Assembly (NCBI GenBank): GCA_963575745.1
Contig: CAUYUJ010016162.1
Coordinates: 228,709 to 292,708 of the forward strand
DNA length: 64,000 nt
Direction: 5' to 3'
Source: Prorocentrum cordatum
Taxonomy: Eukaryota > Sar > Dinophyceae > Prorocentrales > Prorocentraceae
Shown here in pieces: positions 1 through 64,000 of this stretch. The notes under the pieces are model-generated. The model did not search any database, was not told where the DNA came from, and saw only the letters and a program-made list of their open reading frames with translations. The stretch's first letter is position 1; each line of letters opens with the position of its first letter. Made by a program: the position numbers and the translations under genes.

Positions 1-1708
1 CGAGTCATTGTAGCAGACGCTCTCGGTTATTCGTACTGAACGTACTGAACTCGAGGGCAACCACAGAGCTGATAATTACAGAAATCGATTGAGAATTATC
101 AGGCGCGTTCGTCCGTTGAATCAAGAGCTCTGAACTCGGCCTGCTCCCCGAGCTAGGTTCGCGAACCTATTGGTATTGTTCGAGTCATCTTGAGAAGTGC
201 TCTCGATTTTCTGTACTGAAATCGTGCTCGGGGAGGGCTACAGTGCTGCTGGTCACAGGAATCGATTTCGAGACATCAGGCGCGTCCGTTCGTCGAACCG
301 AGAGCTCGGAACTCGGTTTGCTGCTCGAACGAGATCCGCGAAACTGTTGTATTATTCGAGTCATCCTGAGAGGTACTCTCGGTTTTCTGCACTTAACTCA
401 GGCTGTATGGGGGGCTGCAGAGCACAGGAATCGATCCGCAGAATCAGACGCGTCCGCCTGTCGCATTCGGAGGTCTGAACTCAGTTTCATACTCGAGCTC
501 GATTAGAAAACTGTTCGTTTGTTTTGTTAGAGTCACCTTGAGAGGTCTATAATCGCTTGGGCTGAAAAACTAGTCGTTCTCTGAAATTCTTTTTCATATA
601 ATATATTGTCAGGAAGCCCGGCGGTAAGAAAGGTTGACGGTTTACCGCCGGCGCCCAGTTTGCAAGACAAATCTCGACGGACCTTTTGCTGACTGTTGGT
701 CGGTTGAAAATTCTGTTTTCAAAGTTTGACAATTCGTTGGAGCTCTAGTATTCTTTCCCATGATATTCGATCTTATTCCCGCTCGCCATCTTGATCTCAG
801 CTCGATCGGGTAACTTTGAAGGCCAAAAAGCAGGCAGGCGGGAACGGCCGTTTCGAGTCATCTTGATACGCGCTGTCGGTTTTCTCAAGATAACTCGAGC
901 TTTAGGACAACTACAGAGCTGGTCAGCACAGCTAATGCGTTCAGAATGATCAGGCGCGTTCGCCTGTTGAATCCAGAGGTCTGAACTCGGTCTGCTAGCC
1001 GAGCTAGGATCGCAAACCTATTCGTATTATTCGAGTCATTGTAGCAGGCGCTCTCGATTTTTCGTACTTAACTCGATCTGTAGGGCAGCCACAGAGCTGG
1101 TAATCACAGAAATCGATTGAGAATTATCAGGCGCGTTCGTCTGTTGAATCAAGAGCTCTGAACTCGGCCTGCTCCCCGAGCTAGGTTCGCGAACCTATTG
1201 ATATTGTTCGAGTCATCGTGAGAAGTGCTCTCGGTTTTCTGTACTTAAATCGTGCTGGGGGAGGGCTACAGTGCTGCTGGTCACAGGAATCGATTTCGAG
1301 ACATCAGGCGCGTGCGTTCGTCGAACCGAGAGCTCGGAACTCGGTCTACTGCTCGAACGAGATCCGCGAAACTGTTGTATTATTCGAGTCATTCTGAGAG
1401 GTACTCTCGGTTTTCTGCACTTAACTGAGGCTGTATGGGGGGCTGCAGAGCTGGTAATCACAGGAATCGATCCGGAGACGTCAGACGCGTCCGCCTGTCG
1501 CATTCAGAGGTCTGAACTTGGTTTCATACTCGAGCTCGATTGGAAAACTGTTCGTTTGTTTTGTTAGAGTCATCTTCAGAGGTCTATAATCGCTTGGGCT
1601 GAAAAACTAGTCGTTCTCTGAAACTCTTTTTCGCATTATATATTGTCAGGAAGCTCTACGAGTCCCCCGGCGGTAAGAAAGGTTGACGGTTTACCGCCGT
1701 CGCCCAGT
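1..1708 (+). repeat. Family A repeat array, two copies
   Basis: The first copy enters from outside the window and ends at the CAGT at 656-659; the second runs 660-1708 and starts truncated at the 'caagacaaatctcgacgg' part of the unit. Each copy carries several sub-repeats of about 175 bp (recurring 'gaactcggtctgctgcccga', 'cgtattgttcgagtcatc', 'aactcgggctgtaggg') and ends in the hairpin CCGGCGGTAA / TTACCGCCGG. The first copy's tail has lost the TCTACGAGTCCC part ('aggaagcccggcggtaag'). Short ORFs of 60-98 codons recur here, but they follow the repeat units and show no coding signature of their own, so I call none as a gene. Confidence 0.85.
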
Positions 1709-1902
1709 AACTCGTAGAGCTTCCCTTAGCTAGTTATAGCTGGAAGCTTAGAGTAATTCCGGCGCGCTGGAGAGCTAGTTGGCTCGGAAAAAAAGAACTG
1801 AACTTAACTCGTAGAGCTTCCCCTAGCTAGTTATAGCTGGAAGCTTAGAGTAATTCTGGCGCGCTGGAGAGCTAGTTGGCTCGGAAAAAAAGAATTGAAC
1901 TT
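1709..1902 (+). repeat. Tandem family A head segments (97 bp x 2)
   Basis: Two near-identical 97-bp heads, 1709-1805 and 1806-1902, each starting AACTCGTAGAGCTTCC and ending in an A-run. They are the 5' end of family A (CTCGTAGAGCT, 'agctagttggctcgg'). The second runs on into a full copy. Similar isolated head pieces occur at 10098-10230 and 22720-22860, so short head fragments are a recurring feature. Confidence 0.8.
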
Positions 1903-4900
1903 TTCACATCTTTTGGTCGGTTGAAAATATTGTTCTCGAAATTTGACAATTCGTAAGAGCTCTAGTATTTTTTCCCGTGATATTCGATCTTATTCCCGCT
2001 CGCCATCTTGATCTCAGCTCGATCGGGTATCTTTTACTGCCAAAAAGCACACTGGCGGGATCGGCCGTTTCGAGTCATCTTGATACGCGTTGTCGGTATT
2101 TTGTACTTAACTCGAGCTGTAGGACAGCTACAGAGCTGGTCAGCACACCTATCGCATTCAGAATCATCAGGCGCGTTCGCCTGTTGAATCCAGAGGTCTG
2201 AATTCGGTTTGCTAGCCGAGCTAGGTCCGCAAACCTATTCGTATTATTCAAGTCATCTTCATTCGCACTGTCGGTATTCTGAACTTAACTCGAGATATAG
2301 GACAGCTACAGAGCTGGTAAGCACGCCTCATCGACTCAGAATCATCAGGCGCGTTCGGCTGTTCCAACCAGAGGTCTGAACTCGGTCTGATAGCCGAGCC
2401 AGGTCCGCAAACCTATTCGTATTATTCGAATCATCTTGATAGGCGCTCTCGGTTTCCTGTACTTAACTCGAGCTATAGGACAGCTACAGGGCTGATAGTC
2501 ACAGAAACCGATTCAGAATTATCAGTCGCGTTTGTCTGTCGAATCCAGAGCTCTGAACTCTGTCTGCTGCGCGATCCAGAATCACGAAACTGTTCGTATT
2601 CTTCCAGTCATCTTGAGAGCTACTGTCGGCGTTCTGCACTTAACTCGGGCTGTAGGGAGGCTGCAGGGCGGGTAATCACAGGAATCGATTCGGAGACATC
2701 AGACGCGTCCGTCTGTCGCATTCAGAGGTCTGACCTCGGTCTGATACTCGAGTTGGGCTGAAAAACTATTCGTTCTCTGCAATTTTTTCGACATTATATG
2801 TTGTCAGGAAGCTCTACGAGTCCCCCGGCGGTAACAAAGGTTGACGGCTTACCGCCGGCGCCCAGTAACTCGTAGAGCTTCCTTTAGCAAGTTATTGCTG
2901 GAAGCTTTAGAGTAATTCCGGAGCGCTGGAGAGCTAGTTGGCTCGAAAAAAAAGAACTGAACTTTTCACAACTTTTGCTCGGTTGAAAATTTTGTTCTCA
3001 AAATTTGACAATTCGTTTGAGCTCTAGTATTTTTTTCCGTGATATTCGATCTTATTCCCGCTCGCCATCTTGATCTCAGCTCGATCGGGTACCTTTTGCT
3101 GCCAAAAAGCACACTGGCGGGATCGGCCGTTTTGAGTCATCTTGTCACGCGCCGTCGGTATTGTGTACTTAACTCGAGCTGTAGGGCAGCTACAGAGCTG
3201 GTAAGCACACCTATCGCAATCAGAATCATCAGGCGCGTTCGCCTGTTGAATCTAGAGGTCTGAACTCGGTCTGTGAGCCGAGCTAGGTCCGCAAACCTAT
3301 TCGTATTATTCGAGTCATCTTGACAGACGCTCTCGGTTTTCTGTACTTAACGCGAGCTATAGGGCAGCTACAGAGCTCATAGTCACAGAAATCGATCGGG
3401 AATCATCAGGCGCGTTCGTATGTTGATTCGAGAGCTCTAAAATCGGCCTGCTGCTCGAGCTAGGTTCGCCAAACTATTCGTATTGTCCGAATCATCTTGA
3501 AAAGTGCTTTAATTATCTGCACTCAACTCGTGCTGGGGGATGGCTAGAGTGCTGCGGGTCACAGGAATCGATTTGCACAGATCAGGCGCTTCCGTCGGTC
3601 AATTGTAGAGCTCGGAACTCGGTCTGCTGCTCGATTTAGATCTGCGAAACTATTGTATTATTTGAGTCATCCTGAGAGATGTTGTCAGTTTTCTGCACTT
3701 AACTCGGTCTTCAGCGGGGCTGCAGGGCTGTTAATCACATGGGTCGATCAGACGCGTGCGCCTAGCGCATTCAGAGGTCTGAATTCGGTTTGATACTCGA
3801 TCTGGATTGCGAAACTATTTGTTTTTTCTTAGAGTCTTTTTGAGAGGTATGAAATCGCTTGGGCTGAAAAAAGTAGTCGTTCTCTGGAGTTTTTTCCCAC
3901 ACTATATGCTGTCAGGAAGCTCTACGAGTCCCCCGGCGGTAACAAAGGTTGACGGTTTACCGCCGGCGCCCAGTTTCACATCTTTTGGTCGGTTGAAAAT
4001 TTTGTTCTCGAAATTTGACAATTCGTTAGAGCTCTAGTATTTTTTCCCGTGATATTTGATCTTATTCCCGCTCGCCATCTTGATCTCAGCTCCATCGGGT
4101 ATCTTTTACTGCCAAAAAGCACACTGGCGGGATCGGCCGTTTCGAGTCATCTTGATACGCGTTGTCGGTATTTTGTACTTAACTCGAGCTGTAGGACAGC
4201 TACAGAGCTGGTCAGCACACCTATCGCATTCAGAATCATCAGGCGCGTTCGCCTGTTGAATCCAGAGGTCTGAACTCGGTTTGCTAGCCGAGCTAGGTCC
4301 GCAAACCTATTCGTATTATTCAAGTCATCTTGATTCGCACTGTCGGTATTCTGAACTTAACTCGAGATATAGGACAGCTACAGAGCTGGTAAGCACGCCT
4401 CATCGACTCAGAATCATCAGGCGCGTTCGGCTGTTCCAACCAGAGGTCTGAACTCGGTCTGCTAGCCGAGCCAGGTCCGCAAACCTATTCGTATTATTCG
4501 AATCATCTTGATAGGCGCTCTCGGTTTCCTGTACTCACTCGAGCTATAGGACAGCTACAGGGCTGATAGTCACAGAAACCGATTCAGAATTATCAGTCGC
4601 GTTTGTCTGTCGAATCCAGAGCTCTGAATTCTGTCTGCTGCGCGATCCAGAATCACGAAACTGTTCGTATTCTTCCAGTCATCTTGAGAGCTACTGTCGG
4701 CGTTCTGCACTTAACTCGGGCTGTAGGGAGGCTGCAGGGCGGGTAATCACAGGAATCGATTCGAAGACATCAGACGCGTCCGTCTGTCGCATTCAGAGGT
4801 CTGACCTCGGTCTGATACTCGAGTTGGGCTGAAAAACTATTTGTTCTCTGCAATTTTTTCGACATTATATGTTGTCAGGAAGCTCTACGAGTCCCCCGGC

Positions 4901-6045
4901 GGTAACAAAGGTTGACGGTTTACCGCCGGCGCCCAGTAACTCGTAGAGCTTCCTTTAGCAAGTTATTGCTGGAAGCTTTAGAGTAATTCCGGAGCGCTGG
5001 AGAGCTAGTTGGCTCGAAAAAAAAGAACTGAGCTTTTCACAACTTTTGCTCGGTTGAAAATTTTGTTCTCAAAATTTGACAATTCGTTTGAGCTCTAGTA
5101 TTTTTTTCCGTGATATTCGATCTTATTCCCGCTCGCCATCTTGATCTCAGCTCGATCGGGTACCTTTTGCTGCCAAAAAGCACACTGGCGGGATCGGCCG
5201 TTTTGAGTCATCTTGTCACGCGCCGTCGGTATTGTGTACTTAACTCGAGCTGTAGGGCAGCTACAGAGCTGGTAAGCACACCTATCGCAATCAGAATCAT
5301 CAGGCGCGTTCGCCTGTTGAATCTAGAGGTCTGAACTCGGTCTGTGAGCCGAGCTAGGTCCGCAAACCTATTCGTATTATTCGAGTCATCTTGACAGACG
5401 CTCTCGGTTTTCTGTACTTAACGCGAGCTATAGGGCAGCTACAGAGCTCATAGTCACAGAAATCGATCGGGAATCATCAGGCGCGTTCGTATGTTGATTC
5501 GAGAGCTCTAAAATCGGCCTGCTGCTCGAGCTAGGTTCGCCAAACTATTCGTATTGTTCGAATCATCTTGAAAAGTGCTTTAATTATCTGCACTCAACTC
5601 GTGCGGGGGGATGGCTAGAGTGCTGCGGGTCACACAAATCGATTTGCACAGATCAGGCGCTTCCGTCGGTCGATTCTAGAGCTCGGAACTCGGTCTGCTG
5701 CTCGATTTAGATCTGCGAAACTATTGTATTATTTGAGTCATCCTGAGAGATGTTGTCAGTTTTCTGCACTTAACTCGGTCTTCAGCGGGGCTGCAGGGCT
5801 GTTAATCACATGGGTCGATCAGACGCGTGCGCCTAGCGCATTCAGAGGTCTGAATTCGGTTTGATACTCGATCTGGATTGCGAAACTATTTGTTTTTTCT
5901 TAGAGTCTTTTTGAGAGGTATGAAATCGCTTGGGCTGAAAAAAGTAGTCGTTCTCTGGAGTTTTTTCCCACACTATATGCTGTCAGGAAGCTCTACGAGT
6001 CCCCCGGCGGTAACAAAGGTTGACGGTTTACCGCCGGCGCCCAGT
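1903..6045 (+). repeat. 2.07-kb tandem duplication of a two-copy family A unit
   Basis: Positions 1903-3974 and 3975-6045 are near-identical, with a constant offset of 2071-2072 bp between matching points. Each half has two family A copies, with internal hairpin ends at 2866 and 4937. The second half starts exactly after the CAGT at 3974, at the same internal point ('ttcacatcttttggtcgg') that exists inside copy one. The few differences include single substitutions and a 2-bp difference near 4533. This implies recent duplication by unequal exchange or by retrotransposition of a read-through two-unit transcript. Confidence 0.85.
2807..2882. repeat. Nested palindrome at a family A junction (representative)
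   Basis: Outer arms are GGAAGCTCTACGAG at 2807-2820 and CTCGTAGAGCTTCC at 2869-2882, a perfect 14-bp inverted repeat. Inner arms are CCGGCGGTAA at 2825-2834 and TTACCGCCGG at 2849-2858, around a loop holding AAAGGTTGACGG. The outer palindrome forms only where a copy ending in AGCTCTACGAG is followed by an untruncated copy starting CTCGTAGAGCT. The inner hairpin closes nearly every family A copy; family B has CCGGCGGTGA / TCACCGCCGG. Confidence 0.9.
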
Positions 6046-6388
6046 TGGCCCAGCCGGCCGAGGCGGACAGGACAATGTGGCAACTTTAGGGTGGTTTTGC
6101 GATTTTTTGAAAGATATTTGACCATTCATTTTGAAAAAGCAGATCTTTACGCCCAGCATTGGCATATGAACTCCTCTCTGACAGCAGCTCAGCTCTCTCG
6201 ATGCATTTTTGCATGAGTTGACTCCCGGGAACTGAGCGAATATGAACATCGAAAAAATCGAATTTCAAGATTTTCGAAAAATCTCATTTTTTTTTATTCT
6301 GTGTCGATTCTCTCCACTCTTACTAGTGAGAGGAGCTCTACGAGGTTCCCGGCAGTGACCAGGTTGACGGTTCACCGTCGGCGCCAGT
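6046..6388 (+). repeat. Family B repeat copy
   Basis: About 340 bp, starting 'tggcccagccggcc' directly after a family A CAGT and ending in the family B hairpin 'gaggttcccggcagtgaccaggttgacgg'. Family B has its own body ('gggtggttttgcgattttttgaaagatatttga', 'gagaaagcagat', an 'actcttac' stretch near the 3' end). It shares the head (CTCGTAGAGCT, 'gagctagttggc'), the tail AGCTCTACGAG and the hairpin with family A. Confidence 0.8.
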
Positions 6389-8518
6389 TGCTGGAAGCTC
6401 AGAGTAATTCCGGCGCGCTGGGCTGCCCGAACTAGGTCCGCGAAACTATTCCTATTGTTCGAGTCATCCTGAGAGGTGCTGTCGATTTTCTGCACTTAGC
6501 TCGGGCTGTAGGGGGGCTGCACGGCGAGTAATGACAGGAGTCGATTCGCAGACATCAGACGCGTCCGTCTGTCGCATTCAGAGGTCAAACACTATTCACT
6601 ATAAGTCAGATTGTTGGTCAGTGCTGTCTGTTTTCTCAACTTAAGTCGAGTTAGGAAGCTCTAGGAGTCTCCCGGCGGTAACCAAGGTTGACGGTTTACC
6701 GCCGGTGCCCAGTTGGCAAGAAAAATCTCGACAGAACTTGTGGTGACTTTTGGTCGTTTGAACATTTTCTTCTCGAAATTTGACCATTCGTTAGAGCTCT
6801 AGTATTTTCTTAACATAACTCGAGATTTAGGACATCTACAGAGCTGGTAAGCACAGCTAATCGATGCAGAATGATTAGGCGCGTTCGCCTGTTGAATCCT
6901 AGAGGTCTGAACTCGGTCTGTGAGCCGAGCTAGGTCCGCAAACCTATTCGTATTATTCAAGTCATCTTGATAGAAACTCTCGGTTTTCTGTACTTAACTC
7001 GAGCTGTGCGCTGAGAGGGGGCTCCAGTGCTGGTTGTCATAAGAATCGATTTAAAGAGATCACGCGCGTCCGCCTGTCGAATCCAGAGCTCGCAACCCGG
7101 TCTGCTGCCCGAACTAGGTTCGCGAAACTATTGTATTCTTCGAGTCATCCTGAGAGATACTGTCGGTTCTCTGCACTGACCTCGGGCTGTAGGGGGGCTG
7201 CGGGGCTGGTAATGACAGGAGTTCATTCGCAGACATCAGACGCGTCCGCTTGTCGCATTCAGAGGTCAAAAAATATTCACTCTAAGTCAGAATGTTGATA
7301 GGTGCTGTCGGTTTTCTCAACTTAAGTCGAGCTTGGAAGCTCTACGAGTTCCCCGGCGGTAACCAAGGTTGACGGTTTACCGCCGGCGCCCAGTGATTCC
7401 GGCGCGCTGGAGAGCTAGTTGGCAAGAAAAATCTCGACGGACCTTTTGGTGACTTTTGGTGGGTTGAAAATGACTCGTAGAGCTTCCCTTAGCTAGTTGC
7501 TGGAAGCTTAAGAGTAATTCCGGGGCGCTGGAGAGCTAGTTGGCAAGAAAAGTCTCGACGGAACTTTTGGTGACTTTTGGTCGGTTGAAAATTTTGTTCT
7601 CGAAATTTAACAATTCGTTTGAGCTCTAGTATTTTTTCCCGTGATATTCGATCTTATTCCCACTCGCCATCTTCTCAGCTCGATCGGGTGAATATTACTA
7701 TCGAAAAGCACTCTGGCGGGATCGGCCGTTTTGAGTCATCTTGATATGCACTAACGGTTTTCTGAACATTACTCGAGCTTTAGGACAGCTACAGAGCTGG
7801 TAAGCACAGCTAATCGATGTAGAATGATTAGGCGCGTTCGCCTGTTGAATCCAGAGGTCTGAGCTCGGTCTGTTAGCCGAGCTAGGTCCGCAAACCTATT
7901 CGTATTATTCGAGTCATCTTGACAGGAACACTCGGTTTTCTGTACTGAACTCGAGCTGTAGGACAGCTACAGAGCTGATATTTACAGAACCCGATTCAGA
8001 ATCATCAGTTGCGTTTGTCTGTCGAAACCAGAGCTCTGAACTCGGTCTGCTGCCCGATCTAGAATCGCGAAACTATTCGTATTGGTCGAGTCATCTTGAG
8101 AAGTGCTCTCGGTTTTCTTCACTTAACTCGCGCTAAGGGGGGCTAGAGTGCTGGTGGTGACAGAAACCGATTTGAAGACATCGGGCGCGTCCGCCTGTCG
8201 AATCCAGAGCTCGGAACTCGGTCTGCTGCCCGAATTAGGTTTGCGAACCTATTGTATTGTTCGAGTCATCCTGAGAGGTGCTGTCGGTTTTCTGCACTTA
8301 ACTCGGGCTGTAGGGGGGCTGCAGGGCTGGTAACGAATGGAGTCGACGATTCGCAGACACCAGACGCGTCCGCCTGTCGCATTCAGAGGTCGAAAAATAT
8401 TCACTATGAGTTGGAAGGTTGGTAGGTGCTGTCAGTTTTCTCAACTTGAGTCGAGCTAGGAAGCTCTACGAGTTCCCCGGCGGTAACCAAGGTTGACGGT
8501 TTACCGCCGGCGCCCAGT
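6389..8518 (+). repeat. Family A copies, some internally deleted
   Basis: Three copies end at 6713, 7394 and 8518. The first is only about 325 bp because most sub-repeats are missing. These copies carry a variant 3' part ('aacttaagtcgagctaggaagctctacgag', 'gtaaccaagg') also seen near 23600 and 52870, so family A has at least two 3' subtypes. Head fragments occur again at 7395-7440 and 7470-7550. Confidence 0.8.
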
Positions 8519-8923
8519 TTTGTTTTCGAAATACCTCGTAGAGCTCTTTGGCATCGATGAGCTAGAGGAATTCCGGCGCGGGGTGGAGCTAGTTGGCCCA
8601 GCCGGCCGAGGCGGACAATGTGATAACTTTTGGGTGGTTTTGCGAAAATTTGAAAGATATTTGACCATTTATATTGAGAAAGCAGATTTTTACGCCGAGC
8701 ATCGGCATATGAACTTCTCTCTAACATCAGCTCAGCTCTCTCGATGCATTTTTGCATGAGTTGACTTCCAGGAACTGAGCGAATATGAACATCGAAAAAA
8801 TCGAATTTCAAGATTTTCGAAAACTCTCAATTTTTTTGTATTCTGTGTCGATTCTTTAGCAGTGAGAGAGCTCTACGAGGTTCCCGGCGGTGACCAGGTT
8901 GACGGTTTACCGCCGGCGCCAGT
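8519..8923 (+). repeat. Family B copy after a short family A stub
   Basis: A stub of about 17 bp of family A ('tttgttttcgaaat') is followed by an untruncated family B head, ACCTCGTAGAGCTC, at about 8535. The body ends in the B hairpin before 8923. The stub shows that fusion of two repeat pieces within one inserted unit is possible. Confidence 0.8.
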
Positions 8924-11359
8924 TTGAACATTCGTTAGAGCTCTAATATTTTTTTCCATGATATTCGATCTTTTTGCCGCTCGCCATCTTGATCTCAGCT
9001 CGATCGGGTAGCTTTTACTGCCAAAAAGCAGGCAGGCGGGATCGGCCGTTTCGAGTCATCTTGATGCGCGCTGTCGGTTTTATCAAGATAACTCGAGCTT
9101 GAGGACAGCTACAGAGCTAGTGAGCACAGCTAATCGATGCAGAATGATCAGGCGCGTTCGCCTGTTGAACCCAGAGGTCTGAACTCGGTCTGCTAGCCGG
9201 GCTAGGTCCGCAAACCTATTCGTATTATTCGAGTCATCTTGACATGCGCTCTTCGTTTTCTGTACTTAACTCGAGCTGCACGACAGCTATATGGCTGATA
9301 CGTACAGAATCTGATTCAGACTCCTTAGTGGCCGTTGTCTGTTGAATTCAGACCTCCGAACTCGGTCTGCTCTCCGATCTAGAATCACAAAACTATTTCT
9401 ATTGTTCGAGTCGCTTGCGAGATGCTGTCGGTTCTCTGCACTTAACTCGGGCTGTACGGGGGCTGCATGGCTGGTAATCACTGGAGTCGATTCGGAGACA
9501 TCAGGCGCGTTCGCCTGTGGAATCCAGAGCACCGAACTCGGTCTGTTGCCCGAACTAGGTCCGCGAAACTATTCGTATTGTTCGAGTCATCCTGAGAGGT
9601 GCTTTCGGTTTCCTGCACAACTCGGCTGCAGGGAGGCTGCAGGGCTGGTAATCACAGGGATCGATCCAGAGACATCATACACGTCCGCCTGTCGCATGCA
9701 GAGGTCTGAACTCGGTCTGATACTCGAACTAGGTTTGCCAAACTATTCGTATTGTTCGAGTCATCCTGAGAGGTGCTGTCGATTTACGCACGTAACTTGG
9801 CTGTAGGAGAGCGACAGAGCTCGTACAGAGGACAATCTAGAAGCATCGGGGGCGTTCGGCTGTTTCATCCGAGAGGTATCAAATTGCCTGGGCTGAAAAA
9901 CTATTTTTTCTGTGTAATTTCTTTCGACATTACATGTTGTCAGGAAGCTCTACGAGTCCCCCGGCGGTAAGAAAGGTTGACGGTTTACCGCCGGCGCCCA
10001 GTGGACGCTACTTAGTCTCGACGGACTTTTCGGTGACTTTTGGTCGGTTGAAAATGCCTCGAAGAGCTCTTCGTCGTCGATGAGCTAGAGGAATAACTCG
10101 TAGAGCTTCCCTTAGCAAGTTATTGCTGGAAGCTAAGAGTAATTCCGGGGCGCTGGAGAGCTAGTAACTCGTAGAGCTTCCCTTAGCAAGTTATTGCTGG
10201 AAGCTTAAGAGTAATTCCGGCGCGCTGGAGAGCAAGTTGGCAAGAAAAATCTCGACGGACCTTTTGGTGACTTTTGGTCGGTTCATTCGTTGGAGCTCTA
10301 GTATTTTTTCCCGTGATATTCGATCATATTCCCGCTCGCCGTCTTGATCTCAGCTCGATCGGGTACCTTTTGCTGCCAAAAAGCAGGCAGGCGGGATCGC
10401 CCGTTTCGGGTCATCTTGTCACGCGGTGATGGTTTTCTCAAGATAACTCGAGCTTCAGGACAGCTACAGAGCTGGTGAGCACATCTAATTGATTCAGAAT
10501 GATCAGGCGCGTTCGCCTGTTGAACCTAGAGGTCTGAACTCGGTCTGCTAGCCGAGCTAGGTCCGCAAATCTATTCGTATTATTCGAATCATTTTGACAG
10601 ACACTCTCGGTTTTCTGTACTTAACTCGATCTACAGGACAGCTACAGAGCTTATACGGACAGAATCTGATTCAGAATCATCAGTGGCCGTTGTCTCTTGA
10701 ATCCAGAGCTCTGAACTCCGTCTGCTGCCCGATCTAGAATCGCGAAACTATTCGTATTGTGCGAGTCATCTTGAAAGATGCTGTCGGTTCTCTGCACTTA
10801 ACTCGGGCTGTAGGGGAGCTGCATGGCTGGTAATCACTGGAATCGATTCAGAGACATCAGGCGCGTCCGCCTTTCGAATCCAGAGCTCCGAACTCTGTCT
10901 GCTGCCCCAACAGGTCCGCCAAACTGTTCGTATTGTTCGAGTCATCCTGAGAAGTGCTGTCGGTTTCCTGCACATAACTCGGGCTGTTGGGGGGGCTGCA
11001 GGGCTGGTAATCACTGGAGTCGATTCGGAGACATCATACGCGTCTGCCTGTCGCATGCACAGGTCTGAACTCGGTCTGATACTCGAGCTAGGTTCGCCAA
11101 ACTATTCGTATTGTTCGAGTAATCTTGAGAGGTGCTGTCGATTTACGCACGTAACTCGGGCTGTAGCAGAGCTACAGAGCTCGTACGAAGACAATCTAGA
11201 AGCATCGGGGGCGTGCGGCTGTTGCATCCTAGAGGTTTGAAATTGCTTGGGCTGACAAACTATGTTTTCTGTGTATTTTTTTCGACATTATATGTTGTCA
11301 GGAAGCTCTGCGAGTCCCCGGCGGTAAGAAAGGTTGACGGTTTACCGCCGGCGCCCAGT
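8924..11359 (+). repeat. Family A copies with head fragments
   Basis: Copies end at 10002 and 11359. The first starts truncated ('ttgaacattcgttag') right after CAGT. The second begins with two tandem head pieces (about 10098 and 10165). The 8924-10002 copy is near-identical to the copy ending at 14886, which lacks about 60-80 bp corresponding to roughly 9660-9720. This is a recent dispersed duplication about 5 kb apart. Confidence 0.8.
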
Positions 11360-12507
11360 TGGCAAGACAAATCTCGACGGACCTTTTGGTGACTTTTGGT
11401 CGGTTGAAAATTTTGTTCTCAAAATTTGAACATTCGTTAGAGCTCTAGTATTTTTTCCCATGATATTCGATCTTATTCCCGCTCGCCATCGTGATCTCAG
11501 CTCGATCGGGTACCTTTTACTGCCAAAAAGCAGGCAGGCGGGATCGGCCGTTTCGAGTCATCTTGATATGCGCTGTCGGTTTTCTGAACATAACTCGAGC
11601 TTCAGGACAGCTACAGGGCCAGTGAGCACAGCTAATCGATGTAGAATGATCAGGCGCGTTCGCCTGTTGAACCAGAGGCCTGAACTCGGTCTGCTAGCCG
11701 AGCTAGGTCCGCAAACCTATTCGTATTATCCGAGTCATCTTGACAGACGCTCTCGGTATTTTGTGCTTAACTCGAGCTGTAGGGCAGCTACAGAGCTCAT
11801 AGTCACAGAAATCGATTGGGACTCATCAGGCGTGTTTGTCTGTTGAATCGAGAGCTCTGAACTCGCCCTGCTGCCCGAGCTAGAATCGCGAAACTATTCG
11901 TATTGTTCGAGTCATCTGAAGAGGTACTGTCGCTTTCTAAACTTAACTCGGGCTGTAGGGGGCTACAGTGCTGGTGGGGACAGCAATCGATTTGAAGACA
12001 TCAGAAGCGTCCGCCTGTGGAAGCCAGAGCTCGGAACTCGGCCTGCTGCCTGAACTCGGTCCGCGAACCTGTTCCTATTGTTCGAGTCATCCTGAAAGGT
12101 GCTGTCGGTTTTCTGCACTTAACTCGGGCTGTAGGGGAGCTGCAGGGCTGGTAATCACAGGAATCGATTCGGAGACATCAGACGCGTCCGCCTGTCGCAT
12201 TCAGAGGCCTGAACTCGGTCTGATACTCGAGCTGGGTATAGGAAACTATTCGTTTTGTTTGAGTTATCTTCAGAAATGCTGTTGATTAGCGTACGTAACT
12301 CGGGCTGTAGCAGAGCTACATAGCTCGTACAGAAGACAATCCAGAAGCACCAGGGGGCGGTCGGCTGTTGCATCGAGAGGTCTGAAATCGCTTGGGCTGA
12401 AAAACTATTCGTTCTCTGCAATTTATTTTCTACATTATATATAGTCAGGAAGCTCTACGAGTCCCCCGGCGGTAAGAAAGGTTGACGGTTTACCGCCGGC
12501 GCCCAGT
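11360..12507 (+). repeat. Family A copy
   Basis: Starts truncated at 'tggcaagacaaatctcgacgg' and ends in the hairpin and CAGT at 12507. It has the regular set of about 175-bp sub-repeats. No gene is seen in it. Confidence 0.8.
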
Positions 12508-12991
12508 TCCGGCGCGGGGTGAAGCTAGTAACTCGTAGAGCTTCCCTTAGCAAGACATTGCTGTAAGAGTAATTCCGGGGCGCTGGAGAGCCAGTACCTC
12601 GTAGAGCTCTTCGGCATCGATGAGCTAGAGGAATTCGGGGGCGGGGTGGAGCTAGTTTGCCGACCCGGCCTTAAGAGACAATGTGATAACTTGGTGTCGG
12701 TTTTTCTATCTTTGCGTAAAATTTGAAAGTTCGTTTGAAGAACAGGTATTTTTCCCACCTGTAGTGGGTTATGTCGCGTCTACCAGTAAACTTTTCAGGT
12801 GCGTAGCTGCGGTATTACTATGAAAACACTTGGGGGAACCGACGTTGAATAACAACAGAAAACGTGATTTTCCGAGTTTCTCAGGTCTTGCTCTATGCGC
12901 TTTCTTCATACTTACCGAGGAGCGCCGTCTGAGAAAAGAGCTCTACGAGGGGCCCGGCGGTGACCTGGTTGACGGTTTACCGCCGGACAGT
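12508..12991 (+). repeat. Family B variant with mixed heads
   Basis: Contains a short B head piece ('tccggcgcggggtgaagctagt'), an A head piece (AACTCGTAGAGC at about 12530), then a B head (ACCTCGTAGAGCTC at about 12597) and a diverged B body ('ggtgcgtagctgcggtattac', 'aaaacacttgggggaacc'). The hairpin tail is shortened (CCGCCGGACAGT). A composite of three pieces. Confidence 0.75.
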
Positions 12992-14886
12992 TGGCCAGAA
13001 AAATCTCGACGGACATTTTGATGACTTTTCGTCGGTCGAAAATTCGGTTCTCGAAATTTAACCATTCGTTAGAGCTCTAGTATGTTTTTCAGCTCGATCG
13101 GTTACCTTTTACTGTCAAAAAGCACTGCGGCGGGATCGCCCGTTTCGGGTCAGCTTGTCACGTGGTGACAGTTTTCTCAAGATAACTCGAGCTTCAGGAC
13201 AGCTACAGAGCTGGTAAGCACAGCTAATCGATTCAGAATAATCAGACGCGTTCGCCTGTTGAACCCAGAGGTCTGAACTCGGTCTGCTAGCCGAGCTAGG
13301 TCCGCAAACCTATTCGTATTATTCGAGTTATCCGAACTGAAGGACAGTACAGAGCTGATACCTACAGAATCTGATTCATAATTATCAGTGGCCCTTGTCT
13401 GGTGACTCCGGAGCTCTGACTTCGGTCTGCTGCCCGATCCAGAATCGCAAAAACTGTTCGTATTGTTCGAGTTATCTTGAGAGATGCTCTTGGTTCTCTG
13501 CACTTAACTCGGGCTGTAGGGCAGCTGCATGGCTGGTAATCACTAGAATCGATTCGGAGACATCAGACGCGTCCGCCTTTCGAATCCAGAGCTTCGAACT
13601 CTTTCTGCTGCCCGAACTAGGTCTGCGAAAATATTCGGCCTGTTGGATTCACCTGCCAAAAATATTCGCCAAAATATTCGCATTGTTGGACTCATCCTGA
13701 CAGGTGCTGTCGGTTTCCTGCACTTAACTCGGGCTGTAGGGGGTGCTGTTGGGCTGGTAAGCACAGGAGTGAAATTGCTTGGGCTGATTTAAGAGTAATT
13801 CCGGGGCGCTGGAGAGCTAGTTGGCAAGAAAAATCTCGACGGACCTTTTGGTGACTTTTGGTCGGTTGAAAATTTTGTTCTCGAAATTTGTACATTCGTT
13901 AGAGCTCTAGTATTTTTTCCCATGATTTTCGATCTTATTGCCGCTCGCCATCTTGATCTCAGCTCGATCGGGTAGCTTTTACTGCCAAAAAGCAGGCAGG
14001 CGGGATCGGCCGTTTCGAGTCATCTTGATACGCGCTGTCGGTTTTATCAAGATAACTCGAGCTTGAGGACAGCTACAGAGCTGGTGAGCACAGCTAATCG
14101 ATTCAGAATGATCAGGCGCGTTCGCCTGTTGAACCCAGAGGTCTGAACTCGGTCTGCTAGCCGAGCTAGGTCCGCAAACCTATTCGTATTATTCGAGTCA
14201 TCTTGACATACGCCCTCCGTTTTCTGTACTTAGCTCGAGCTGCACGACAGCTATATGGCTGATACGTACAGAATCTGATTCAGAGTCCTTAGTGGCCGTT
14301 GTCTGTTGAATTCAGACCTCCGAACTCGGTCTGCTCTCCGATCTAGAATCGCAAAACTATTTCTATTGTTCGAGTCGCTTGCGAGATGCTGTCGGTTCTC
14401 TGCACTTAACTCGGGCTGTAGGGGGGCTGCATGGCTGGTAATCACTGGAGTCGATTCGGAGACATCAGGCGCGTTCGCCTGCGGAATCCAGAGCACCGAA
14501 CTCGGTCTGTTGCCCGAACTAGGTCCGCGAAACTATTCGTATTGTTCGAGTCATCCTGAGAGGTGCTTTCGGTTTCCTGCACAACTCGGCTGCAGGGAGG
14601 CTGCAGGGCTGGTAATCACAGGGATACTCGAACTAGGTTTGCCAAACTATTCGTATTGTTCGAGTCATCCTGAGAGGTGCTGTCGATTTACGCACGTAAC
14701 TTGGCTGTAGGAGAGCGACAGAGCTCGTACAGAGGACAATCTAGAAGCATCGGGGGCGTTCGGCTGTTTCATCCGAGAGGTCTCAAATTGCCTGGGCTGA
14801 ACAACTATTTTTTCTGTGTAATTTCTTTCGACACTACATGTTGTCAGGAAGCTCTACGAGTCCCCCGGCGGTAAGAAAGGTTGACG
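12992..14886 (+). repeat. Family A copies, one without hairpin
   Basis: The copy from 12992 runs to about 13785 and switches to a head segment ('ttaagagtaattccggggcg') without a hairpin, so it was joined by deletion or recombination. The next copy runs to 14886, where its hairpin is split by the insertion at 14887-15265. Its right hairpin half resumes at 15266. Confidence 0.75.
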
Positions 14887-15265
14887 CCTCATCAGTTTAA
14901 TTTTAGTTCCGCCTCATCAGTTTCATTTGACACGTTTGATCGCCTTGAGTGGTCTCCAATTGATTTGTTTTGTTGGGTGCTTCCTTCACTATCTTGATCG
15001 TTCCGACGTGCCTGTTGATTGAGACGTACTGTGGCCTCAAAGAGGTTCGATAGTATTTGATCTCCTTAATTCATCACTTCACATTTGACGTTGAGCATAA
15101 GACTCTTGTCATACCGCGGGTTGTACAAGCGTATTTCGGAGAGCTGAGGCTGTCGTCTTCCTGATCGTCAGGATCGGTGAGGCTTCGCCTGCTCCCTATA
15201 CGTCCGCGTCCTTACTTCCGACTAGGCTGGAAAGCCTGCACAGTCGACCGCAAAGTCCGCAAAAA
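14887..15265 (+). mobile_element. 5'-truncated retroelement inserted in the family A hairpin
   Basis: A 379-bp insertion with a 12-bp target-site duplication, GAAAGGTTGACG, at 14875-14886 and 15266-15277. Its 3' half matches the 3' ends of the insertions ending at 19643 and 21526: 'gacgtgcctgttgattgaga', 'gaggttcgatagtatttgat', 'cacagtcgaccgcaaagtcc'. It ends GCAAAAA directly before the target. It starts within sequence that in the longer copy lies in the 3' region (about 21155), with a repeated 'cctcatcag' at the 5' end. The duplication, A-rich 3' end and 5' truncation fit target-primed reverse transcription. Confidence 0.85.
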
Positions 15266-16665
15266 GAAAGGTTGACGGTTTACCGCCGGCGCCCAGTCGT
15301 TTCTGCCAGCGCTTCCGCAGCGACGCAGGGGAGCTTAACTCGTAGAGCTTCCCTTAGCAAGTTATTGCTGGAAGCTTAAGAGTAATTCCGGGGCGCTGGA
15401 GAGCTAGTTGGCAAGAAAAATCTCGACGGACCTTTTGCTGACTTTTGGTCGGTTGAAATTTTTTTCTCGAAAATTAACAATTCGTTTGAGCTCTAGTATT
15501 TTTTCCCGTGATATTCGATCTTATTCCCGCTCGCCATCTTGATCTCAGCTCGATCGGGTACCTTTTACTGCCAAAAAGCACACAGGCGGTATCAGGTGGT
15601 TCGAGTCATCTTGTCACGCGGTGTCGGTTTTCTCAAGATAACTCGAGCTTCAGGACAGCTTAAGGGCTGGTAAGCACAGCTAATTGATTCAGACTGATCA
15701 GGCGCGTTCGCCTGTTGAAGCCAGAGGTCTGGATTCGGTCTGCTAGCCGAGGTAGGTGGGCAAACCTATTCGTATTATTCGAATCATCTTGACAGGCGCT
15801 CTCGGTTTTCTGTACTTAACTCGAGCTACAGGACAGCTAAAGAGCTGTTACGTACAGAATCTGATTCAGAATCATCCGTGGCCGTTGTCTATTGAATCCA
15901 GAGCTCTGAAGTCGGTCTGCTGCCCGATGTAGAATCGCGAAACTATTCGTATTGTTCGAGTTGCTTAGAAGATTGTGTCGGTTCTCTGCACTTAACTCGG
16001 GCTGTAGGGGGGGGCTTCATGGCTGGTAATCACTCCAATCGATTCGAAGACATGAGGCGCGTTCGCCTGTGGAATCCAGAGCTCCGAAATCGGTCTGTTG
16101 CCCGAATTAGATCCGCGAAACTGTTCGTATTGTGCGAGTCATCCTGAGAGGTGCCATCGGTTTCCTGCACTTAACTCGGCTGCAGGGGGGTTTGCAGGGC
16201 TGGTAATCACAGGGATCGTCGGATGCAGAGGTCTGAACTCGGTCTGAAACTTTTGCCAAACTATTCGTATTGTTCGAGCCATCTTGAGAGGTGCTGTCGA
16301 TTTACGCACGTAACTCGGGCTGTAGGAGAGCTACAGAGCTCGTACAGAAGACAATCTAGAAGCATCGGGGGCGTTCGGCTGTCGCATCCGAGAGGTCTCA
16401 AATTGCCTGGGCTGAACAACTTTTTTTTCTGTGTAATTTCTTTCGACGTTATATGTTCTCAGGAAGCTCTACGAGTCCCCCGGCGGTAAGAAAGGTTGAC
16501 GGTTTACCGCCGGCGCCCAGTTTGGCTGGTAATCACAGGAGTGAAATTGCTTGGGCTGAAAAACTAATTTTTCAGTGTAATTTTTTTCCACATTATATGT
16601 TGTCAGGAAGCTCTACGAGTCCCCCGGCGGTAACAAAGGTTGACGGTTTACCGCCGGCGCCCAGT
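15266..16665 (+). repeat. Hairpin remainder and two family A copies
   Basis: The hairpin split by the preceding insertion finishes at 15297. A copy follows to 16521, preceded by a 36-bp unmatched piece (15298-15334, 'cgtttctgccagcgcttcc'). A very short copy of only 144 bp (16522-16665) then has just the 3' end, starting 'ttggctggtaatcacagg' and including the complete hairpin. Confidence 0.8.
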
Positions 16666-16987
16666 TGGTCGACCCGGCCAGAAAGAACAAAGTGATATCT
16701 TTTGGGTGGTTTTGGATTTTTTTGAAAGATATTTGACAGTTTATTTTGAGAAAGCAACCTGCAAACGACTATGAGGGCCTCTCTGTCTTAGTATGAGCTC
16801 TGTAGGCGCAATTTAACTATCAAAACACTTGGAGCAACCATCTTCATGTCGACACGAACAATGTTTGCCCTTTTCGAGAAATACTTCCACAAGCTTTCTC
16901 TTTCGACTCTGAGCACTCTTACGCGTGAAAGGAGCTCTACGAGGTTCCCGGCGGCGACCAGGTTGACGGTTCACCGCCGGCGCCAGT
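16666..16987 (+). repeat. Family B repeat copy
   Basis: Starts truncated at 'tggtcgacccggccagaaag' and ends with the B hairpin (CCGGCGGCGA / TCACCGCCGG). It carries a fuller B body with 'acgactatgagggcctctct' and 'catgtcgacacgaa', also found at 25660, 38040, 47540, 50720 and 53020. Confidence 0.8.
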
Positions 16988-18020
16988 TTTATTCAACAAT
17001 TCGTTAGAGCTCTAGTATTTTTTCCCCGTGATATTCGATCTTATTCCCGCTCGCCATCTTGATCTCAGCTCGATCGGGTACCTTTTACTGCCAAAAAGCG
17101 TCCCGGCGGGATCGGCCATATCGAGTCATCTTGATACGCGTTGTCGGTATTTTGTACTTAACTCGAGCTTTAGGACAGCTACAGAGCTGGTAAGCACAGC
17201 TAATCGATTCAGAATGATGAATCGCGGTCGCCCGTTGAAGCCAGAGGTCTGAACTCGTCTGCTAGCCGAGCTAGGTCCGCAAACCTATTCGTATTATTCG
17301 AGTCATCTTGACATACGCTCTCGGTTTTCTGTACTTATCTCGAGCTTCAGGACAGCTACAGAGCTGGTGCGTACAGAATCTGGTTAGTGGCCGTTGTCTG
17401 TTGAATCCAGAGCTCTGAACTCGATCTGCTGCCCGATCTAGAATCGCGACAATTCGTATTGTTTGAGTCATCTTGAGAGATGCTGTCGGTTCTCTGCACT
17501 TAACTCGGGCTGTAGGGCGGCTGCAGGGCTGTTAACCACTGGAATCGATTCGAAGACATCAGGCGCGTCCGCCTTTCGAATCCAGAGCTCCGAAGTCTGT
17601 CTGCTGCTCGAACTAGGTCCGCGAAACTGTTCGTATTCTTCGAGTCATCCTGAGAGGTGCTGTCCGTTTCCTGCACTCAACTCGGGCTGTAGGGGGCTGT
17701 TGGGCTGGGAATCACAGGAATCGATTCAGAGACATGAGAGGCGTCCGCCTGTCGCATGCAGAGGTCTGAACTCGGTATGATACTCGAGCTAGGTTTGCAA
17801 AACTATTCGTATTGTTCGAGTCATCTCGAGAGGTGCTGTTGATTTACGCACGTAACTCGGGCTGTAGGAGAACAGAGCTCGTGCAGAAGATCATCCAGAC
17901 GCATCGGGGGCGTTCGGCTGTTGCATCCGAGAGGTCTGAAATTGCTTGGGCTGAAAAAATATGTTTTCTGTGTAATTTTTTCCGACATTATATGTTGTCA
18001 GGAAGCTCTACGAGTTCCCC
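16988..18020 (+). repeat. Family A copy cut before its hairpin
   Basis: Starts 'tttattcaacaattcgttag' after CAGT. It ends at CTACGAGTTCCCC (18008-18020), where an insertion begins. The rest of its 3' end is not directly continued after the insertion. Confidence 0.8.
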
Positions 18021-18267
18021 GTCTCCATATTGTTGGTGTTCATATCCATTTCTGGTTGCGGTTTGGTGGTGGCAATTTGTACACGCTGACTTGTTCCTCA
18101 CTGCCTAGAGCGGTGCTCGTAAGTCTCGGTTCTTTCAGATCTGCCTTGAGTGGATTGCATATTGTTCAATTTGCAGTATTTCATTGTTGTGGTCTCTCAG
18201 GTGTCCTCATACATTTTCCTTCAGTTTTCTGCCATATACCTATCATTTGTGGTCTTGTTTGTGCCAG

Positions 18268-18984
18268 ATGCCTCATGTGCGGAGTCTCGCATCCAGGTGT
18301 TTGCGTCGGACTCGGGCTTGCCAACTTGGATGGGTTCGACCGAATTGTCCTCTTCCGTTGGTGCTCGAAGGCCTAGTCGCCCGTGACACGGTCTTGCATG
18401 CAGAGTTGGATGCTCAGGCCAATAAGTTGTTGACAGCATTACTCCATCCCTCTGATAGCTGCCCGAAAGTTGATTCCGTTGCACTTCGCGGTTTTTCTTC
18501 TGCTAGTGATGCTGGGGTCCAGGTTGACGAGGTCGAATATCCTTCTCAAAGCATTCGAGTATTTTCAATTGATGCTGGTGTCCAGGTTGACGAAGTACAC
18601 TGTCCCTTTCAGAGCATTCGAGTGTCCTCAATTGATGCTGAGGTCCAAGTGCATTCCCAAAGCATTCGAGTGTCTTCAATGGGTGCCGGCGTGCAAACTC
18701 AGTTCACTTGCGAGGACGCCTGTGTGCAAACTCAGTTCACTTCAATGGGTGCTGGCGTGCATACTCAGGTCACTTTGAAGGACGCCTGTGTGCAAACTCA
18801 GATCACTTTCCAGGACGCCGTCAAAACATGGATTGACAGGAGCACTGCCCAGAAGGGGTTCACCGGCCAGATTGCGCTGCAGTATTTAATCCAGGGGCTT
18901 GAATCATCTCTGCCTCGAGTGGAGTGCAGAATTCATTGTGTATCCTTCAATTCATGCAAGTTCGAGGATGACAAGAGTCATTGA
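18268..18984 (+). CDS. Hypothetical repeat-containing protein of insertion 2
   Basis: 238 codons from the ATG at 18268; the frame stays open upstream to about 18184 but has no earlier ATG there. I do not recognise the family. The middle holds imperfect repeats of about 20-25 residues (DAGVQVDEV.., QSIRVxSID, ACVQTQFT), then a short tail with DAVKTWIDRST. The repeats are encoded by tandemly repeated DNA, so length is likely variable. The serine/valine-rich units resemble in style the low-complexity linker of LINE ORF2 at 35090-35625, with no proof of homology. It may be a remnant of a larger element protein. Confidence 0.4.
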   Translation: MPHVRSLASRCLRRTRACQLGWVRPNCPLPLVLEGLVARDTVLHAELDAQANKLLTALLHPSDSCPKVDSVALRGFSSASDAGVQVDEVEYPSQSIRVFSIDAGVQVDEVHCPFQSIRVSSIDAEVQVHSQSIRVSSMGAGVQTQFTCEDACVQTQFTSMGAGVHTQVTLKDACVQTQITFQDAVKTWIDRSTAQKGFTGQIALQYLIQGLESSLPRVECRIHCVSFNSCKFEDDKSH

Positions 18985-19130
18985 GTCATTGATAACATTG
19001 GAGTCATTGGAGTTGCGGCGAACATTGGAGCCATTGGAGTCATTGATAACATTGGAGTCATTGAGTCATTGATAACATTGGGGTCATTGATAACATTGGA
19101 GTCATTGATAACATTTGAGTCATTTGATAA
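18984..19130. repeat. Short tandem repeat GATAACATTGGAGTCATT
   Basis: Direct repeats of about 18 bp with variable GAGTCATT additions lie just after the stop codon of the upstream ORF. They drift at the right end ('acatttgagtcatttgataac'). No other function is visible. Confidence 0.85.
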
Positions 19131-19643
19131 CTCATTGCATGAGGTCTTACTCTTCTCCGCCTCGAGTGGAGTGCAGAATTCATTGAGTTGATGTGATTGG
19201 TGTTCGCTGCTCGCTCATGCCATGCTTGTGCGTGTTGTGCGTGCGTGCTTCACTTCACTTCACACACTCATAAGAGCTTAGGCTGTCGTCTTAATTGATT
19301 ACTCATTGCATGACGTCTTACTTTTCTCCGCCTCGAGTGGAGTGCTGAATTCAGTGTGTACCCTCAGTTTCATTTGACATGTGACGTGCCTGTAGATTGA
19401 GACGTACTGTGGCCTCAAAGAGGTTCGATAGTATTTGATCTCCTTAATTCATCAATTCACATTTGACGTTGAGCATAAGACTCTTGTCATACCGCGGGTT
19501 GTACAAGCGTATTTCGGAGAGCTTAGGCTGTCGCCTTCCTGATCGTTGGATCGGTGAGGCTTCGCCTGCTCCCTATACGTCCGCTTCCTTGCTTTCGACT
19601 AGGCTGGAAAGCCTGCACAGTCGACCGCAAAGTCCGCAAAAAA

Positions 19644-19696
19644 CAAAGGTTGACTCAAGGAAGCTCTACGAGTCCCCCGGCGGTAAGAAAGGTTGA
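19644..19696 (+). repeat. Family A tail fragment between two insertions
   Basis: CAAAGGTTGAC, then a family A tail (GGAAGCTCTACGAG, CCCCCGGCGGTAAG, AAAGGTTGA) with no body. It is the target sequence left between insertion 2 and insertion 3, which lie only 53 bp apart. It shows two separate insertions at the same hairpin motif. Confidence 0.8.
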
Positions 19697-21526
19697 GGAC
19701 GCGGAGCTTACCTCCCGCTCTCCCTCGGCCTTGTCCCGCCGGGGGGCTCTCTCGAGCTGCATTGTGCAGTCAGGAGTCTTTGGTTCCTCATACTGTACAC
19801 GGTGCTCTCACTATGAGGGACGACGGCGGCGCCGCGTTGGCTGCTTCTCGTGTGGAGGCAGCGGTCCGCGCTGCTGTTCAGGCAGGTGCCCCGCGCAGGA
19901 CTGTCGCAGCCGCCGCGGCTGCCGTGGCCTCGGTCATGGCGGCGACGCGGTGTGGCGTTGGTCCGGCGCAGGGCGCCCCTGATCCCGCTGCCGCCGGGTC
20001 GGCCGGATCCCGGCGGCAGCGGAGGAGGCTGAGGAAGAAAATTATGACGTGCAGGTCGGGGCAGGATGCTGTCCTTGGGGAGTCTGTCGGGCAGACCCTA
20101 AAGGCTGATCAGGATGTTGATCATGAGATATCTTGTTATCACACGTCCAGTGTTGATCACAGGCGAGTCCAGCTTGATGATCGGTCTTCAGTGGTTTCTT
20201 ATGAGATTCCCCTTCAAGCAAGGCTGAGACCCATATCGAGGAGGCCGAAGAAGAAAACTATGAGTTGCAGGTCGGGGCATGATGCTGTCCTTGGGGAGCC
20301 TGTAGGGCAGACCCTAAAGACTCAGCGTGTTGATCATGAAGTTGCGCACGTGGGTTCGCACGTTCCTGTTCTTGCTCAGACGGCAGCTGATGTGAAGATG
20401 TCGGAGTTGGAGATGGATAACGAGGATAACATGCGGTGCTTACTACTTCAGACGATGCATAAGATGGATGACAATACTGAGAGGATCCAGGACGCCATAG
20501 TAGTTCAGGGTAGTAAAATCGATAATGTTCAGACCCAGGTACAGAAGCAGGGTAGTAAAATCGATAATGCTCAGACCCAGGTACAGAGACTTGAGGCCAG
20601 ATACAATCAACTTGAGGCCTTCGTCCAGAGACTTCAGGGACTGGCGCGATCAGGTTCTGCGGCGAGTGCTGCGTCTACGAGGCCTGTGTTTACGAGACCT
20701 GCTAATACTATACATTATACCTGAGTATATGCTGCCTGCCGCCGCCTCTCTGTGTTGCTGGCTTGTATTGTGTCACGTGCTTGTTCAGTGAGACGAGTTT
20801 GAACTTTTGTGACTTGTAATTGCGTTGCTTTCTTCATGCTTGTGTGTTCATGCATGCACGCGTGTCGAATAAGAGCTTCGCTTGATGGCCACTTGTTGCA
20901 TGCATTAATGATTGAGATCGCATCGCGTGGTCTTTTTGTTTGTTATTGGGACTGCCTCGTGTGGTTATTCAGTGCATCTTTATTCAGTGCAGCCATGGCT
21001 GTAATGCTTGTATCTCATTTGTTCTTCTTTTCCTCACTTTATCTCTCATTGAGCTCTAACAATTCAGTGTGTGCATGTTCAGTCCCTGGCCAGGTCTCCT
21101 GGCTCTCTTGTCGCAGTCTTAGTCTTGCCTCTTCAGTGTTCTCACTGTTGTAGGGTTTAATTTTAGTTCCGCCTCATCAGTTTCATTTGACACGTTTGAT
21201 CGCCTTGAGTGGTCTCCAATTGATTTGTTTTGCTGGGTGCTTCCTTCACTTTCTTGATCGTTCCGACGTGCCTGTTGATTGAGACGTACTGTGGCCTCAA
21301 AGAGGTTCGATAGTATTTGATCTCCTTAATTCATCACTTCGCATTTGACGTTGAGCATAAGACTCTTGTCATACCGCGGGTTGTACAAGCGTATTTCGGA
21401 GAGCTTAGGCTGTCGTCTTCCTGATCGTCAGGATCGGTGAGGCTTCGCCTGCTCCCTATACGTCCGCGTCTTTACTTCCGACTAGGCTGGAAAGCCTGCA
21501 CAGTCGACCGCAAAGTCCGCAAAAAA
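19697..21526 (+). mobile_element. Retroelement insertion 3, longest copy of its family
   Basis: About 1.83 kb, flanked by AAAGGTTGA on the left (19688-19696) and on the right (from 21528), so a duplication of about 9 bp. It contains an ORF (19813-20724), about 530 bp of 3' sequence without matches elsewhere in the window (20725-21155), and the approximately 370-bp 3' end shared with the insertions ending at 15265 and 19643. Small hairpins in that end (CCTGATCGTCAGG, GAGGCTTCGCCT, AGGCTGGAAAGCCT) could be recognised by a reverse transcriptase. It encodes no RT itself. Confidence 0.8.
19813..20724 (+). CDS. ORF1-like basic/coiled-coil protein of insertion 3
   Basis: 303 codons. The start is the first in-frame ATG inside the insertion. 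The N-terminus is Ala/Arg-rich (residues 5-50, APRRTVAAAAAAVASV), followed by a basic patch (RRQRRRLRKK). A block of about 23 residues occurs twice (TCRSGQDAVLGESVGQTLK and SCRSGHDAVLGEPVGQTLK), and the C-terminal 100 residues look like a coiled coil, with the repeat GSKIDNxQTQVQ. This layout resembles the RNA-binding ORF1 proteins of non-LTR elements; that role is inferred. No zinc knuckle or enzyme motif was seen. Confidence 0.55.
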   Translation: MRDDGGAALAASRVEAAVRAAVQAGAPRRTVAAAAAAVASVMAATRCGVGPAQGAPDPAAAGSAGSRRQRRRLRKKIMTCRSGQDAVLGESVGQTLKADQDVDHEISCYHTSSVDHRRVQLDDRSSVVSYEIPLQARLRPISRRPKKKTMSCRSGHDAVLGEPVGQTLKTQRVDHEVAHVGSHVPVLAQTAADVKMSELEMDNEDNMRCLLLQTMHKMDDNTERIQDAIVVQGSKIDNVQTQVQKQGSKIDNAQTQVQRLEARYNQLEAFVQRLQGLARSGSAASAASTRPVFTRPANTIHYT

Positions 21527-24500
21527 CAAAGGTTGACGGTTTACCGCCGGCGCCCAGTTCCGGGGCGCTTGAGAGCCAGTTGGCAAGACAAATCTCGACG
21601 GACGTTTTGACGACTTTTGCTCGGTTGAAAATTTTGTTCTCGAAATTCAACCATTCGTTAGAGCTCTAGTATGTTTTCCCGTGATATTCGATCTTATTCC
21701 CGCTCGCCATCTTGATCTCAGCTCGATCGGGTACCTTTTACTGCCAAAAAGCACTGCGGCGGGATCGGCCGTTTCGAGTTATCTCGATTCGCGCTGTCGG
21801 TTTTCTCAAGATAACTCGAGCTTTAGGACAGCTACAGAGCTGGTAAGCACAGCTAATCGATTCAGAATGATCAGGCGCGTTTGTCTTTTGAACCCAGAGG
21901 TCTGAACTCGGTCTGCTAGCCGAGCTAGGTCCGCAAACTTATTCGTATTATTCGAGTCATCTTGACAGACGCTCTCGGTTTTCTGTACTTACCTCGAGCT
22001 ACTGGACAGCTATAGAGCTGATACGTACAGAAACCAATTCTGAATCATCAATTGCGTTTGTCTGTTGAATCCAGAGCTCTGAACTCGGTCTGCTGCCCGA
22101 TCTAGAATCGCGAAACTATTCGTATTGTTCGAGTCATCTTAAGAGATGCTGTTGGTTCTCTGCACTGAACTCGGGCTGTGGGGGGGCTGCATGGCTGGTA
22201 ATCAGTGGAATCGATTCGGAGACATCAGGTGCGTCCGCCTTTCGAATCCAGAGCTTGGAACTCTGTCTGTTGCCGAGTCCGCGAAAATATTATTCTTCGA
22301 GCCATCCTGAGGTGCTGTCGGTTTCCTACACTTAACTCGGGCTGTAGGGGGGCTGCAGGGCTGGTAATCACAGGAATCGATTCAGAGACATCAGACGCGT
22401 CCGCCTGTTGCATGGAGAGGTCTGAACTCGGTCTGATATTCGAGCTAGGTTTGCCAAGCTATTCGTATTGTTCGAGTCATATTGAGAGGTGCTCTCGATT
22501 TGCGCACGTAGCTCGGGCTGTAGGAGAGCTACAGAGCTCGTACAGAAGACAATCCAGAAGCATCGGGGGCGTTCGGCTGTTACATCGGAGAGGTTTGAAA
22601 TTGCTTGGGCTGAACAACTATTTTTTCAGTGTAATTTTCTTCGACATTACATGTTGTCAGGAAGCTCTACGAGTCCCCCGGCGGTAACGAAGGTTGACGG
22701 TTTACCGCCGGCGCCCAGTAACTCGTAGAGCTTCCTTCAGCAAGTTATTGCTGGAAGCTTAAGAGTAATTCCGGGGCGCTGGAGAGCTAGTGACTCGTAG
22801 AGCTTCCCTAAGCTAGTTGCTGGAAGCTTAAGAGTAATTCTGGCGCACTGGAGAGCTAGTTGGCAAGAAAAATCTCGACGGAACTTTTGCTGACTTTTGC
22901 TCGGTTGAAAATTTTGTTCTCAAAATTCAACAATTCGTTTGAGCTCTAGTATTTTTTCCCGTGATATTCGATCTTATTCCCGCTCGCCATTTTGATCTCA
23001 GCTCGATCGGGTGAGTATTACTATCGAAAAACACTGTGGCGGGATCGGCCGTTTCGAGTCATCTTGAATCCGCGCTGACGGTTTTCTGAACATAACTCGA
23101 GATTTAGGACAGCTACAGAGCTGGTAAGCACAGCTAATCGATGTAGAATGATTAGGCGCGTTCGCCTGTTGAATCCAGAGGTCTGAACTCGGTCTGTTAG
23201 CCGAGCTAGGTCCGCAAACCTATTCGTATTTTTCGAGTCCTCTTGCAGAAACTTTCGGTTTTCTGTACTTAACTCGAGCTGTAGGACAGCTACATATTTG
23301 ATATTTACAGAAATCGATTCAGAATCATCAGTTGTGTTTGTCTGTCGAATCCAGAGCTCTGAACTCGGTCTGCTGCCCGATCTAGAATCGCGAAACTATT
23401 CGTATTGGTCGAGTAATCTTGAGAAGTGCTCTCGGTTTTCCTCACTCAACTCGCGCTGAGGGGGGCTACAGTGCTTGTTGGGGGGCTGCAGGGCTGGTAA
23501 TGACAGGAGTCGATTCGCAGACATCAGACGCGTCCGCCTGGCATTCAGAGGTCAAAAAATATTCACTATGAGTCGGAATGTTGGTAGGTGCTGTCGGTTT
23601 TCTCAACTTAAGTCGAGCTAGGGAGCTCTACGAGTCTCCCGGCGGTAAGAAAGGTTGACGGTTTACCGCCGGCGCCCAGTTGGCAAGGAAAATCTCGACG
23701 GACCTTTTGGTGACTTTTGGTCGGTTGAACATTTTGTTTTCGAAATTCAACAATTCGTTTGAGCTCTAGTAATTTTTCCCGTGATATTCGATCTCATTCC
23801 CGCTCGCCATCTTGATCTCAGCTCGATCGGGTACCTTTTATTGCCAAAAAGCACACGGGCGGGATCGGTCGTTTCGAGTCATCTTGTCACGCGGTGTCGG
23901 TTTTCTCAAGATAACTCGAGCTTCAGGACAGCTAAAGAGCTGGTAAGCACAGCTAATCGATTCAGAATGATCAGGCGCGTTTGTCTGTTGAAGCCAGAGG
24001 TCTGAATTCGGTCTGCTAGCCGAGCTAGGTGCGCAAACCTATTCGTATTTTTCGGGTCAGCTTGACAGGCGCTCTCGGTTTTCTGTACTTAACTCGAGCT
24101 ACATGACAGCTAGAGAGCTGATGCGTACAGAATCTGATTCAGAATTATCAGTGGCCGTTGTCTGTTGAATCCAGAGCTCTGAACTCGGTCTGCTGCCCGA
24201 TCTAGAATCGCGAAACTATTCGTATTGTTCGAGTCGCTGGCGAGATGCTGTCGGTTCTCTGCACTCAACTCGGGCTGTAGGGGGCTGCATGGCTGGTAAT
24301 CACTGGAATCGATTCGGAGACATCAGGCGCGTCTGCCTGCAAAATCTAGAGCTCCGAACTCGGTCTGTCGCTCGAACTAGGTCCGCGAAACTAGTCGTAT
24401 TGTTCGAGTCATCCTGAGAGATGCTGTCGGTTTCCTGCACTTAACTCGGCTGCAGGGGGGCTGCAGGGCTGGTAATCACAGGGATCGCTTCAGAGACATC

Positions 24501-24797
24501 AGACGCGTCCGCCTGTCGCATGCAGAGGTCTGAACTCGGTCTGATACTCGAACTAGGTTTGCCAAACTATTCGTATTGTTCGAGTCATCTTGAGAGGTGC
24601 TGTCGATTTACACACGTAACTCGGGCTGTAGGAGAGCTACAGAGCTCGTACAGAAGACAATCTAGAAGCATCGGGGGCGTTCGGCTGTTGCATCCGAGAG
24701 GTTTCAAATTGCCTGGGCTGAAAAACTATTTTTTTCTGTGTAATTTCTTTCGACATTATATGTTGTCAGGAAGCTCTACGAGCCCCCCTGCGGTAAC
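21527..24797 (+). repeat. Family A copies
   Basis: The hairpin resumes after insertion 3 and ends at 21558. Copies follow to 22719 and 23680. The next runs to about 24797, where 'ctacgagcccccctgcggtaac' passes straight into a family B body without a complete hairpin. Head fragments recur at 22720-22860. The copy ending at 23680 has the 'taagtcgagctaggg' 3' subtype. Confidence 0.8.
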
Positions 24798-25387
24798 TCA
24801 ATTTAAAATTTGTTTGACAATTCATTTTGAGAAAGCAAATTTTTACTCCGAGCATCAGTACCTTTATTTTCTTCTGCGAGCAGCTCAGCTCGTTCGTGAG
24901 AGTTTTACTATCCAAACACTTGGAGGAACCGACGTATCGTTAACATCGAGAAATGCAATTATGATATTTTTTCTAGAAATGCTCTAAGAAGCTGTCTGCT
25001 TCAAATCTGAGCACTCTTACGCGTGCAAGGAGCTCTACGAGGTTCGAACGATCCTGCTGGACGAACGGTGCGAAAACCAAAAAACCAGGTTGACGGTCCA
25101 CCGCCGGCGCCAGTATTTGACAATTCATTTTGAGGAAGCAGATTTTTCGCACCTGTAATGGTTATGTCGCGTCTGCCAGTAAATTCTCAGGTCTGTAGGT
25201 GCAGTATTACTATCAAAACACTTGGGAAAACCGATGTTGGAAAAAATCAGAAAAACGTGTTTTTTCGAGTTTTTCTTTTCTCGCTCCAGAAGCTTTCTTC
25301 ATTTGTTTCGACGATCGCCGTGCAAAAAAAGAGCTCTACGAGGTTCCCGGCGGTAACCAGGTTGACGATTCACCGCCGGTTCCCAGT
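24798..25387 (+). repeat. Two family B copies, the first with a small insertion
   Basis: The first ends at 25114, the second at 25387 (tail GGTTCCCAGT). In the first, the left hairpin arm is replaced by the foreign 39-bp piece at 25046-25084. The second carries the diverged B body with 'gcgtctgccagtaaattctc' also seen at 12780 and 28270. Confidence 0.75.
25046..25084 (+). mobile_element. Short 5'-truncated insertion in a family B hairpin
   Basis: Between GAGGTTC and CCAGGTTGACGG, where other B copies have the left hairpin arm, there are 39 bp ending 'gcgaaaaccaaaaaa'. The A-rich end directly before the target and the loss of the CCGGCGGTGA arm match the junctions of the LINE (37191) and insertion 2 (19643). 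It is read as the far 3' tip of a related element. Too short to identify the source. Confidence 0.5.
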
Positions 25388-28099
25388 GGTCGGTTGAAAA
25401 TAACTCGTAGAGCTTCCCTTAGCAAGTTATTGCTGGAAGCTTGAGAGTAATTCCGGGGCGCTGGAGAGCTAGTTGGCAAGAAAAATACCTCGTAGAGCTC
25501 TTCGTTATCGATGAGCTAGAGGAATTCCGGCGCGGGGTGGAGCTAGTTGGCCCACCCGGCCAGAAAGGACAAAGTGATAACTTTTGGGTGGTTTTGCGAT
25601 TTTTTGAAAGATATTTGATACTTCATTTTGAGAAAGCAGATTTCTCGCACCTGTAAACGACTATGAGGGCCTCTCTGTCTTAGTATGAGCTCTGTAGGCG
25701 CCTTTTTACTATCAAAACACTTGGAGGAACCATCTTCATGTCGACACAAAAAACATTTTTTTTGTGTTTTTTCGAGAAATCCGTCCGGAAGCTCTCTCTT
25801 TCGACTCCGAGCACTCTTACGCGTGAAATGAGCTCTACGAGGTTCCCGGCGGTGACCAGGTTGACGGTTCACCGCCGGCGGCAGTCTTGACGGAACTTTT
25901 GGTGACTTTTGGTCGGTTGAAAATTTTGTTTTCTATATTCAACCATTCGTTAGAGCTCTAGTATTTTTTCATGATATTCGATCTTATTCCCGCTCGCCAT
26001 CTTGATCTCAGCTCGATCGGGTACCTTTTACTGCCAAAAAGCACGCGGGCGGGATCAGCCGTTTCGAGTCATCTTAATACGCGCTGTCGGTTTTCTCAAG
26101 ATAACTCGAGCTCCAAGACAGCTACAGAGCTGGTAAGCACAGCTAATCGATCCAGAATGATCAGGCGCGTTCGCCTGTTGAACCCAGAGGTCTGAACTCG
26201 GTCTGCTAGCCGAGCTAGGTCCGCAAACCTATTCGTATTATTCGAGTCATCTTAACTCGAGCTACAGGACAGCTACAGAGCTGATACGTACAGAATCTGA
26301 TTCAGAGTCATGAGTGGCCGTTGTCTGTTGAATCCAGAGCTCTGAACTCTGCTGCCCGATCTAGAATCGCGAAACTATTCGTATTGTTCGAGTCATCCTG
26401 AGAGGTGCTGTCGGTTTCCTGCACTTAACTCGGGCTGTAGGGGGGGCTGCAGGGCTGGTGATCACAGGAATCGATTCAGAGACATCAGACGCGTCCGCCT
26501 GTCGCATGCAGAGGTCGCAACTCATTCTGATACTCGAGCTAGGTTTGCCAAGCTATTCGAATAGTTCGAGTCATCTTGAGAGGTGCTGTCGATTTACGCA
26601 CGTAACTCGGGCTGTAGGAGAGCTACAGAGCTCGTACAGAAGACAATCCAGAAGCATCGGGGGCGTTCGGCTGTTGCATCCGAGAGGTCTGAAATTGCTT
26701 GGGCTGAAAAAGTATTTTTTCGGTGTAATTTTTTCCGACATTATATGTTGTCAGGAAGCTCTACGAGTCCCCGGCGGTAACAAAGGTTGACGGTTTACCG
26801 CCGGCGCCCAGTTTTTTTCTCGACATTCAAGCATTCGTTTGAGCTCTAGTATTTTTTCCCGTGATATTCGATGTTATTCATGCTCGCCATCTTGATCTCA
26901 GCTCGATCGGGTACCTTTTACTGCCAAAAAGCACGCGGGCGGGATCGGCCGTTTCGAGTCATCTTGTCACGCGGTGACGGTTTTCTCAAGATAACTCGAG
27001 CTTCAGGACAGCTACCGAGCTGGTAAGCACAGGTAATCGATTCAAAATGATCCGGCGCGTTCGCCTGTTGAACCGAGAGGTATGAACTCGGTCTGCTAGC
27101 CGAGCTAGGTCCGCAAACCTATTCGTATTATTCGAGTCATCTTGACAGACGCTCTCGGTTTTCTGTACTTAACTCGAGCTACAGGACAGCTACAGAGCTG
27201 ATATACAGAATCTGATTCAGACTCATCAGTGGCCGTTGTCTGTTGAATCCAGAGCTCTGAACTCGGTCTGCTGCCCGATCTAGAATCGCGAAACTATTCG
27301 TATTGTTGAAGTCATCTTGAGAGATGCTGTCGGTTCTCTGCACTTAACTCGGGCTGTAGGGGGGCTGCGTGGCTGGTAATTACTGGAATCAATTCGGAGA
27401 CATCCGGCGCGTCCGCCTTCGGAATCCAGAGCTCCGAACTCTGTCTGCTGCCTGAACTAGGTCCGCGAAACTATTCGTATTGTTCGAGTCATCCTGAGAG
27501 GTGCTGTCGGTTTCCTGCACTTAACTCGTAGAGCTTCCCTTAGCACGTTCTTGCTGGAAGCTTAAGAGTAATTCCGGGGCGCTGGAGAGGTAGTTGGCAA
27601 GAAAAATCTCGACGGACCTTTTGGTGACTTTTGGTCGGTTGAAAATTTTGTTCTCGGAAATTCAACCATTCGTTAGAGCTCTAGTATTTTTTCCCGTGAT
27701 ATTCGATCTTATTCCCGCTCGCCATCTTGATTTCAGCTCGATCGGGTACCTTTTACTGCCAAAAAGCACTCCGGCGGGATCGGCCGTTTCGAGTCATCTT
27801 GATACGCGCTGTCAGTATATTGGCCTCAACTCGAGCTTTAGGACAGCTACAGAGCTGGTAAGCACAGCTAATCGGTTCAGAATGATCAGGCGCGTTCGCC
27901 TGTTGAACCCAGAGGTCTGAACTCGGTCTGCTAGCCGAGCTAGGTCCGCAAACCTATTCGTATTATTCGAGTCATCTTGACAGACGCTCTCGGTTTTTTG
28001 TACTTAACTCGAGCTACAGGACAGCTACGGAGCTGATACGTACAGAATCTGATTCAGAGTCATCAGTGGCCGTTGTCTGTTGAATGCAGAGTTCTGAAT
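25388..28099 (+). repeat. Mixed A and B copies
   Basis: Ends in CAGT at 25885 (B) and 26812 (A). The copy from 26813 joins a new A head at about 27527 through the shared 'aactcg', without a hairpin. That copy passes into a B head (TACCTCGTAGAGC) at about 28100. Joins at short shared words suggest recombination between copies in addition to end-to-end insertion. Confidence 0.75.
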
Positions 28100-28498
28100 A
28101 CCTCGTAGAGCACTTCGGCATCGATGAGCTAGAGGAATTCCGGCGCGGGGTGGAGCTAGTTGGCCCACCCGGCCGAGGCGGACAATGTGACAACTTTTGG
28201 GTGGTTTTGCGAATATTTGAAAGATATTTGACAATTTATTTTGAGAAACCACATTTTTCGCACCTGTAGTGGGTTTTGCCGCGTCTGCCAGTAAAATTTT
28301 CAGGTCTGTAGGTGCAGTATTACTATCAAAAGATTTGGGGGAACCGACGTTGAGTGAAAGCAGAAACGTGATTTTCTGAGTTTTTTTCTTTCTCGCTCCA
28401 GAAGCTTTCTCTCTGTATTCCGACGATCGCCGTGCAAGAAAAGAGCTCTACGAGGTTCCCGGCGGTAGCCAGGTTGACGGTTTACCGCCGGTTCCAGT
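28100..28498 (+). repeat. Family B repeat copy
   Basis: Nearly full length, from the head ACCTCGTAGAGC to the hairpin CCGGCGGTAG / TTACCGCCGG. It has the diverged 3' body subtype ('cgatcgccgtgcaagaaaag'). Confidence 0.8.
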
Positions 28499-29526
28499 TC
28501 GGTCTGCTGCCCGATTTAGAGTCGCGAAACTATTCGTATTGTTCGAGTCATCTTGAGAGATGCTGTCGGTTCTCTGCACTTAACTCGGGCTGTAGGGGGG
28601 CTGCATGGCTGGTAATCACTGGAATCGATTCGGAGACATCAGGCGCGTCCGCCTTCGGAATCCAGAGCTCCGAACTCTGTCTGCTGCCCAAACTAGGTCC
28701 GCGGAACTATTCGTATTGTTCGAGTTATCCTGAGAGGTGCTGTCGGTTTCCTGCACTTAACTCGGGCTGTAGGGGGGGCTACAGGGCTGGTAATCACAGG
28801 AATCGATTCAGAGACATCAAACGCGTCCGCCTGTCGCATGCAGAGGTCTGAACTCGGTCTGATACTCGAGCTAGGTTTGCCAAACTATTCGTATTGTTCG
28901 AGTCATCTTGAGAGGTGCTGTCGATTTACGCACGTAACTCGGGCTGTAGAAGAGCTACAGAGCTCGTACAGAAGACAATCCAGAAGCATCGCGGGCGTTC
29001 GGCTGTTGCATCCGAGAGGTCTGAAATTGCCTGGGCTGAATTATTTGTTCTGTGTATTTTTTTTCCGACATTATATGTTGTCAGGAAGCTCTACGAGTCC
29101 CCCGGCGGTAACAAAGGTTGACGGTTTACCGCCGGCGCCCATAACTCGGGCTGTAGGGCGGCTGCAGGGCTGGTAATCACAGGAATCGATTCAGAGACAT
29201 CAGACGCGTGCGCCTGTCGCATGCAGAGGTCTGAACTCGGTCTGATACTCGAGCTAGGCTTGCGAAACTATTCGTATTGTTCGAGTCATCTTGAGAGGTG
29301 CTGTCGATTGACGCACGTAACTCGGGCTGTAGGAAAGCTACAGAGCTCGTACAGAAGACAATCCAGAAGCATCGGGGGCGTGCAGCTGTTGCATCCGAGG
29401 GGTTTGAAATTGCTTGGGCTGAAACACTGTTTTTTGGGTGAATTTTTTTGACATTATATATTGTCACGAAGCTCTACGAGTCCCCCGGCGGTAACAAAGG
29501 TTGACGGTTTACCGCCGGCGCCCAGT
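28499..29526 (+). repeat. Two family A copies
   Basis: The first starts at 'tcggtctgctgcccg', deep inside the unit, and ends at 29141 (GCGCCCA, GT lost). The second is about 385 bp. In the first, 'gagtcatc'-type words at 28549, 28723 and 28899 show the sub-repeat period directly (174 and 176 bp). Confidence 0.8.
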
Positions 29527-29837
29527 AATACCTCGTAGAGCTCTTCGGCATCGATGAGCTAGAGGAATTCCGGCGCGGGGTGGAGCTGGTTGGCCCACCC
29601 GGCCGAGGCGGACAATGTGGCAACTTTTGGGTGGTTTTGCGAATATTTGAAAGATATTTGACCATTTATTTTGAGAAAGCAGATTTTTGAGAAAGCAGAT
29701 TTTTGCGCGTCGCATTGGCAAATAAACTCCTTTCCGACAGCAGCTCAGCTCTGCCGATGCATTTTCTTATGAGTTGACTTCCAGGAACTGAGCGAATATG
29801 AACATCGAAAAAATCGAAAATGCAGATTTTCGAAAAA

Positions 29838-29930
<93 letters not shown>

Positions 29931-30021
29931 TCTACTCCGATTCTGAGCACTCTTGCCAGTGTCAGGAGCTCTACGAGGTTCCCGGCGGTGACCAGGTTGA
30001 CGGTTCACCGCCGGCGCCAGT
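29527..30021 (+). repeat. Family B copy with a poly-T tract
   Basis: From the head AATACCTCGTAGAGC to the hairpin at 30021. At the point where sister copies carry 8-10 T, this copy has an unbroken T tract (29840-29928). A short duplication 'gagaaagcagatttt' lies at about 29672-29702. Confidence 0.85.
29840..29928. repeat. Poly-T, about 89 nt
   Basis: An uninterrupted run of T inside a family B copy. Related copies have 'catttttttttattctgtg' (about 6290) or 'caatttttttgtattctg' (about 8825). The simplest reading is slippage expansion of a pre-existing T-run; exact length may be unreliable because homopolymers are hard to sequence. Confidence 0.9.
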
Positions 30022-31143
30022 TCCGGGGCGCTGGAGAGCTAGTTGGCAAGAAAAATCTCGACGGACCTTTTGGTGACTTTTGGTCGGTTGAAAATTTTGT
30101 TCTCGGAATTCAACCATTCGTTAGAGCTCTAGTATTTTTCCCGTGATATTCGATCTTATTCCCGCTCGCCATCTTGATCTCAGCTCGGTTGGATACCTTT
30201 TACTGCCAAAAAGCGTCGAGGCGGGATCGGCCGTTTCGGGTTATCTTGATACGCGCTGTCGGTAAATTGAACTTAACTCGAGATATAGGACAGCTACAGA
30301 GCTGATAAGCACACCTTATCGATTCAGAATGATCAGGCGCGTTCGGCTTGCAACCAGAGGTCCGAACTCGGTCTGGTAGCCGAGCTAGGTCCGCAAACCT
30401 ATTCGTATGATTCGAGTCATCTTGACAAGCGCTCTCGGTTTCTGTATTTAGAGCTATACAACAGCTACAGAGCTGATACTTACAGAAACCGATTCGGAAT
30501 CATCAGTCGCGTTCGTCTGTTGACTCCAGAGCTCTGAACTCGGTCTGCTGCCCGATCCAGAATCGCGAAACTATTCGTATTGTTGGAGTGATCTTGAGAG
30601 GTGCTGTCGGTTTTCTGCACTTAACTCGGGCTGTAGGGGGACTACAGGGCTGGTGATCACATCAATCGATTGGAAGGCATCAGGCGCATCCGCCTCTGGA
30701 ATGCAGAGCTCCGAACTCGGTCTGCTGCCCGAACTCGGTCCGCGAAACTGTTCGTATTGTTCGAGTCATCCTGAAAGATGCTGTCGGCTTTCTGCACTTA
30801 ACTCGGGCTGTAGGGGGGCTGCAGGGCTGGCAATCGCAGGAATCGATTCAGAGACATCAGACGCGTCCGCCTGTCGCATTCAGAGGTCTGAACTCGGTCT
30901 GATACTCGAGCTGGGTTTGCCAAACTCTTTGTTTTCTTCGAGTGATCTTGAGAGGTGCCGTCGATTGACGCACGTAACTCGGGCTGTAGGATAGCTATAG
31001 AGCTCGTACAGAAGGCAATCCAGAAGCATCGGGGGGCGTTCGGCTGTTGCATCGAGAGGTCTGAAATCGCTTGGGCTGAAAAACTATTCGTTCTCTGCAA
31101 GTGTTTTCAACATTATATATTGTAAGGAAGCTCTACGAGTCCC
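30022..31143 (+). repeat. Family A copy interrupted by the LINE
   Basis: Starts 'tccggggcgctggagagc' after CAGT and ends at CTACGAGTCCCCC, where the spliced-leader sequence of the LINE begins. The hairpin's right part resumes at 37192 and ends at 37223. Confidence 0.85.
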
Positions 31144-31179
31144 CCGTAGCCATTTTGGCTCAAGGTGTGTTGGCTCAAG
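31144..31179 (+). other. Dinoflagellate spliced leader plus a truncated second copy
   Basis: CCGTAGCC..TTGGCTCAAG, 21 of the 22 SL nucleotides, at 31144-31164. After GTGTG follows TTGGCTCAAG at 31170-31179, the last 10 nt of SL. Known biology: an SL already in a gene acts as part of the acceptor region for the next trans-splicing, leaving shortened relics behind a complete SL. No SL-RNA donor intron or Sm-type site follows, so this is not an SL RNA gene. Confidence 0.9.
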
Positions 31180-31502
31180 GTCGCGGACGCGTACAGCTAC
31201 GACTGCCTGGGGAACCTCCTCGTAGTTGTGCGCCAGTGATCAGTGGGCTGAGCTTTGTTTACCCAGCGGTAACGAACACACCAGACAGCATCGAGCCTCC
31301 GTGGGGAGAGTGAGGCTAACATCTTTCGTTTCGATTGTATACCATCATTTTCGGAGCAACGGCGATTGTTGAGCCTGAGCACGTTTCAGAGCACCAGCGA
31401 CGGGACAAGATTTCCATTCAACGGCAAGAGGAGAAGCGACGTCGATTGGAGGACCAGCAGTTTTTGCAAAAGTGGAGTATTTCGACTGACATTGTAGGAA
31501 AG

Positions 31503-32666
31503 ATGGCCCTCAATGGTGCAGCATCAACTCCAATGGCAGCAGCAGCAGCAGCAGCTCCAATCGACAAGACACCTGCCAATGGTCGTCGCCGACGGAGGAC
31601 AGAGGAGGAGGGGGAGGACGCAGCAAGAGGAAATGCAGGCATGGATGGACTGGATGAGTCAATCAGTTCCGATGGAGAGCAGTTTGATCCGGAAAATTGG
31701 CAGCAACAGATGTTCAACATGAATAAAGCAATTAGCAAGAACACACGTAAGACAGAGCGTAAGGTCAAGAGTTTGCAAAACGATGTGGGAAACATCCAGA
31801 GACGTCAAGATGAGGCAGATATTAAGATGAATTATTTGCAGAAGCAGTTTACGGAGTTCCAAAGGGAGGCGGGAAAGAGTGCGAGCATTGCATCAGGATC
31901 GACGGGAACGGGCACCACTCCGAACTTAGCATGGGGGATGGCAAAAGGATTGGGTAAAGGAGCTCAGGGCGCATGGAGTGCATCGAAGATCGAAATCAAA
32001 GGATGGGTTGTTCATTGGAAAGACCCCCCAATGCGTACGGCAGAAATGTTGACCCCATACGATGCAGAGAAACTGATTGAGAATGTCATGGCCGTTTTAT
32101 CGGATGATTTGAGGCAGAGGATCGATCAGAAAGCCAGTTTGGAGATGATGGGAGCTTATACCGATAATCAGGGCCGTCAAAACACTCGTTCACTTATTTC
32201 AAAAGTGAGTTTGATTGCAACGCGAGGTACATATTCGAGCCAGTTGTGGGATATCAAACGTAACATCGACCCTCATGTCCGAGTGCTGCCTGAGGGACCG
32301 CTCATCGCGGGTATGACGTCAAAGCCAGATACTTTCACAGGAGGAAACGTCAGGTGTGTGATTGAGAGTGCACCGTGGAAGCACCCACACATTGCCAAGA
32401 TCGGTCAGTTTAAAGAGATCTGGAAACATCGTCAAATGTACCAGGATGCCGCCAATGTTGTCCAGAATGTGCCAGAGGTGAGGGGAAAAGCAGGGCCTCC
32501 AGTGACGGAGATTCTCACGATCGCACCCGACAGCCAGACTCGCCCAGTGTCGCTGGCGGAGTGGACGGAGACAGCAGGTTGGACGATTCACAATGATTCG
32601 ATGATGACCCTGATGCCGACGTTCACAGCGGCAAAGTTCAAAGCAGACCTCGAGGCCCTAGCCTGA
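31503..32666 (+). CDS. LINE ORF1 protein, putative RNA-binding chaperone
   Basis: 387 codons. The ATG at 31503 is the first ATG downstream of the SL, so it is the natural start on a trans-spliced mRNA; the frame is open further 5' without ATG. Order: Ala-rich stretch (about residues 9-20), basic cluster RRRRR (about 30), acidic stretch, a long charged coiled-coil-like region (about 70-130, KAISKNTRKTERKVKSLQNDVG), then a globular C-terminal half. This fits ORF1 proteins of L1-like elements (trimerising coiled coil plus RNA-binding part); no RRM motif could be confirmed by eye. The stop is TGA followed by C, with an open in-frame spacer to ORF2. Confidence 0.7.
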   Translation: MALNGAASTPMAAAAAAAPIDKTPANGRRRRRTEEEGEDAARGNAGMDGLDESISSDGEQFDPENWQQQMFNMNKAISKNTRKTERKVKSLQNDVGNIQRRQDEADIKMNYLQKQFTEFQREAGKSASIASGSTGTGTTPNLAWGMAKGLGKGAQGAWSASKIEIKGWVVHWKDPPMRTAEMLTPYDAEKLIENVMAVLSDDLRQRIDQKASLEMMGAYTDNQGRQNTRSLISKVSLIATRGTYSSQLWDIKRNIDPHVRVLPEGPLIAGMTSKPDTFTGGNVRCVIESAPWKHPHIAKIGQFKEIWKHRQMYQDAANVVQNVPEVRGKAGPPVTEILTIAPDSQTRPVSLAEWTETAGWTIHNDSMMTLMPTFTAAKFKADLEALA

Positions 32667-32702
32667 CGGGGCCACTCCAGATGTGATCTGAAAGGAAGTT
32701 TG

Positions 32703-35700
32703 ATGAGTTGGAGCGTCTGGAGGGCAGGTAAAGACAAAACAACTCAAGTTTTACAACGAATTCAAATGCATGGAAGAAGTGTTGCTTTGGTAGGCCTCCA
32801 GGAGTGCCTGCGCCTCACACACAGTATCATTTCAAAAGAGGGATGGAGATTGTTGCGTAGTAAAGACAAGCTAGCGGGTTTCATGTTCCGAGCGAGTGTT
32901 CCTATTAGATACACAGACAATCAGTCAAATCGGGTTGTGCTCATCGTGGTCGGCAAAATCATCGTTGTCTCGGCTTACGTTCCACATGAGGGGAGAAGGA
33001 ATGCGGTGGCAGAGTTCAATGCCCTAGCCAACTTGGTGAGGTCGAAGATCCAGGCAGCACGTGTGCAGTTTGAGCAAGAAGGGGGGAAAGATTTTGAGGT
33101 GGCCATCTTGACATATGCGAATGTTGAGTTGCCTGCACATGTACGGGGTGAAGGAGGAAAGGAGGTCACTGGAGGAGGTGTACGTACGGACTTGCAGGTG
33201 GGACAGGTGGTGGGAGGCTTCGAGACGGAGAGGACGAGGAGGAAACGGAGGATGCGTGAAGCCCTAGTCGACCTTATTGTTGAGCTGGACCTTGTGGCGT
33301 CGAACACGTTTCGGGAAAGGCTCCCAACGCATTTTACTCGTGCACATAAGGTACCGCAGGTGCTCGATTACATTCTTGCTCCGGCGTGGTGGGGGGAAGC
33401 TCGAGTACAGTGGCAGGACGTCAGGGACACAGGTAATGAGACGTCGGACCATGCAGCGGTGTTGTTGGAGTTGCCCGTATCGATCCGCCCGGCCCCGAGA
33501 GCAAAAATGAAGCGACCCGTACACCCCAAATGGGGGCCAGAGACCGAGCCAGGCCGCAGATTGTTCTCAGCCCAGAACTACGACAGATTAGTGACGGAGC
33601 GGGGGGAGGGAGACTACGTGCCACCAGGTAAGTTGTCCGAGGTGATGCTAGGCGCGGCGGAGGGGATCCCGACGAAGCAGATGACTCGAGAGGTGCCTCA
33701 GAAGTCAGAGAAACACAAAGCCCTGGAAAGAGCCAAAATGTTGAAACAATGGGAGGACGAGGAGGAGAGGAAAGAGATAAACCGTCAGTTGCGAAAGGAA
33801 AAGAATGCCCTAAAGTGTGCCATGCTTAAGTATGCCAGCAGATCAAAGAAGAAAACCAGGACCGAGATGATCACTAAGTTAAACATCAATGGGAGGATGG
33901 AGGAGGATCAAACAACATGGAGTTCGGCACTGTATGAGCATACTAAGGGGAAGTTTACGAATGAGCAGATCAGGAGGGAGACGGAGGAGGTGATGGAGGA
34001 GCTCAGGGACCAGGCCCACACGGACACCGTCAGGTTGACTTTCGACTTTAGTGCGATGATGAGTGCCAGATCCAGACTGTCGGTGGGCAAGCAGACGGGG
34101 GAGGACGGGATCACGGTTAGCATGCTGAAGACTCTAGGCTTCGGGAACCTTCAGGAGATATTTAAGACGTTTTCGGCCATATATGAGGGACGGGAGCCGA
34201 CGCCAGAAGACTGGCGCAAGATAATACTCACGCTCATCCCCAAGAGTGAGAAGATTACGAGTTTGGAGGATACCAGAGCGATTGCAGTTTCTTCATGCTT
34301 AACTAAGTGGTATTCGCTTTCCCTGGTTGTGGTCCTGGAGAGGTTCCCGGCCAAAAACTTGGATCCCGAGATGAATGTATATGGGTTCATGTCTGGGAGA
34401 AAAACGACGGAGGTCACCTCGATGATTAAACATATCGGTAAACATGCCTCGATTTGGGGGAAGGGACAGAGCTTTTGGCTCTGCAGTTGTGATATTCTGA
34501 AAGCGTACGACCACCTTCGACTTACGACATGTGTGAGAGCAATGAGAAAGCTGGGTGTTCCTTCTTCTTTTCAGTATGCTATCCTGGAGCCGATGCTGAG
34601 AAACACGGCGTCGGCAAATTTCCAGAGTACCCAGTGCGAAACAGTGCCGTGGGACACCTGTGTTAGGACGGGAGGGGTTGAGAGCCCCATCTTATTTGTG
34701 CTTGTCACGATTGCGATGATTGCCCCGACGATACACTCGTGGAAAGAGAGAGGCCTCGGATACAACATCGAGAGACCGAGGGCGTATGCAGATTCGATCG
34801 AGGCTAAAGTTGGAGCCAGTTCTCGCGCGATCGAAGGCTCCCAGGAGATGGAGGTCCATCAGAGTCTCAGTCATGCGATCTGGGCGGATAACTTCTTCAT
34901 CTTTGCCCAAGGTGATCGGCAGGAGGGAAAGAAGATGATTTCCACGATGATGCAGGAACTGACGATATCGATACGTGAATGGGGCTTCGAGTGGAAACCC
35001 AGTTCGATTGAGTTAGCGACGTTTGGGGTTGACTTTGAGGCAGAGGCGTTGGAGATTCTAATCCCGACCAAATCTTTTGAGCAAGGACCGAAAAGACAGA
35101 GATCAGAGATCACATCTTTGGATTCAGCTGCGAGAGTAACCCCGTTGACAGGACACACACCGCTTCCTCATTCTTCTATGCCAGTGTCACAATCACTTCT
35201 TCGTTCACAGTTGCCAGATCCGCAATCACATTTCCATTCGAAATATCCGACAGCTACGCTGAGCAAAATATCCGACAGCTGCGCTGAACAGACGTATCAG
35301 ACAGCTACGCTGAACAGAGACATACCGGTCCCCCAATCGCCTGAGACAGCACCAACGACGTTTTCTTATGCACATTTGCCAATGTCAGTGCCAGATGTTC
35401 ACTCTCATGTGCCATCGTCGTCGTTAATAAGAGTGCCTGTTGTTCTTTCGCAGTTGCCTGCAAAAACGGATTCTCCTCATTCTCGTGTGTCTTCGTCGTC
35501 GTCGATAAGAGTGCCTGTTGCCTCAGCTTGCAGTGTGCAGCCTGTTGCCTCAGCTTGCAGCGTGCACGAATTGTCTGAGCATGCGGGTGCTGGCGCGTCC
35601 ACCGACTTGGTGAAGTCACTTTTTGTTCCGCGAGTGCAGGAGATTACATTTTTGGGTGTGCGGCTACACACTCGAATGAGGACGCACTTGGACGTGCAGT

Positions 35701-36797
35701 ATCGGCTCCAGAAAGCTCAGCATGCGTTCTTTCAAGACATGAGTTTGTATCGATGTCGGTCGGTACCGTGGACGGTGAAATGGGAGAAGTATGTGAGCAA
35801 AGTACAGAGCACTTTCTTGTATAGTGTTGAAGGATCGAGTATCGACAAATCGGCATTGCAGGATACTCATAAGTTTGAGGGACGTTGCTTGATAAAAATA
35901 GTTGGTGTACGAAAAAGGATCGATGAATCATGGTTCAGCTTCAATGTCAGAGCCTATAACTTTGCCAGGGAGAAATTTCGGGAAAAACATCCCAGCCTGG
36001 TTGAGTTGTACTTGCAGAAACAATGGGAGTGGAATAAGGATTGTTGCTTGTTCTTGAAGACGGCGGACATCGCGACAGATGCTGTTGGCAGTCAACAGAG
36101 TTCTGGAGCTTGGCGAGAATCAGCAAGTGTGTGCCGCAGTTTCATGACTGCGAGGTTGGCGATGTTCCATGGTATGAAACGGTGGACGGAGAGACGTGAC
36201 TTGTACAATGAAGCGATCAGGGTGCTGAGTAAAAGCTGGAATAACCCAGAAGTGTCAGAAAAACGACGGAGGATTGATTCCCAGGCAATAGGTCAGACAT
36301 CATGGCACGCTACATTTGAAAGTTTTCGGGGAGATGAGTATTGGAAACACTTGACACATGATGAGGAGACGCGGAAAGCATGGATTGAACATATCAAACA
36401 GAGGACAGGACTTACATTCGATCGACATTTTAAGCAGGAGAAAGAAAAACGGGTGGGACCTAACACTTGGGAGGAGGAGGAGGCACCAACACGGGCGGAA
36501 ACTACAAAGCAGGCAAAGAGGCTCGCACATGTCTTCGCGACGATGACGGATTGGTGGGAGTACGAACAGGGGATTGCACGAGGGCTGCCAGTGGAGATTC
36601 AGGGAGATAACATGGCCACGATTAAGTGGTTGAACGGGGAGTGGAAGATCCACAACCGAACATATGCCAGACAGATTGCCGAAATACAAAATGAGTTTCA
36701 CGAGTTGCATGAGGAGTTTAACGTTGTCGGAGTCACGGTCGGAGGAGACATAGGGAAGCATGTCTATCGGGAGGGAAATCTGAGGGCTGATGAATGA
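32703..36797 (+). CDS. LINE ORF2: endonuclease, reverse transcriptase, RNase H-like end
   Basis: 1364 codons from the ATG 36 nt after the ORF1 stop. Residues about 25-260 are an APE-type endonuclease (LVGLQECL near 30, SDHAAVLLEL with D249-H250). The usual GDFN motif is TYAN (137-140), so the catalytic Asp is replaced. The reverse transcriptase spans about 460-780: motif A SCDILKAYDHL (D597), motif B GGVESPILF, motif C WADN (D729, N730) where YADD is typical, so the second Asp is Asn. A Ser/Pro-rich linker (about 796-974) separates RT from a region with FLGVRLHT. The end holds RNase H motifs QGDN (D1302) and GNLRAD, then TGA. Function: target-primed reverse transcription. Altered active sites leave activity doubtful. 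Confidence 0.85.
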   Translation: MSWSVWRAGKDKTTQVLQRIQMHGRSVALVGLQECLRLTHSIISKEGWRLLRSKDKLAGFMFRASVPIRYTDNQSNRVVLIVVGKIIVVSAYVPHEGRRNAVAEFNALANLVRSKIQAARVQFEQEGGKDFEVAILTYANVELPAHVRGEGGKEVTGGGVRTDLQVGQVVGGFETERTRRKRRMREALVDLIVELDLVASNTFRERLPTHFTRAHKVPQVLDYILAPAWWGEARVQWQDVRDTGNETSDHAAVLLELPVSIRPAPRAKMKRPVHPKWGPETEPGRRLFSAQNYDRLVTERGEGDYVPPGKLSEVMLGAAEGIPTKQMTREVPQKSEKHKALERAKMLKQWEDEEERKEINRQLRKEKNALKCAMLKYASRSKKKTRTEMITKLNINGRMEEDQTTWSSALYEHTKGKFTNEQIRRETEEVMEELRDQAHTDTVRLTFDFSAMMSARSRLSVGKQTGEDGITVSMLKTLGFGNLQEIFKTFSAIYEGREPTPEDWRKIILTLIPKSEKITSLEDTRAIAVSSCLTKWYSLSLVVVLERFPAKNLDPEMNVYGFMSGRKTTEVTSMIKHIGKHASIWGKGQSFWLCSCDILKAYDHLRLTTCVRAMRKLGVPSSFQYAILEPMLRNTASANFQSTQCETVPWDTCVRTGGVESPILFVLVTIAMIAPTIHSWKERGLGYNIERPRAYADSIEAKVGASSRAIEGSQEMEVHQSLSHAIWADNFFIFAQGDRQEGKKMISTMMQELTISIREWGFEWKPSSIELATFGVDFEAEALEILIPTKSFEQGPKRQRSEITSLDSAARVTPLTGHTPLPHSSMPVSQSLLRSQLPDPQSHFHSKYPTATLSKISDSCAEQTYQTATLNRDIPVPQSPETAPTTFSYAHLPMSVPDVHSHVPSSSLIRVPVVLSQLPAKTDSPHSRVSSSSSIRVPVASACSVQPVASACSVHELSEHAGAGASTDLVKSLFVPRVQEITFLGVRLHTRMRTHLDVQYRLQKAQHAFFQDMSLYRCRSVPWTVKWEKYVSKVQSTFLYSVEGSSIDKSALQDTHKFEGRCLIKIVGVRKRIDESWFSFNVRAYNFAREKFREKHPSLVELYLQKQWEWNKDCCLFLKTADIATDAVGSQQSSGAWRESASVCRSFMTARLAMFHGMKRWTERRDLYNEAIRVLSKSWNNPEVSEKRRRIDSQAIGQTSWHATFESFRGDEYWKHLTHDEETRKAWIEHIKQRTGLTFDRHFKQEKEKRVGPNTWEEEEAPTRAETTKQAKRLAHVFATMTDWWEYEQGIARGLPVEIQGDNMATIKWLNGEWKIHNRTYARQIAEIQNEFHELHEEFNVVGVTVGGDIGKHVYREGNLRADE
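35090..35625 (+). repeat. Repetitive low-complexity linker inside ORF2
   Basis: In-frame short direct repeats: 'gacagctacgctgaa' types at about 35248-35306, 'cgtcgtcgataagagtgcctgtt' types at about 35415 and 35497, and 'gttgcctcagcttgcag' twice at 35517-35565. They encode Ser/Pro/Val-rich units (SSSxIRVPV, VASACSV) between the RT core and the C-terminal domain, where other LINEs are usually continuous. Confidence 0.7.
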
Positions 36798-37169
36798 ACT
36801 CACATTGCACGCATCAGAGATATAGAGTATGATAGGACTCACGAGCTACAGGAGTATGACCTCTACGCCCTGCGGGGCGCTTTCGACGGTGGAGTCGATA
36901 AGGATAAAGCAGGAGCAGGTTGGTGGCTGGAGGGATTGATCAAATCATCGGCATCTCATTCAATATATGGGAGCTTCGCCTTTCTGGATAGACCACAGTG
37001 GGTGCTGATCAAATCGAAGGCGTTTGGCCTTCCCCCTCAATATTCTGCCATGAACACTGAATTCGAAGCTTTATCGAGCCTCTGCGAGGCCATCTTTAGT
37101 GTAACCCGTAACTTCGCCCGTAGGGTTAGGCTGAAGAAACGAACTGTGGCTGCTTTTGGCAGCCGTTAG
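36798..37169 (+). pseudogene. In-frame continuation of ORF2 past TGA: first half of RNase H
   Basis: Directly after the TGA at 36795-36797 the same frame stays open for 123 codons to the TAG at 37167-37169. It begins THIARIRD and contains FDGGVDKDKAGAGWW (RNase H motif with the first catalytic Asp, about 36885) and NTEFEALSSL (the Glu helix). The other motifs (QGDN, GNLRAD) lie before the stop. Either the TGA is a nonsense mutation, or it is read through. Confidence 0.65.
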
Positions 37170-37191
37170 ACAGATCGCAAAAGGCAAAAAA

Positions 37192-38144
37192 CAAAGGTTG
37201 ACGGTTTACCGCCGGCGCCCAGTTGGCCGACCCGGCCAGAAAGGACAAAGTGGTAACTTCTGGGTGGTCTTGCAATTTTTTGAAAGATATTTGACAATTC
37301 ATATTGATTCAGAATCATCAGTGGCTGTTGTCTGTTGAATCCAGAGCTCTGAACTCGGTCTGCCGCCCGATCTAGAATCGCGAAACTATTCGTATTGTTC
37401 GAGTCATCTTGAGAGATGCTGTCGGTTCTCTGCACTTAACTCGGGCTGCAGGGGGGCTGCATGGCTGTTATTCACTGGAATCGATTCAGAGACATCAGGC
37501 GCGTCCGCCTTTCGAATCCAGAGCTCCGAACTCTGTCTGCTGCCCGAACTAGGTCCGCGAAACTATTCGTATTCTTCGAGAGGTGCTGTCGGTTTCCTGC
37601 ACTTAACTCGGGCTGTAGGGGGGGCTGCAGGGCTGGTAATCACAGGAATCGATTCAGAGACATCAGACGCGTCCGCCTGTCGCATGCAGAGGTCTGAACT
37701 CGGTCTGATACTGGAGCTAGGTTTGCCAAACTATTCGTATTGTTCGAGTCATCTTGAGAGGTGCTGTCGATTTACGTACGTAACTCGGGCTGTAGGAGAG
37801 CTACAGAGCTCGAAGACAATCCAGAAGCATAGGGGGCGTTCGGCCGTTGCATCCGAGAGGTCTGAAATTGTTTTTTCTGTGTATTTTTTTTCGACATTAT
37901 ATGTTGTCAGGAAGCTCTACGAGTCCCCCGGCGGTAACAAAGGTTGACGGTTTACCGCCGGCGCCCATGGTAACTTCTGGGTGGTTTTGCATTTTTTTGA
38001 AAGATCTTTGACAATTCATTTTGAGAAATCAGATTTTTCGCACCTGTAAACGACTATGAGGGCCTCTCTGTCTTAGTATGAGCTCTGTAGGCGCACTTTT
38101 ACTATCAAAACACTTGGCGGAACCATCTTCATGTCGACACGAAA
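37192..38144 (+). repeat. Hairpin remainder, then mixed B/A/B copies
   Basis: The hairpin interrupted by the LINE ends at 37223. A short B start (37224-37305) passes into an A body, ending at 37967 (GCGCCCA). A truncated B copy follows to 38144, where it is cut by the next repeat class at 'catgatcgacccacgaaccc'. Confidence 0.8.
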
Positions 38145-39540
38145 CATGATCGACCCACGAACCCGGAAAGGAATATAGAAATGTAAGGCATTGCAACATT
38201 TCAAAGACACCTGATTGGGCGACGGGCACATGCAATGCTGAATGTATCGATGATGACGTACTGTGCCGAGGGCTGTGCTGTGCTACGCCGTGCTGAACTG
38301 CGATGTGCCATGCCGCGATTGTGCTCTATATAGCGTTGTGGATCGAGTCATCCCTGGCATCCGAGTCCTCACCGAACTGATCTGGAGCGTAAGCTCGAGC
38401 TGCCTGAGCAGATGGTAGCTGCCCCAGAACTAATCGACAGAGGGAACATGCCAGGAGGACGCGCCGCGGAACGTCCCAAGGGACGCGCCAGGCGACGTGC
38501 CAGGGGACGTGCCATGGGGCACGCACCGCGGGACGTGCCAAGGGGACGCGCTACGGAACGTGCCAATGGACGTGCCGAGGGACGTGCCAGGGGACGCGCC
38601 GCGCGACGTGCCAGGTGGACTCGCCACGGAACGCGCCAAGGAACGTGCCAAAGTGCATAGTTGAGTGTATCGATCTTGATGTACCGTGCCGACGGCTGTG
38701 CTGTGCTGGGCCGTGCTGAACTGCGACGTGCCATGCCGCGATTGTGCTCTATATAGCGTTGTGGATGGAGTCCTCCCTGGCATCCGAGTCCTCACCGAAC
38801 TGATCTGGATCGTAAGCTCGAGCTGCCTGAGCCGATGGTAGCTGCCCAAGAACTAATCGACAGAGGGAACATGCCAAGAGGACGCGCCGCGGAACGTCCC
38901 AAGGGACGCGCCAGGCGACGTGCCAGGGGACGTGCCATGGGCACGCACCGCGGGACGTGCCAAGGGGACGCGCTACGGAACGTGCCAATGGACGTGCACC
39001 GCGCGACGTGCCAGGGGGACTCGCCACGGGACGCTCCGCGGAACGTGCCAGGCAGCATGCCAGGCTGCAATGCTAAGGGTATCGATATTGATGTACCGTG
39101 CCGAGGGCTGTGCCGTGCCTGGGCGACCTGAACACATGAAAACACGCGTTTCGCTCAAGACGTTGTCAACACATCCACATGCTAGACATCGTCGCTGGGC
39201 AACCTGGACACGTGCAAACAGGCGTCTCGCTCGAGACATCCTCAACAAATGTTCATGCTAGACATCCGCCTGGGCGACCTGGGCACGTGAAAACAAGCCT
39301 CTGGTTCGAGACATCCTCAACAAATCCTCATGCTAGACATCTGTCTGGGCCACCTGGAGGCGTCTCGCTCGAGACATCCTCAAGACCTGGGCACGTGAAA
39401 ACAAGCAATCCACTTGAGAGATCCTCCGAATTGAGGTCCCCAGGAGAGGACAACCTATAACACAAAACCAGCGTTTCGCTCGAGACATCCTCAACCAATT
39501 ATGAAAAACAAGCGTTTCGCTAGGGACATCCTCAATTTTT
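38145..39540. repeat. Left arm of a large inverted repeat
   Basis: Begins 'gatcgacccacgaacccgg'. It has two blocks (about 38230-38660 and 38665-39060) with many variants of a 12-bp word (GACGTGCCAGGG) and 'gcacggtacatc' types, then about 75-bp tandem units with 'cacgtgaaaacaagc' and 'gctcgagacatcctcaac' (39120-39540). It matches the reverse complement of 43556-45087. Long open frames on both strands follow the 12-bp period; not treated as genes. Confidence 0.8.
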
Positions 39541-39740
39541 AATTCGCCGGCCCTACGCGACCTCGTTATTTATCGCAAAAGAAATTCGCCGGCCCTACAG
39601 CCGTCAAAACCGGGGGGAAACCAACTAAAAAAGAACCCTGGGCCTTTGCCCTTTCCGGGAAACAGTCCTGCTAACCCACCCAACCCTGTCTTGGCGATCA
39701 TGAGCCACCCAACCCAACCCAAGACCAGGTCCTGCCAACC
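39541..39740. repeat. Dispersed repeat (GTTATTTATCGC type)
   Basis: 'acctcgttatttatcgcaaa', 'cgccggccctac' and 'gagaaccctgggcc..ccctttccgggaaa' types recur at 47205-47305 and 50025-50125. The rest (39665-39740) is unmatched and leads to the SL sequence. Confidence 0.6.
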
Positions 39741-39762
39741 TCCGTAGCCATTTTGGCTCAAG
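39741..39762 (+). other. Complete genomic dinoflagellate spliced leader
   Basis: All 22 nt match the SL consensus (D = T), from TCCGTAGCC to TTGGCTCAAG. It lies 146 nt upstream of the ATG of the membrane-protein gene. It marks the 5' end of a reverse-transcribed, trans-spliced mRNA. Because the copy is intact, the insertion is young or the sequence has since been kept. Confidence 0.92.
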
Positions 39763-39907
39763 TGTCCGCGCGTGTCTGCTCGCTGTGCGCGCTGGTGGGA
39801 GTCCCCCCCTCGCCAGCGCTCCCTCTCGCGGCGCGCGCACATCGGGCCAGCCGTTGGCAGGCCGGCACCCTGCCAGTCCTGGCAAGCGGGCCTCCGCGGC
39901 GCGAGCC

Positions 39908-41569
39908 ATGGCGGTCCAGGACCCGCTCCTGGTGGAGGAGGGCGGGAGGTGGGCGCCGGAGGTCGACAGGATCTACGAGCAGAGCTTCAGACCGACGCCT
40001 TTGGGATTGAATTTCACCATGGGCCCAGGGCTCCGGTGGGTCAGAGCAGCGACGGTCTTCACACTTGTCATGTGGATGCTCGTCATGCCTATCGTGTACA
40101 CCCAGTTGACATGCGACCCCGAGACGCTCGACGCTCATGCCGCAAAGCACCCCATGTGGGTCTGGGCCATCTTGCTCGTGTTGTCAGCTGTGGTCGTACT
40201 CGCGGAAGCGAAGGCCCTGATGTATTGCATGCGGCCGTTCAAAGAGTTACGGAGGGCTGCTGGCTTGACAGAGGCCCGACTCGGCATACTCGGTATTTTC
40301 AAAGTCAGCGATACGAAGTACATCCTTTTTAGGTTGTTCTCGACATTCGTGAACGTGTTCTTCGGCTTGTATGTCTTTGGCCTCAGCATGGTGCAGTCAG
40401 CAGGGGATCAGCTCTGTCGCGGCACGACCCAGTGGCATTTCGCGTGGGATGCGACGATGTTGCAATCATGGTTTTCGTTCATCTCACTTTTCTTCTGGGA
40501 CAAGGTGGGAAACCTTACGCACTGCTATTTTGCATGTGTGGTTCTTCTGTTCATATCTTTCCCGAGGGCGCTGCTTCATTCCATCCCGGCACCTTTGCGA
40601 GCCGACGAAACCATGGAGAGGGAAACCACATGTTGTTTCATTTGGATACTTCGGGTTTGTAGGGACGCCTGGACGCCAACGCCACCAGTCGACATGGCTG
40701 TCAAGACAGTGTACGACATGGAATCTAAAAAATGGAAGGAGGTGCGCTTCCGCTCCTGTTGGAGAAGACTCTGTGATCGTTGGTCACAAGTTGTAAAGAC
40801 TACAGCAATGCGCGTCACTGGTGTTGATTTGGGAGGTTGCCATTGCCTCGAAAGCGTTTGGTTGTCAACGTTTTTTACTGACGCTAGCGTTTCATTGGCC
40901 GCAGTTATGGGGTTGGACGGCTTGAAAGATATAGCCCAAACGTTGGCCATATGCCAACTACACAAATTCAGACGAGAAGTAGATTCGGGCAACATAGACG
41001 AAAAGGAAACCAAAAGGAAGTTCGTACAGATGCAGCGGCGCTTGATCCTCGTCCTCGAGGCGGCACTCCGGCAGACGTACGGCCACACCGTTATGAGAGG
41101 CGGCGTCATCCTCAATCTGCAGGTGACGCAGTTCTATCTCCACAGGGCAGTCATGTTGCACACCATGAACACTATTTATATGGACCACCCGACGCTTTAC
41201 TCAATCTTGTTCACGGTTGGATCTGTGGTAGTGTTCGATTTGATGATCCAGTTGAGACAAGCTTTACACATGTATTGTCAAGTGATGGGGACCATCCGCA
41301 GCAAGGTTTCTGGTGGTACGACGCTTGAGTCGATAGGCAGTTCTTGTAAGCAAGACAAGAAGACGATTAATTTGCTCATGATGTATGTGATATGTTGGGC
41401 AGTCATTGGTTACTCGCTTTTCGCATACGCCGTCCTCAAGCTGTACATGTCGCTGATGGCTTGCCCAGGTGAAGGTTACAATTTGGGCAGTTGCGCGCCG
41501 ATTCCTTGGGACTGCTTGAACACCACACTGCATCCCGACAAGGTAGGCTGCATCCGGAACTCTGTATAA
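39908..41569 (+). CDS. Intronless multi-pass membrane protein (SL-tagged retrogene)
   Basis: 553 codons. The ATG at 39908 is preferred (GCCATGG context, start of the charged soluble N-terminus); the frame is open for 41 codons upstream, Pro/Ala/Arg-rich without conserved look. About six hydrophobic segments: near residues 45-66, 83-105, 140-165, 188-225, 430-455 and 490-515. A soluble Lys/Arg-rich part lies between TM4 and TM5 (about 235-300 and 335-410, with DEKETKRKFVQMQRRL). The C-terminus has paired cysteines (MACPGEGYNLGSCAPIPWDC) likely outside the cytosol. I do not recognise the family; transporter, channel or structural roles are all open. The SL upstream and lack of introns indicate retroposition. 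Confidence 0.75.
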   Translation: MAVQDPLLVEEGGRWAPEVDRIYEQSFRPTPLGLNFTMGPGLRWVRAATVFTLVMWMLVMPIVYTQLTCDPETLDAHAAKHPMWVWAILLVLSAVVVLAEAKALMYCMRPFKELRRAAGLTEARLGILGIFKVSDTKYILFRLFSTFVNVFFGLYVFGLSMVQSAGDQLCRGTTQWHFAWDATMLQSWFSFISLFFWDKVGNLTHCYFACVVLLFISFPRALLHSIPAPLRADETMERETTCCFIWILRVCRDAWTPTPPVDMAVKTVYDMESKKWKEVRFRSCWRRLCDRWSQVVKTTAMRVTGVDLGGCHCLESVWLSTFFTDASVSLAAVMGLDGLKDIAQTLAICQLHKFRREVDSGNIDEKETKRKFVQMQRRLILVLEAALRQTYGHTVMRGGVILNLQVTQFYLHRAVMLHTMNTIYMDHPTLYSILFTVGSVVVFDLMIQLRQALHMYCQVMGTIRSKVSGGTTLESIGSSCKQDKKTINLLMMYVICWAVIGYSLFAYAVLKLYMSLMACPGEGYNLGSCAPIPWDCLNTTLHPDKVGCIRNSV

Positions 41570-42160
41570 TCTCAGGCGCATGCCTGCCAGGGAGTCTGAT
41601 GTGAACCAGTGTGAATCATGGTCGCGTGCGTCCCACTTCTCCTGCCCACTCCGCCTTGATTGTCTTCTGCCCACTCCTCACAAATTCATCCTTCATCCCT
41701 GGATTCGTCCTCTCACTCCATTGCTATTTGCAAGCCGACAGTTCACCAGAGAATAGACGGGCAGCGAAGGCGCCGCGCAGTACACCGCGAGTTGTTCGCA
41801 CGACCTCTGGCAGCATGGGTTCACAGTGTGCTGCGCACGGGGCCTCGGGGATCGTGGCATTCTTGCCAAGCTGAACCTGTCGAGTAGTTAGATTGTGAGT
41901 TTTGTCGGCGCTCGTGCTGATAGCGTCCCAATCCCGCTTGGAACCCACGAGGTCTCGCGAGCCCCCCCCCCCCGCCCCCTGCGTCCTCGGCAGCAGCACG
42001 GCCGCTGCCGAGAGGGAGTGCCCTGAGCTGACGGAGTGCATCTGCCATTCTGACCCTTGCTATTCGTCGCGGAGCGGCTTGAGCTTGCCCGCTGCAGATC
42101 GGTTTGTGCGGCGCCGTTTGCTCGCCCGACGACCTTTTCAATCGCAGTTTTGTTGCGGCT
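41570..42160. other. Flank without recognised features
   Basis: Downstream of the membrane-protein stop codon. There is no clear poly-A tract or target duplication that would close the retrogene. It contains a C-run (about 41963-41974) and scattered short ORFs without family resemblance. Confidence 0.5.
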
Positions 42161-42715
42161 TGCTTGCGCATAAAACAAGCATTTCGCCTGAGACATCCTC
42201 TGAATTCTGGCCCCCCACGAGGCCCCCGCTCGAGACATCCCCAAGTTTGCAGAAACCAGCGTTTCGCTCGAGACATCCTCAACAAATTATGAAAAACAAG
42301 CGTTTCGCTCGAGACATCCGGTCAAAATTCTAAGAAATCCTGACAAAACAAACGAATTAGTCGAGACATCCTCGAAATTCCTGCGCGCGGGACGCGGCCC
42401 GCGCGAGACATCCTTGGAATTCCCGCGAGCGGGACACGAAAACAAGCATTTCGCCTGAGACATCCTCTGAATTCTGGCCCCCCGCTCGAGACATCTCCAA
42501 ATTTTGCGGAAACCAGCGTTTCGCTCGAGACATCCTCCACAAACTATGTAAAATAAGCGTTTCGCTCGAGACATCCCGCCAAAGTTCTAAGAAATCCTGA
42601 CAAAACAAGCGAATTAGTCGAGACATCCTCGAAATTCCTGCGCGCGGGACGCGGCACGCGCGAGACATCCTCGGAATTCCTGCGCGCGGGGCGCTTTTCC
42701 GAGTCGCGGTCGGCA
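42161..42715. repeat. GAGACATCC repeat block, copy 1
   Basis: Units of about 35-60 bp carry 'gcgtttcgctcgagacatcc', separated by words such as 'ctctgaattctggcccccc', 'gaaattcctgcgcgcggga' and 'ggtcaaaattctaagaaatc'. The block 42286-42700 is repeated almost unchanged at 49014-49413 and 49414-49825. Confidence 0.85.
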
Positions 42716-42734
42716 AAGGGGACCGAACTAGAAC

Positions 42735-42736
42735 CA

Positions 42737-42768
<32 letters not shown>

Positions 42769-42871
42769 CACCGGCGCGACCAGCGCGATTGCGACCGGCG
42801 CGACCGGCGCGCGACAACCGGCGCGACCGGCGACCGGCACCGCGACCGGCGCGACGGCGCGACCGGCACCG

Positions 42872-42906
<35 letters not shown>

Positions 42907-42911
42907 CGCAC

Positions 42912-42942
<31 letters not shown>

Positions 42943-43060
42943 CACAACCGGCTCGACCGGCGCGACCGGCACCGGCGCGACCGGCGCGACCGGCACGATC
43001 AGCACGACCGGCGCGACCGGCGCGACCGGCGCGCCCGGCGCGCCCGGTTGGGGGCCTCCG
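42735..43060. repeat. 9-bp minisatellite (ACCGGCGCG)n
   Basis: About 320 bp of the 9-mer with variants (GGCACCGGCG, GGCGCCCGGC). The period is a multiple of three and lacks stops, so all frames look open; the peptides are simple repeats. The same unit recurs at 46690-46990. Confidence 0.95.
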
Positions 43061-43555
43061 GGGGGCCTCTTGGGGCCATCTTGGGGCCTCTTGGTGCCTC
43101 CTGGGCGCTTCGGGGGGCCATCTTGGAGGGCATGGATCCAAGAAGAGGGGAGCTTTAATGAGCGCTGCTCCCTCGGAAGGGCAAAATGAGCCCAAAACCT
43201 TAGTAAAATCAATAATATTGCCTTGACGGGAGGGGGGAGCTTGCATGAGCGCTGCCCCCTCAGAAGGGCCAAATGGAGCCAAAACCGTAGTAAAATCAAT
43301 GTTTTTGGCTTCAAGGAAGAGGAGGGTACCTTATCTCCGTCCCCCCGTCGGGGCCAGAATCCTCGTGAGGGGTGTCGTTTTTTAGCCCTCCGAGGAGTCG
43401 AAAAAGACCCCCCCGGCGACCCGCGGAACACCCCCTCCAGGCCCAGGGGGAGGGGGTAGGGGGAGGGGTAAACCCCTCCCCGAAGGGGAAGAAGGGGGGT
43501 TGAGGACAGAGAGAGCTCGCTGAACCACTCACGCCCAAAGGGCTGGTGGGATTTG
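43061..43555. repeat. GGGGCC/TTGG-rich and duplicated mid-repeat
   Basis: Begins with 'cttggggccatcttggggcc' types. Two diverged units of about 100 bp follow: 'gagcgctgctccctcggaag' near 43160 and 'gagcgctgccccctcagaag' near 43250. A block with 'cccctccccgaaggggaaga' (about 43476) resembles words near 55545 and 55800. Confidence 0.65.
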
Positions 43556-45087
43556 AGGATGTCTCGAGCGAAACGCTTGTTTTTCAGAATTTGTTGAGGA
43601 TGTCTCGAGCGAAACGCTTGTTTTGTGTTATAGATTGTCCTCTCCTGGGGGCCTGAATTCTGAGGATCTCTCAAGTGGATTCGTGCCCTGGTCTTGAGGA
43701 TGCCTCGAGCGAGACGCTTGGTTTCACGCCTCCAGGTGGCCCAGACAGATGTCTAGCATGAGGATTTGTTGAGGATGTCTCGAACCAGAGGCTTGTTTTC
43801 ACGTGTCCAGGTCGCCCAGGCGGATGTCTAACATGAGCATTTGTTGAGGATGTCTCGAGCGAGACGCTTGTTTGCACGTGTCCAGGTTGCCCAAGCGGAT
43901 GTCTAGCATGAGGATGTGCTGACAACGTCTTGAGCGAAACGCGTGTTTTCACGTGTCCAGGTCGCCCAGGCACAGCACAGCCCTCGGCACGGTACATCAA
44001 TATCGATACCTTTAGCATTGCAGCCTGGCATGTTGCTTGGCACGTTCCGCGGAGCGTCCCGTGGCGAGTCCCCCTGGCACGTCGCGCGGTGCACGTCCAT
44101 TGGCACGTTCCGTAGCGCGTCCCCTTGGCACGTCCCACGGTGCGTGCCCATGGCACGTCCCCTGGCACGTCCCCTGGCGCGTCCCTTGGGACGTTCCGCG
44201 GCGCGTCCTCTTGGCATGTTCCCTCTGTCGATTAGTTCTGGGGCAGCTACCATCTGCTCAGGCAGCTCGAGCTTACGATCCAGATCAGTTCGGTGAGGAC
44301 TCGGATGCCAGGGAGGACTCGATCCACAACGCTATATCTATATCTATAGAGAGAGAGAGAGAGAGAGAGCACAATCGCGGCATGACGCATCGCAGTTCAG
44401 CACGGCCCAGCACAGCACAGCCGTCGGCACGGTACATCAATATCGATACACTCAACTATACACTTTGGCACGAGAGAGAGAGAGAGCACAATCGCGGCAT
44501 CACGCATCGCAGTTCAGCACGGCCCAGCACAGCACAGCCGTCGGCACGGTACATCAATATCGATACACTCAACTATACACTTTGGCACGTTCCTTGGCGC
44601 GTTCCGTGGCGAGTCCACCTGGCACGTCGCGCGGCGCGTCCCATGGCACGTCCCTCGGCACGTCCATTGGCACGTTCCGTAGCGCGTCCCCTTGGCACGT
44701 CCCACGGTGCGTCCCCATGGCACGTCCCCTGGCACGTCGCCTGGCGCGTCCCTTGGGACGTTCCGCGGCGCGTCCTCTTGGCATGTTCCCTCTGTCGATT
44801 AATTCTGGGGCAGCTACCATCCTGAGCAGCTCGAGCTTACGCTCCAGATCAGTTCGGTGAGGACTCGGATGCCAGGGAGGACTCGATCCACAACGCTATA
44901 TAGAAAACAATCGCGGCATGGCACATCGCAGTTCAGCACGGCGTAGCACAGCACAGCCCTCGGCACAGTACATCATCATCGATACATTTAGCATTGCATG
45001 TGCCCGTCGCCCAATCAGGTGTCTTTGAAATGTTACAATGCCTTACATTTCTATATTCCTTTCCGGGTTCGTGGGTCGATCATGTTC
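43556..45087. repeat. Right arm of the large inverted repeat
   Basis: Reverse complement of 38145-39540 in the same block order: GAGGATGTCTCGAGC units (43556-43960), the GGCACGTCC-rich blocks (43960-44270 and 44580-44820), and the outer end 'ggttcgtgggtcgatcatgtt' at about 45066-45087. It is longer than the left arm because of an extra segment (about 44330-44590) with GA-microsatellites and a local duplication. Confidence 0.8.
44340..44590. repeat. (GA)n microsatellites and a roughly 110-bp duplication
   Basis: 'gagagagagagagagagaga' near 44347-44371 and a shorter one near 44473-44487. Each is followed by an almost identical stretch ('gcacaatcgcggcat', 'gtacatcaatatcgatacac', 'ctcaactatacactttggca'). 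Confidence 0.85.
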
Positions 45088-45660
45088 TACTGCGCTGTCC
45101 CAGCGCGTTGGGCTGCCACGAGGCAGATCCTGCAGGACCAAGATTCAGCTGCGCGTGAGAGCGACCCTTCGCCAAATTGACCTTTGGTGCGGGCCCACCA
45201 GGGCTCCCTCAGGCACTGGCCCACGCGCTTGGATCTGGCCCCCTCCCTCCCCCGCAGCCCCCCCCCCAAGCTGCACACCAAAGGTCACCCCTACCTGCAG
45301 GGCCACGCCCTCCGTGCCACCGAGAGCTCATGGCAGCGTCTCCTTTCCCGATCCGCCCCAGGTTCTCCAGACACACATACCGCTACCCTTGCCTCGTTTG
45401 CGCCTCGTTGGGCCTCCTGGGAGGCCCTCGTCGCCACCGCTGGATTCGCCTCGGGAGTCTGGTCAGAAGGCACCCCAGGAGAGGGCCATGAAGCATCGGT
45501 ATCGATACCGTCTGGTGCCTCAAATATCTTGCATGCCTCGCCCTGATGAGATTGGTAAGAGCGGTTTTCACAATCGTTGGCCACGATATGTTGGGGGGTC
45601 ACGGCATTGTTGTGAGGTGTACGTTGATTTACCTCTCTCCTTCTTGTTCTATCTTCGAGT
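45088..45660. other. Stretch without recognised features
   Basis: Pro/Ala-rich open frames on the + strand and one on the - strand; none shows a domain. GC-rich. I call nothing here. Confidence 0.4.
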
Positions 45661-46340
45661 CGGCGACTACGAGGCGTCGGCGACTACGAGGCGTAGCTCG
45701 CGACGCACACATTCGAGATCCGATGTCAAAAAGGTTGCTCCTAATGTGGTTTCCTCGCTCTCGGCCCTCCTTTCCCCCTCCTCCATTCCTGCCCCCGCGG
45801 CCTCTCGCGTTTAATTTTGACGAGGGCCGGCAGAAGTCTCCACGGGCATGCTCCCGCAGAAAGGCACTCGGGATTACACGCACGCCCGAGCTGCTCAAGC
45901 ATGTCGTTTTCCCCGCCGCTGCGTTCGCAGAAAGGCACCCGGGGTTGCACGCACACCCGGGCTGCTGACGCAGTTTTTCTGTTTACTCGACGCTTCCGCG
46001 CGCCATCCGCTGCAGGGCGGGGTGCGGCCGGGGACTTTTCCAGCGCCTTCTGCATGCGACTTCCGCACGCAGTACCGCATCGTTTCCTCTTGCTCCTCCC
46101 GCGGCGGTGCGCGCCGGCGCAGCCGACGGGCCGGCCCGGCGATGCGTCGGCGACTACGAGGCGTAGCTCGCGACGCACACATTCGAGATCCGATGTCAAA
46201 AAGGTTGCTCCTGATGTGGTATCCTCGCTCTCGGCCCTCCTTTCCCCCTCCTCCATTCCTGCCCCCGCGGCCTCTCGTGTTCTTCATTTTGACTAAGGCC
46301 GGCAGGAGTCTGCCCGGGCATCCCCCCCGCAGAAAGGCAC
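45660..46340. repeat. Direct repeat of about 190 bp (45675-45866 and 46145-46340)
   Basis: Both copies run from 'gtcggcgactacgaggcgta' through 'cattcgagatccgatgtcaa' and 'ctccattcctgcccccgcgg' to 'cgcagaaaggca'. They are almost identical for the first 150 bp. In the first copy the opening 'ggcgactacgaggcgt' is itself doubled. Two 'cgcagaaaggcac' words with 'cacgcacgcccg' types between them form smaller repeats (45850-45970). Confidence 0.85.
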
Positions 46341-46429
46341 GACATCACGACATCACGTCCTCATGACACCTCCCATGGGGCACCTACATGGCAAGTGCGA
46401 TCTCTGTGATGGTGTCGCAACCGACCTCA

Positions 46430-46630
46430 CTTACACACTACACCACGCCGCACCGCACCGCACCGCACCGCACCACACCGCACCGCACACACACACGCAC
46501 ACACACACACACACACACAACACACCACACCACACCACACACACGCACACACCACACCACACACCACGCCACACAACATCACGCCACATCACACCGTACC
46601 CCACACCACGCCACGCCACGCCACGAGATC
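46430..46630. repeat. CACACC/CA microsatellite
   Basis: 'caccgcaccgcaccgc', a (CA)n stretch near 46488-46520 and 'cacaccacaccac' words. Simple-sequence DNA. Confidence 0.95.
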
Positions 46631-46689
46631 ATGACACCACCCACGGGACACGACGGGAGAGCGACATGACGACTGTGATGTCTGTGTTG

Positions 46690-46826
46690 ATATCACAATC
46701 GACGCGCCGCTGGCGCAGCCGGCGCCGCTGGCGCAGCCGGCGCAGCCGGCGCAACCAGCGCGACCGGCGCGACCGGCGCGACCGGCGCAACCGGCGCAAC
46801 CGGCGCGACCGGCGCAGCTGGCGCAG

Positions 46827-46875
<49 letters not shown>

Positions 46876-46906
46876 CGCAACCGGCGCGACCGGCGCAGCC
46901 GGCGCA

Positions 46907-46956
<50 letters not shown>

Positions 46957-46960
46957 CGCA

Positions 46961-46992
<32 letters not shown>
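46690..46992. repeat. 9-bp minisatellite (CGCGACCGG)n, second tract
   Basis: About 300 bp of the same 9-mer as at 42735-43060, with CGCAACCGG and CGCAGCCGG variants. It begins in less regular 'cgctggcgcagccgg' units. Confidence 0.95.
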
Positions 46993-47305
46993 CTCCGGTT
47001 CCAGATCAGCCTCTTCTCGCGGTCGGGGCTCCAGACCCCGTTATTTTTCGAGGATTCTGCGAAAAACGCTCCGCACCCTCTTTTTTACGAGGGAAAGCGG
47101 GGGTCTGCGGACCCCGTTATTTATCGAGGATCCGAGATGGGGGGCGAACTTTCCTCGAGCGGGCACGCACAAAACGCACTTTTTCTAAAACAATCAGCAC
47201 TTTACCTCGTTATTTATCGCAAATAATTTCGCCGGCGCTTGACCCGTCAGATCCGGGGGTAAACGGCTAAAAGAGAACCCTGGGCCCGCGCCCTTTCCGG
47301 GAAAA
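46993..47305. repeat. Dispersed repeat, also at 49838-50125
   Basis: Matches 49838-50125 almost base for base ('gtcgcggtcggggctccaga', 'gggtctgcggaccccgttat', 'caaaacgcactttttctaaa', 'cctcgttatttatcgcaaat'). Contains the palindrome GGGTCTGCGGACCC. Confidence 0.85.
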
Positions 47306-47309
47306 ATCA

Positions 47310-47640
47310 ATGTTTCTTTTTTTCGAGAAATGCTCCCAGAAGCTTTCTCTTTCGACTCCGAGCACTCTTACGCGTGAAATGAGATCTACGAGGTTCCCGG
47401 CGGTGACCAGGTTGACGGTCCACCGCCGGCGCCAGTTGGCCGACCCGGCCAGAAAGGACAAAGTGACAACTTTTGGGTGGTTTTGTGATTTTTTGAAAGA
47501 TATTTGACCATTTATTTTGAGAAAGCAGATTTTTCGCACCTGTAGACGACTATGAGGGCCTCTCCGTCTTAATATGAGCTCTCTACATTCTCTTTTACTA
47601 TCAAAACACTTGGCGACCAACTTTATGTCGACATGAAACA
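47310..47640 (+). repeat. Family B fragments
   Basis: The 3' part of a B copy with hairpin, ending in CAGT at 47435, followed by the 5' part of another (47436-47640). The same class as the left array, placed among other repeats. Confidence 0.8.
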
Positions 47641-48480
47641 TGATCGACCCACGAACCCGGAAAGGAATATAGAACTGTAACATATGGCAGCGTTTTCAAA
47701 GACACCTGATTGGGTGACGGGCAAATGCAATGCTGAGTGTATCGATCTTGATGTACCCTGCCGAGGGCTGTGCTGTGCTGCGCCGTGCTGAATTGCGATG
47801 TGCCATGGCGCAACTATGCTCTATAGCGTCGTGGATCGAGTCCTCCTTTGCATCCGAGTCCTGACCGAACTGATCTGGATCTTAAGCTCGAGCTGCCTGA
47901 ACACATAGTAGCTGCCCCAGAGCTAATGGACAGGGGAACATGCCAGGAGGACGCGCCGCGAAACGTCCCAAGGGATGCGCCAGGCGACGTGCCAGGGGAC
48001 GTGCCATGGGGTCGCACCGTAGGACGTGCCAAGGGGACGCGCTACGGAACGTGCCAATGGATGTGCCACGGAATGTGCCAGGGGACGCGCCACGCGACGT
48101 GCCAGGGGGACTCGCCAAGGGACGCCCCACGGAACGTGCCAAGGAACGTGCCAAGTTGCAATGCTGAGTGTATCGATCTTGATGTACCCTGCCGAGGGCT
48201 GTGCTGTGCTGCGCCGTGCTGAATTGCGATGTGCCATGCCGCGGTTGTGCTCTATAGCGTCGTGGATCGAGTCCTCCTTTGCATCCGAGTCCTGACCGAA
48301 CTGATCTGGATCTTAAGCTCGAGCTGCCTGAACACATAGTAGCTGCCCCAGAGCTAATGGACAAGGGGAACATGCCAGGAGGACGCGCCGCGAAACGTCC
48401 CAAGGGATGCGCCAGGCGACGTGCCAGGGGACGTGCCATGGGGTCGCACCGCGGGACGTGCCAAGGGGACGCGCTACTGA
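47641..48480. repeat. GTGCC-rich repeat blocks, same orientation as the left inverted-repeat arm
   Basis: Begins 'gatcgacccacgaacccgg' as at 38145. Two blocks of about 420 bp (about 47720-48140 and 48165-48480) share 'gtatcgatcttgatgtaccc', 'gaactgatctggatcttaag' and the 12-bp GACGTGCCAGGG words. Confidence 0.85.
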
Positions 48481-49837
48481 ACGTGCTGGGGACAAGCGTT
48501 TCGCTCGAGACATCCTATCAAAATCATCCGAATTCCTACGCGCGGGACGCGGCACGCGCGAGACATCCTCGGAATTCCTGTGAGCGGGACACGAAAACAA
48601 GCATTGCGCCTGAGACATCCTCTGAATTCTGGCCCCCCACGAGGCCCCCGCTCGAGACATCCCCCAATTTTGCAAAACCAGCGTTTCGCTCGAGACATCC
48701 TCAACAAATTATGAAAAACATGCCAGGAGGACGCGCCGCGAAACGTCCCCAGGGACGCGCCAGGCGACGTGCCAAGGGACGTGCCATGGGGTCGCACCGT
48801 AGGCCGTGCCAAGGGGACGCGCTACGGGACATCCTCAAAATTCCTGCGCGCGGGACGTGGCACGCGCGAGACATCTTCCGAATTCCTGCGAGCGGGACGT
48901 GAAAACAAGCATTTCGCCTGAGACATCCTCTGAATTCTGGCCCCCCACGAGGCCCCCGCTCGAGACATCCCCAAGTTTGCAGAAACCAGCGTTTCGCTCG
49001 AGACATCCTCAACAAATTATGAAAAACAAGCGTTTCGCTCGAGACATCCGGTCAAAATTCTAAGAAATCCTGACAAAACAAACGAATTAGTCGAGACATC
49101 CTCGAAATTCCTGCGCGCGGGACGCGGCCCGCGCGAGACATCCTTGGAATTCCCGCGAGCGGGACACGAAAACAAGCATTTCGCCTGAGACATCCTCTGA
49201 ATTCTGGCCCCCCGCTCGAGACATCTCCAAATTTTGCGGAAACCAGCGTTTCGCTCGAGACATCCTCCACAAACTATGTAAAATAAGCGTTTCGCTCGAG
49301 ACATCCTGCCAAAGTTCTAAGAAATCCTGACAAAACAAGCGAATTAGTCGAGACATCCTCGAAATTCCTGCGCGCGGGACGCGGCACGCGCGAGACATCC
49401 TCGGAATTCCTGCGCGCAAATTATGAAAAACAAGCGTTTCGCTCGAGACATCCGGTCAAAATTCTAAGAAATCCTGACAAAACAAACGAATTAGTCGAGA
49501 CATCCTCGAAATTCCTGCGCGCGGGACGCGGCCCGCGCGAGACATCCTTGGAATTCCCGCGAGCGGGACACGAAAACAAGCATTTCGCCTGAGACATCCT
49601 CTGAATTCTGGCCCCCCGCTCGAGACATCTCCAAATTTTGCGGAAACCAGCGTTTCGCTCGAGACATCCTCCACAAACTATGTAAAATAAGCGTTTCGCT
49701 CGAGACATCCTGCCAAAGTTCTAAGAAATCCTGACAAAACAAGCGAATTAGTCGAGACATCCTCGAAATTCCTGCGCGCGGGACGCGGCACGCGCGAGAC
49801 ATCCTCGGAATTCCTGCGCGCGGGGCGCTTTTCCGAG
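48481..49837. repeat. GAGACATCC repeat blocks, copies 2 and 3
   Basis: 48481-48720 and 48830-49013 are mosaic units, with a GTGCC piece between them (48721-48830). 49014-49413 and 49414-49825 are near-identical 400-bp blocks matching 42286-42700. Copies 2 and 3 share 'gacatcctgcc' where copy 1 has 'gacatcccgcc', so they are each other's closest relatives. Confidence 0.85.
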
Positions 49838-50125
49838 TCGCGGTCGGGGCTCCAGACCCCGTTATTTTTCGAGGATTCTGCGCAAAACGCTCCGCACCCT
49901 CTTTTTACGAGGGAAAGCGGGGGTCTGCGGACCCCGTTATTTATCGAGGATCCGAGATGGGGGGCGAACTTTCCTCGAGCGGGCACGCACAAAACGCACT
50001 TTTTCTAAAAAAATCAGCACTTTACCTCGTTATTTATCGCAAATAATTTCGCCGGCGCTTGACCCGTCAGACCCGGGGGTAAACAGCTAAAAGAGAACCC
50101 TGGGCCCAAGCCCTTTCCGGGAAAA
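49838..50125. repeat. Second copy of the 46993-47305 repeat
   Basis: Near-identical, with small differences such as an extra A in 'ctaaaaaaatcagc' and one T fewer in 'ccctctttttacgag'. Both copies lie directly before family B fragments, so the block of dispersed repeat plus B tail was duplicated together. Confidence 0.85.
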
Positions 50126-53100
50126 ATCATGTTCTCTCTTTTTCGAGAAATGCTGTGAGAGCCCTCTTTTTTGATGATGAGCTCTTCTACGCGTGTTAGG
50201 AGCTCTACGAGGTTCCCGGCGGTGACCAGGTTGACGGTTCACCGCTGGCGCCAGTAATTCCGGAGCGCTGGAGAGCTAGTTGACAAGGAAAATCTCGACG
50301 CACATTTTGAGGAATTTTGGTCGGTTGAAAATTTTGTTCTCGAATTTCAACAATTCGTTTGAGCTCTAGTTTTTTTTCCCGTGATATTCGATCTTATTCC
50401 CGCTCGCCATCTTGATCTCAGCTCGATCGGGTACTTTTTACTGCCAAAAAACGTCCAGGCGGGATCGGCGGTTTCGAGTCATCTTGATACGCGCTGTCGG
50501 TATTTTGCACTTAACTCGAGCTATAGGGCAGCTACAGAGCTGGTAAGCACAGCTAATACCTCGTAGAGCTCTTCGGCATCGATGAGCTAGAGGAATTCCG
50601 GCGCGGGGTGGAGCTAGTTGGTCGACCCGGCCAGAAAGGACAAAGTGGTAACTTTTGGGTGGTTTTGCAATTTTTTGAAAGATATTTGACAATTCATGTT
50701 GAGAAAGCAGATTCTTCGCACCTGTAAACGACTATGAGGGCCTCTCTGTCTTAGTATGAGCTCTGTAGGCGCACTTTTTCAAAACACTTGGCGGAAACAT
50801 CTTCATGTCGACACGAAAAAAAATCAATTCTTCTTTTTTTCGAGAAATGCTTCCAGAAGCTCTCTCTTTCGACTCCGAGCACTCTTACGCGTGAAATGAG
50901 CTCTACGAGGTTTCCGGCGGTGACCAGGTTGACGGTTCACCGCCGGCGCCAGTCGATTCAGAATGATCAGGCGCGTTCGCCTGTTGAACCCAGAGGTCTG
51001 AACTCGGTCTGCTAGCCGAGCTAGGTCCGCAAACCTATTCGTATTATTCGAGTTATCTTGACAGACAAATCGAGCTACAGGACAGCTACAGAGCTGATAC
51101 GTGCAGAATCTGATTCAGAATCATCAGTGGCCGTTGTCTGTTGAAACCAGAGCGCTGAACTCGGTCTGCTGTCCGATCTAGAATCGCGAAACTATTCGTA
51201 TTGTTCGAGTCATCTTGAGAGATGCTGTCGGTTCTCTGCACTTAACTCGGGCTGTAGGGGGGCTGCATGGCTGGTAATGACTGGAATCGATTCGGAGACA
51301 TCAGGCGCGTCCACCTTTCGAATCCAGAGCTCCGAACTCTGTCTGCTGCCCGAACTAGGTCTGCGCAACTATTCGTATTGTTCGAGTCATTCTGAGAGGT
51401 GCTGTCGGTTTCCTGCACTTAACTCGGGCTGTAGGGGGGCTGCAGGGCTGGTAATCACAGGAATCGATTCAGAGACATCAGACGCGTCCGCCTGTCGCAT
51501 GCAGAGGTCTGAACTCGGTCTGATACTCGAGCTAGATTCGCGAAACTATTTGTATTGTTCGAGTGATCTTGAGAGGTGCTGTCGATTTTCGCACGTAACT
51601 CGGGCTGCTGTAGAAGAGCTACAGAGCTCGTACAGAAGACAATCCAGAAGCATTGGGGGCGTTCGGCTGTTGTCTGAAATTGCTTGGGCTGAAAAATTAT
51701 TTTTTCTGTGTAATTTTTTTTCGACATTATATGTTGTCAGGAAGCTCTACGAGTCCCCGGCGGTAACAAAGGTTGACGGTTTACCGCCGGCGCCCAGTAC
51801 CTCGTAGAGCTCTTCGACATCGATGAGCCAGAGGAATTCCGGCGCGGGGTGGAGCTAGTTGGCCGACCCGACCAGAAAGGACAATGTGACAACTTTGACT
51901 CGTAGAGCTTCCCTGAGCTAGCAGCTGGAAGCTTAAGAGTATTTCGGACGCACTGGCGGGCTAGTTGGCTCGAAAACTCTCGACGGAACTTTTGCTGACT
52001 TTTGGTCGGTTGAAAATTTTGTTTTCAAAATTTGACCATTCGTTAGAGCTCTAGTATTTTTCCCGGGATATTCGATCTTATTCCCGCTCGCCATCTTGAT
52101 CTCAGCTCGATCGGGTGAATATTATTATCGAAAAGCACTGTGGCGGGATCGGCCGTTTCGAGTCATCTTGATACGCGCTGACGGTTTTCTGAACATAACT
52201 CGAGCTTTAGGACAGCTACAGAGCTGGTAAGCACAGCTAATCGATGTAGAATGATTAGGCGCGTTCGCCTGTTGAATCCAGAGGTCTGAACTCGGTCTGT
52301 TAGCCGAGCTAGGTCCGCAAACCTATTCGTATTATTCGAGTCATCTTGACAGGAACTCTCGGTTTTCTGTACTTAACTCGAGCTGTAGGACAGCTACAGA
52401 GCTGATGTTTACAGAAACCGATTCAGAATCATCAGTTGCGTTTGTCTGTCGAATCCAGAGCTCTGAACTCGGTCTGCTGCCCGATCTAGAATCGCGAAAC
52501 TATTCGTATTGGTCGAGTCATCTTGAGAAGTGCTCTCGGTTTTCTTCACTCAACTCGCGCTCAGGGGGGCTACAGTGCTGGTGGTCACAGGAATCGATTT
52601 GAAGACATCAGGCGTGTCCGCCTGTCGAATCCAGAGCTCGGAACTCGGTCTGCTGCCCGAATTAGGTCTGCGAAACTATTGTATTGTTCGAGTCATCCTG
52701 AGAGGTGCTGTCGGTTTTCTGCACTTAACTCGGGCTGTAGGGGGGCTGCAGGGCTGGTAATGATAGGAGTCGATTCGCAGACATCAGACGCGTCCGCCTG
52801 TCGCATTCAGAGGTCAAAAAATATTCACTATGAGTCGGAATGTTGGTAGGTGCTGTCGGTTTTCTCAACTTAAGTCGAGCTAGGAAGCTCTACGAGTCTC
52901 CCGGCGGTAACCAAGGTTGACGGTTTACCGCCGGCGCCCAGTTGGTCGGTTTTGCTAAGACTTGAAATATATTTGACCATTTATTTGGAGAAAGCAGATT
53001 TTTCGCACCTGTAAACGAATATGAGGGCCTCTCCGTCTTAATATGAGCTCTCTAGATGCACTTTTACCATCAAAACACTTGGCGCAACCAACTTTATGTC

Positions 53101-53711
53101 GACATGTATAAAAACATGTTTTCTCTTTTTCGAGAAATGCTTCCAGAAGCCCTCTCCTTTGATGCTGAGCACTCTTACGCATGCTAGGAGCTCTACGAGG
53201 TTCCCGGCGGTGACCAGGTTGACGGTTCACCGCCGGCGCCAGTTCGGACGCGCTGGAGAGCTAGTTGGCAAGAAAAATCTCGACGGAACTTTTCGTGACT
53301 TTTGGTCGGTTGAAAATTTTGTTCTCGAAATTCAACAAGTCGTTAGAGCTCTAGTATTTTTTCCCGTGATATTCGATCTTATTCCCGCTCGCCATCTTGA
53401 TCTCAGCTCGATCGGGTGAATATTACTATCGAAAAGCACTGTGGCGGGATCGGCCGTTTCGAGTCATCTTGATACGCGCTGACGGTATTCTGAACATAAC
53501 TCGAGCTTTAAGACAGCTGCAGAGCTGGTAAGCACAGCTAATCGATGTAGAATGATTAGGCGAGTTCGCCTGTTGAATCCAGAGGTCTGGACTCGGTCTG
53601 CTAGCCGAGCTAGGTCCGCAAACCTATTCGTATTATTCGAGTCATCTTGACAGGAACTCTTGGTTTTCTGTACTTAACTCGAGCTGTAGGACAGCTACAG
53701 AGCTGATATTT
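50126..53711 (+). repeat. Second array of family A and B copies
   Basis: CAGT ends at 50255 (B), 50953 (A 5' part fused to B at about 50554), 51798 (A), 52942 (B head fused to A at about 51897) and 53243 (B). The last A copy is cut at about 53711 by a minisatellite. Starts after CAGT are again variable: 'aattccggagcgctgg', 'cgattcagaatg', 'acctcgtagagc', 'tggtcggttttgc', 'tcggacgcgctgg'. Confidence 0.85.
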
Positions 53712-53734
53712 GAGGGCGATCTGGACAAGGGCGG

Positions 53735-54670
53735 GGGCGGCGGCCGCGAATCGCCGGGTCGCCGAGTCGCCGGATCACGGGATCGCCGGGTCGCCCGGTC
53801 GCCGGGTCGCCGGGTCGCCGGGTCGCCGGGTCGCCGGATCACGGGATCGCCGGATCGCCGGGACGCCGGGACGCCGGGTCGCCGGGTCGTCGGGTCGCCG
53901 AGTCGCCGGGTCGCCGGGACGCCGGGACGCTGCGTCGCCGCGTCGCTGGGTCGCCGGGTCGCCGAGTCGCCGGGTCGCCAGGTCGCCGGGTCGCCGGGAC
54001 GCCGGGTCGCCGGGTCGCCGGGACGCCGGGTCGCCGGGTCGCCCGGTCGCCGGGACGCCGGGTCGCCGGGTCGCCGCGGGTCGCCAGGTCGCCGGATCAC
54101 GGGATCGCCGGATCGCCAGGTCGCCGGGACGCCGGGTCGCCGGGTCGCCGGGTCGCCGGGTCGCCGAGTCGCCGGGACGCCGGGACGCCGCGTCGCCGGG
54201 ACGCCGGGTCGCCGGGTCGCCCGGTCGCCGGGACGCCGGGTCGCCGGGTCGCCGGGTCGCCGCGGGTCGCCAGGTCGCCGGATCACGGGATTGCCGGATC
54301 GCGGGGTCGCCGGGTCGCCGGGTCGCCGGGTCGCCGGGTCGCCGGGACGCCGGGTCGCCGGGTCGCCGGGTCGCCGGGACGCCACGTCGCCGCGCGTCGC
54401 CGGGTCGCCGGGTCGCCGGGTCGCCGGGTCGCCTGGTCGCCGCGTCGCCGCGTCGCCGGGTCGCCGGGTCGCCGGGACGCTGGGTCGCCGGGTCGCCGTC
54501 GCCGGGTCGCCGGGACGCCGGGTCGCCGGGTCGCCGGGACGCCGGGTCGCTGGGTCGCCGTGCCGGGTCGCCGGGTCGCCGGGTCGCCGGGTCGCTGGGT
54601 CGCCGGGTCGCCGGGTCGCCGGGTCGCCGCGAATCGCCGGGTCGCTGGGTCGCTGGGTCGCCGTGGTCTC
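53735..54670. repeat. 9-bp minisatellite (GGGTCGCCG)n, about 940 bp
   Basis: About 100 units with variants GGGACGCCG, GGATCGCCG and GAGTCGCCG. A higher-order pattern shows: 'gtcgccggatcacgggatcg' recurs at about 53762, 53822, 54088 and 54268. It interrupts a family A copy. Long open frames on both strands are by-products of the 9-bp period. Confidence 0.95.
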
Positions 54671-54689
54671 TTGGTTCACCGGTCCAGGT

Positions 54690-54905
54690 GTCCATGATGA
54701 AGACGATGGTGATGATGGTGATGCTAGTGCCTCCGTCGACTCTGTCGTTGACGATGGTGATGCTTGTTGATGACGATGCTGATGGTGATGATGATGGCCT
54801 GATGGTGATGGTGATGTTGTTGGTGATGGTGATGGTGATTTGATGATGATGCTGATGATGACGACGACGACGCTGATGGTGGTGGTCATGATGATGATGA
54901 CGATT
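54690..54905. repeat. (GAT/GGT)n trinucleotide tract
   Basis: Imperfect 'gatggtgatgatggtgatg' sequence grading into 'gacgacgacgacg'. Simple sequence. Confidence 0.9.
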
Positions 54906-56117
54906 TAAACCAGGAAGGGGATGATAAGGAGAAGCAAGACGAGGAAGAGGAGTTGGACGGTAGGGAGATCAGGCGAAGGACGAGGGTTGGACGGAAGAAG
55001 GAAGACGAGGAGGAGGAGGAGGAGGATGATAACATTAAGGGGGAGCAGGATGGGGTTGAAGGCGATAATTAGCGACACGGACGACGACGGCGACGAATCA
55101 TCCATACAAGTTTCTGCCGATCTGCCGCTCTTCGGAGCCTCTTCGGAGCCGTTTTGGCGCCCTCTTGGGCTCCTCTTGGGGCTTTCTTTGGCCATCCTGG
55201 AGCCACCTCGGGGCCTCGGAAGATCATCGGAAAGCGAAAATGCGAGACACAAAAAACACACGCAAGTGCATTTAAGGTTTTGGAAAAATTGGGCTTCTTG
55301 GGAGTCTTCTTGGGGGTCCATGGCCACCTGGATTCGTCTTGCGAGGTCATCGGGGTCGCCTGGAGTTTCTTGGAAGCTATCTTGAGCCGTCTGGGGATAT
55401 TCGGAGCCATCTTGGAGGCCAGCTTGGGCTCTCTGAGGCCTTCTTGGAACCATCTTGGGCCACCTTGGACGCTCCAATGGATCGCCGCCCCTCCCGTCCA
55501 AACCCAAGGAGGAGGGGTCAGCGGGAGAGGTGCAACATCCCCAAAGGGGAAGAAGGGGAGGTTGGAAAGGGGTAAGCACTCCCCGAAACAGACGGATAGG
55601 GCTTCAGGCGATCGCGACAAGGACGATTACAGCGAATATTTCATTATACAGGCTTTTGCGGATCTTCCACTCTAGGACTCTCTTGGGGGCACTTGGGGGC
55701 TGTCAGGCCCTCTTGGAGCTACTTGGGACGTCTTGGACGCTCCAATGGGTCGCTGCCCCCATCGTCCAGACCCAAGGTGGGATAGCGGGAGGGGCAAGCC
55801 CCAGTCCGAAGGGAAAAAAGGGAGGTTGGAAGAGGAAACGATCGAACCACCTCCGCCCAGAGGGCTGCTGTGTTTTTGTTCGGTGTTTGTGTATTTCGCT
55901 TTCTTTGGGCCTCGGAGGGTTCCTCGTGGTCACGATCGGATTCGCTTCGAAACCTTGGTCGGAATACTCTGGTCCAGAGGTCCCGGGGCTTGGAGACAGA
56001 TCATGCTGTCGCCGTCCCCGTCATTCCTCTTCCTCCTCCCTCCCTAGTTCCCGTCCTTCTGCTCTCTCTTCCTTTTCTTCCGCTCCCCTCCTCTCTCATT
56101 CTTCCCTGGTCCTCCTA
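54906..56117. repeat. Region with a diverged duplication, no gene called
   Basis: 55445-55575 and 55725-55845 are related ('cttggacgctccaatgg', 'ccaaggaggaggggtcagc' against 'ccaaggtgggatagcggga', then 'gggaagaaggggaggttgga' types). TTGG-rich words occur throughout. Open frames here have no recognisable domain. Confidence 0.5.
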
Positions 56118-56149
56118 CCGTAGCAATGGCTCGGCTAGCATTGGCTCGG
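56118..56149 (+). other. Probable degenerate tandem spliced-leader relics
   Basis: CCGTAGCAATGGCTCGG (56118-56134), then CTAGCATTGGCTCGG (56135-56149). Both align with SL with losses in the T-run and AA to G near the end. They lie upstream of the J-domain gene, where SL relics would be expected for a recycled mRNA. The match is imperfect. Confidence 0.55.
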
Positions 56150-56199
56150 CAGCGGTGACGCGGTGCGGCGTTTGCTCTGCAGATCGCCGGCAACGGTGC

Positions 56200-57283
56200 A
56201 GGTGCCCAGCGGGAACTCCCAGATCCCTCCGGGAATTCCCCGTGAACCCTCGGTTGCAAACGAAACGGCCCAAAAGGAAAGCAGAGGAAAGAAACGCAGC
56301 CGAGGAGACCAGAAAGACAGAGGCTGCGGAGGGGAGGAAACCAGAGGAGACCAGTAGAGCCGAGGCGGCCAAGAAGGCAGAGGCTAAGGAGGGCAGGAAG
56401 GCAGGGGAGACAGGAAAAACCCAGGAGGACCGGAAGGCGAAAGCTAATTACCCAAGAAAGGAACGCTCAGGGGACCAGAAAAGCCGAGGTGGCGAAGAAG
56501 GCAGAGGCTGAGGGCAGGAAGGCAGAGGAGACCAGAAAAACCGAGGAGGACCGGAAGGCCAAGGCTACGAGGGCAGGAAAGCTCAGGAGGCCAGAAGCGC
56601 CGAGGAGGCCAAGAGGGCGAAGGCTGAGGAGGAGAGGAGAGCAGAAGACACCTACAAGGCCGAGGAGCGGAAAAGGAGAGGAGGCTTGGGAGAACGACCA
56701 GTGGGGAGGGCGCGGGTGGCGCAGGCACTCGCGGGGCCGCTGGATGGCTGGAGGAGACGGCTGGCGCAGCGACTGGGCGAGAGGCGGTTGGTCCAAGGCC
56801 TCGTGGGGGAAGCCGGAGGCCGGCGCTGATTGGGGCCAACAGAAGCGACGCGAGCAAGAGAGCGAGAACGAGGGCAAGCGCGCTAGGGACCCCACGAAGC
56901 GGTCTGGCGAGCCCAAAGGCGCGGGCAACCTCGGGCACTACGGGGCGCTCGGGCTGCAACCGTGGTGTTCGGAGAAGGACATCAAGGTCGCGTTCCAGGG
57001 CCTCGCAAAGAAGTGCCGCCCTGACAAAGTGAAAGGGGAGCCGGAAACCGTGGCGAAGGCCATGTCTACTTTGTTCGCGAGGGCCACTGAGGCTAGGCGG
57101 GTGCTCCAGGACGCTTCTCTCCGCGCGGCTTACGACGCTGCCTGCTGGGGCCCCGGGGGTCGGCCCGCTCCCCCGCTCCCAGGGAGGTGGCGTGCGCGCG
57201 TGTCCCGAACGACGGGGAGGGTCTACTTCTTCGACAAGAAGACCGGCGAGTCCACCCGCGACCTCCCTGCGCGGGCCGCCTGA
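56200..57283 (+). pseudogene. J-domain/WW-like protein gene with frameshifts
   Basis: The C-terminal part is clear, frame +2, 56744-57283 (179 codons from the ATG at 56744): GHYGALGLQPWCSEKD, KKCRPDKVKG and LQDASLRAAYDAA form a J domain (HPD is RPD), then LPGRW..GRVYFFDKKTGESTRDLP resembles a WW domain with its second Trp replaced by Arg. Upstream is a Lys/Glu/Ala-rich helix (KAEAxEGRKAxETxKTxEDRKAKA) whose frame changes near 56475, 56562 and 56680. One break is a 1-bp loss in 'gctacgagggcagg' compared with 'gctaaggagggcagg' at 56394. Known J domains bind Hsp70 through HPD, so this activity is doubtful. It could also be an intact gene damaged by sequencing indels. Confidence 0.55.
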
Positions 57284-57399
57284 CAGGCTTGCCCGCCGGC
57301 TGCAGCGGCTCCGCCGACCGCGCCGAAGCAAAATATCGTCATCGTCGCCTCGCTGCGCTGCCGCCACCATCAAGGGAGGGGGGCAGGGGCCGCTGGCCG

Positions 57400-57780
57400 A
57401 GTGGCCGAGTAGGCAGCTAAAGGGGCACCCGAGAAGGCAGCCAAGAGAGAAGCCACGCAGGCAGCCCGGAAAACACCCAGAGAGGCACCCGAGAAGGCAG
57501 CCAAGAAGGCAGCCAAGACGGCAGCCAAGAAGGCAGCCAAGAGGCAGCCATAACTCAGCCAAGTAGGCAGCCGAGAAGGCAGCCAGGAAAACAGTCAAGA
57601 AGGCATCCAAGAAGGCAGCCAAGAAGGCAGCCGAGAAGGCAGCCAAAAAGGCAGCCGAGAAGGCAGCCAAAAAGGCAGCCAAGAAGGCAGCCAAAAAGGC
57701 AGCCCAGTAGGCAGCCGGAGAGACAGCCAGGAGCCAAGAAGGCAGCCAAGAGGGCAGCTGGAGAGGCAGCCGCGAAGGCA
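57400..57780. repeat. 12-bp minisatellite (AAGGCAGCCAAG)n
   Basis: About 30 imperfect units. On the + strand they would encode Ala/Lys repeats (AAKKAAEK) as in histone H1-like tails, but in-frame stops ('aagtaggcagcc', 'cagtaggcagcc') and shifts break every frame. It begins about 120 bp after the J-domain gene's stop. Confidence 0.85.
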
Positions 57781-57784
57781 TCCA

Positions 57785-58004
57785 ATATACGGTTCTCGAA
57801 GTGTTCCATCCCGCTTCGCACGCAACATCCTCGAAACTCAGGGCCCGGAGGCGCCTTGACTTGAGATGATCTGGCCGCTTTCGCCAGAGAGATCCTCCCA
57901 ATTCCTGGATCCAAGATGCGGTTCTCGAAGTGTTCCAGCCTGTTTTGCACGAGACATCCTCGGAACTCAGGGGTCCGAGCCGCTTTGAGTTGAAGTGATT
58001 TGGC
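57785..58004. repeat. Direct repeat of about 125 bp
   Basis: 'cggttctcgaagtgttccat/g' at about 57791 and 57920, each followed by 'cac(g)agacatcctcggaactc' types and 'tttgagttgaagtgat' types. The GAGACATCCTC word links it to the blocks at 42 and 49 kb. Confidence 0.8.
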
Positions 58005-58088
58005 CAGAGCCAGAGCCAGAACCAAAACCAGAGCCACAACCAGAACCAGAGCCAGAGCCAGAACCAGAAGAAAAGCCATAACCAGAGC

Positions 58089-58126
<38 letters not shown>

Positions 58127-58470
58127 AGTACAACCAGAGAATGATGACGACAGCCAGAGCCAGAGCGAGATTCAGAGCCAGGACCAGAACCCGAAGCAGA
58201 GCCAGAACCAAAGAAAAAAACCGAACCAGAACCAATACCACGACCCAATCGCGAACCCGAGCCAGGACCAACACCATGAGCAAAACAAGAGACAGAAGCA
58301 GTGCCAGCGAGGGGTCCGCACCGAAATCTGGAAACATAACCACAGGTATAACCGGAGCCAGAAGCGAAAGCAAAGCCCGACCAGCAGCCAGAGTTGCACC
58401 CATATCGCTCGCACAAGCACAAAAAGGTCAGAACCCAAATCCAGAACCAGAGCCAAAGCCATCGTCGGCA
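58005..58470. repeat. CCAGAG/CCAGAA hexanucleotide tract
   Basis: Dense to about 58220, sparser to 58470, followed by CATCAT-rich sequence (58465-58625). Simple-sequence DNA. Confidence 0.9.
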
Positions 58471-58858
58471 CCATCATCATCACCATCATGATGATAATAA
58501 TAAGGTTCAGCATCATCGTGACCAGTATCGTCAGCATCGTCGTAACCATCATCATTTCCATTGTCGTGTGTGTCGTCGTCGTCGTTACCAGGACCAACAT
58601 CGTTGCCCGCGCCGCCATCATGAGGATCACCCGTCCCTAGGGGGCCTATTTACGAATCAAGGTTGAGCCCGCGCGAGCGCGCCGCGCTGTCGCTCCCTGT
58701 GCAGCGCGGAGCTGGGACTGGCGAAGATGGTTGCCGAGGCGGGGGCAGATTTTTCATTCAGTACACTAATGCATCCGTTACCTGCAGGTGCCTTTGGGGT
58801 CGTGGCACGCGTGCAATCATGCATGCCAAACGAATTGGCTCCGCCTTTTGTGTGAGCT

Positions 58859-59698
58859 TTGCTACGCAAAGAACTGAAGGTAGAGGCTGCAGATAACGCA
58901 ATCAAGAATTTACTGTGGAAGCTCCAATCGTACGTGGGAGTTGGGAATACTAGAGAGCGCGACTTGAATCATCCAGCGTTGAAGGAGACGCAGGAATTGC
59001 GCCCCGAGTCGGAGACTGTACTTCTCTCGTCCACACACGGCCAATGCCCGAAATGCAAAAAAATGGATTCGGTGATCCAGCCAGACAAAAGCAGAGGCCG
59101 CATTGGGAACAAATGGAAAGAACGGGACGCGGCTTCTGCTTCGCAGGATTTTCGCTTCCGAATCTACACTCTTGGCGCAGGGGTCAAATATTGTAGATTC
59201 CGTGGGGGGCACTGTCCATCCTGCAAGTGCTACGTCGTCGGCAATTGGATGTACAAAAAGAATGCGGACATCCACGGTCGCGCAAACTTCGGCAAGATGT
59301 CTGGCATCGCCGCCGTGTCCACGCAGGCGGCCTTGCCATACTTTGCGGTGGCCCGGGAGAAAGCGCCGGACGCGGTGGACCTGCAGCTGTTGGAGTTCGG
59401 AACTGCTGACTTGCAACGCAGCGGCGGCACGTTCGCATCTGCCATCCACGCGCGGGCCAAGCAGCGCCCAGGGCGCGAGCAGCAACACCTCATCCTGGGC
59501 GACTTCACGACACAGACAGACCACGCGCGCGTGCGTCTGGAGGACGCCGGGCACATGCACAACGCAATTCGTTTGGCAGGAGCCAACGTTGGGAGTTGTG
59601 AGTGGTCTTTCTCGGAGAGCCAGAGTTTTCCGGCCAAGCCATTGATTTTACGGTTCAAAGCAGGTGGTCCTTGTGAACGCACAGGGCATCCTTTTTAA
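58859..59698 (+). CDS. Unrecognised ORF with two CPxCK motifs
   Basis: 279 open codons with no ATG at the 5' end (first in-frame ATG at 59063), so it is either 5'-incomplete, preceded by an intron, or a fragment. CPKCK (about residue 63) and CPSCKCY (about 120) could form one zinc-binding site, with aromatic/basic sequence between them (WKERD, FRFRIYTLG). The C-terminal half has no motif I know. Composition is balanced, unlike the repeat-derived frames around it. Nucleic-acid binding is a guess from the CPxC pairs. Confidence 0.45.
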   Translation: MLRKELKVEAADNAIKNLLWKLQSYVGVGNTRERDLNHPALKETQELRPESETVLLSSTHGQCPKCKKMDSVIQPDKSRGRIGNKWKERDAASASQDFRFRIYTLGAGVKYCRFRGGHCPSCKCYVVGNWMYKKNADIHGRANFGKMSGIAAVSTQAALPYFAVAREKAPDAVDLQLLEFGTADLQRSGGTFASAIHARAKQRPGREQQHLILGDFTTQTDHARVRLEDAGHMHNAIRLAGANVGSCEWSFSESQSFPAKPLILRFKAGGPCERTGHPF

Positions 59699-59779
59699 AC
59701 AGAGAAGGTGCCGTGGCAACGTACCCCACCCCCTTCGCAATGCGGGGCGCGAGTAGCCTGGGACACGTTTCACAGAGGT

Positions 59780-61475
59780 GATGACGTGACGTGGGCGAAT
59801 CTAATCCTGCGCGCGGCATTCGCGATGCTCGCAGCCACCCAGGGATGGCGAGCTTCCGCTCAGATTTGCGTGGTGCTTCACTCCGCTGGACCCGCCGGCA
59901 GCCTCCGAATGTGGCGACAGTTCCGCAGATCGCAGCCCCCCGAGGACGGCGAGCTCTGGCTCAGATCTGCGCGGTACCTCATTCCGCTGGACCCGCCAGC
60001 GACCCGCCAGCAACTGTCGAAAATGGCGACAGTTTCGCAGATCGCAGCCCCTCCAAGGACGGCGAGGTCTCGCTCGGATCTGCGCGGTGCCTCGCTCCGC
60101 TGGGCCCACTTGCAGCCCTCGAAAGTGGCGACAAGGACGGCGAGGTCTCGCTCAGATCCGCGCGGTGCCTCGCTCCACTGGGCCCGCCAGCAGCCCTCGG
60201 AAGTGGCGACAGTTTCGCAGATCGCAGCCCCCAGGGACGGCGAGCGAGGTCTCGCTCAGATCTGCGCGGTGCCTCACTCCACTGGGCCCACTCGCAGCCT
60301 TTGAAAGTGGCGACAGTTTCGCAGATCGCAGCCCCCAGGGACAGCGAGCGAGGTTTTGTTCAGATCTGCGCGGTGCCTCGCTCCGCTGGACCAACCAGCA
60401 GCCATCAATAGTTGCGACCGCTTCGCAGATCGCAGCCCCCCCAGGGACGGCGAGGTCTCGCTCAGATCTGCGCGGTGCCTCACTCCGCTAGACCCACTGG
60501 CAGCCCTTGAAAGTGGCGTCAGTTTCGCAGCTCGCAGCCCCCCCATGGACGGCGAGGTCTCGCTCAGATCTGCGCGGTGCCGTTCACTCCGCTGGGCCCG
60601 CCAGCAACCCTCGAACGTGGCGACTGTTTGGCAGATCGCTGCCACCCAGGGACGGCGCGGTCTAGCTGAGATTTGCGCAGTGCCTCACTCCGCTGGGCCC
60701 GCCAGAGGCCCTCGAGAGTGGCGACAGTTTCGCAGGTCGCAGCCCCCCCCCCTCCCCCAGGTACGGCGAGGTTTCGTTCAGATTTGCGCAGTGCCTCATT
60801 CCGCTGGACCCACCAGGAGCCTTCGAAAGTGGCGACAGTTTCGCAGATCGCAGCCCCCCCCCCGCAGGGGCGGCGACGTCTCGTTCAGATTTGAGCGGTG
60901 CCTCACTCCGCTGGACCCACCAGCAGCCCTTGAAAGTGGCGACAGTTTCGCAGATCGCAGCCCTCCAGGGACGGCGAAGTCTCGATCCGATCTGCGCGGT
61001 GCCTCACTCCGCTGGACCCACCAGCAGCCCTTGAAAGATGCGACAGTTTCGCAGATCGCAGCCTCCCAGGGACGGCGAGGTCTCGCTCAGATCTGCGCGG
61101 TGCCTAACCCCGCTGGACCCACCAGCAGCCTTCGAAAGTGGCGTCAGTTCCGCAGATCGCAGCCCCCCCCCAGGGACGGCGAGGTCTGGCACAGATCTGC
61201 GCGGTGCCCCACTCCGCTGGACCCACCAGCAGCCTTCGAAAGTGGCGACAGTTTCGCATATCGCAGGACGGCGAGGTTTCGTTCAGATCTGCGCGGTGCC
61301 TCACTCCGCTGGACCCACCAGCAACCCCCGAAAGTGGTTTCAGTTTCGCTGATTGCAGTCCCCCAGGGGCGGCGAGGTCTCGCTCAGATCTGAGCGGTGC
61401 CTCACTCCGTTGGACCCACCAGCAGCCTTCGAACATGGCAACAGTTTCGCAGATCGCAGCCCCCGAAGCGACGGC
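59780..61475. repeat. Tandem repeat of about 104 bp, about 16 copies
   Basis: Units contain 'gtggcgacagtttcgcagat', 'cgcagcccccagggacggcg', 'gaggtctcgctcagatctgc', 'gcggtgcctcactccgctgg' and 'acccaccagcagccctcgaa'. The word 'cgcagatcgcag' recurs about every 100-111 bp from 59924 to 61447, with one shortened unit near 60130. Long open + frames pass through but change with unit length. Confidence 0.9.
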
Positions 61476-61783
61476 GAAGAGAGGGCAGGACGAGGCGGGA
61501 GGCGGGAGGAAAAGGACGCGCGAGCAGCGCTCCATTCAAAACGAATACCCAACCAAGGAGTTGGGAACAATAAGCATGTGTTTGGTTCAGCCTTTTCTGG
61601 CTTGTTGGAAATCAGAATCCCAACAACACCGAACAACCAAAGCATACGTAATCACAACGGCACAGCTGGGTCAAACCGCCTTACATCGTGTGGAAACCTT
61701 GTGTTTTCATAGGGGCCACCTGTTTTGGACAACGGGCATCAATGGCTTGATTGTGATACCACACGGTTTCTTTAACTACAATC

Positions 61784-61816
<33 letters not shown>

Positions 61817-62380
61817 TTTGTTCGAAACAAAACAGTAGCGTGAGTGTGACCCTTGTGCGGGCACACGGATCTTTTGTCCACATTACCGCTTTTGCTTGGA
61901 AGAAGAATGCCCGACAAAAAAACACCATGTATGTGTCTACTCAAACTGCTGATTCGGATTGTCCAAAACAGGTGGTCATTGTGAAAAGCCAAGGTTTCCG
62001 CACCTTTGTTATGCTTCTTGTGTAGCTGTTTTCTGTTTGTTGGTCTATTATGTTGGTTGGTGGTTTTCTCGTTAGTTGAAAACCAAACAAATATAGAACC
62101 ACAGAGCAACCATAAACACATTGACACACACAAAACATGCTGAGCAAAAGCAGAAACACAATTGCGGAAACCTGGTGCTTGCACAGGGGTCATATGTTTT
62201 TGACAATGGAAAGCAATGGTTTGATGGTAAAAGCAAAAGGCTTCCTTTGGATGCCATTTTTGGGGAAACGCGGTGTAGCGTGAGTGTGATCCTTGTGCAG
62301 GCACGGGGGTCACCTGTCCCCACTGTTGTTTTTGTGTGCTTGGAAACATATACATACTCCCACGGTAAGGCCCCGCATGA
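61476..62380. repeat. Diverged duplications and inverted repeat around a poly-T
   Basis: 'gtgtggaaaccttgtgtttt'..'ccacctgttttgg' (61687-61728) is inverted at 61960-62001 and partly repeated at 62161-62215. 'agcgtgagtgtgacccttgt' (61838) recurs as 'agcgtgagtgtgatccttgt' (62278). A 31-nt T-run lies at 61785-61815. These look like remnants of one old element; no coding part is recognised. Confidence 0.65.
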
Positions 62381-62911
62381 TAATATATGTAGCTTGCTCC
62401 TCGCTCTTTTTCTTCTTCGACTGGTGCATGTCCTCCTTTCGCCCTCTGCCTCCTCCTCCTCCTCCTCCTCCTCGTGTTCCTTCTCGTCCTACTCGTTGTA
62501 TTTCTCTCCTTCCCCTTTCCCCCGAAGACGGAGTCACTTAATGGACGATCCTCTACACCAGTACTCAATGTGTGGAGCTCCTCACTCCTTCCTCCTTCCC
62601 AACAGGGCGAAGGTATTGGCCTCAGGCGTCAGACCGATTCTGAACCACGCGCGCCGTGCAATGTGGACCCCCCGCCATTCGATGCCGAACTCCGTGTGTG
62701 TTTCACGCTCCGTTTTCGCGTGCGACAGAATCTGTCAGAGCGTGTCGGTGAGGACGTCTCCTGGCCGCTAAGAGCCCGCCCGCCCGCCCCACCACTCCCC
62801 ACCTCCCCACCCACCCGCAAGTAGAGACAAGAGAAAACAAAAAGGAAGCAAGCGGCCGTGTGCTTCTCGAGGGCATCCCACCCCCACCCCCTTCTGCTGC
62901 GGAGGCCGAGG
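62381..62911. other. CCT-rich stretch without a recognised gene
   Basis: (TCC)n at about 62448-62475 and CCCGCCC words near 62775-62815. Nothing else is supported. Confidence 0.4.
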
Positions 62912-63250
62912 TGGGGGGAGGGGGACGGGTGCCGAGATCAACGCCGCCGACTTGAGTGACAGCATGCGATCGGCAACACCCCAATCTACTTATACTATAT
63001 GTGCGTCGCCCCCCCAGGGGCGACGCGCGCACCGAGAAATCTTATAGTACATGCGTCGTGGCGGGCGCTTCCTGGCCACACCGCTCGAGAAACGATATAC
63101 TACAAGATGGGTATACTACATGTTCGGGTCGGACGCGCGCCTCCAAGGAGGACATATATAGTACTAGTATGTCTTTGTGCTTCCCATGGGGGGAGGGGGA
63201 CGGGTGCCGAGATCAACGCCGCCGACTGGAGTGACAGCATGCGACCTCTC
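62912..63250. repeat. Direct repeat pair of about 60 bp (62912-62973 and 63188-63245)
   Basis: 'gggggagggggacgggtgcc', 'gagatcaacgccgccgact' and 'gagtgacagcatgcga' in the same order in both, with one or two differences. The segment between (62974-63187) has 'atactatatgtgcg' and 'gtatactacatg' words and no gene. Confidence 0.85.
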
Positions 63251-63270
63251 CTGGCCGAGCCATGCCACGA

Positions 63271-63401
63271 GTCGAAGGATTGCAAAAACGAAGGATTGCA
63301 ACAAAAACCCTTCGATCGAAGGATTGCAAAAAACCCTTCGTTTTCTTGCAATCCTTCGAAGGGTTTTTTTTTGCAATCCTTCGTTTTTGCAATCCTTCGA
63401 C
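63271..63401. repeat. Hairpin (foldback) element with perfect 31-bp arms
   Basis: 63271-63301 (GTCGAAGGATTGCAAAAACG..) is the exact reverse complement of 63371-63401. Inside, CCCTTCGATCGAAGGATTGC pairs with GCAATCCTTCGAAGGG. The 13-bp word CGAAGGATTGCAA is thus present in several alternating orientations. A loose copy of the words ('aggattgcaacaaaaacctt') lies at 63581. Confidence 0.95.
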
Positions 63402-63762
63402 GGAGCGCACGCCGCGCCACTCTCCCGCTCGGCCGAGCACCGGCGCGGGGCCCGCGCGCCGGCGGCGGTGCTGCGCAGCACCGCCGCCAGACGCTGGCCA
63501 GGAGGGAAAAAAAGCACACAGACACAATGAATCGTCGACCCCCAGGAAGATATGGGGAAATATGGGAAGGGGGGGAAGACAGGATTGCAACAAAAACCTT
63601 CGTTTTTACCTAACAGCTTTTGCTGATAGGTTTCTAGTGGTCTCAAAAGAGAGCATCATGACTCCTCAGGGGGGTCTGGGCGGGACCCGGACAGGCTGCC
63701 GCCGCGGCTGCCGCCGAAGCCGAAATCGCTTGGGACATCCTCGCAAAATCGCTCTTGGTGCT

Positions 63763-64000
63763 CCCAGAACTCCATTCCCGGGCCACATTTTGGATGCCCG
63801 GAGCCAACTGTAGGCCACTTCGTGCTCTTCGACTTCCCAGAACTCCATTCCCGGGCCACATTTTGGATGCCCGGAGCCAACTGTAGGCCACTTCGTGCTC
63901 TTCGATTCCCAGAACTCCATTCCCGGGCCACATTTTGAATGCCCGGAGCCAACTGTAGGCACTTCGTGCTCTTCGAGTTCCCAGAACTCCATTCCCGGGC
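63763..64000. repeat. 72-73-bp tandem repeat, runs off the window end
   Basis: 'cccagaactccattcccggg' starts at 63763, 63836, 63908 and 63980, with 'ccacattttggatgcccgga' and 'gccaactgtaggccacttcg' in each unit. The unit contains CCCGGG. Open frames on the - strand follow the period only. Confidence 0.95.

Follow-up and report, generated by a model that had tools for sequence, protein, structure and literature searches.

Nested units of a dinoflagellate repeat array are probably rolling-circle DNA transposons whose terminal hairpin is also entered by an unrelated class of insert, a retroelement

Elements of the HINE/DINE-1 type are characterised, in the cited passages of PMC4067079 and PMC7492417, by asymmetric subterminal inverted repeats, a preference for TT and no target-site duplication. 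The repeats are given there as 12-15 bp long, one near the 5' terminus and the other 38-60 bp away from the 3' terminus, and a palindrome of 5-10 bp lies 8-35 bp from the 3' end; in mite HINEs the 5' repeat is placed 2-4 nt from the end (PMC4067079). In dinoflagellates, the cited part of a study of Symbiodinium genomes names Helitrons among the repeats (PMC9087856).

Our analysis concerns a window of 64,000 nucleotides from the dinoflagellate Prorocentrum cordatum (contig CAUYUJ010016162.1), which holds two families of units, A and B. As proposed in the initial annotation, the two have different bodies and a common head, tail and hairpin, as seen in the aligned ends, and the idea that one machinery serves both is probably right. 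Judged from their sequence, A and B are likely to be HINE/DINE-1-like elements, non-autonomous DNA transposons of Helentron/Helitron2 type, and the array makes better sense as complete DNA elements nested like Russian dolls, having repeatedly landed in one another in a single direction. Literature searches returned no paper on this array. The hairpin pattern had 0 exact matches in viral_contigs and genome_contigs, collections without dinoflagellate genomes by description, and Rfam gave 0 matches at gathering thresholds.

A and B share with HINE/DINE-1 elements, as far as the cited descriptions go (PMC4067079; oyster Cg_HINE, PMC7492417), asymmetric repeats of which one is complementary to the 5' repeat, a palindrome near the 3' end, a T-type target without duplication and, in A, central tandem repeats. 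They differ from those descriptions in the 5' repeat, which begins at base 1-2, in a GC-rich hairpin, in the CAGT end and in the dinoflagellate host, as well as in their dense one-orientation nesting and in that no autonomous partner was seen. The Helitron2 element FoHeli of Fusarium, in the cited part of PMC5148889, resembles A and B in its asymmetric terminal inverted repeats, its hairpins and its self-insertion, which produces nested or composite copies where short pieces of the 5' part are duplicated; its target and end sequences are different, and opposite-orientation self-insertion is also considered in that paper, whereas all 22 heads agree here. With the canonical Helitron Helraiser, in the cited text of PMC4778049, they have in common a 3' hairpin as likely terminator and no duplication, and the read-through and circles described there are a model for dimers such as those seen here. 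A canonical Helitron was rejected as the identity of A and B: their heads read RACTCG or ACCTCG and their tails end in CAGT, with no 5' TC, no 3' CTRR and a target other than the joint between A and T.

The constant 3' end reported for about 35 junctions does recur: 38 ends composed of an inverted repeat, a hairpin with a 10-bp stem and CAGT were located, all on the plus strand, 37 of them by pattern and one (25113) by alignment, and a third pattern gave 38 on the plus and 0 on the minus strand. By eye, about 8 nt separate the stem from the end in A, and 7 nt in B. Subterminal inverted repeats of up to 16 bp are present and asymmetric, the 5' partner beginning 0-1 nt in from the unit's terminus (base 1-2) and the 3' partner lying 41-45 nt from the 3' end, each in 19 of 21 pairs; two of the 21 pairs are shortened by a substitution. 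Across 15 columns, 311 of 315 cells are paired, a figure without shuffle control in which the middle columns served as the anchor of the comparison. Both-sided changes occur at four columns, and most of these separate A from B and may reflect few events. The palindrome expected of a HINE near the 3' end was found, and so, in A, were the optional central tandem repeats (about 177 bp); none was seen in B.

Read from the sequence, whole A/B units with precise head and tail are nested within other A/B units, joined after T, usually in AGT or AAT, without target-site duplication and in the same orientation; in A hosts, inserts lie mostly in the first 140 bp or right behind the host's own CAGT end. 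Junctions were classed by our own reading of a jumping alignment to A and B (Table 1). At 16 of the 38 ends the right half of a host follows and its left half is directly upstream of the whole insert, one case resting on 3 host bases. Five are direct tandems with a full head next (1708, 2866, 4937, 22719 and 51798), and 13 are one-sided, a resumed host copy whose left half is absent from the window. At these 13, nesting requires a stack of heads upstream, which was not seen.

Table 1. Position, strand and supporting evidence of the features of the window
Feature	Position	Strand	Evidence or joins
One-sided ends (host position at which the copy resumes)	659 (A 72), 6045 (B ~60), 6388 (A ~29), 6713 (A 72), 7394 (A 47), 10002 (A ~70), 21558 (A 50), 25387 (A ~107), 29526 (A 47), 37223 (B ~60), 47436 (B ~60), 50255 (A 47), 53243 (A ~50)	+	
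Ends outside the three classes (n=4)	15297, 16521, 25113, 37967	+	
A 3' end, example: 10-bp-stem hairpin, then CGCCCAGT	11310..11359	+	folding z -2.5; aligned tails
A 5' end, example: subterminal inverted repeat and 5' hairpin	10166..10215	+	folding z -6.4; pairs with 3' repeat
Left part of array, nested and tandem A and B	1..14886	+	jumping alignment; tails and heads
Dimer of A units (1806-2866, 2867-3974) inside an A unit	1806..3974	+	empty site 1 edit in 30
A host of that dimer, then its own A partner (4938-6045)	1709-1805 and 3975-4937	+	
Whole A unit at about position 121 of A host	7472..8518	+	alignment; 3 edits
Whole B unit at about position 137 of the same A host	8533..8923	+	2 edits
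Three-piece B host (10056-10094, 12508-12529, 16666-16987), two interrupted A inserts between	10056..16987	+	alignment; outer site 5 edits, two inner sites 1 and 1
Reference A unit, complete, central repeats of ~177 bp, between AGT and T (position 72) of A host	10166..11359	+	1 edit
Whole B unit at position ~70 of A host	12596..12991	+	2 edits
A unit with internal deletion at position ~72 of A host	22792..23680	+	1 edit
A unit containing whole B unit (25487-25885), at position ~121 of A host	25402..26812	+	2 edits and 1 edit
A unit containing whole B unit (28100-28498), at position ~810 of the host of 25402..26812	27523..29142	+	0 and 3 edits
Whole B unit near position 324 of A host; a perfect empty site exists in another part of the window	50558..50953	+	0 edits
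B unit in tandem behind A end, split at position 98 by whole A unit (51897-52942)	51799..53243	+	inner site 3 edits, outer 4
R1, short retro-insert in hairpin of A tail	14887..15260	+	duplication (AA)GAAAGGTTGACG
R2, retro-insert in A tail	18022..19642	+	no duplication seen
R3, retro-insert with 343-aa ORF (19693-20724)	19658..21518	+	flanks ACAAAGGTTGAC
A-ended 38-bp insert, same hairpin point, in a B hairpin	25046..25083	+	
LINE-like element in hairpin of A tail	31147..37189	+	ORFs, profile and structure matches, joint
LINE ORFs: 443 aa; 1365 aa (reverse transcriptase)	31335-32666; 32700-36797	+	
G1, GC-rich passenger DNA within B unit	38145..47317	.	alignment
G2, GC-rich passenger DNA, same place in another B unit	47639..50120	.	

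The initial annotation had taken the copies that follow the constant ends to be 5'-truncated. The recurring end is real, and the sequence behind it does start at differing A or B positions in the alignment, but the truncation was not confirmed, since most starts are those of an interrupted host resuming, with its left half recovered upstream of the insert at the 16 ends above. The 15 junctions that it named comprise seven two-sided nested cases (3974, 8923, 11359, 23680, 26812, 28498 and 50953), one tandem (1708), six one-sided ends (659, 6045, 6713, 7394, 50255 and 53243) and one that was not classed (16521). Start points are not broadly spread: they cluster after AGT, AAT and CTT and, in A, mostly in the first 140 bp. 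Since every insertion divides its host close to the 5' end, heads accumulate to the left and bodies without heads line up to the right, and this produces what looks like a run of constant 3' ends whose starts shift. Self-insertion is borne out, as copies do enter copies of the same family, and so is the use of the previous copy's 3' end, CAGT being the target of 5 of 22 heads. The span 1..53711 is not array throughout, as it also contains a LINE, retro-inserts and GC-rich passenger DNA; outside the array are the LINE, the two passenger stretches G1 and G2, and the intervals 14887-15260 and 18022-21518, which are mostly retro-inserts. G1 and G2 have both ends in common and are 88.6% identical over 854 bp and 97.5% over 284 bp, and the host and insert dimers (1709-1805 plus 3975-6045, and 1806-3974) are 98.6% and 99.4% identical.

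The target is T-type and undergoes no duplication, as in HINEs. All 22 heads located are preceded by T, 18 of them by AGT or AAT, and the base following the tail is often T, with exceptions; A[AG]T occupies 2.7% of positions in the array. Among the 11 one-sided ends that could be assigned by script, the sequence starts right behind A[AG]T in nine and behind T in all. When the flanks of the two-sided ends were joined, 15 of 16 joins matched uninterrupted sequence with at most 3 edits in 30, and no target-site duplication was present. Over 18 candidate inserts the same threshold was reached by 15, the other three needing 4-6 edits; of 306 mismatched control joins 17 reached it, some of which combine equal target sites. 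The test was run by two methods, the first covering 17 of the 18 candidates with the same outcome. The join at 29530 has only 3 host bases and its best match sits at another junction (7394), and at 28498 uninterrupted copies read AAC, not T. All 22 heads point in one direction, which to our knowledge is not a rule for Helitrons. This single orientation throughout and the bias of self-insertion to the 5' part are the unusual traits of the system.

An insertion pattern by itself does not name its enzyme, and a scan of 15 of the 56 ORFs listed for the window revealed no transposase gene, including none for a Rep/helicase. Another kind of DNA transposition without target-site duplication, by a different HUH family or a recombinase-type enzyme, could also be proposed; we consider it unlikely, given that the asymmetric inner repeats, the 5' and 3' hairpins, the T target and the central repeats all match HINEs as described in the cited literature. 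If A and B move by Helentron-type rolling circle, a Rep/helicase acting in trans would nick the 5' end of a unit, one strand would be peeled off as far as the 3' hairpin, acting as terminator, and the copy would be joined to a target after T. The first hairpin may sometimes be passed, so that a dimer is moved, as 1806-3974 suggests. The common orientation and the 5' bias may be due to transposase that sits on copies already in place or, alternatively, to a target opened as a single strand in one direction.

The telomeric retrotransposons HeT-A and TART also form head-to-tail rows in one direction, with constant 3' ends and shifting starts. It is highly improbable that A and B are likewise retroelements, each new copy being primed at the 3' end of the one before it and shortened by incomplete reverse transcription. 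Such an origin would agree with the constant ends and shifting starts, with the 13 ends whose host half is absent from the window and with the reverse transcriptase gene in the window. It is contradicted by the 16 ends at which the missing half lies directly upstream of a whole insert, unlike in HeT-A/TART, by non-random starts after T, mostly at A[AG]T, and by the RT-type inserts of the window, which join elsewhere, in the hairpin. Variable 5' truncation, an A-tail and target-site duplication were looked for in A and B and not found, and the lack of A-tails at their joints is a further difference from HeT-A/TART; the units have precise 5' ends and good empty sites. Target-primed reverse transcription of A and B, as originally suggested, was discarded on the two-sided nesting and the empty sites; what stood of the retroelement claim is that true retroelements are present.

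Insertion at the RNA level, with units whose ends pair entering array transcripts and returning to DNA by reverse transcription and recombination, would explain why 22 of 22 heads point the same way even though A[AG]T occurs more often on the opposite strand (814 against 1211), and a source of reverse transcriptase is present. We nonetheless regard it as very unlikely, because the ends have no splice-site-like look by eye, a T target is unlike an exon-type site, and two related steps are needed with a direct trace of neither. That unequal crossing over enlarged an ordinary satellite, or that the repeat was misassembled, has a negligible probability despite three joints without an element end (13787/13788, 24796/24797 and 37304/37305) and the satellite-like ~177-bp repeats, as crossing over does not put a complete unit with exact ends into another unit, at a non-homologous position, 16 times.

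Besides the A and B units, a separate retroelement lands in the terminal hairpin of A/B elements. The inserts that do look target-primed are the LINE, the R copies and the 38-bp piece, and these are joined within the hairpin, not after CAGT: all five share one hairpin point, two with duplications of about 12 bp. Known site-specific non-LTR retrotransposons (R2 and others) likewise use a single point in a repeated target; the LINE differs from them in that a DNA transposon's terminal hairpin serves as its target and in that it starts with a spliced-leader motif (from about 31143). Its reverse transcriptase matches PF00078 (E 2.2e-10) and a LINE-1 ORF2p chain (E 5.7e-7). For an endonuclease domain upstream of it, searches gave no Pfam match and no credible PDB match, and a single-sequence fold (pLDDT 37) was not usable. 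The first ~40 bp of R3 are A-tail sequence. A common 3' sequence of LINE and R copies was sought, and the alignment score of 29 against a shuffle mean of 28.8 gives no grounds for one. The LINE was rejected as driver of A and B, its joint and target being different. We suggest that the RT-bearing LINE and its A-ended relatives insert independently in the hairpin loop of A/B tails.

Taken together, these observations make it possible, though we would not call it probable, that a self-targeting, orientation-locked rolling-circle system coexists with a LINE family homing to the transposon hairpin. Copies already in place would attract others to their CAGT end and to their first ~140 bp, so that each insertion renews the target and a one-way nested array results. 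A truncation-like pattern can come from repeated self-insertion of whole elements, and tables of ends alone mislead. Should the orientation lock and the 5' bias prove general across the genome, they would suggest that Helentron-type transposases choose targets by tethering or on single-stranded DNA, and would offer a way in which transposons build satellite-like arrays in dinoflagellates. Homing of a LINE to a Helentron-like hairpin, if true, would provide a present-day model for the gain of a LINE endonuclease by Helentrons, an origin taken up in the cited part of PMC4067079.

Our results indicate that the array contains numerous copies of two families of repeats. Units of A measure 0.9-1.2 kb in the 12 copies compared and have ~177-bp repeats in their centre; those of B measure about 0.4-0.5 kb in 8 copies. 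The initial annotation had described junctions with constant 3' ends, each a hairpin followed by CAGT, and these junctions are real. The 38 ends (37 from the tail pattern and one, at 25113, from alignment) are all on the plus strand; a third tail pattern gave 38 matches, all of them on this strand, and blastn with three A/B copies returned no minus-strand match. The array has 22 heads (5' ends), 21 found by pattern and one, at 10056, by alignment; a head-pattern match at 59611, in other DNA, was left out of this count.

When the window was aligned to eight copies, using a model that allows jumps between positions, most jumps were paired: a host copy breaks off at one position, one or more complete elements intervene, and the host restarts where it stopped. 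Both host halves are present in the window for 16 of the 38 ends, one of them (29530-30021) supported by three host bases only, and five ends are direct tandems. At 13 ends the host restarts with its left half absent from the window, for which stacked heads upstream of the window are predicted; the other four ends are ambiguous. In the same alignment, the joints at 13787/13788, 24796/24797, 37304/37305 and 37967 seem to have arisen by deletion or recombination.

The heads are preceded by T in 22 of 22 cases, within the triplets AGT (9), AAT (9), CTT (3) and TTT (1), and of all positions in the array 2.7% have A[AG]T. In five of the nine AGT cases, the triplet belongs to the CAGT that closes the copy before. 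The reverse test considered the bases that precede, in uninterrupted copies, the 60 bases found after each end. It covered 28 of the 38 ends, leaving out the five tandems, 8518 and 10002 (no copy), 15297 and 16987 (a single copy) and 29526 (the following insert lies too near), and the commonest context had T at 24 and A[AG]T at 19; the ends without T were 16521, 25113, 28498 and 37967. Among the one-sided ends, the 11 of 13 assignable by script had T in all 11 and A[AG]T in nine, and therefore the seemingly truncated copies likewise start at insertion targets.

To examine empty sites, 15 bp from each flank of 18 candidate inserts (the 16 two-sided inserts, 15337-16521 and 51799-53243) were joined and searched for in the rest of the window. 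Joined flanks were found within 3 edits of 30 for 15 candidates, the others needing 4 (51799), 5 (10056) and 6 (15337); the match of the 29530 join is weak because it is located at another junction (7394). In the control, 17 of 306 mismatched joins reached 3 edits or fewer, partly because some target sites were used in more than one host, and 20 bp per flank gave the same outcome for 17 candidates. The joined flanks read straight through with no target-site duplication, which, with the starts at insertion targets and the paired host halves, contradicts the earlier proposal that A and B are retroelements target-primed at the end of the previous copy.

Ten of 13 two-sided insertions into A fall in its first 140 bp, which in the reference A hold six of 29 A[AG]T sites. 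All 22 heads have a single orientation, though A[AG]T counts are 814 on their strand versus 1211 on the other; copies may share ancestry, so probabilities from these bias counts are only rough. As hosts are split near their 5' ends, heads pile up on the left and headless bodies remain on the right, which yields the pattern first described. The fixed orientation may come from a tethered transposase, from an RNA step or from a target that is single-stranded in one direction.

In 19 of 21 pairs, the repeat at the head (ACTCGTAGAGCTTCC for A, ACCTCGTAGAGCTC for B) has its reverse complement 41-45 nt before the 3' end. Pairing holds in 311 of 315 cells (15 columns, 21 pairs), a count without shuffle control in which the middle columns are the anchor. 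Changes on both sides occur at four of the 15 columns and mostly separate A from B, so that few events may explain them. The 5' hairpin folds in three A heads (z -4.2, -5.3 and -6.4) and weakly in one B head (z -1.9), and the 3' hairpin in two tails (z -2.5 and -3.0). By eye, 11 subTIR bases (CTCGTAGAGCT) are common to A and B, the threshold for one family in PMC4067079. The end layout of HINE/DINE-1, non-autonomous Helentrons, as outlined in PMC4067079 and PMC7492417, corresponds to that of A and B, and the asymmetric repeats resemble those that PMC5148889 gives for Helitron2.

We infer that A and B move by rolling-circle transposition, with a Rep/helicase that would act in trans. In three A/B copies, reading frames stay free of stops for at most 95 to 179 residues, and membership rests on anatomy because no Rep/helicase was found in the 15 ORFs scanned of 56 listed in the window. 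The nested dimer agrees with a transposition that ran past one terminator, an event that PMC4778049 shows for Helraiser; a segmental or RNA route may also have produced it.

Features of the window and its repeat array
Feature	Position	Observation
A/B array	1-53711	
Dimer	1806-3974	Within copy of same dimer (identities 98.6 and 99.4%); its two members only 84.6% alike
Whole A, whole B	7472-8518, 8533-8923	Host A broken near 121, 14 bp of host between, restarts at 137 (jumping alignment)
B in three pieces	10056-10094, 12508-12529, 16666-16987	Two A insertions, both interrupted in turn, separate the pieces (jumping alignment)
R1 (retro-insert)	14887-15260	Duplication (AA)GAAAGGTTGACG
Spacer	15298-15336	39 bp between CAGT end and next head; matches neither A nor B
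R2 (retro-insert)	18022-19642	
R3 (retro-insert)	19658-21518	Flanks ACAAAGGTTGAC
R3 start	19643-19700	CTCAAG joined to A-tail sequence (by eye)
T run	29840-29928	89 T within B unit
LINE	31147-37189	Starts with full spliced leader, then second, partial one
RT ORF	32700-36797	1365 aa, preceded by 443-aa ORF
Spliced-leader motif	about 31143, about 39742	Twice in window
Inverted repeats	38143-38750 / 44483-45084	96.5% over ~606 bp, extending at about 91%
ORF between them	39785-41569	594 aa, single exon, close behind spliced-leader motif
Passenger DNA	38145-47317, 47639-50120	GC-rich; same place in two B units, ends in common
8-bp array	53751-54668	Unit TCGCCGGG, about 114 copies, directly after nested array
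DnaJ + WW ORF	56489-57283	

Reverse transcription is represented by the LINE, whose longer ORF matches reverse transcriptase (PF00078, E 2.2e-10) and LINE-1 ORF2p (E 5.7e-7). The motif at its start is the dinoflagellate spliced-leader motif, whose two occurrences lead us to regard the window as DNA of a dinoflagellate. The LINE, R1, R2, R3 and a 38-bp piece (B tail) all join the tail at one point, the edge of the hairpin loop (5 of 5, by eye), and R1, R2 and R3 are 96-99% identical in their 3' portions, along 261-371 bp. No duplication of the length seen at R1 and R3 was found at the LINE, R2 or the 38-bp piece. The arms are adjacent in 33 of the 38 hairpins, split by these inserts in four and altered by a base change in one (6388). 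By its start, R3 looks as if trans-splicing of its transcript had used the CAG within an A tail.

The region 38143-45084 is perhaps a TIR element or a captured retrogene, and B may be able to mobilise cargo of several kb. Taken together, A and B are best read as HINE-like rolling-circle elements nested one way, with a LINE homing on their hairpin.
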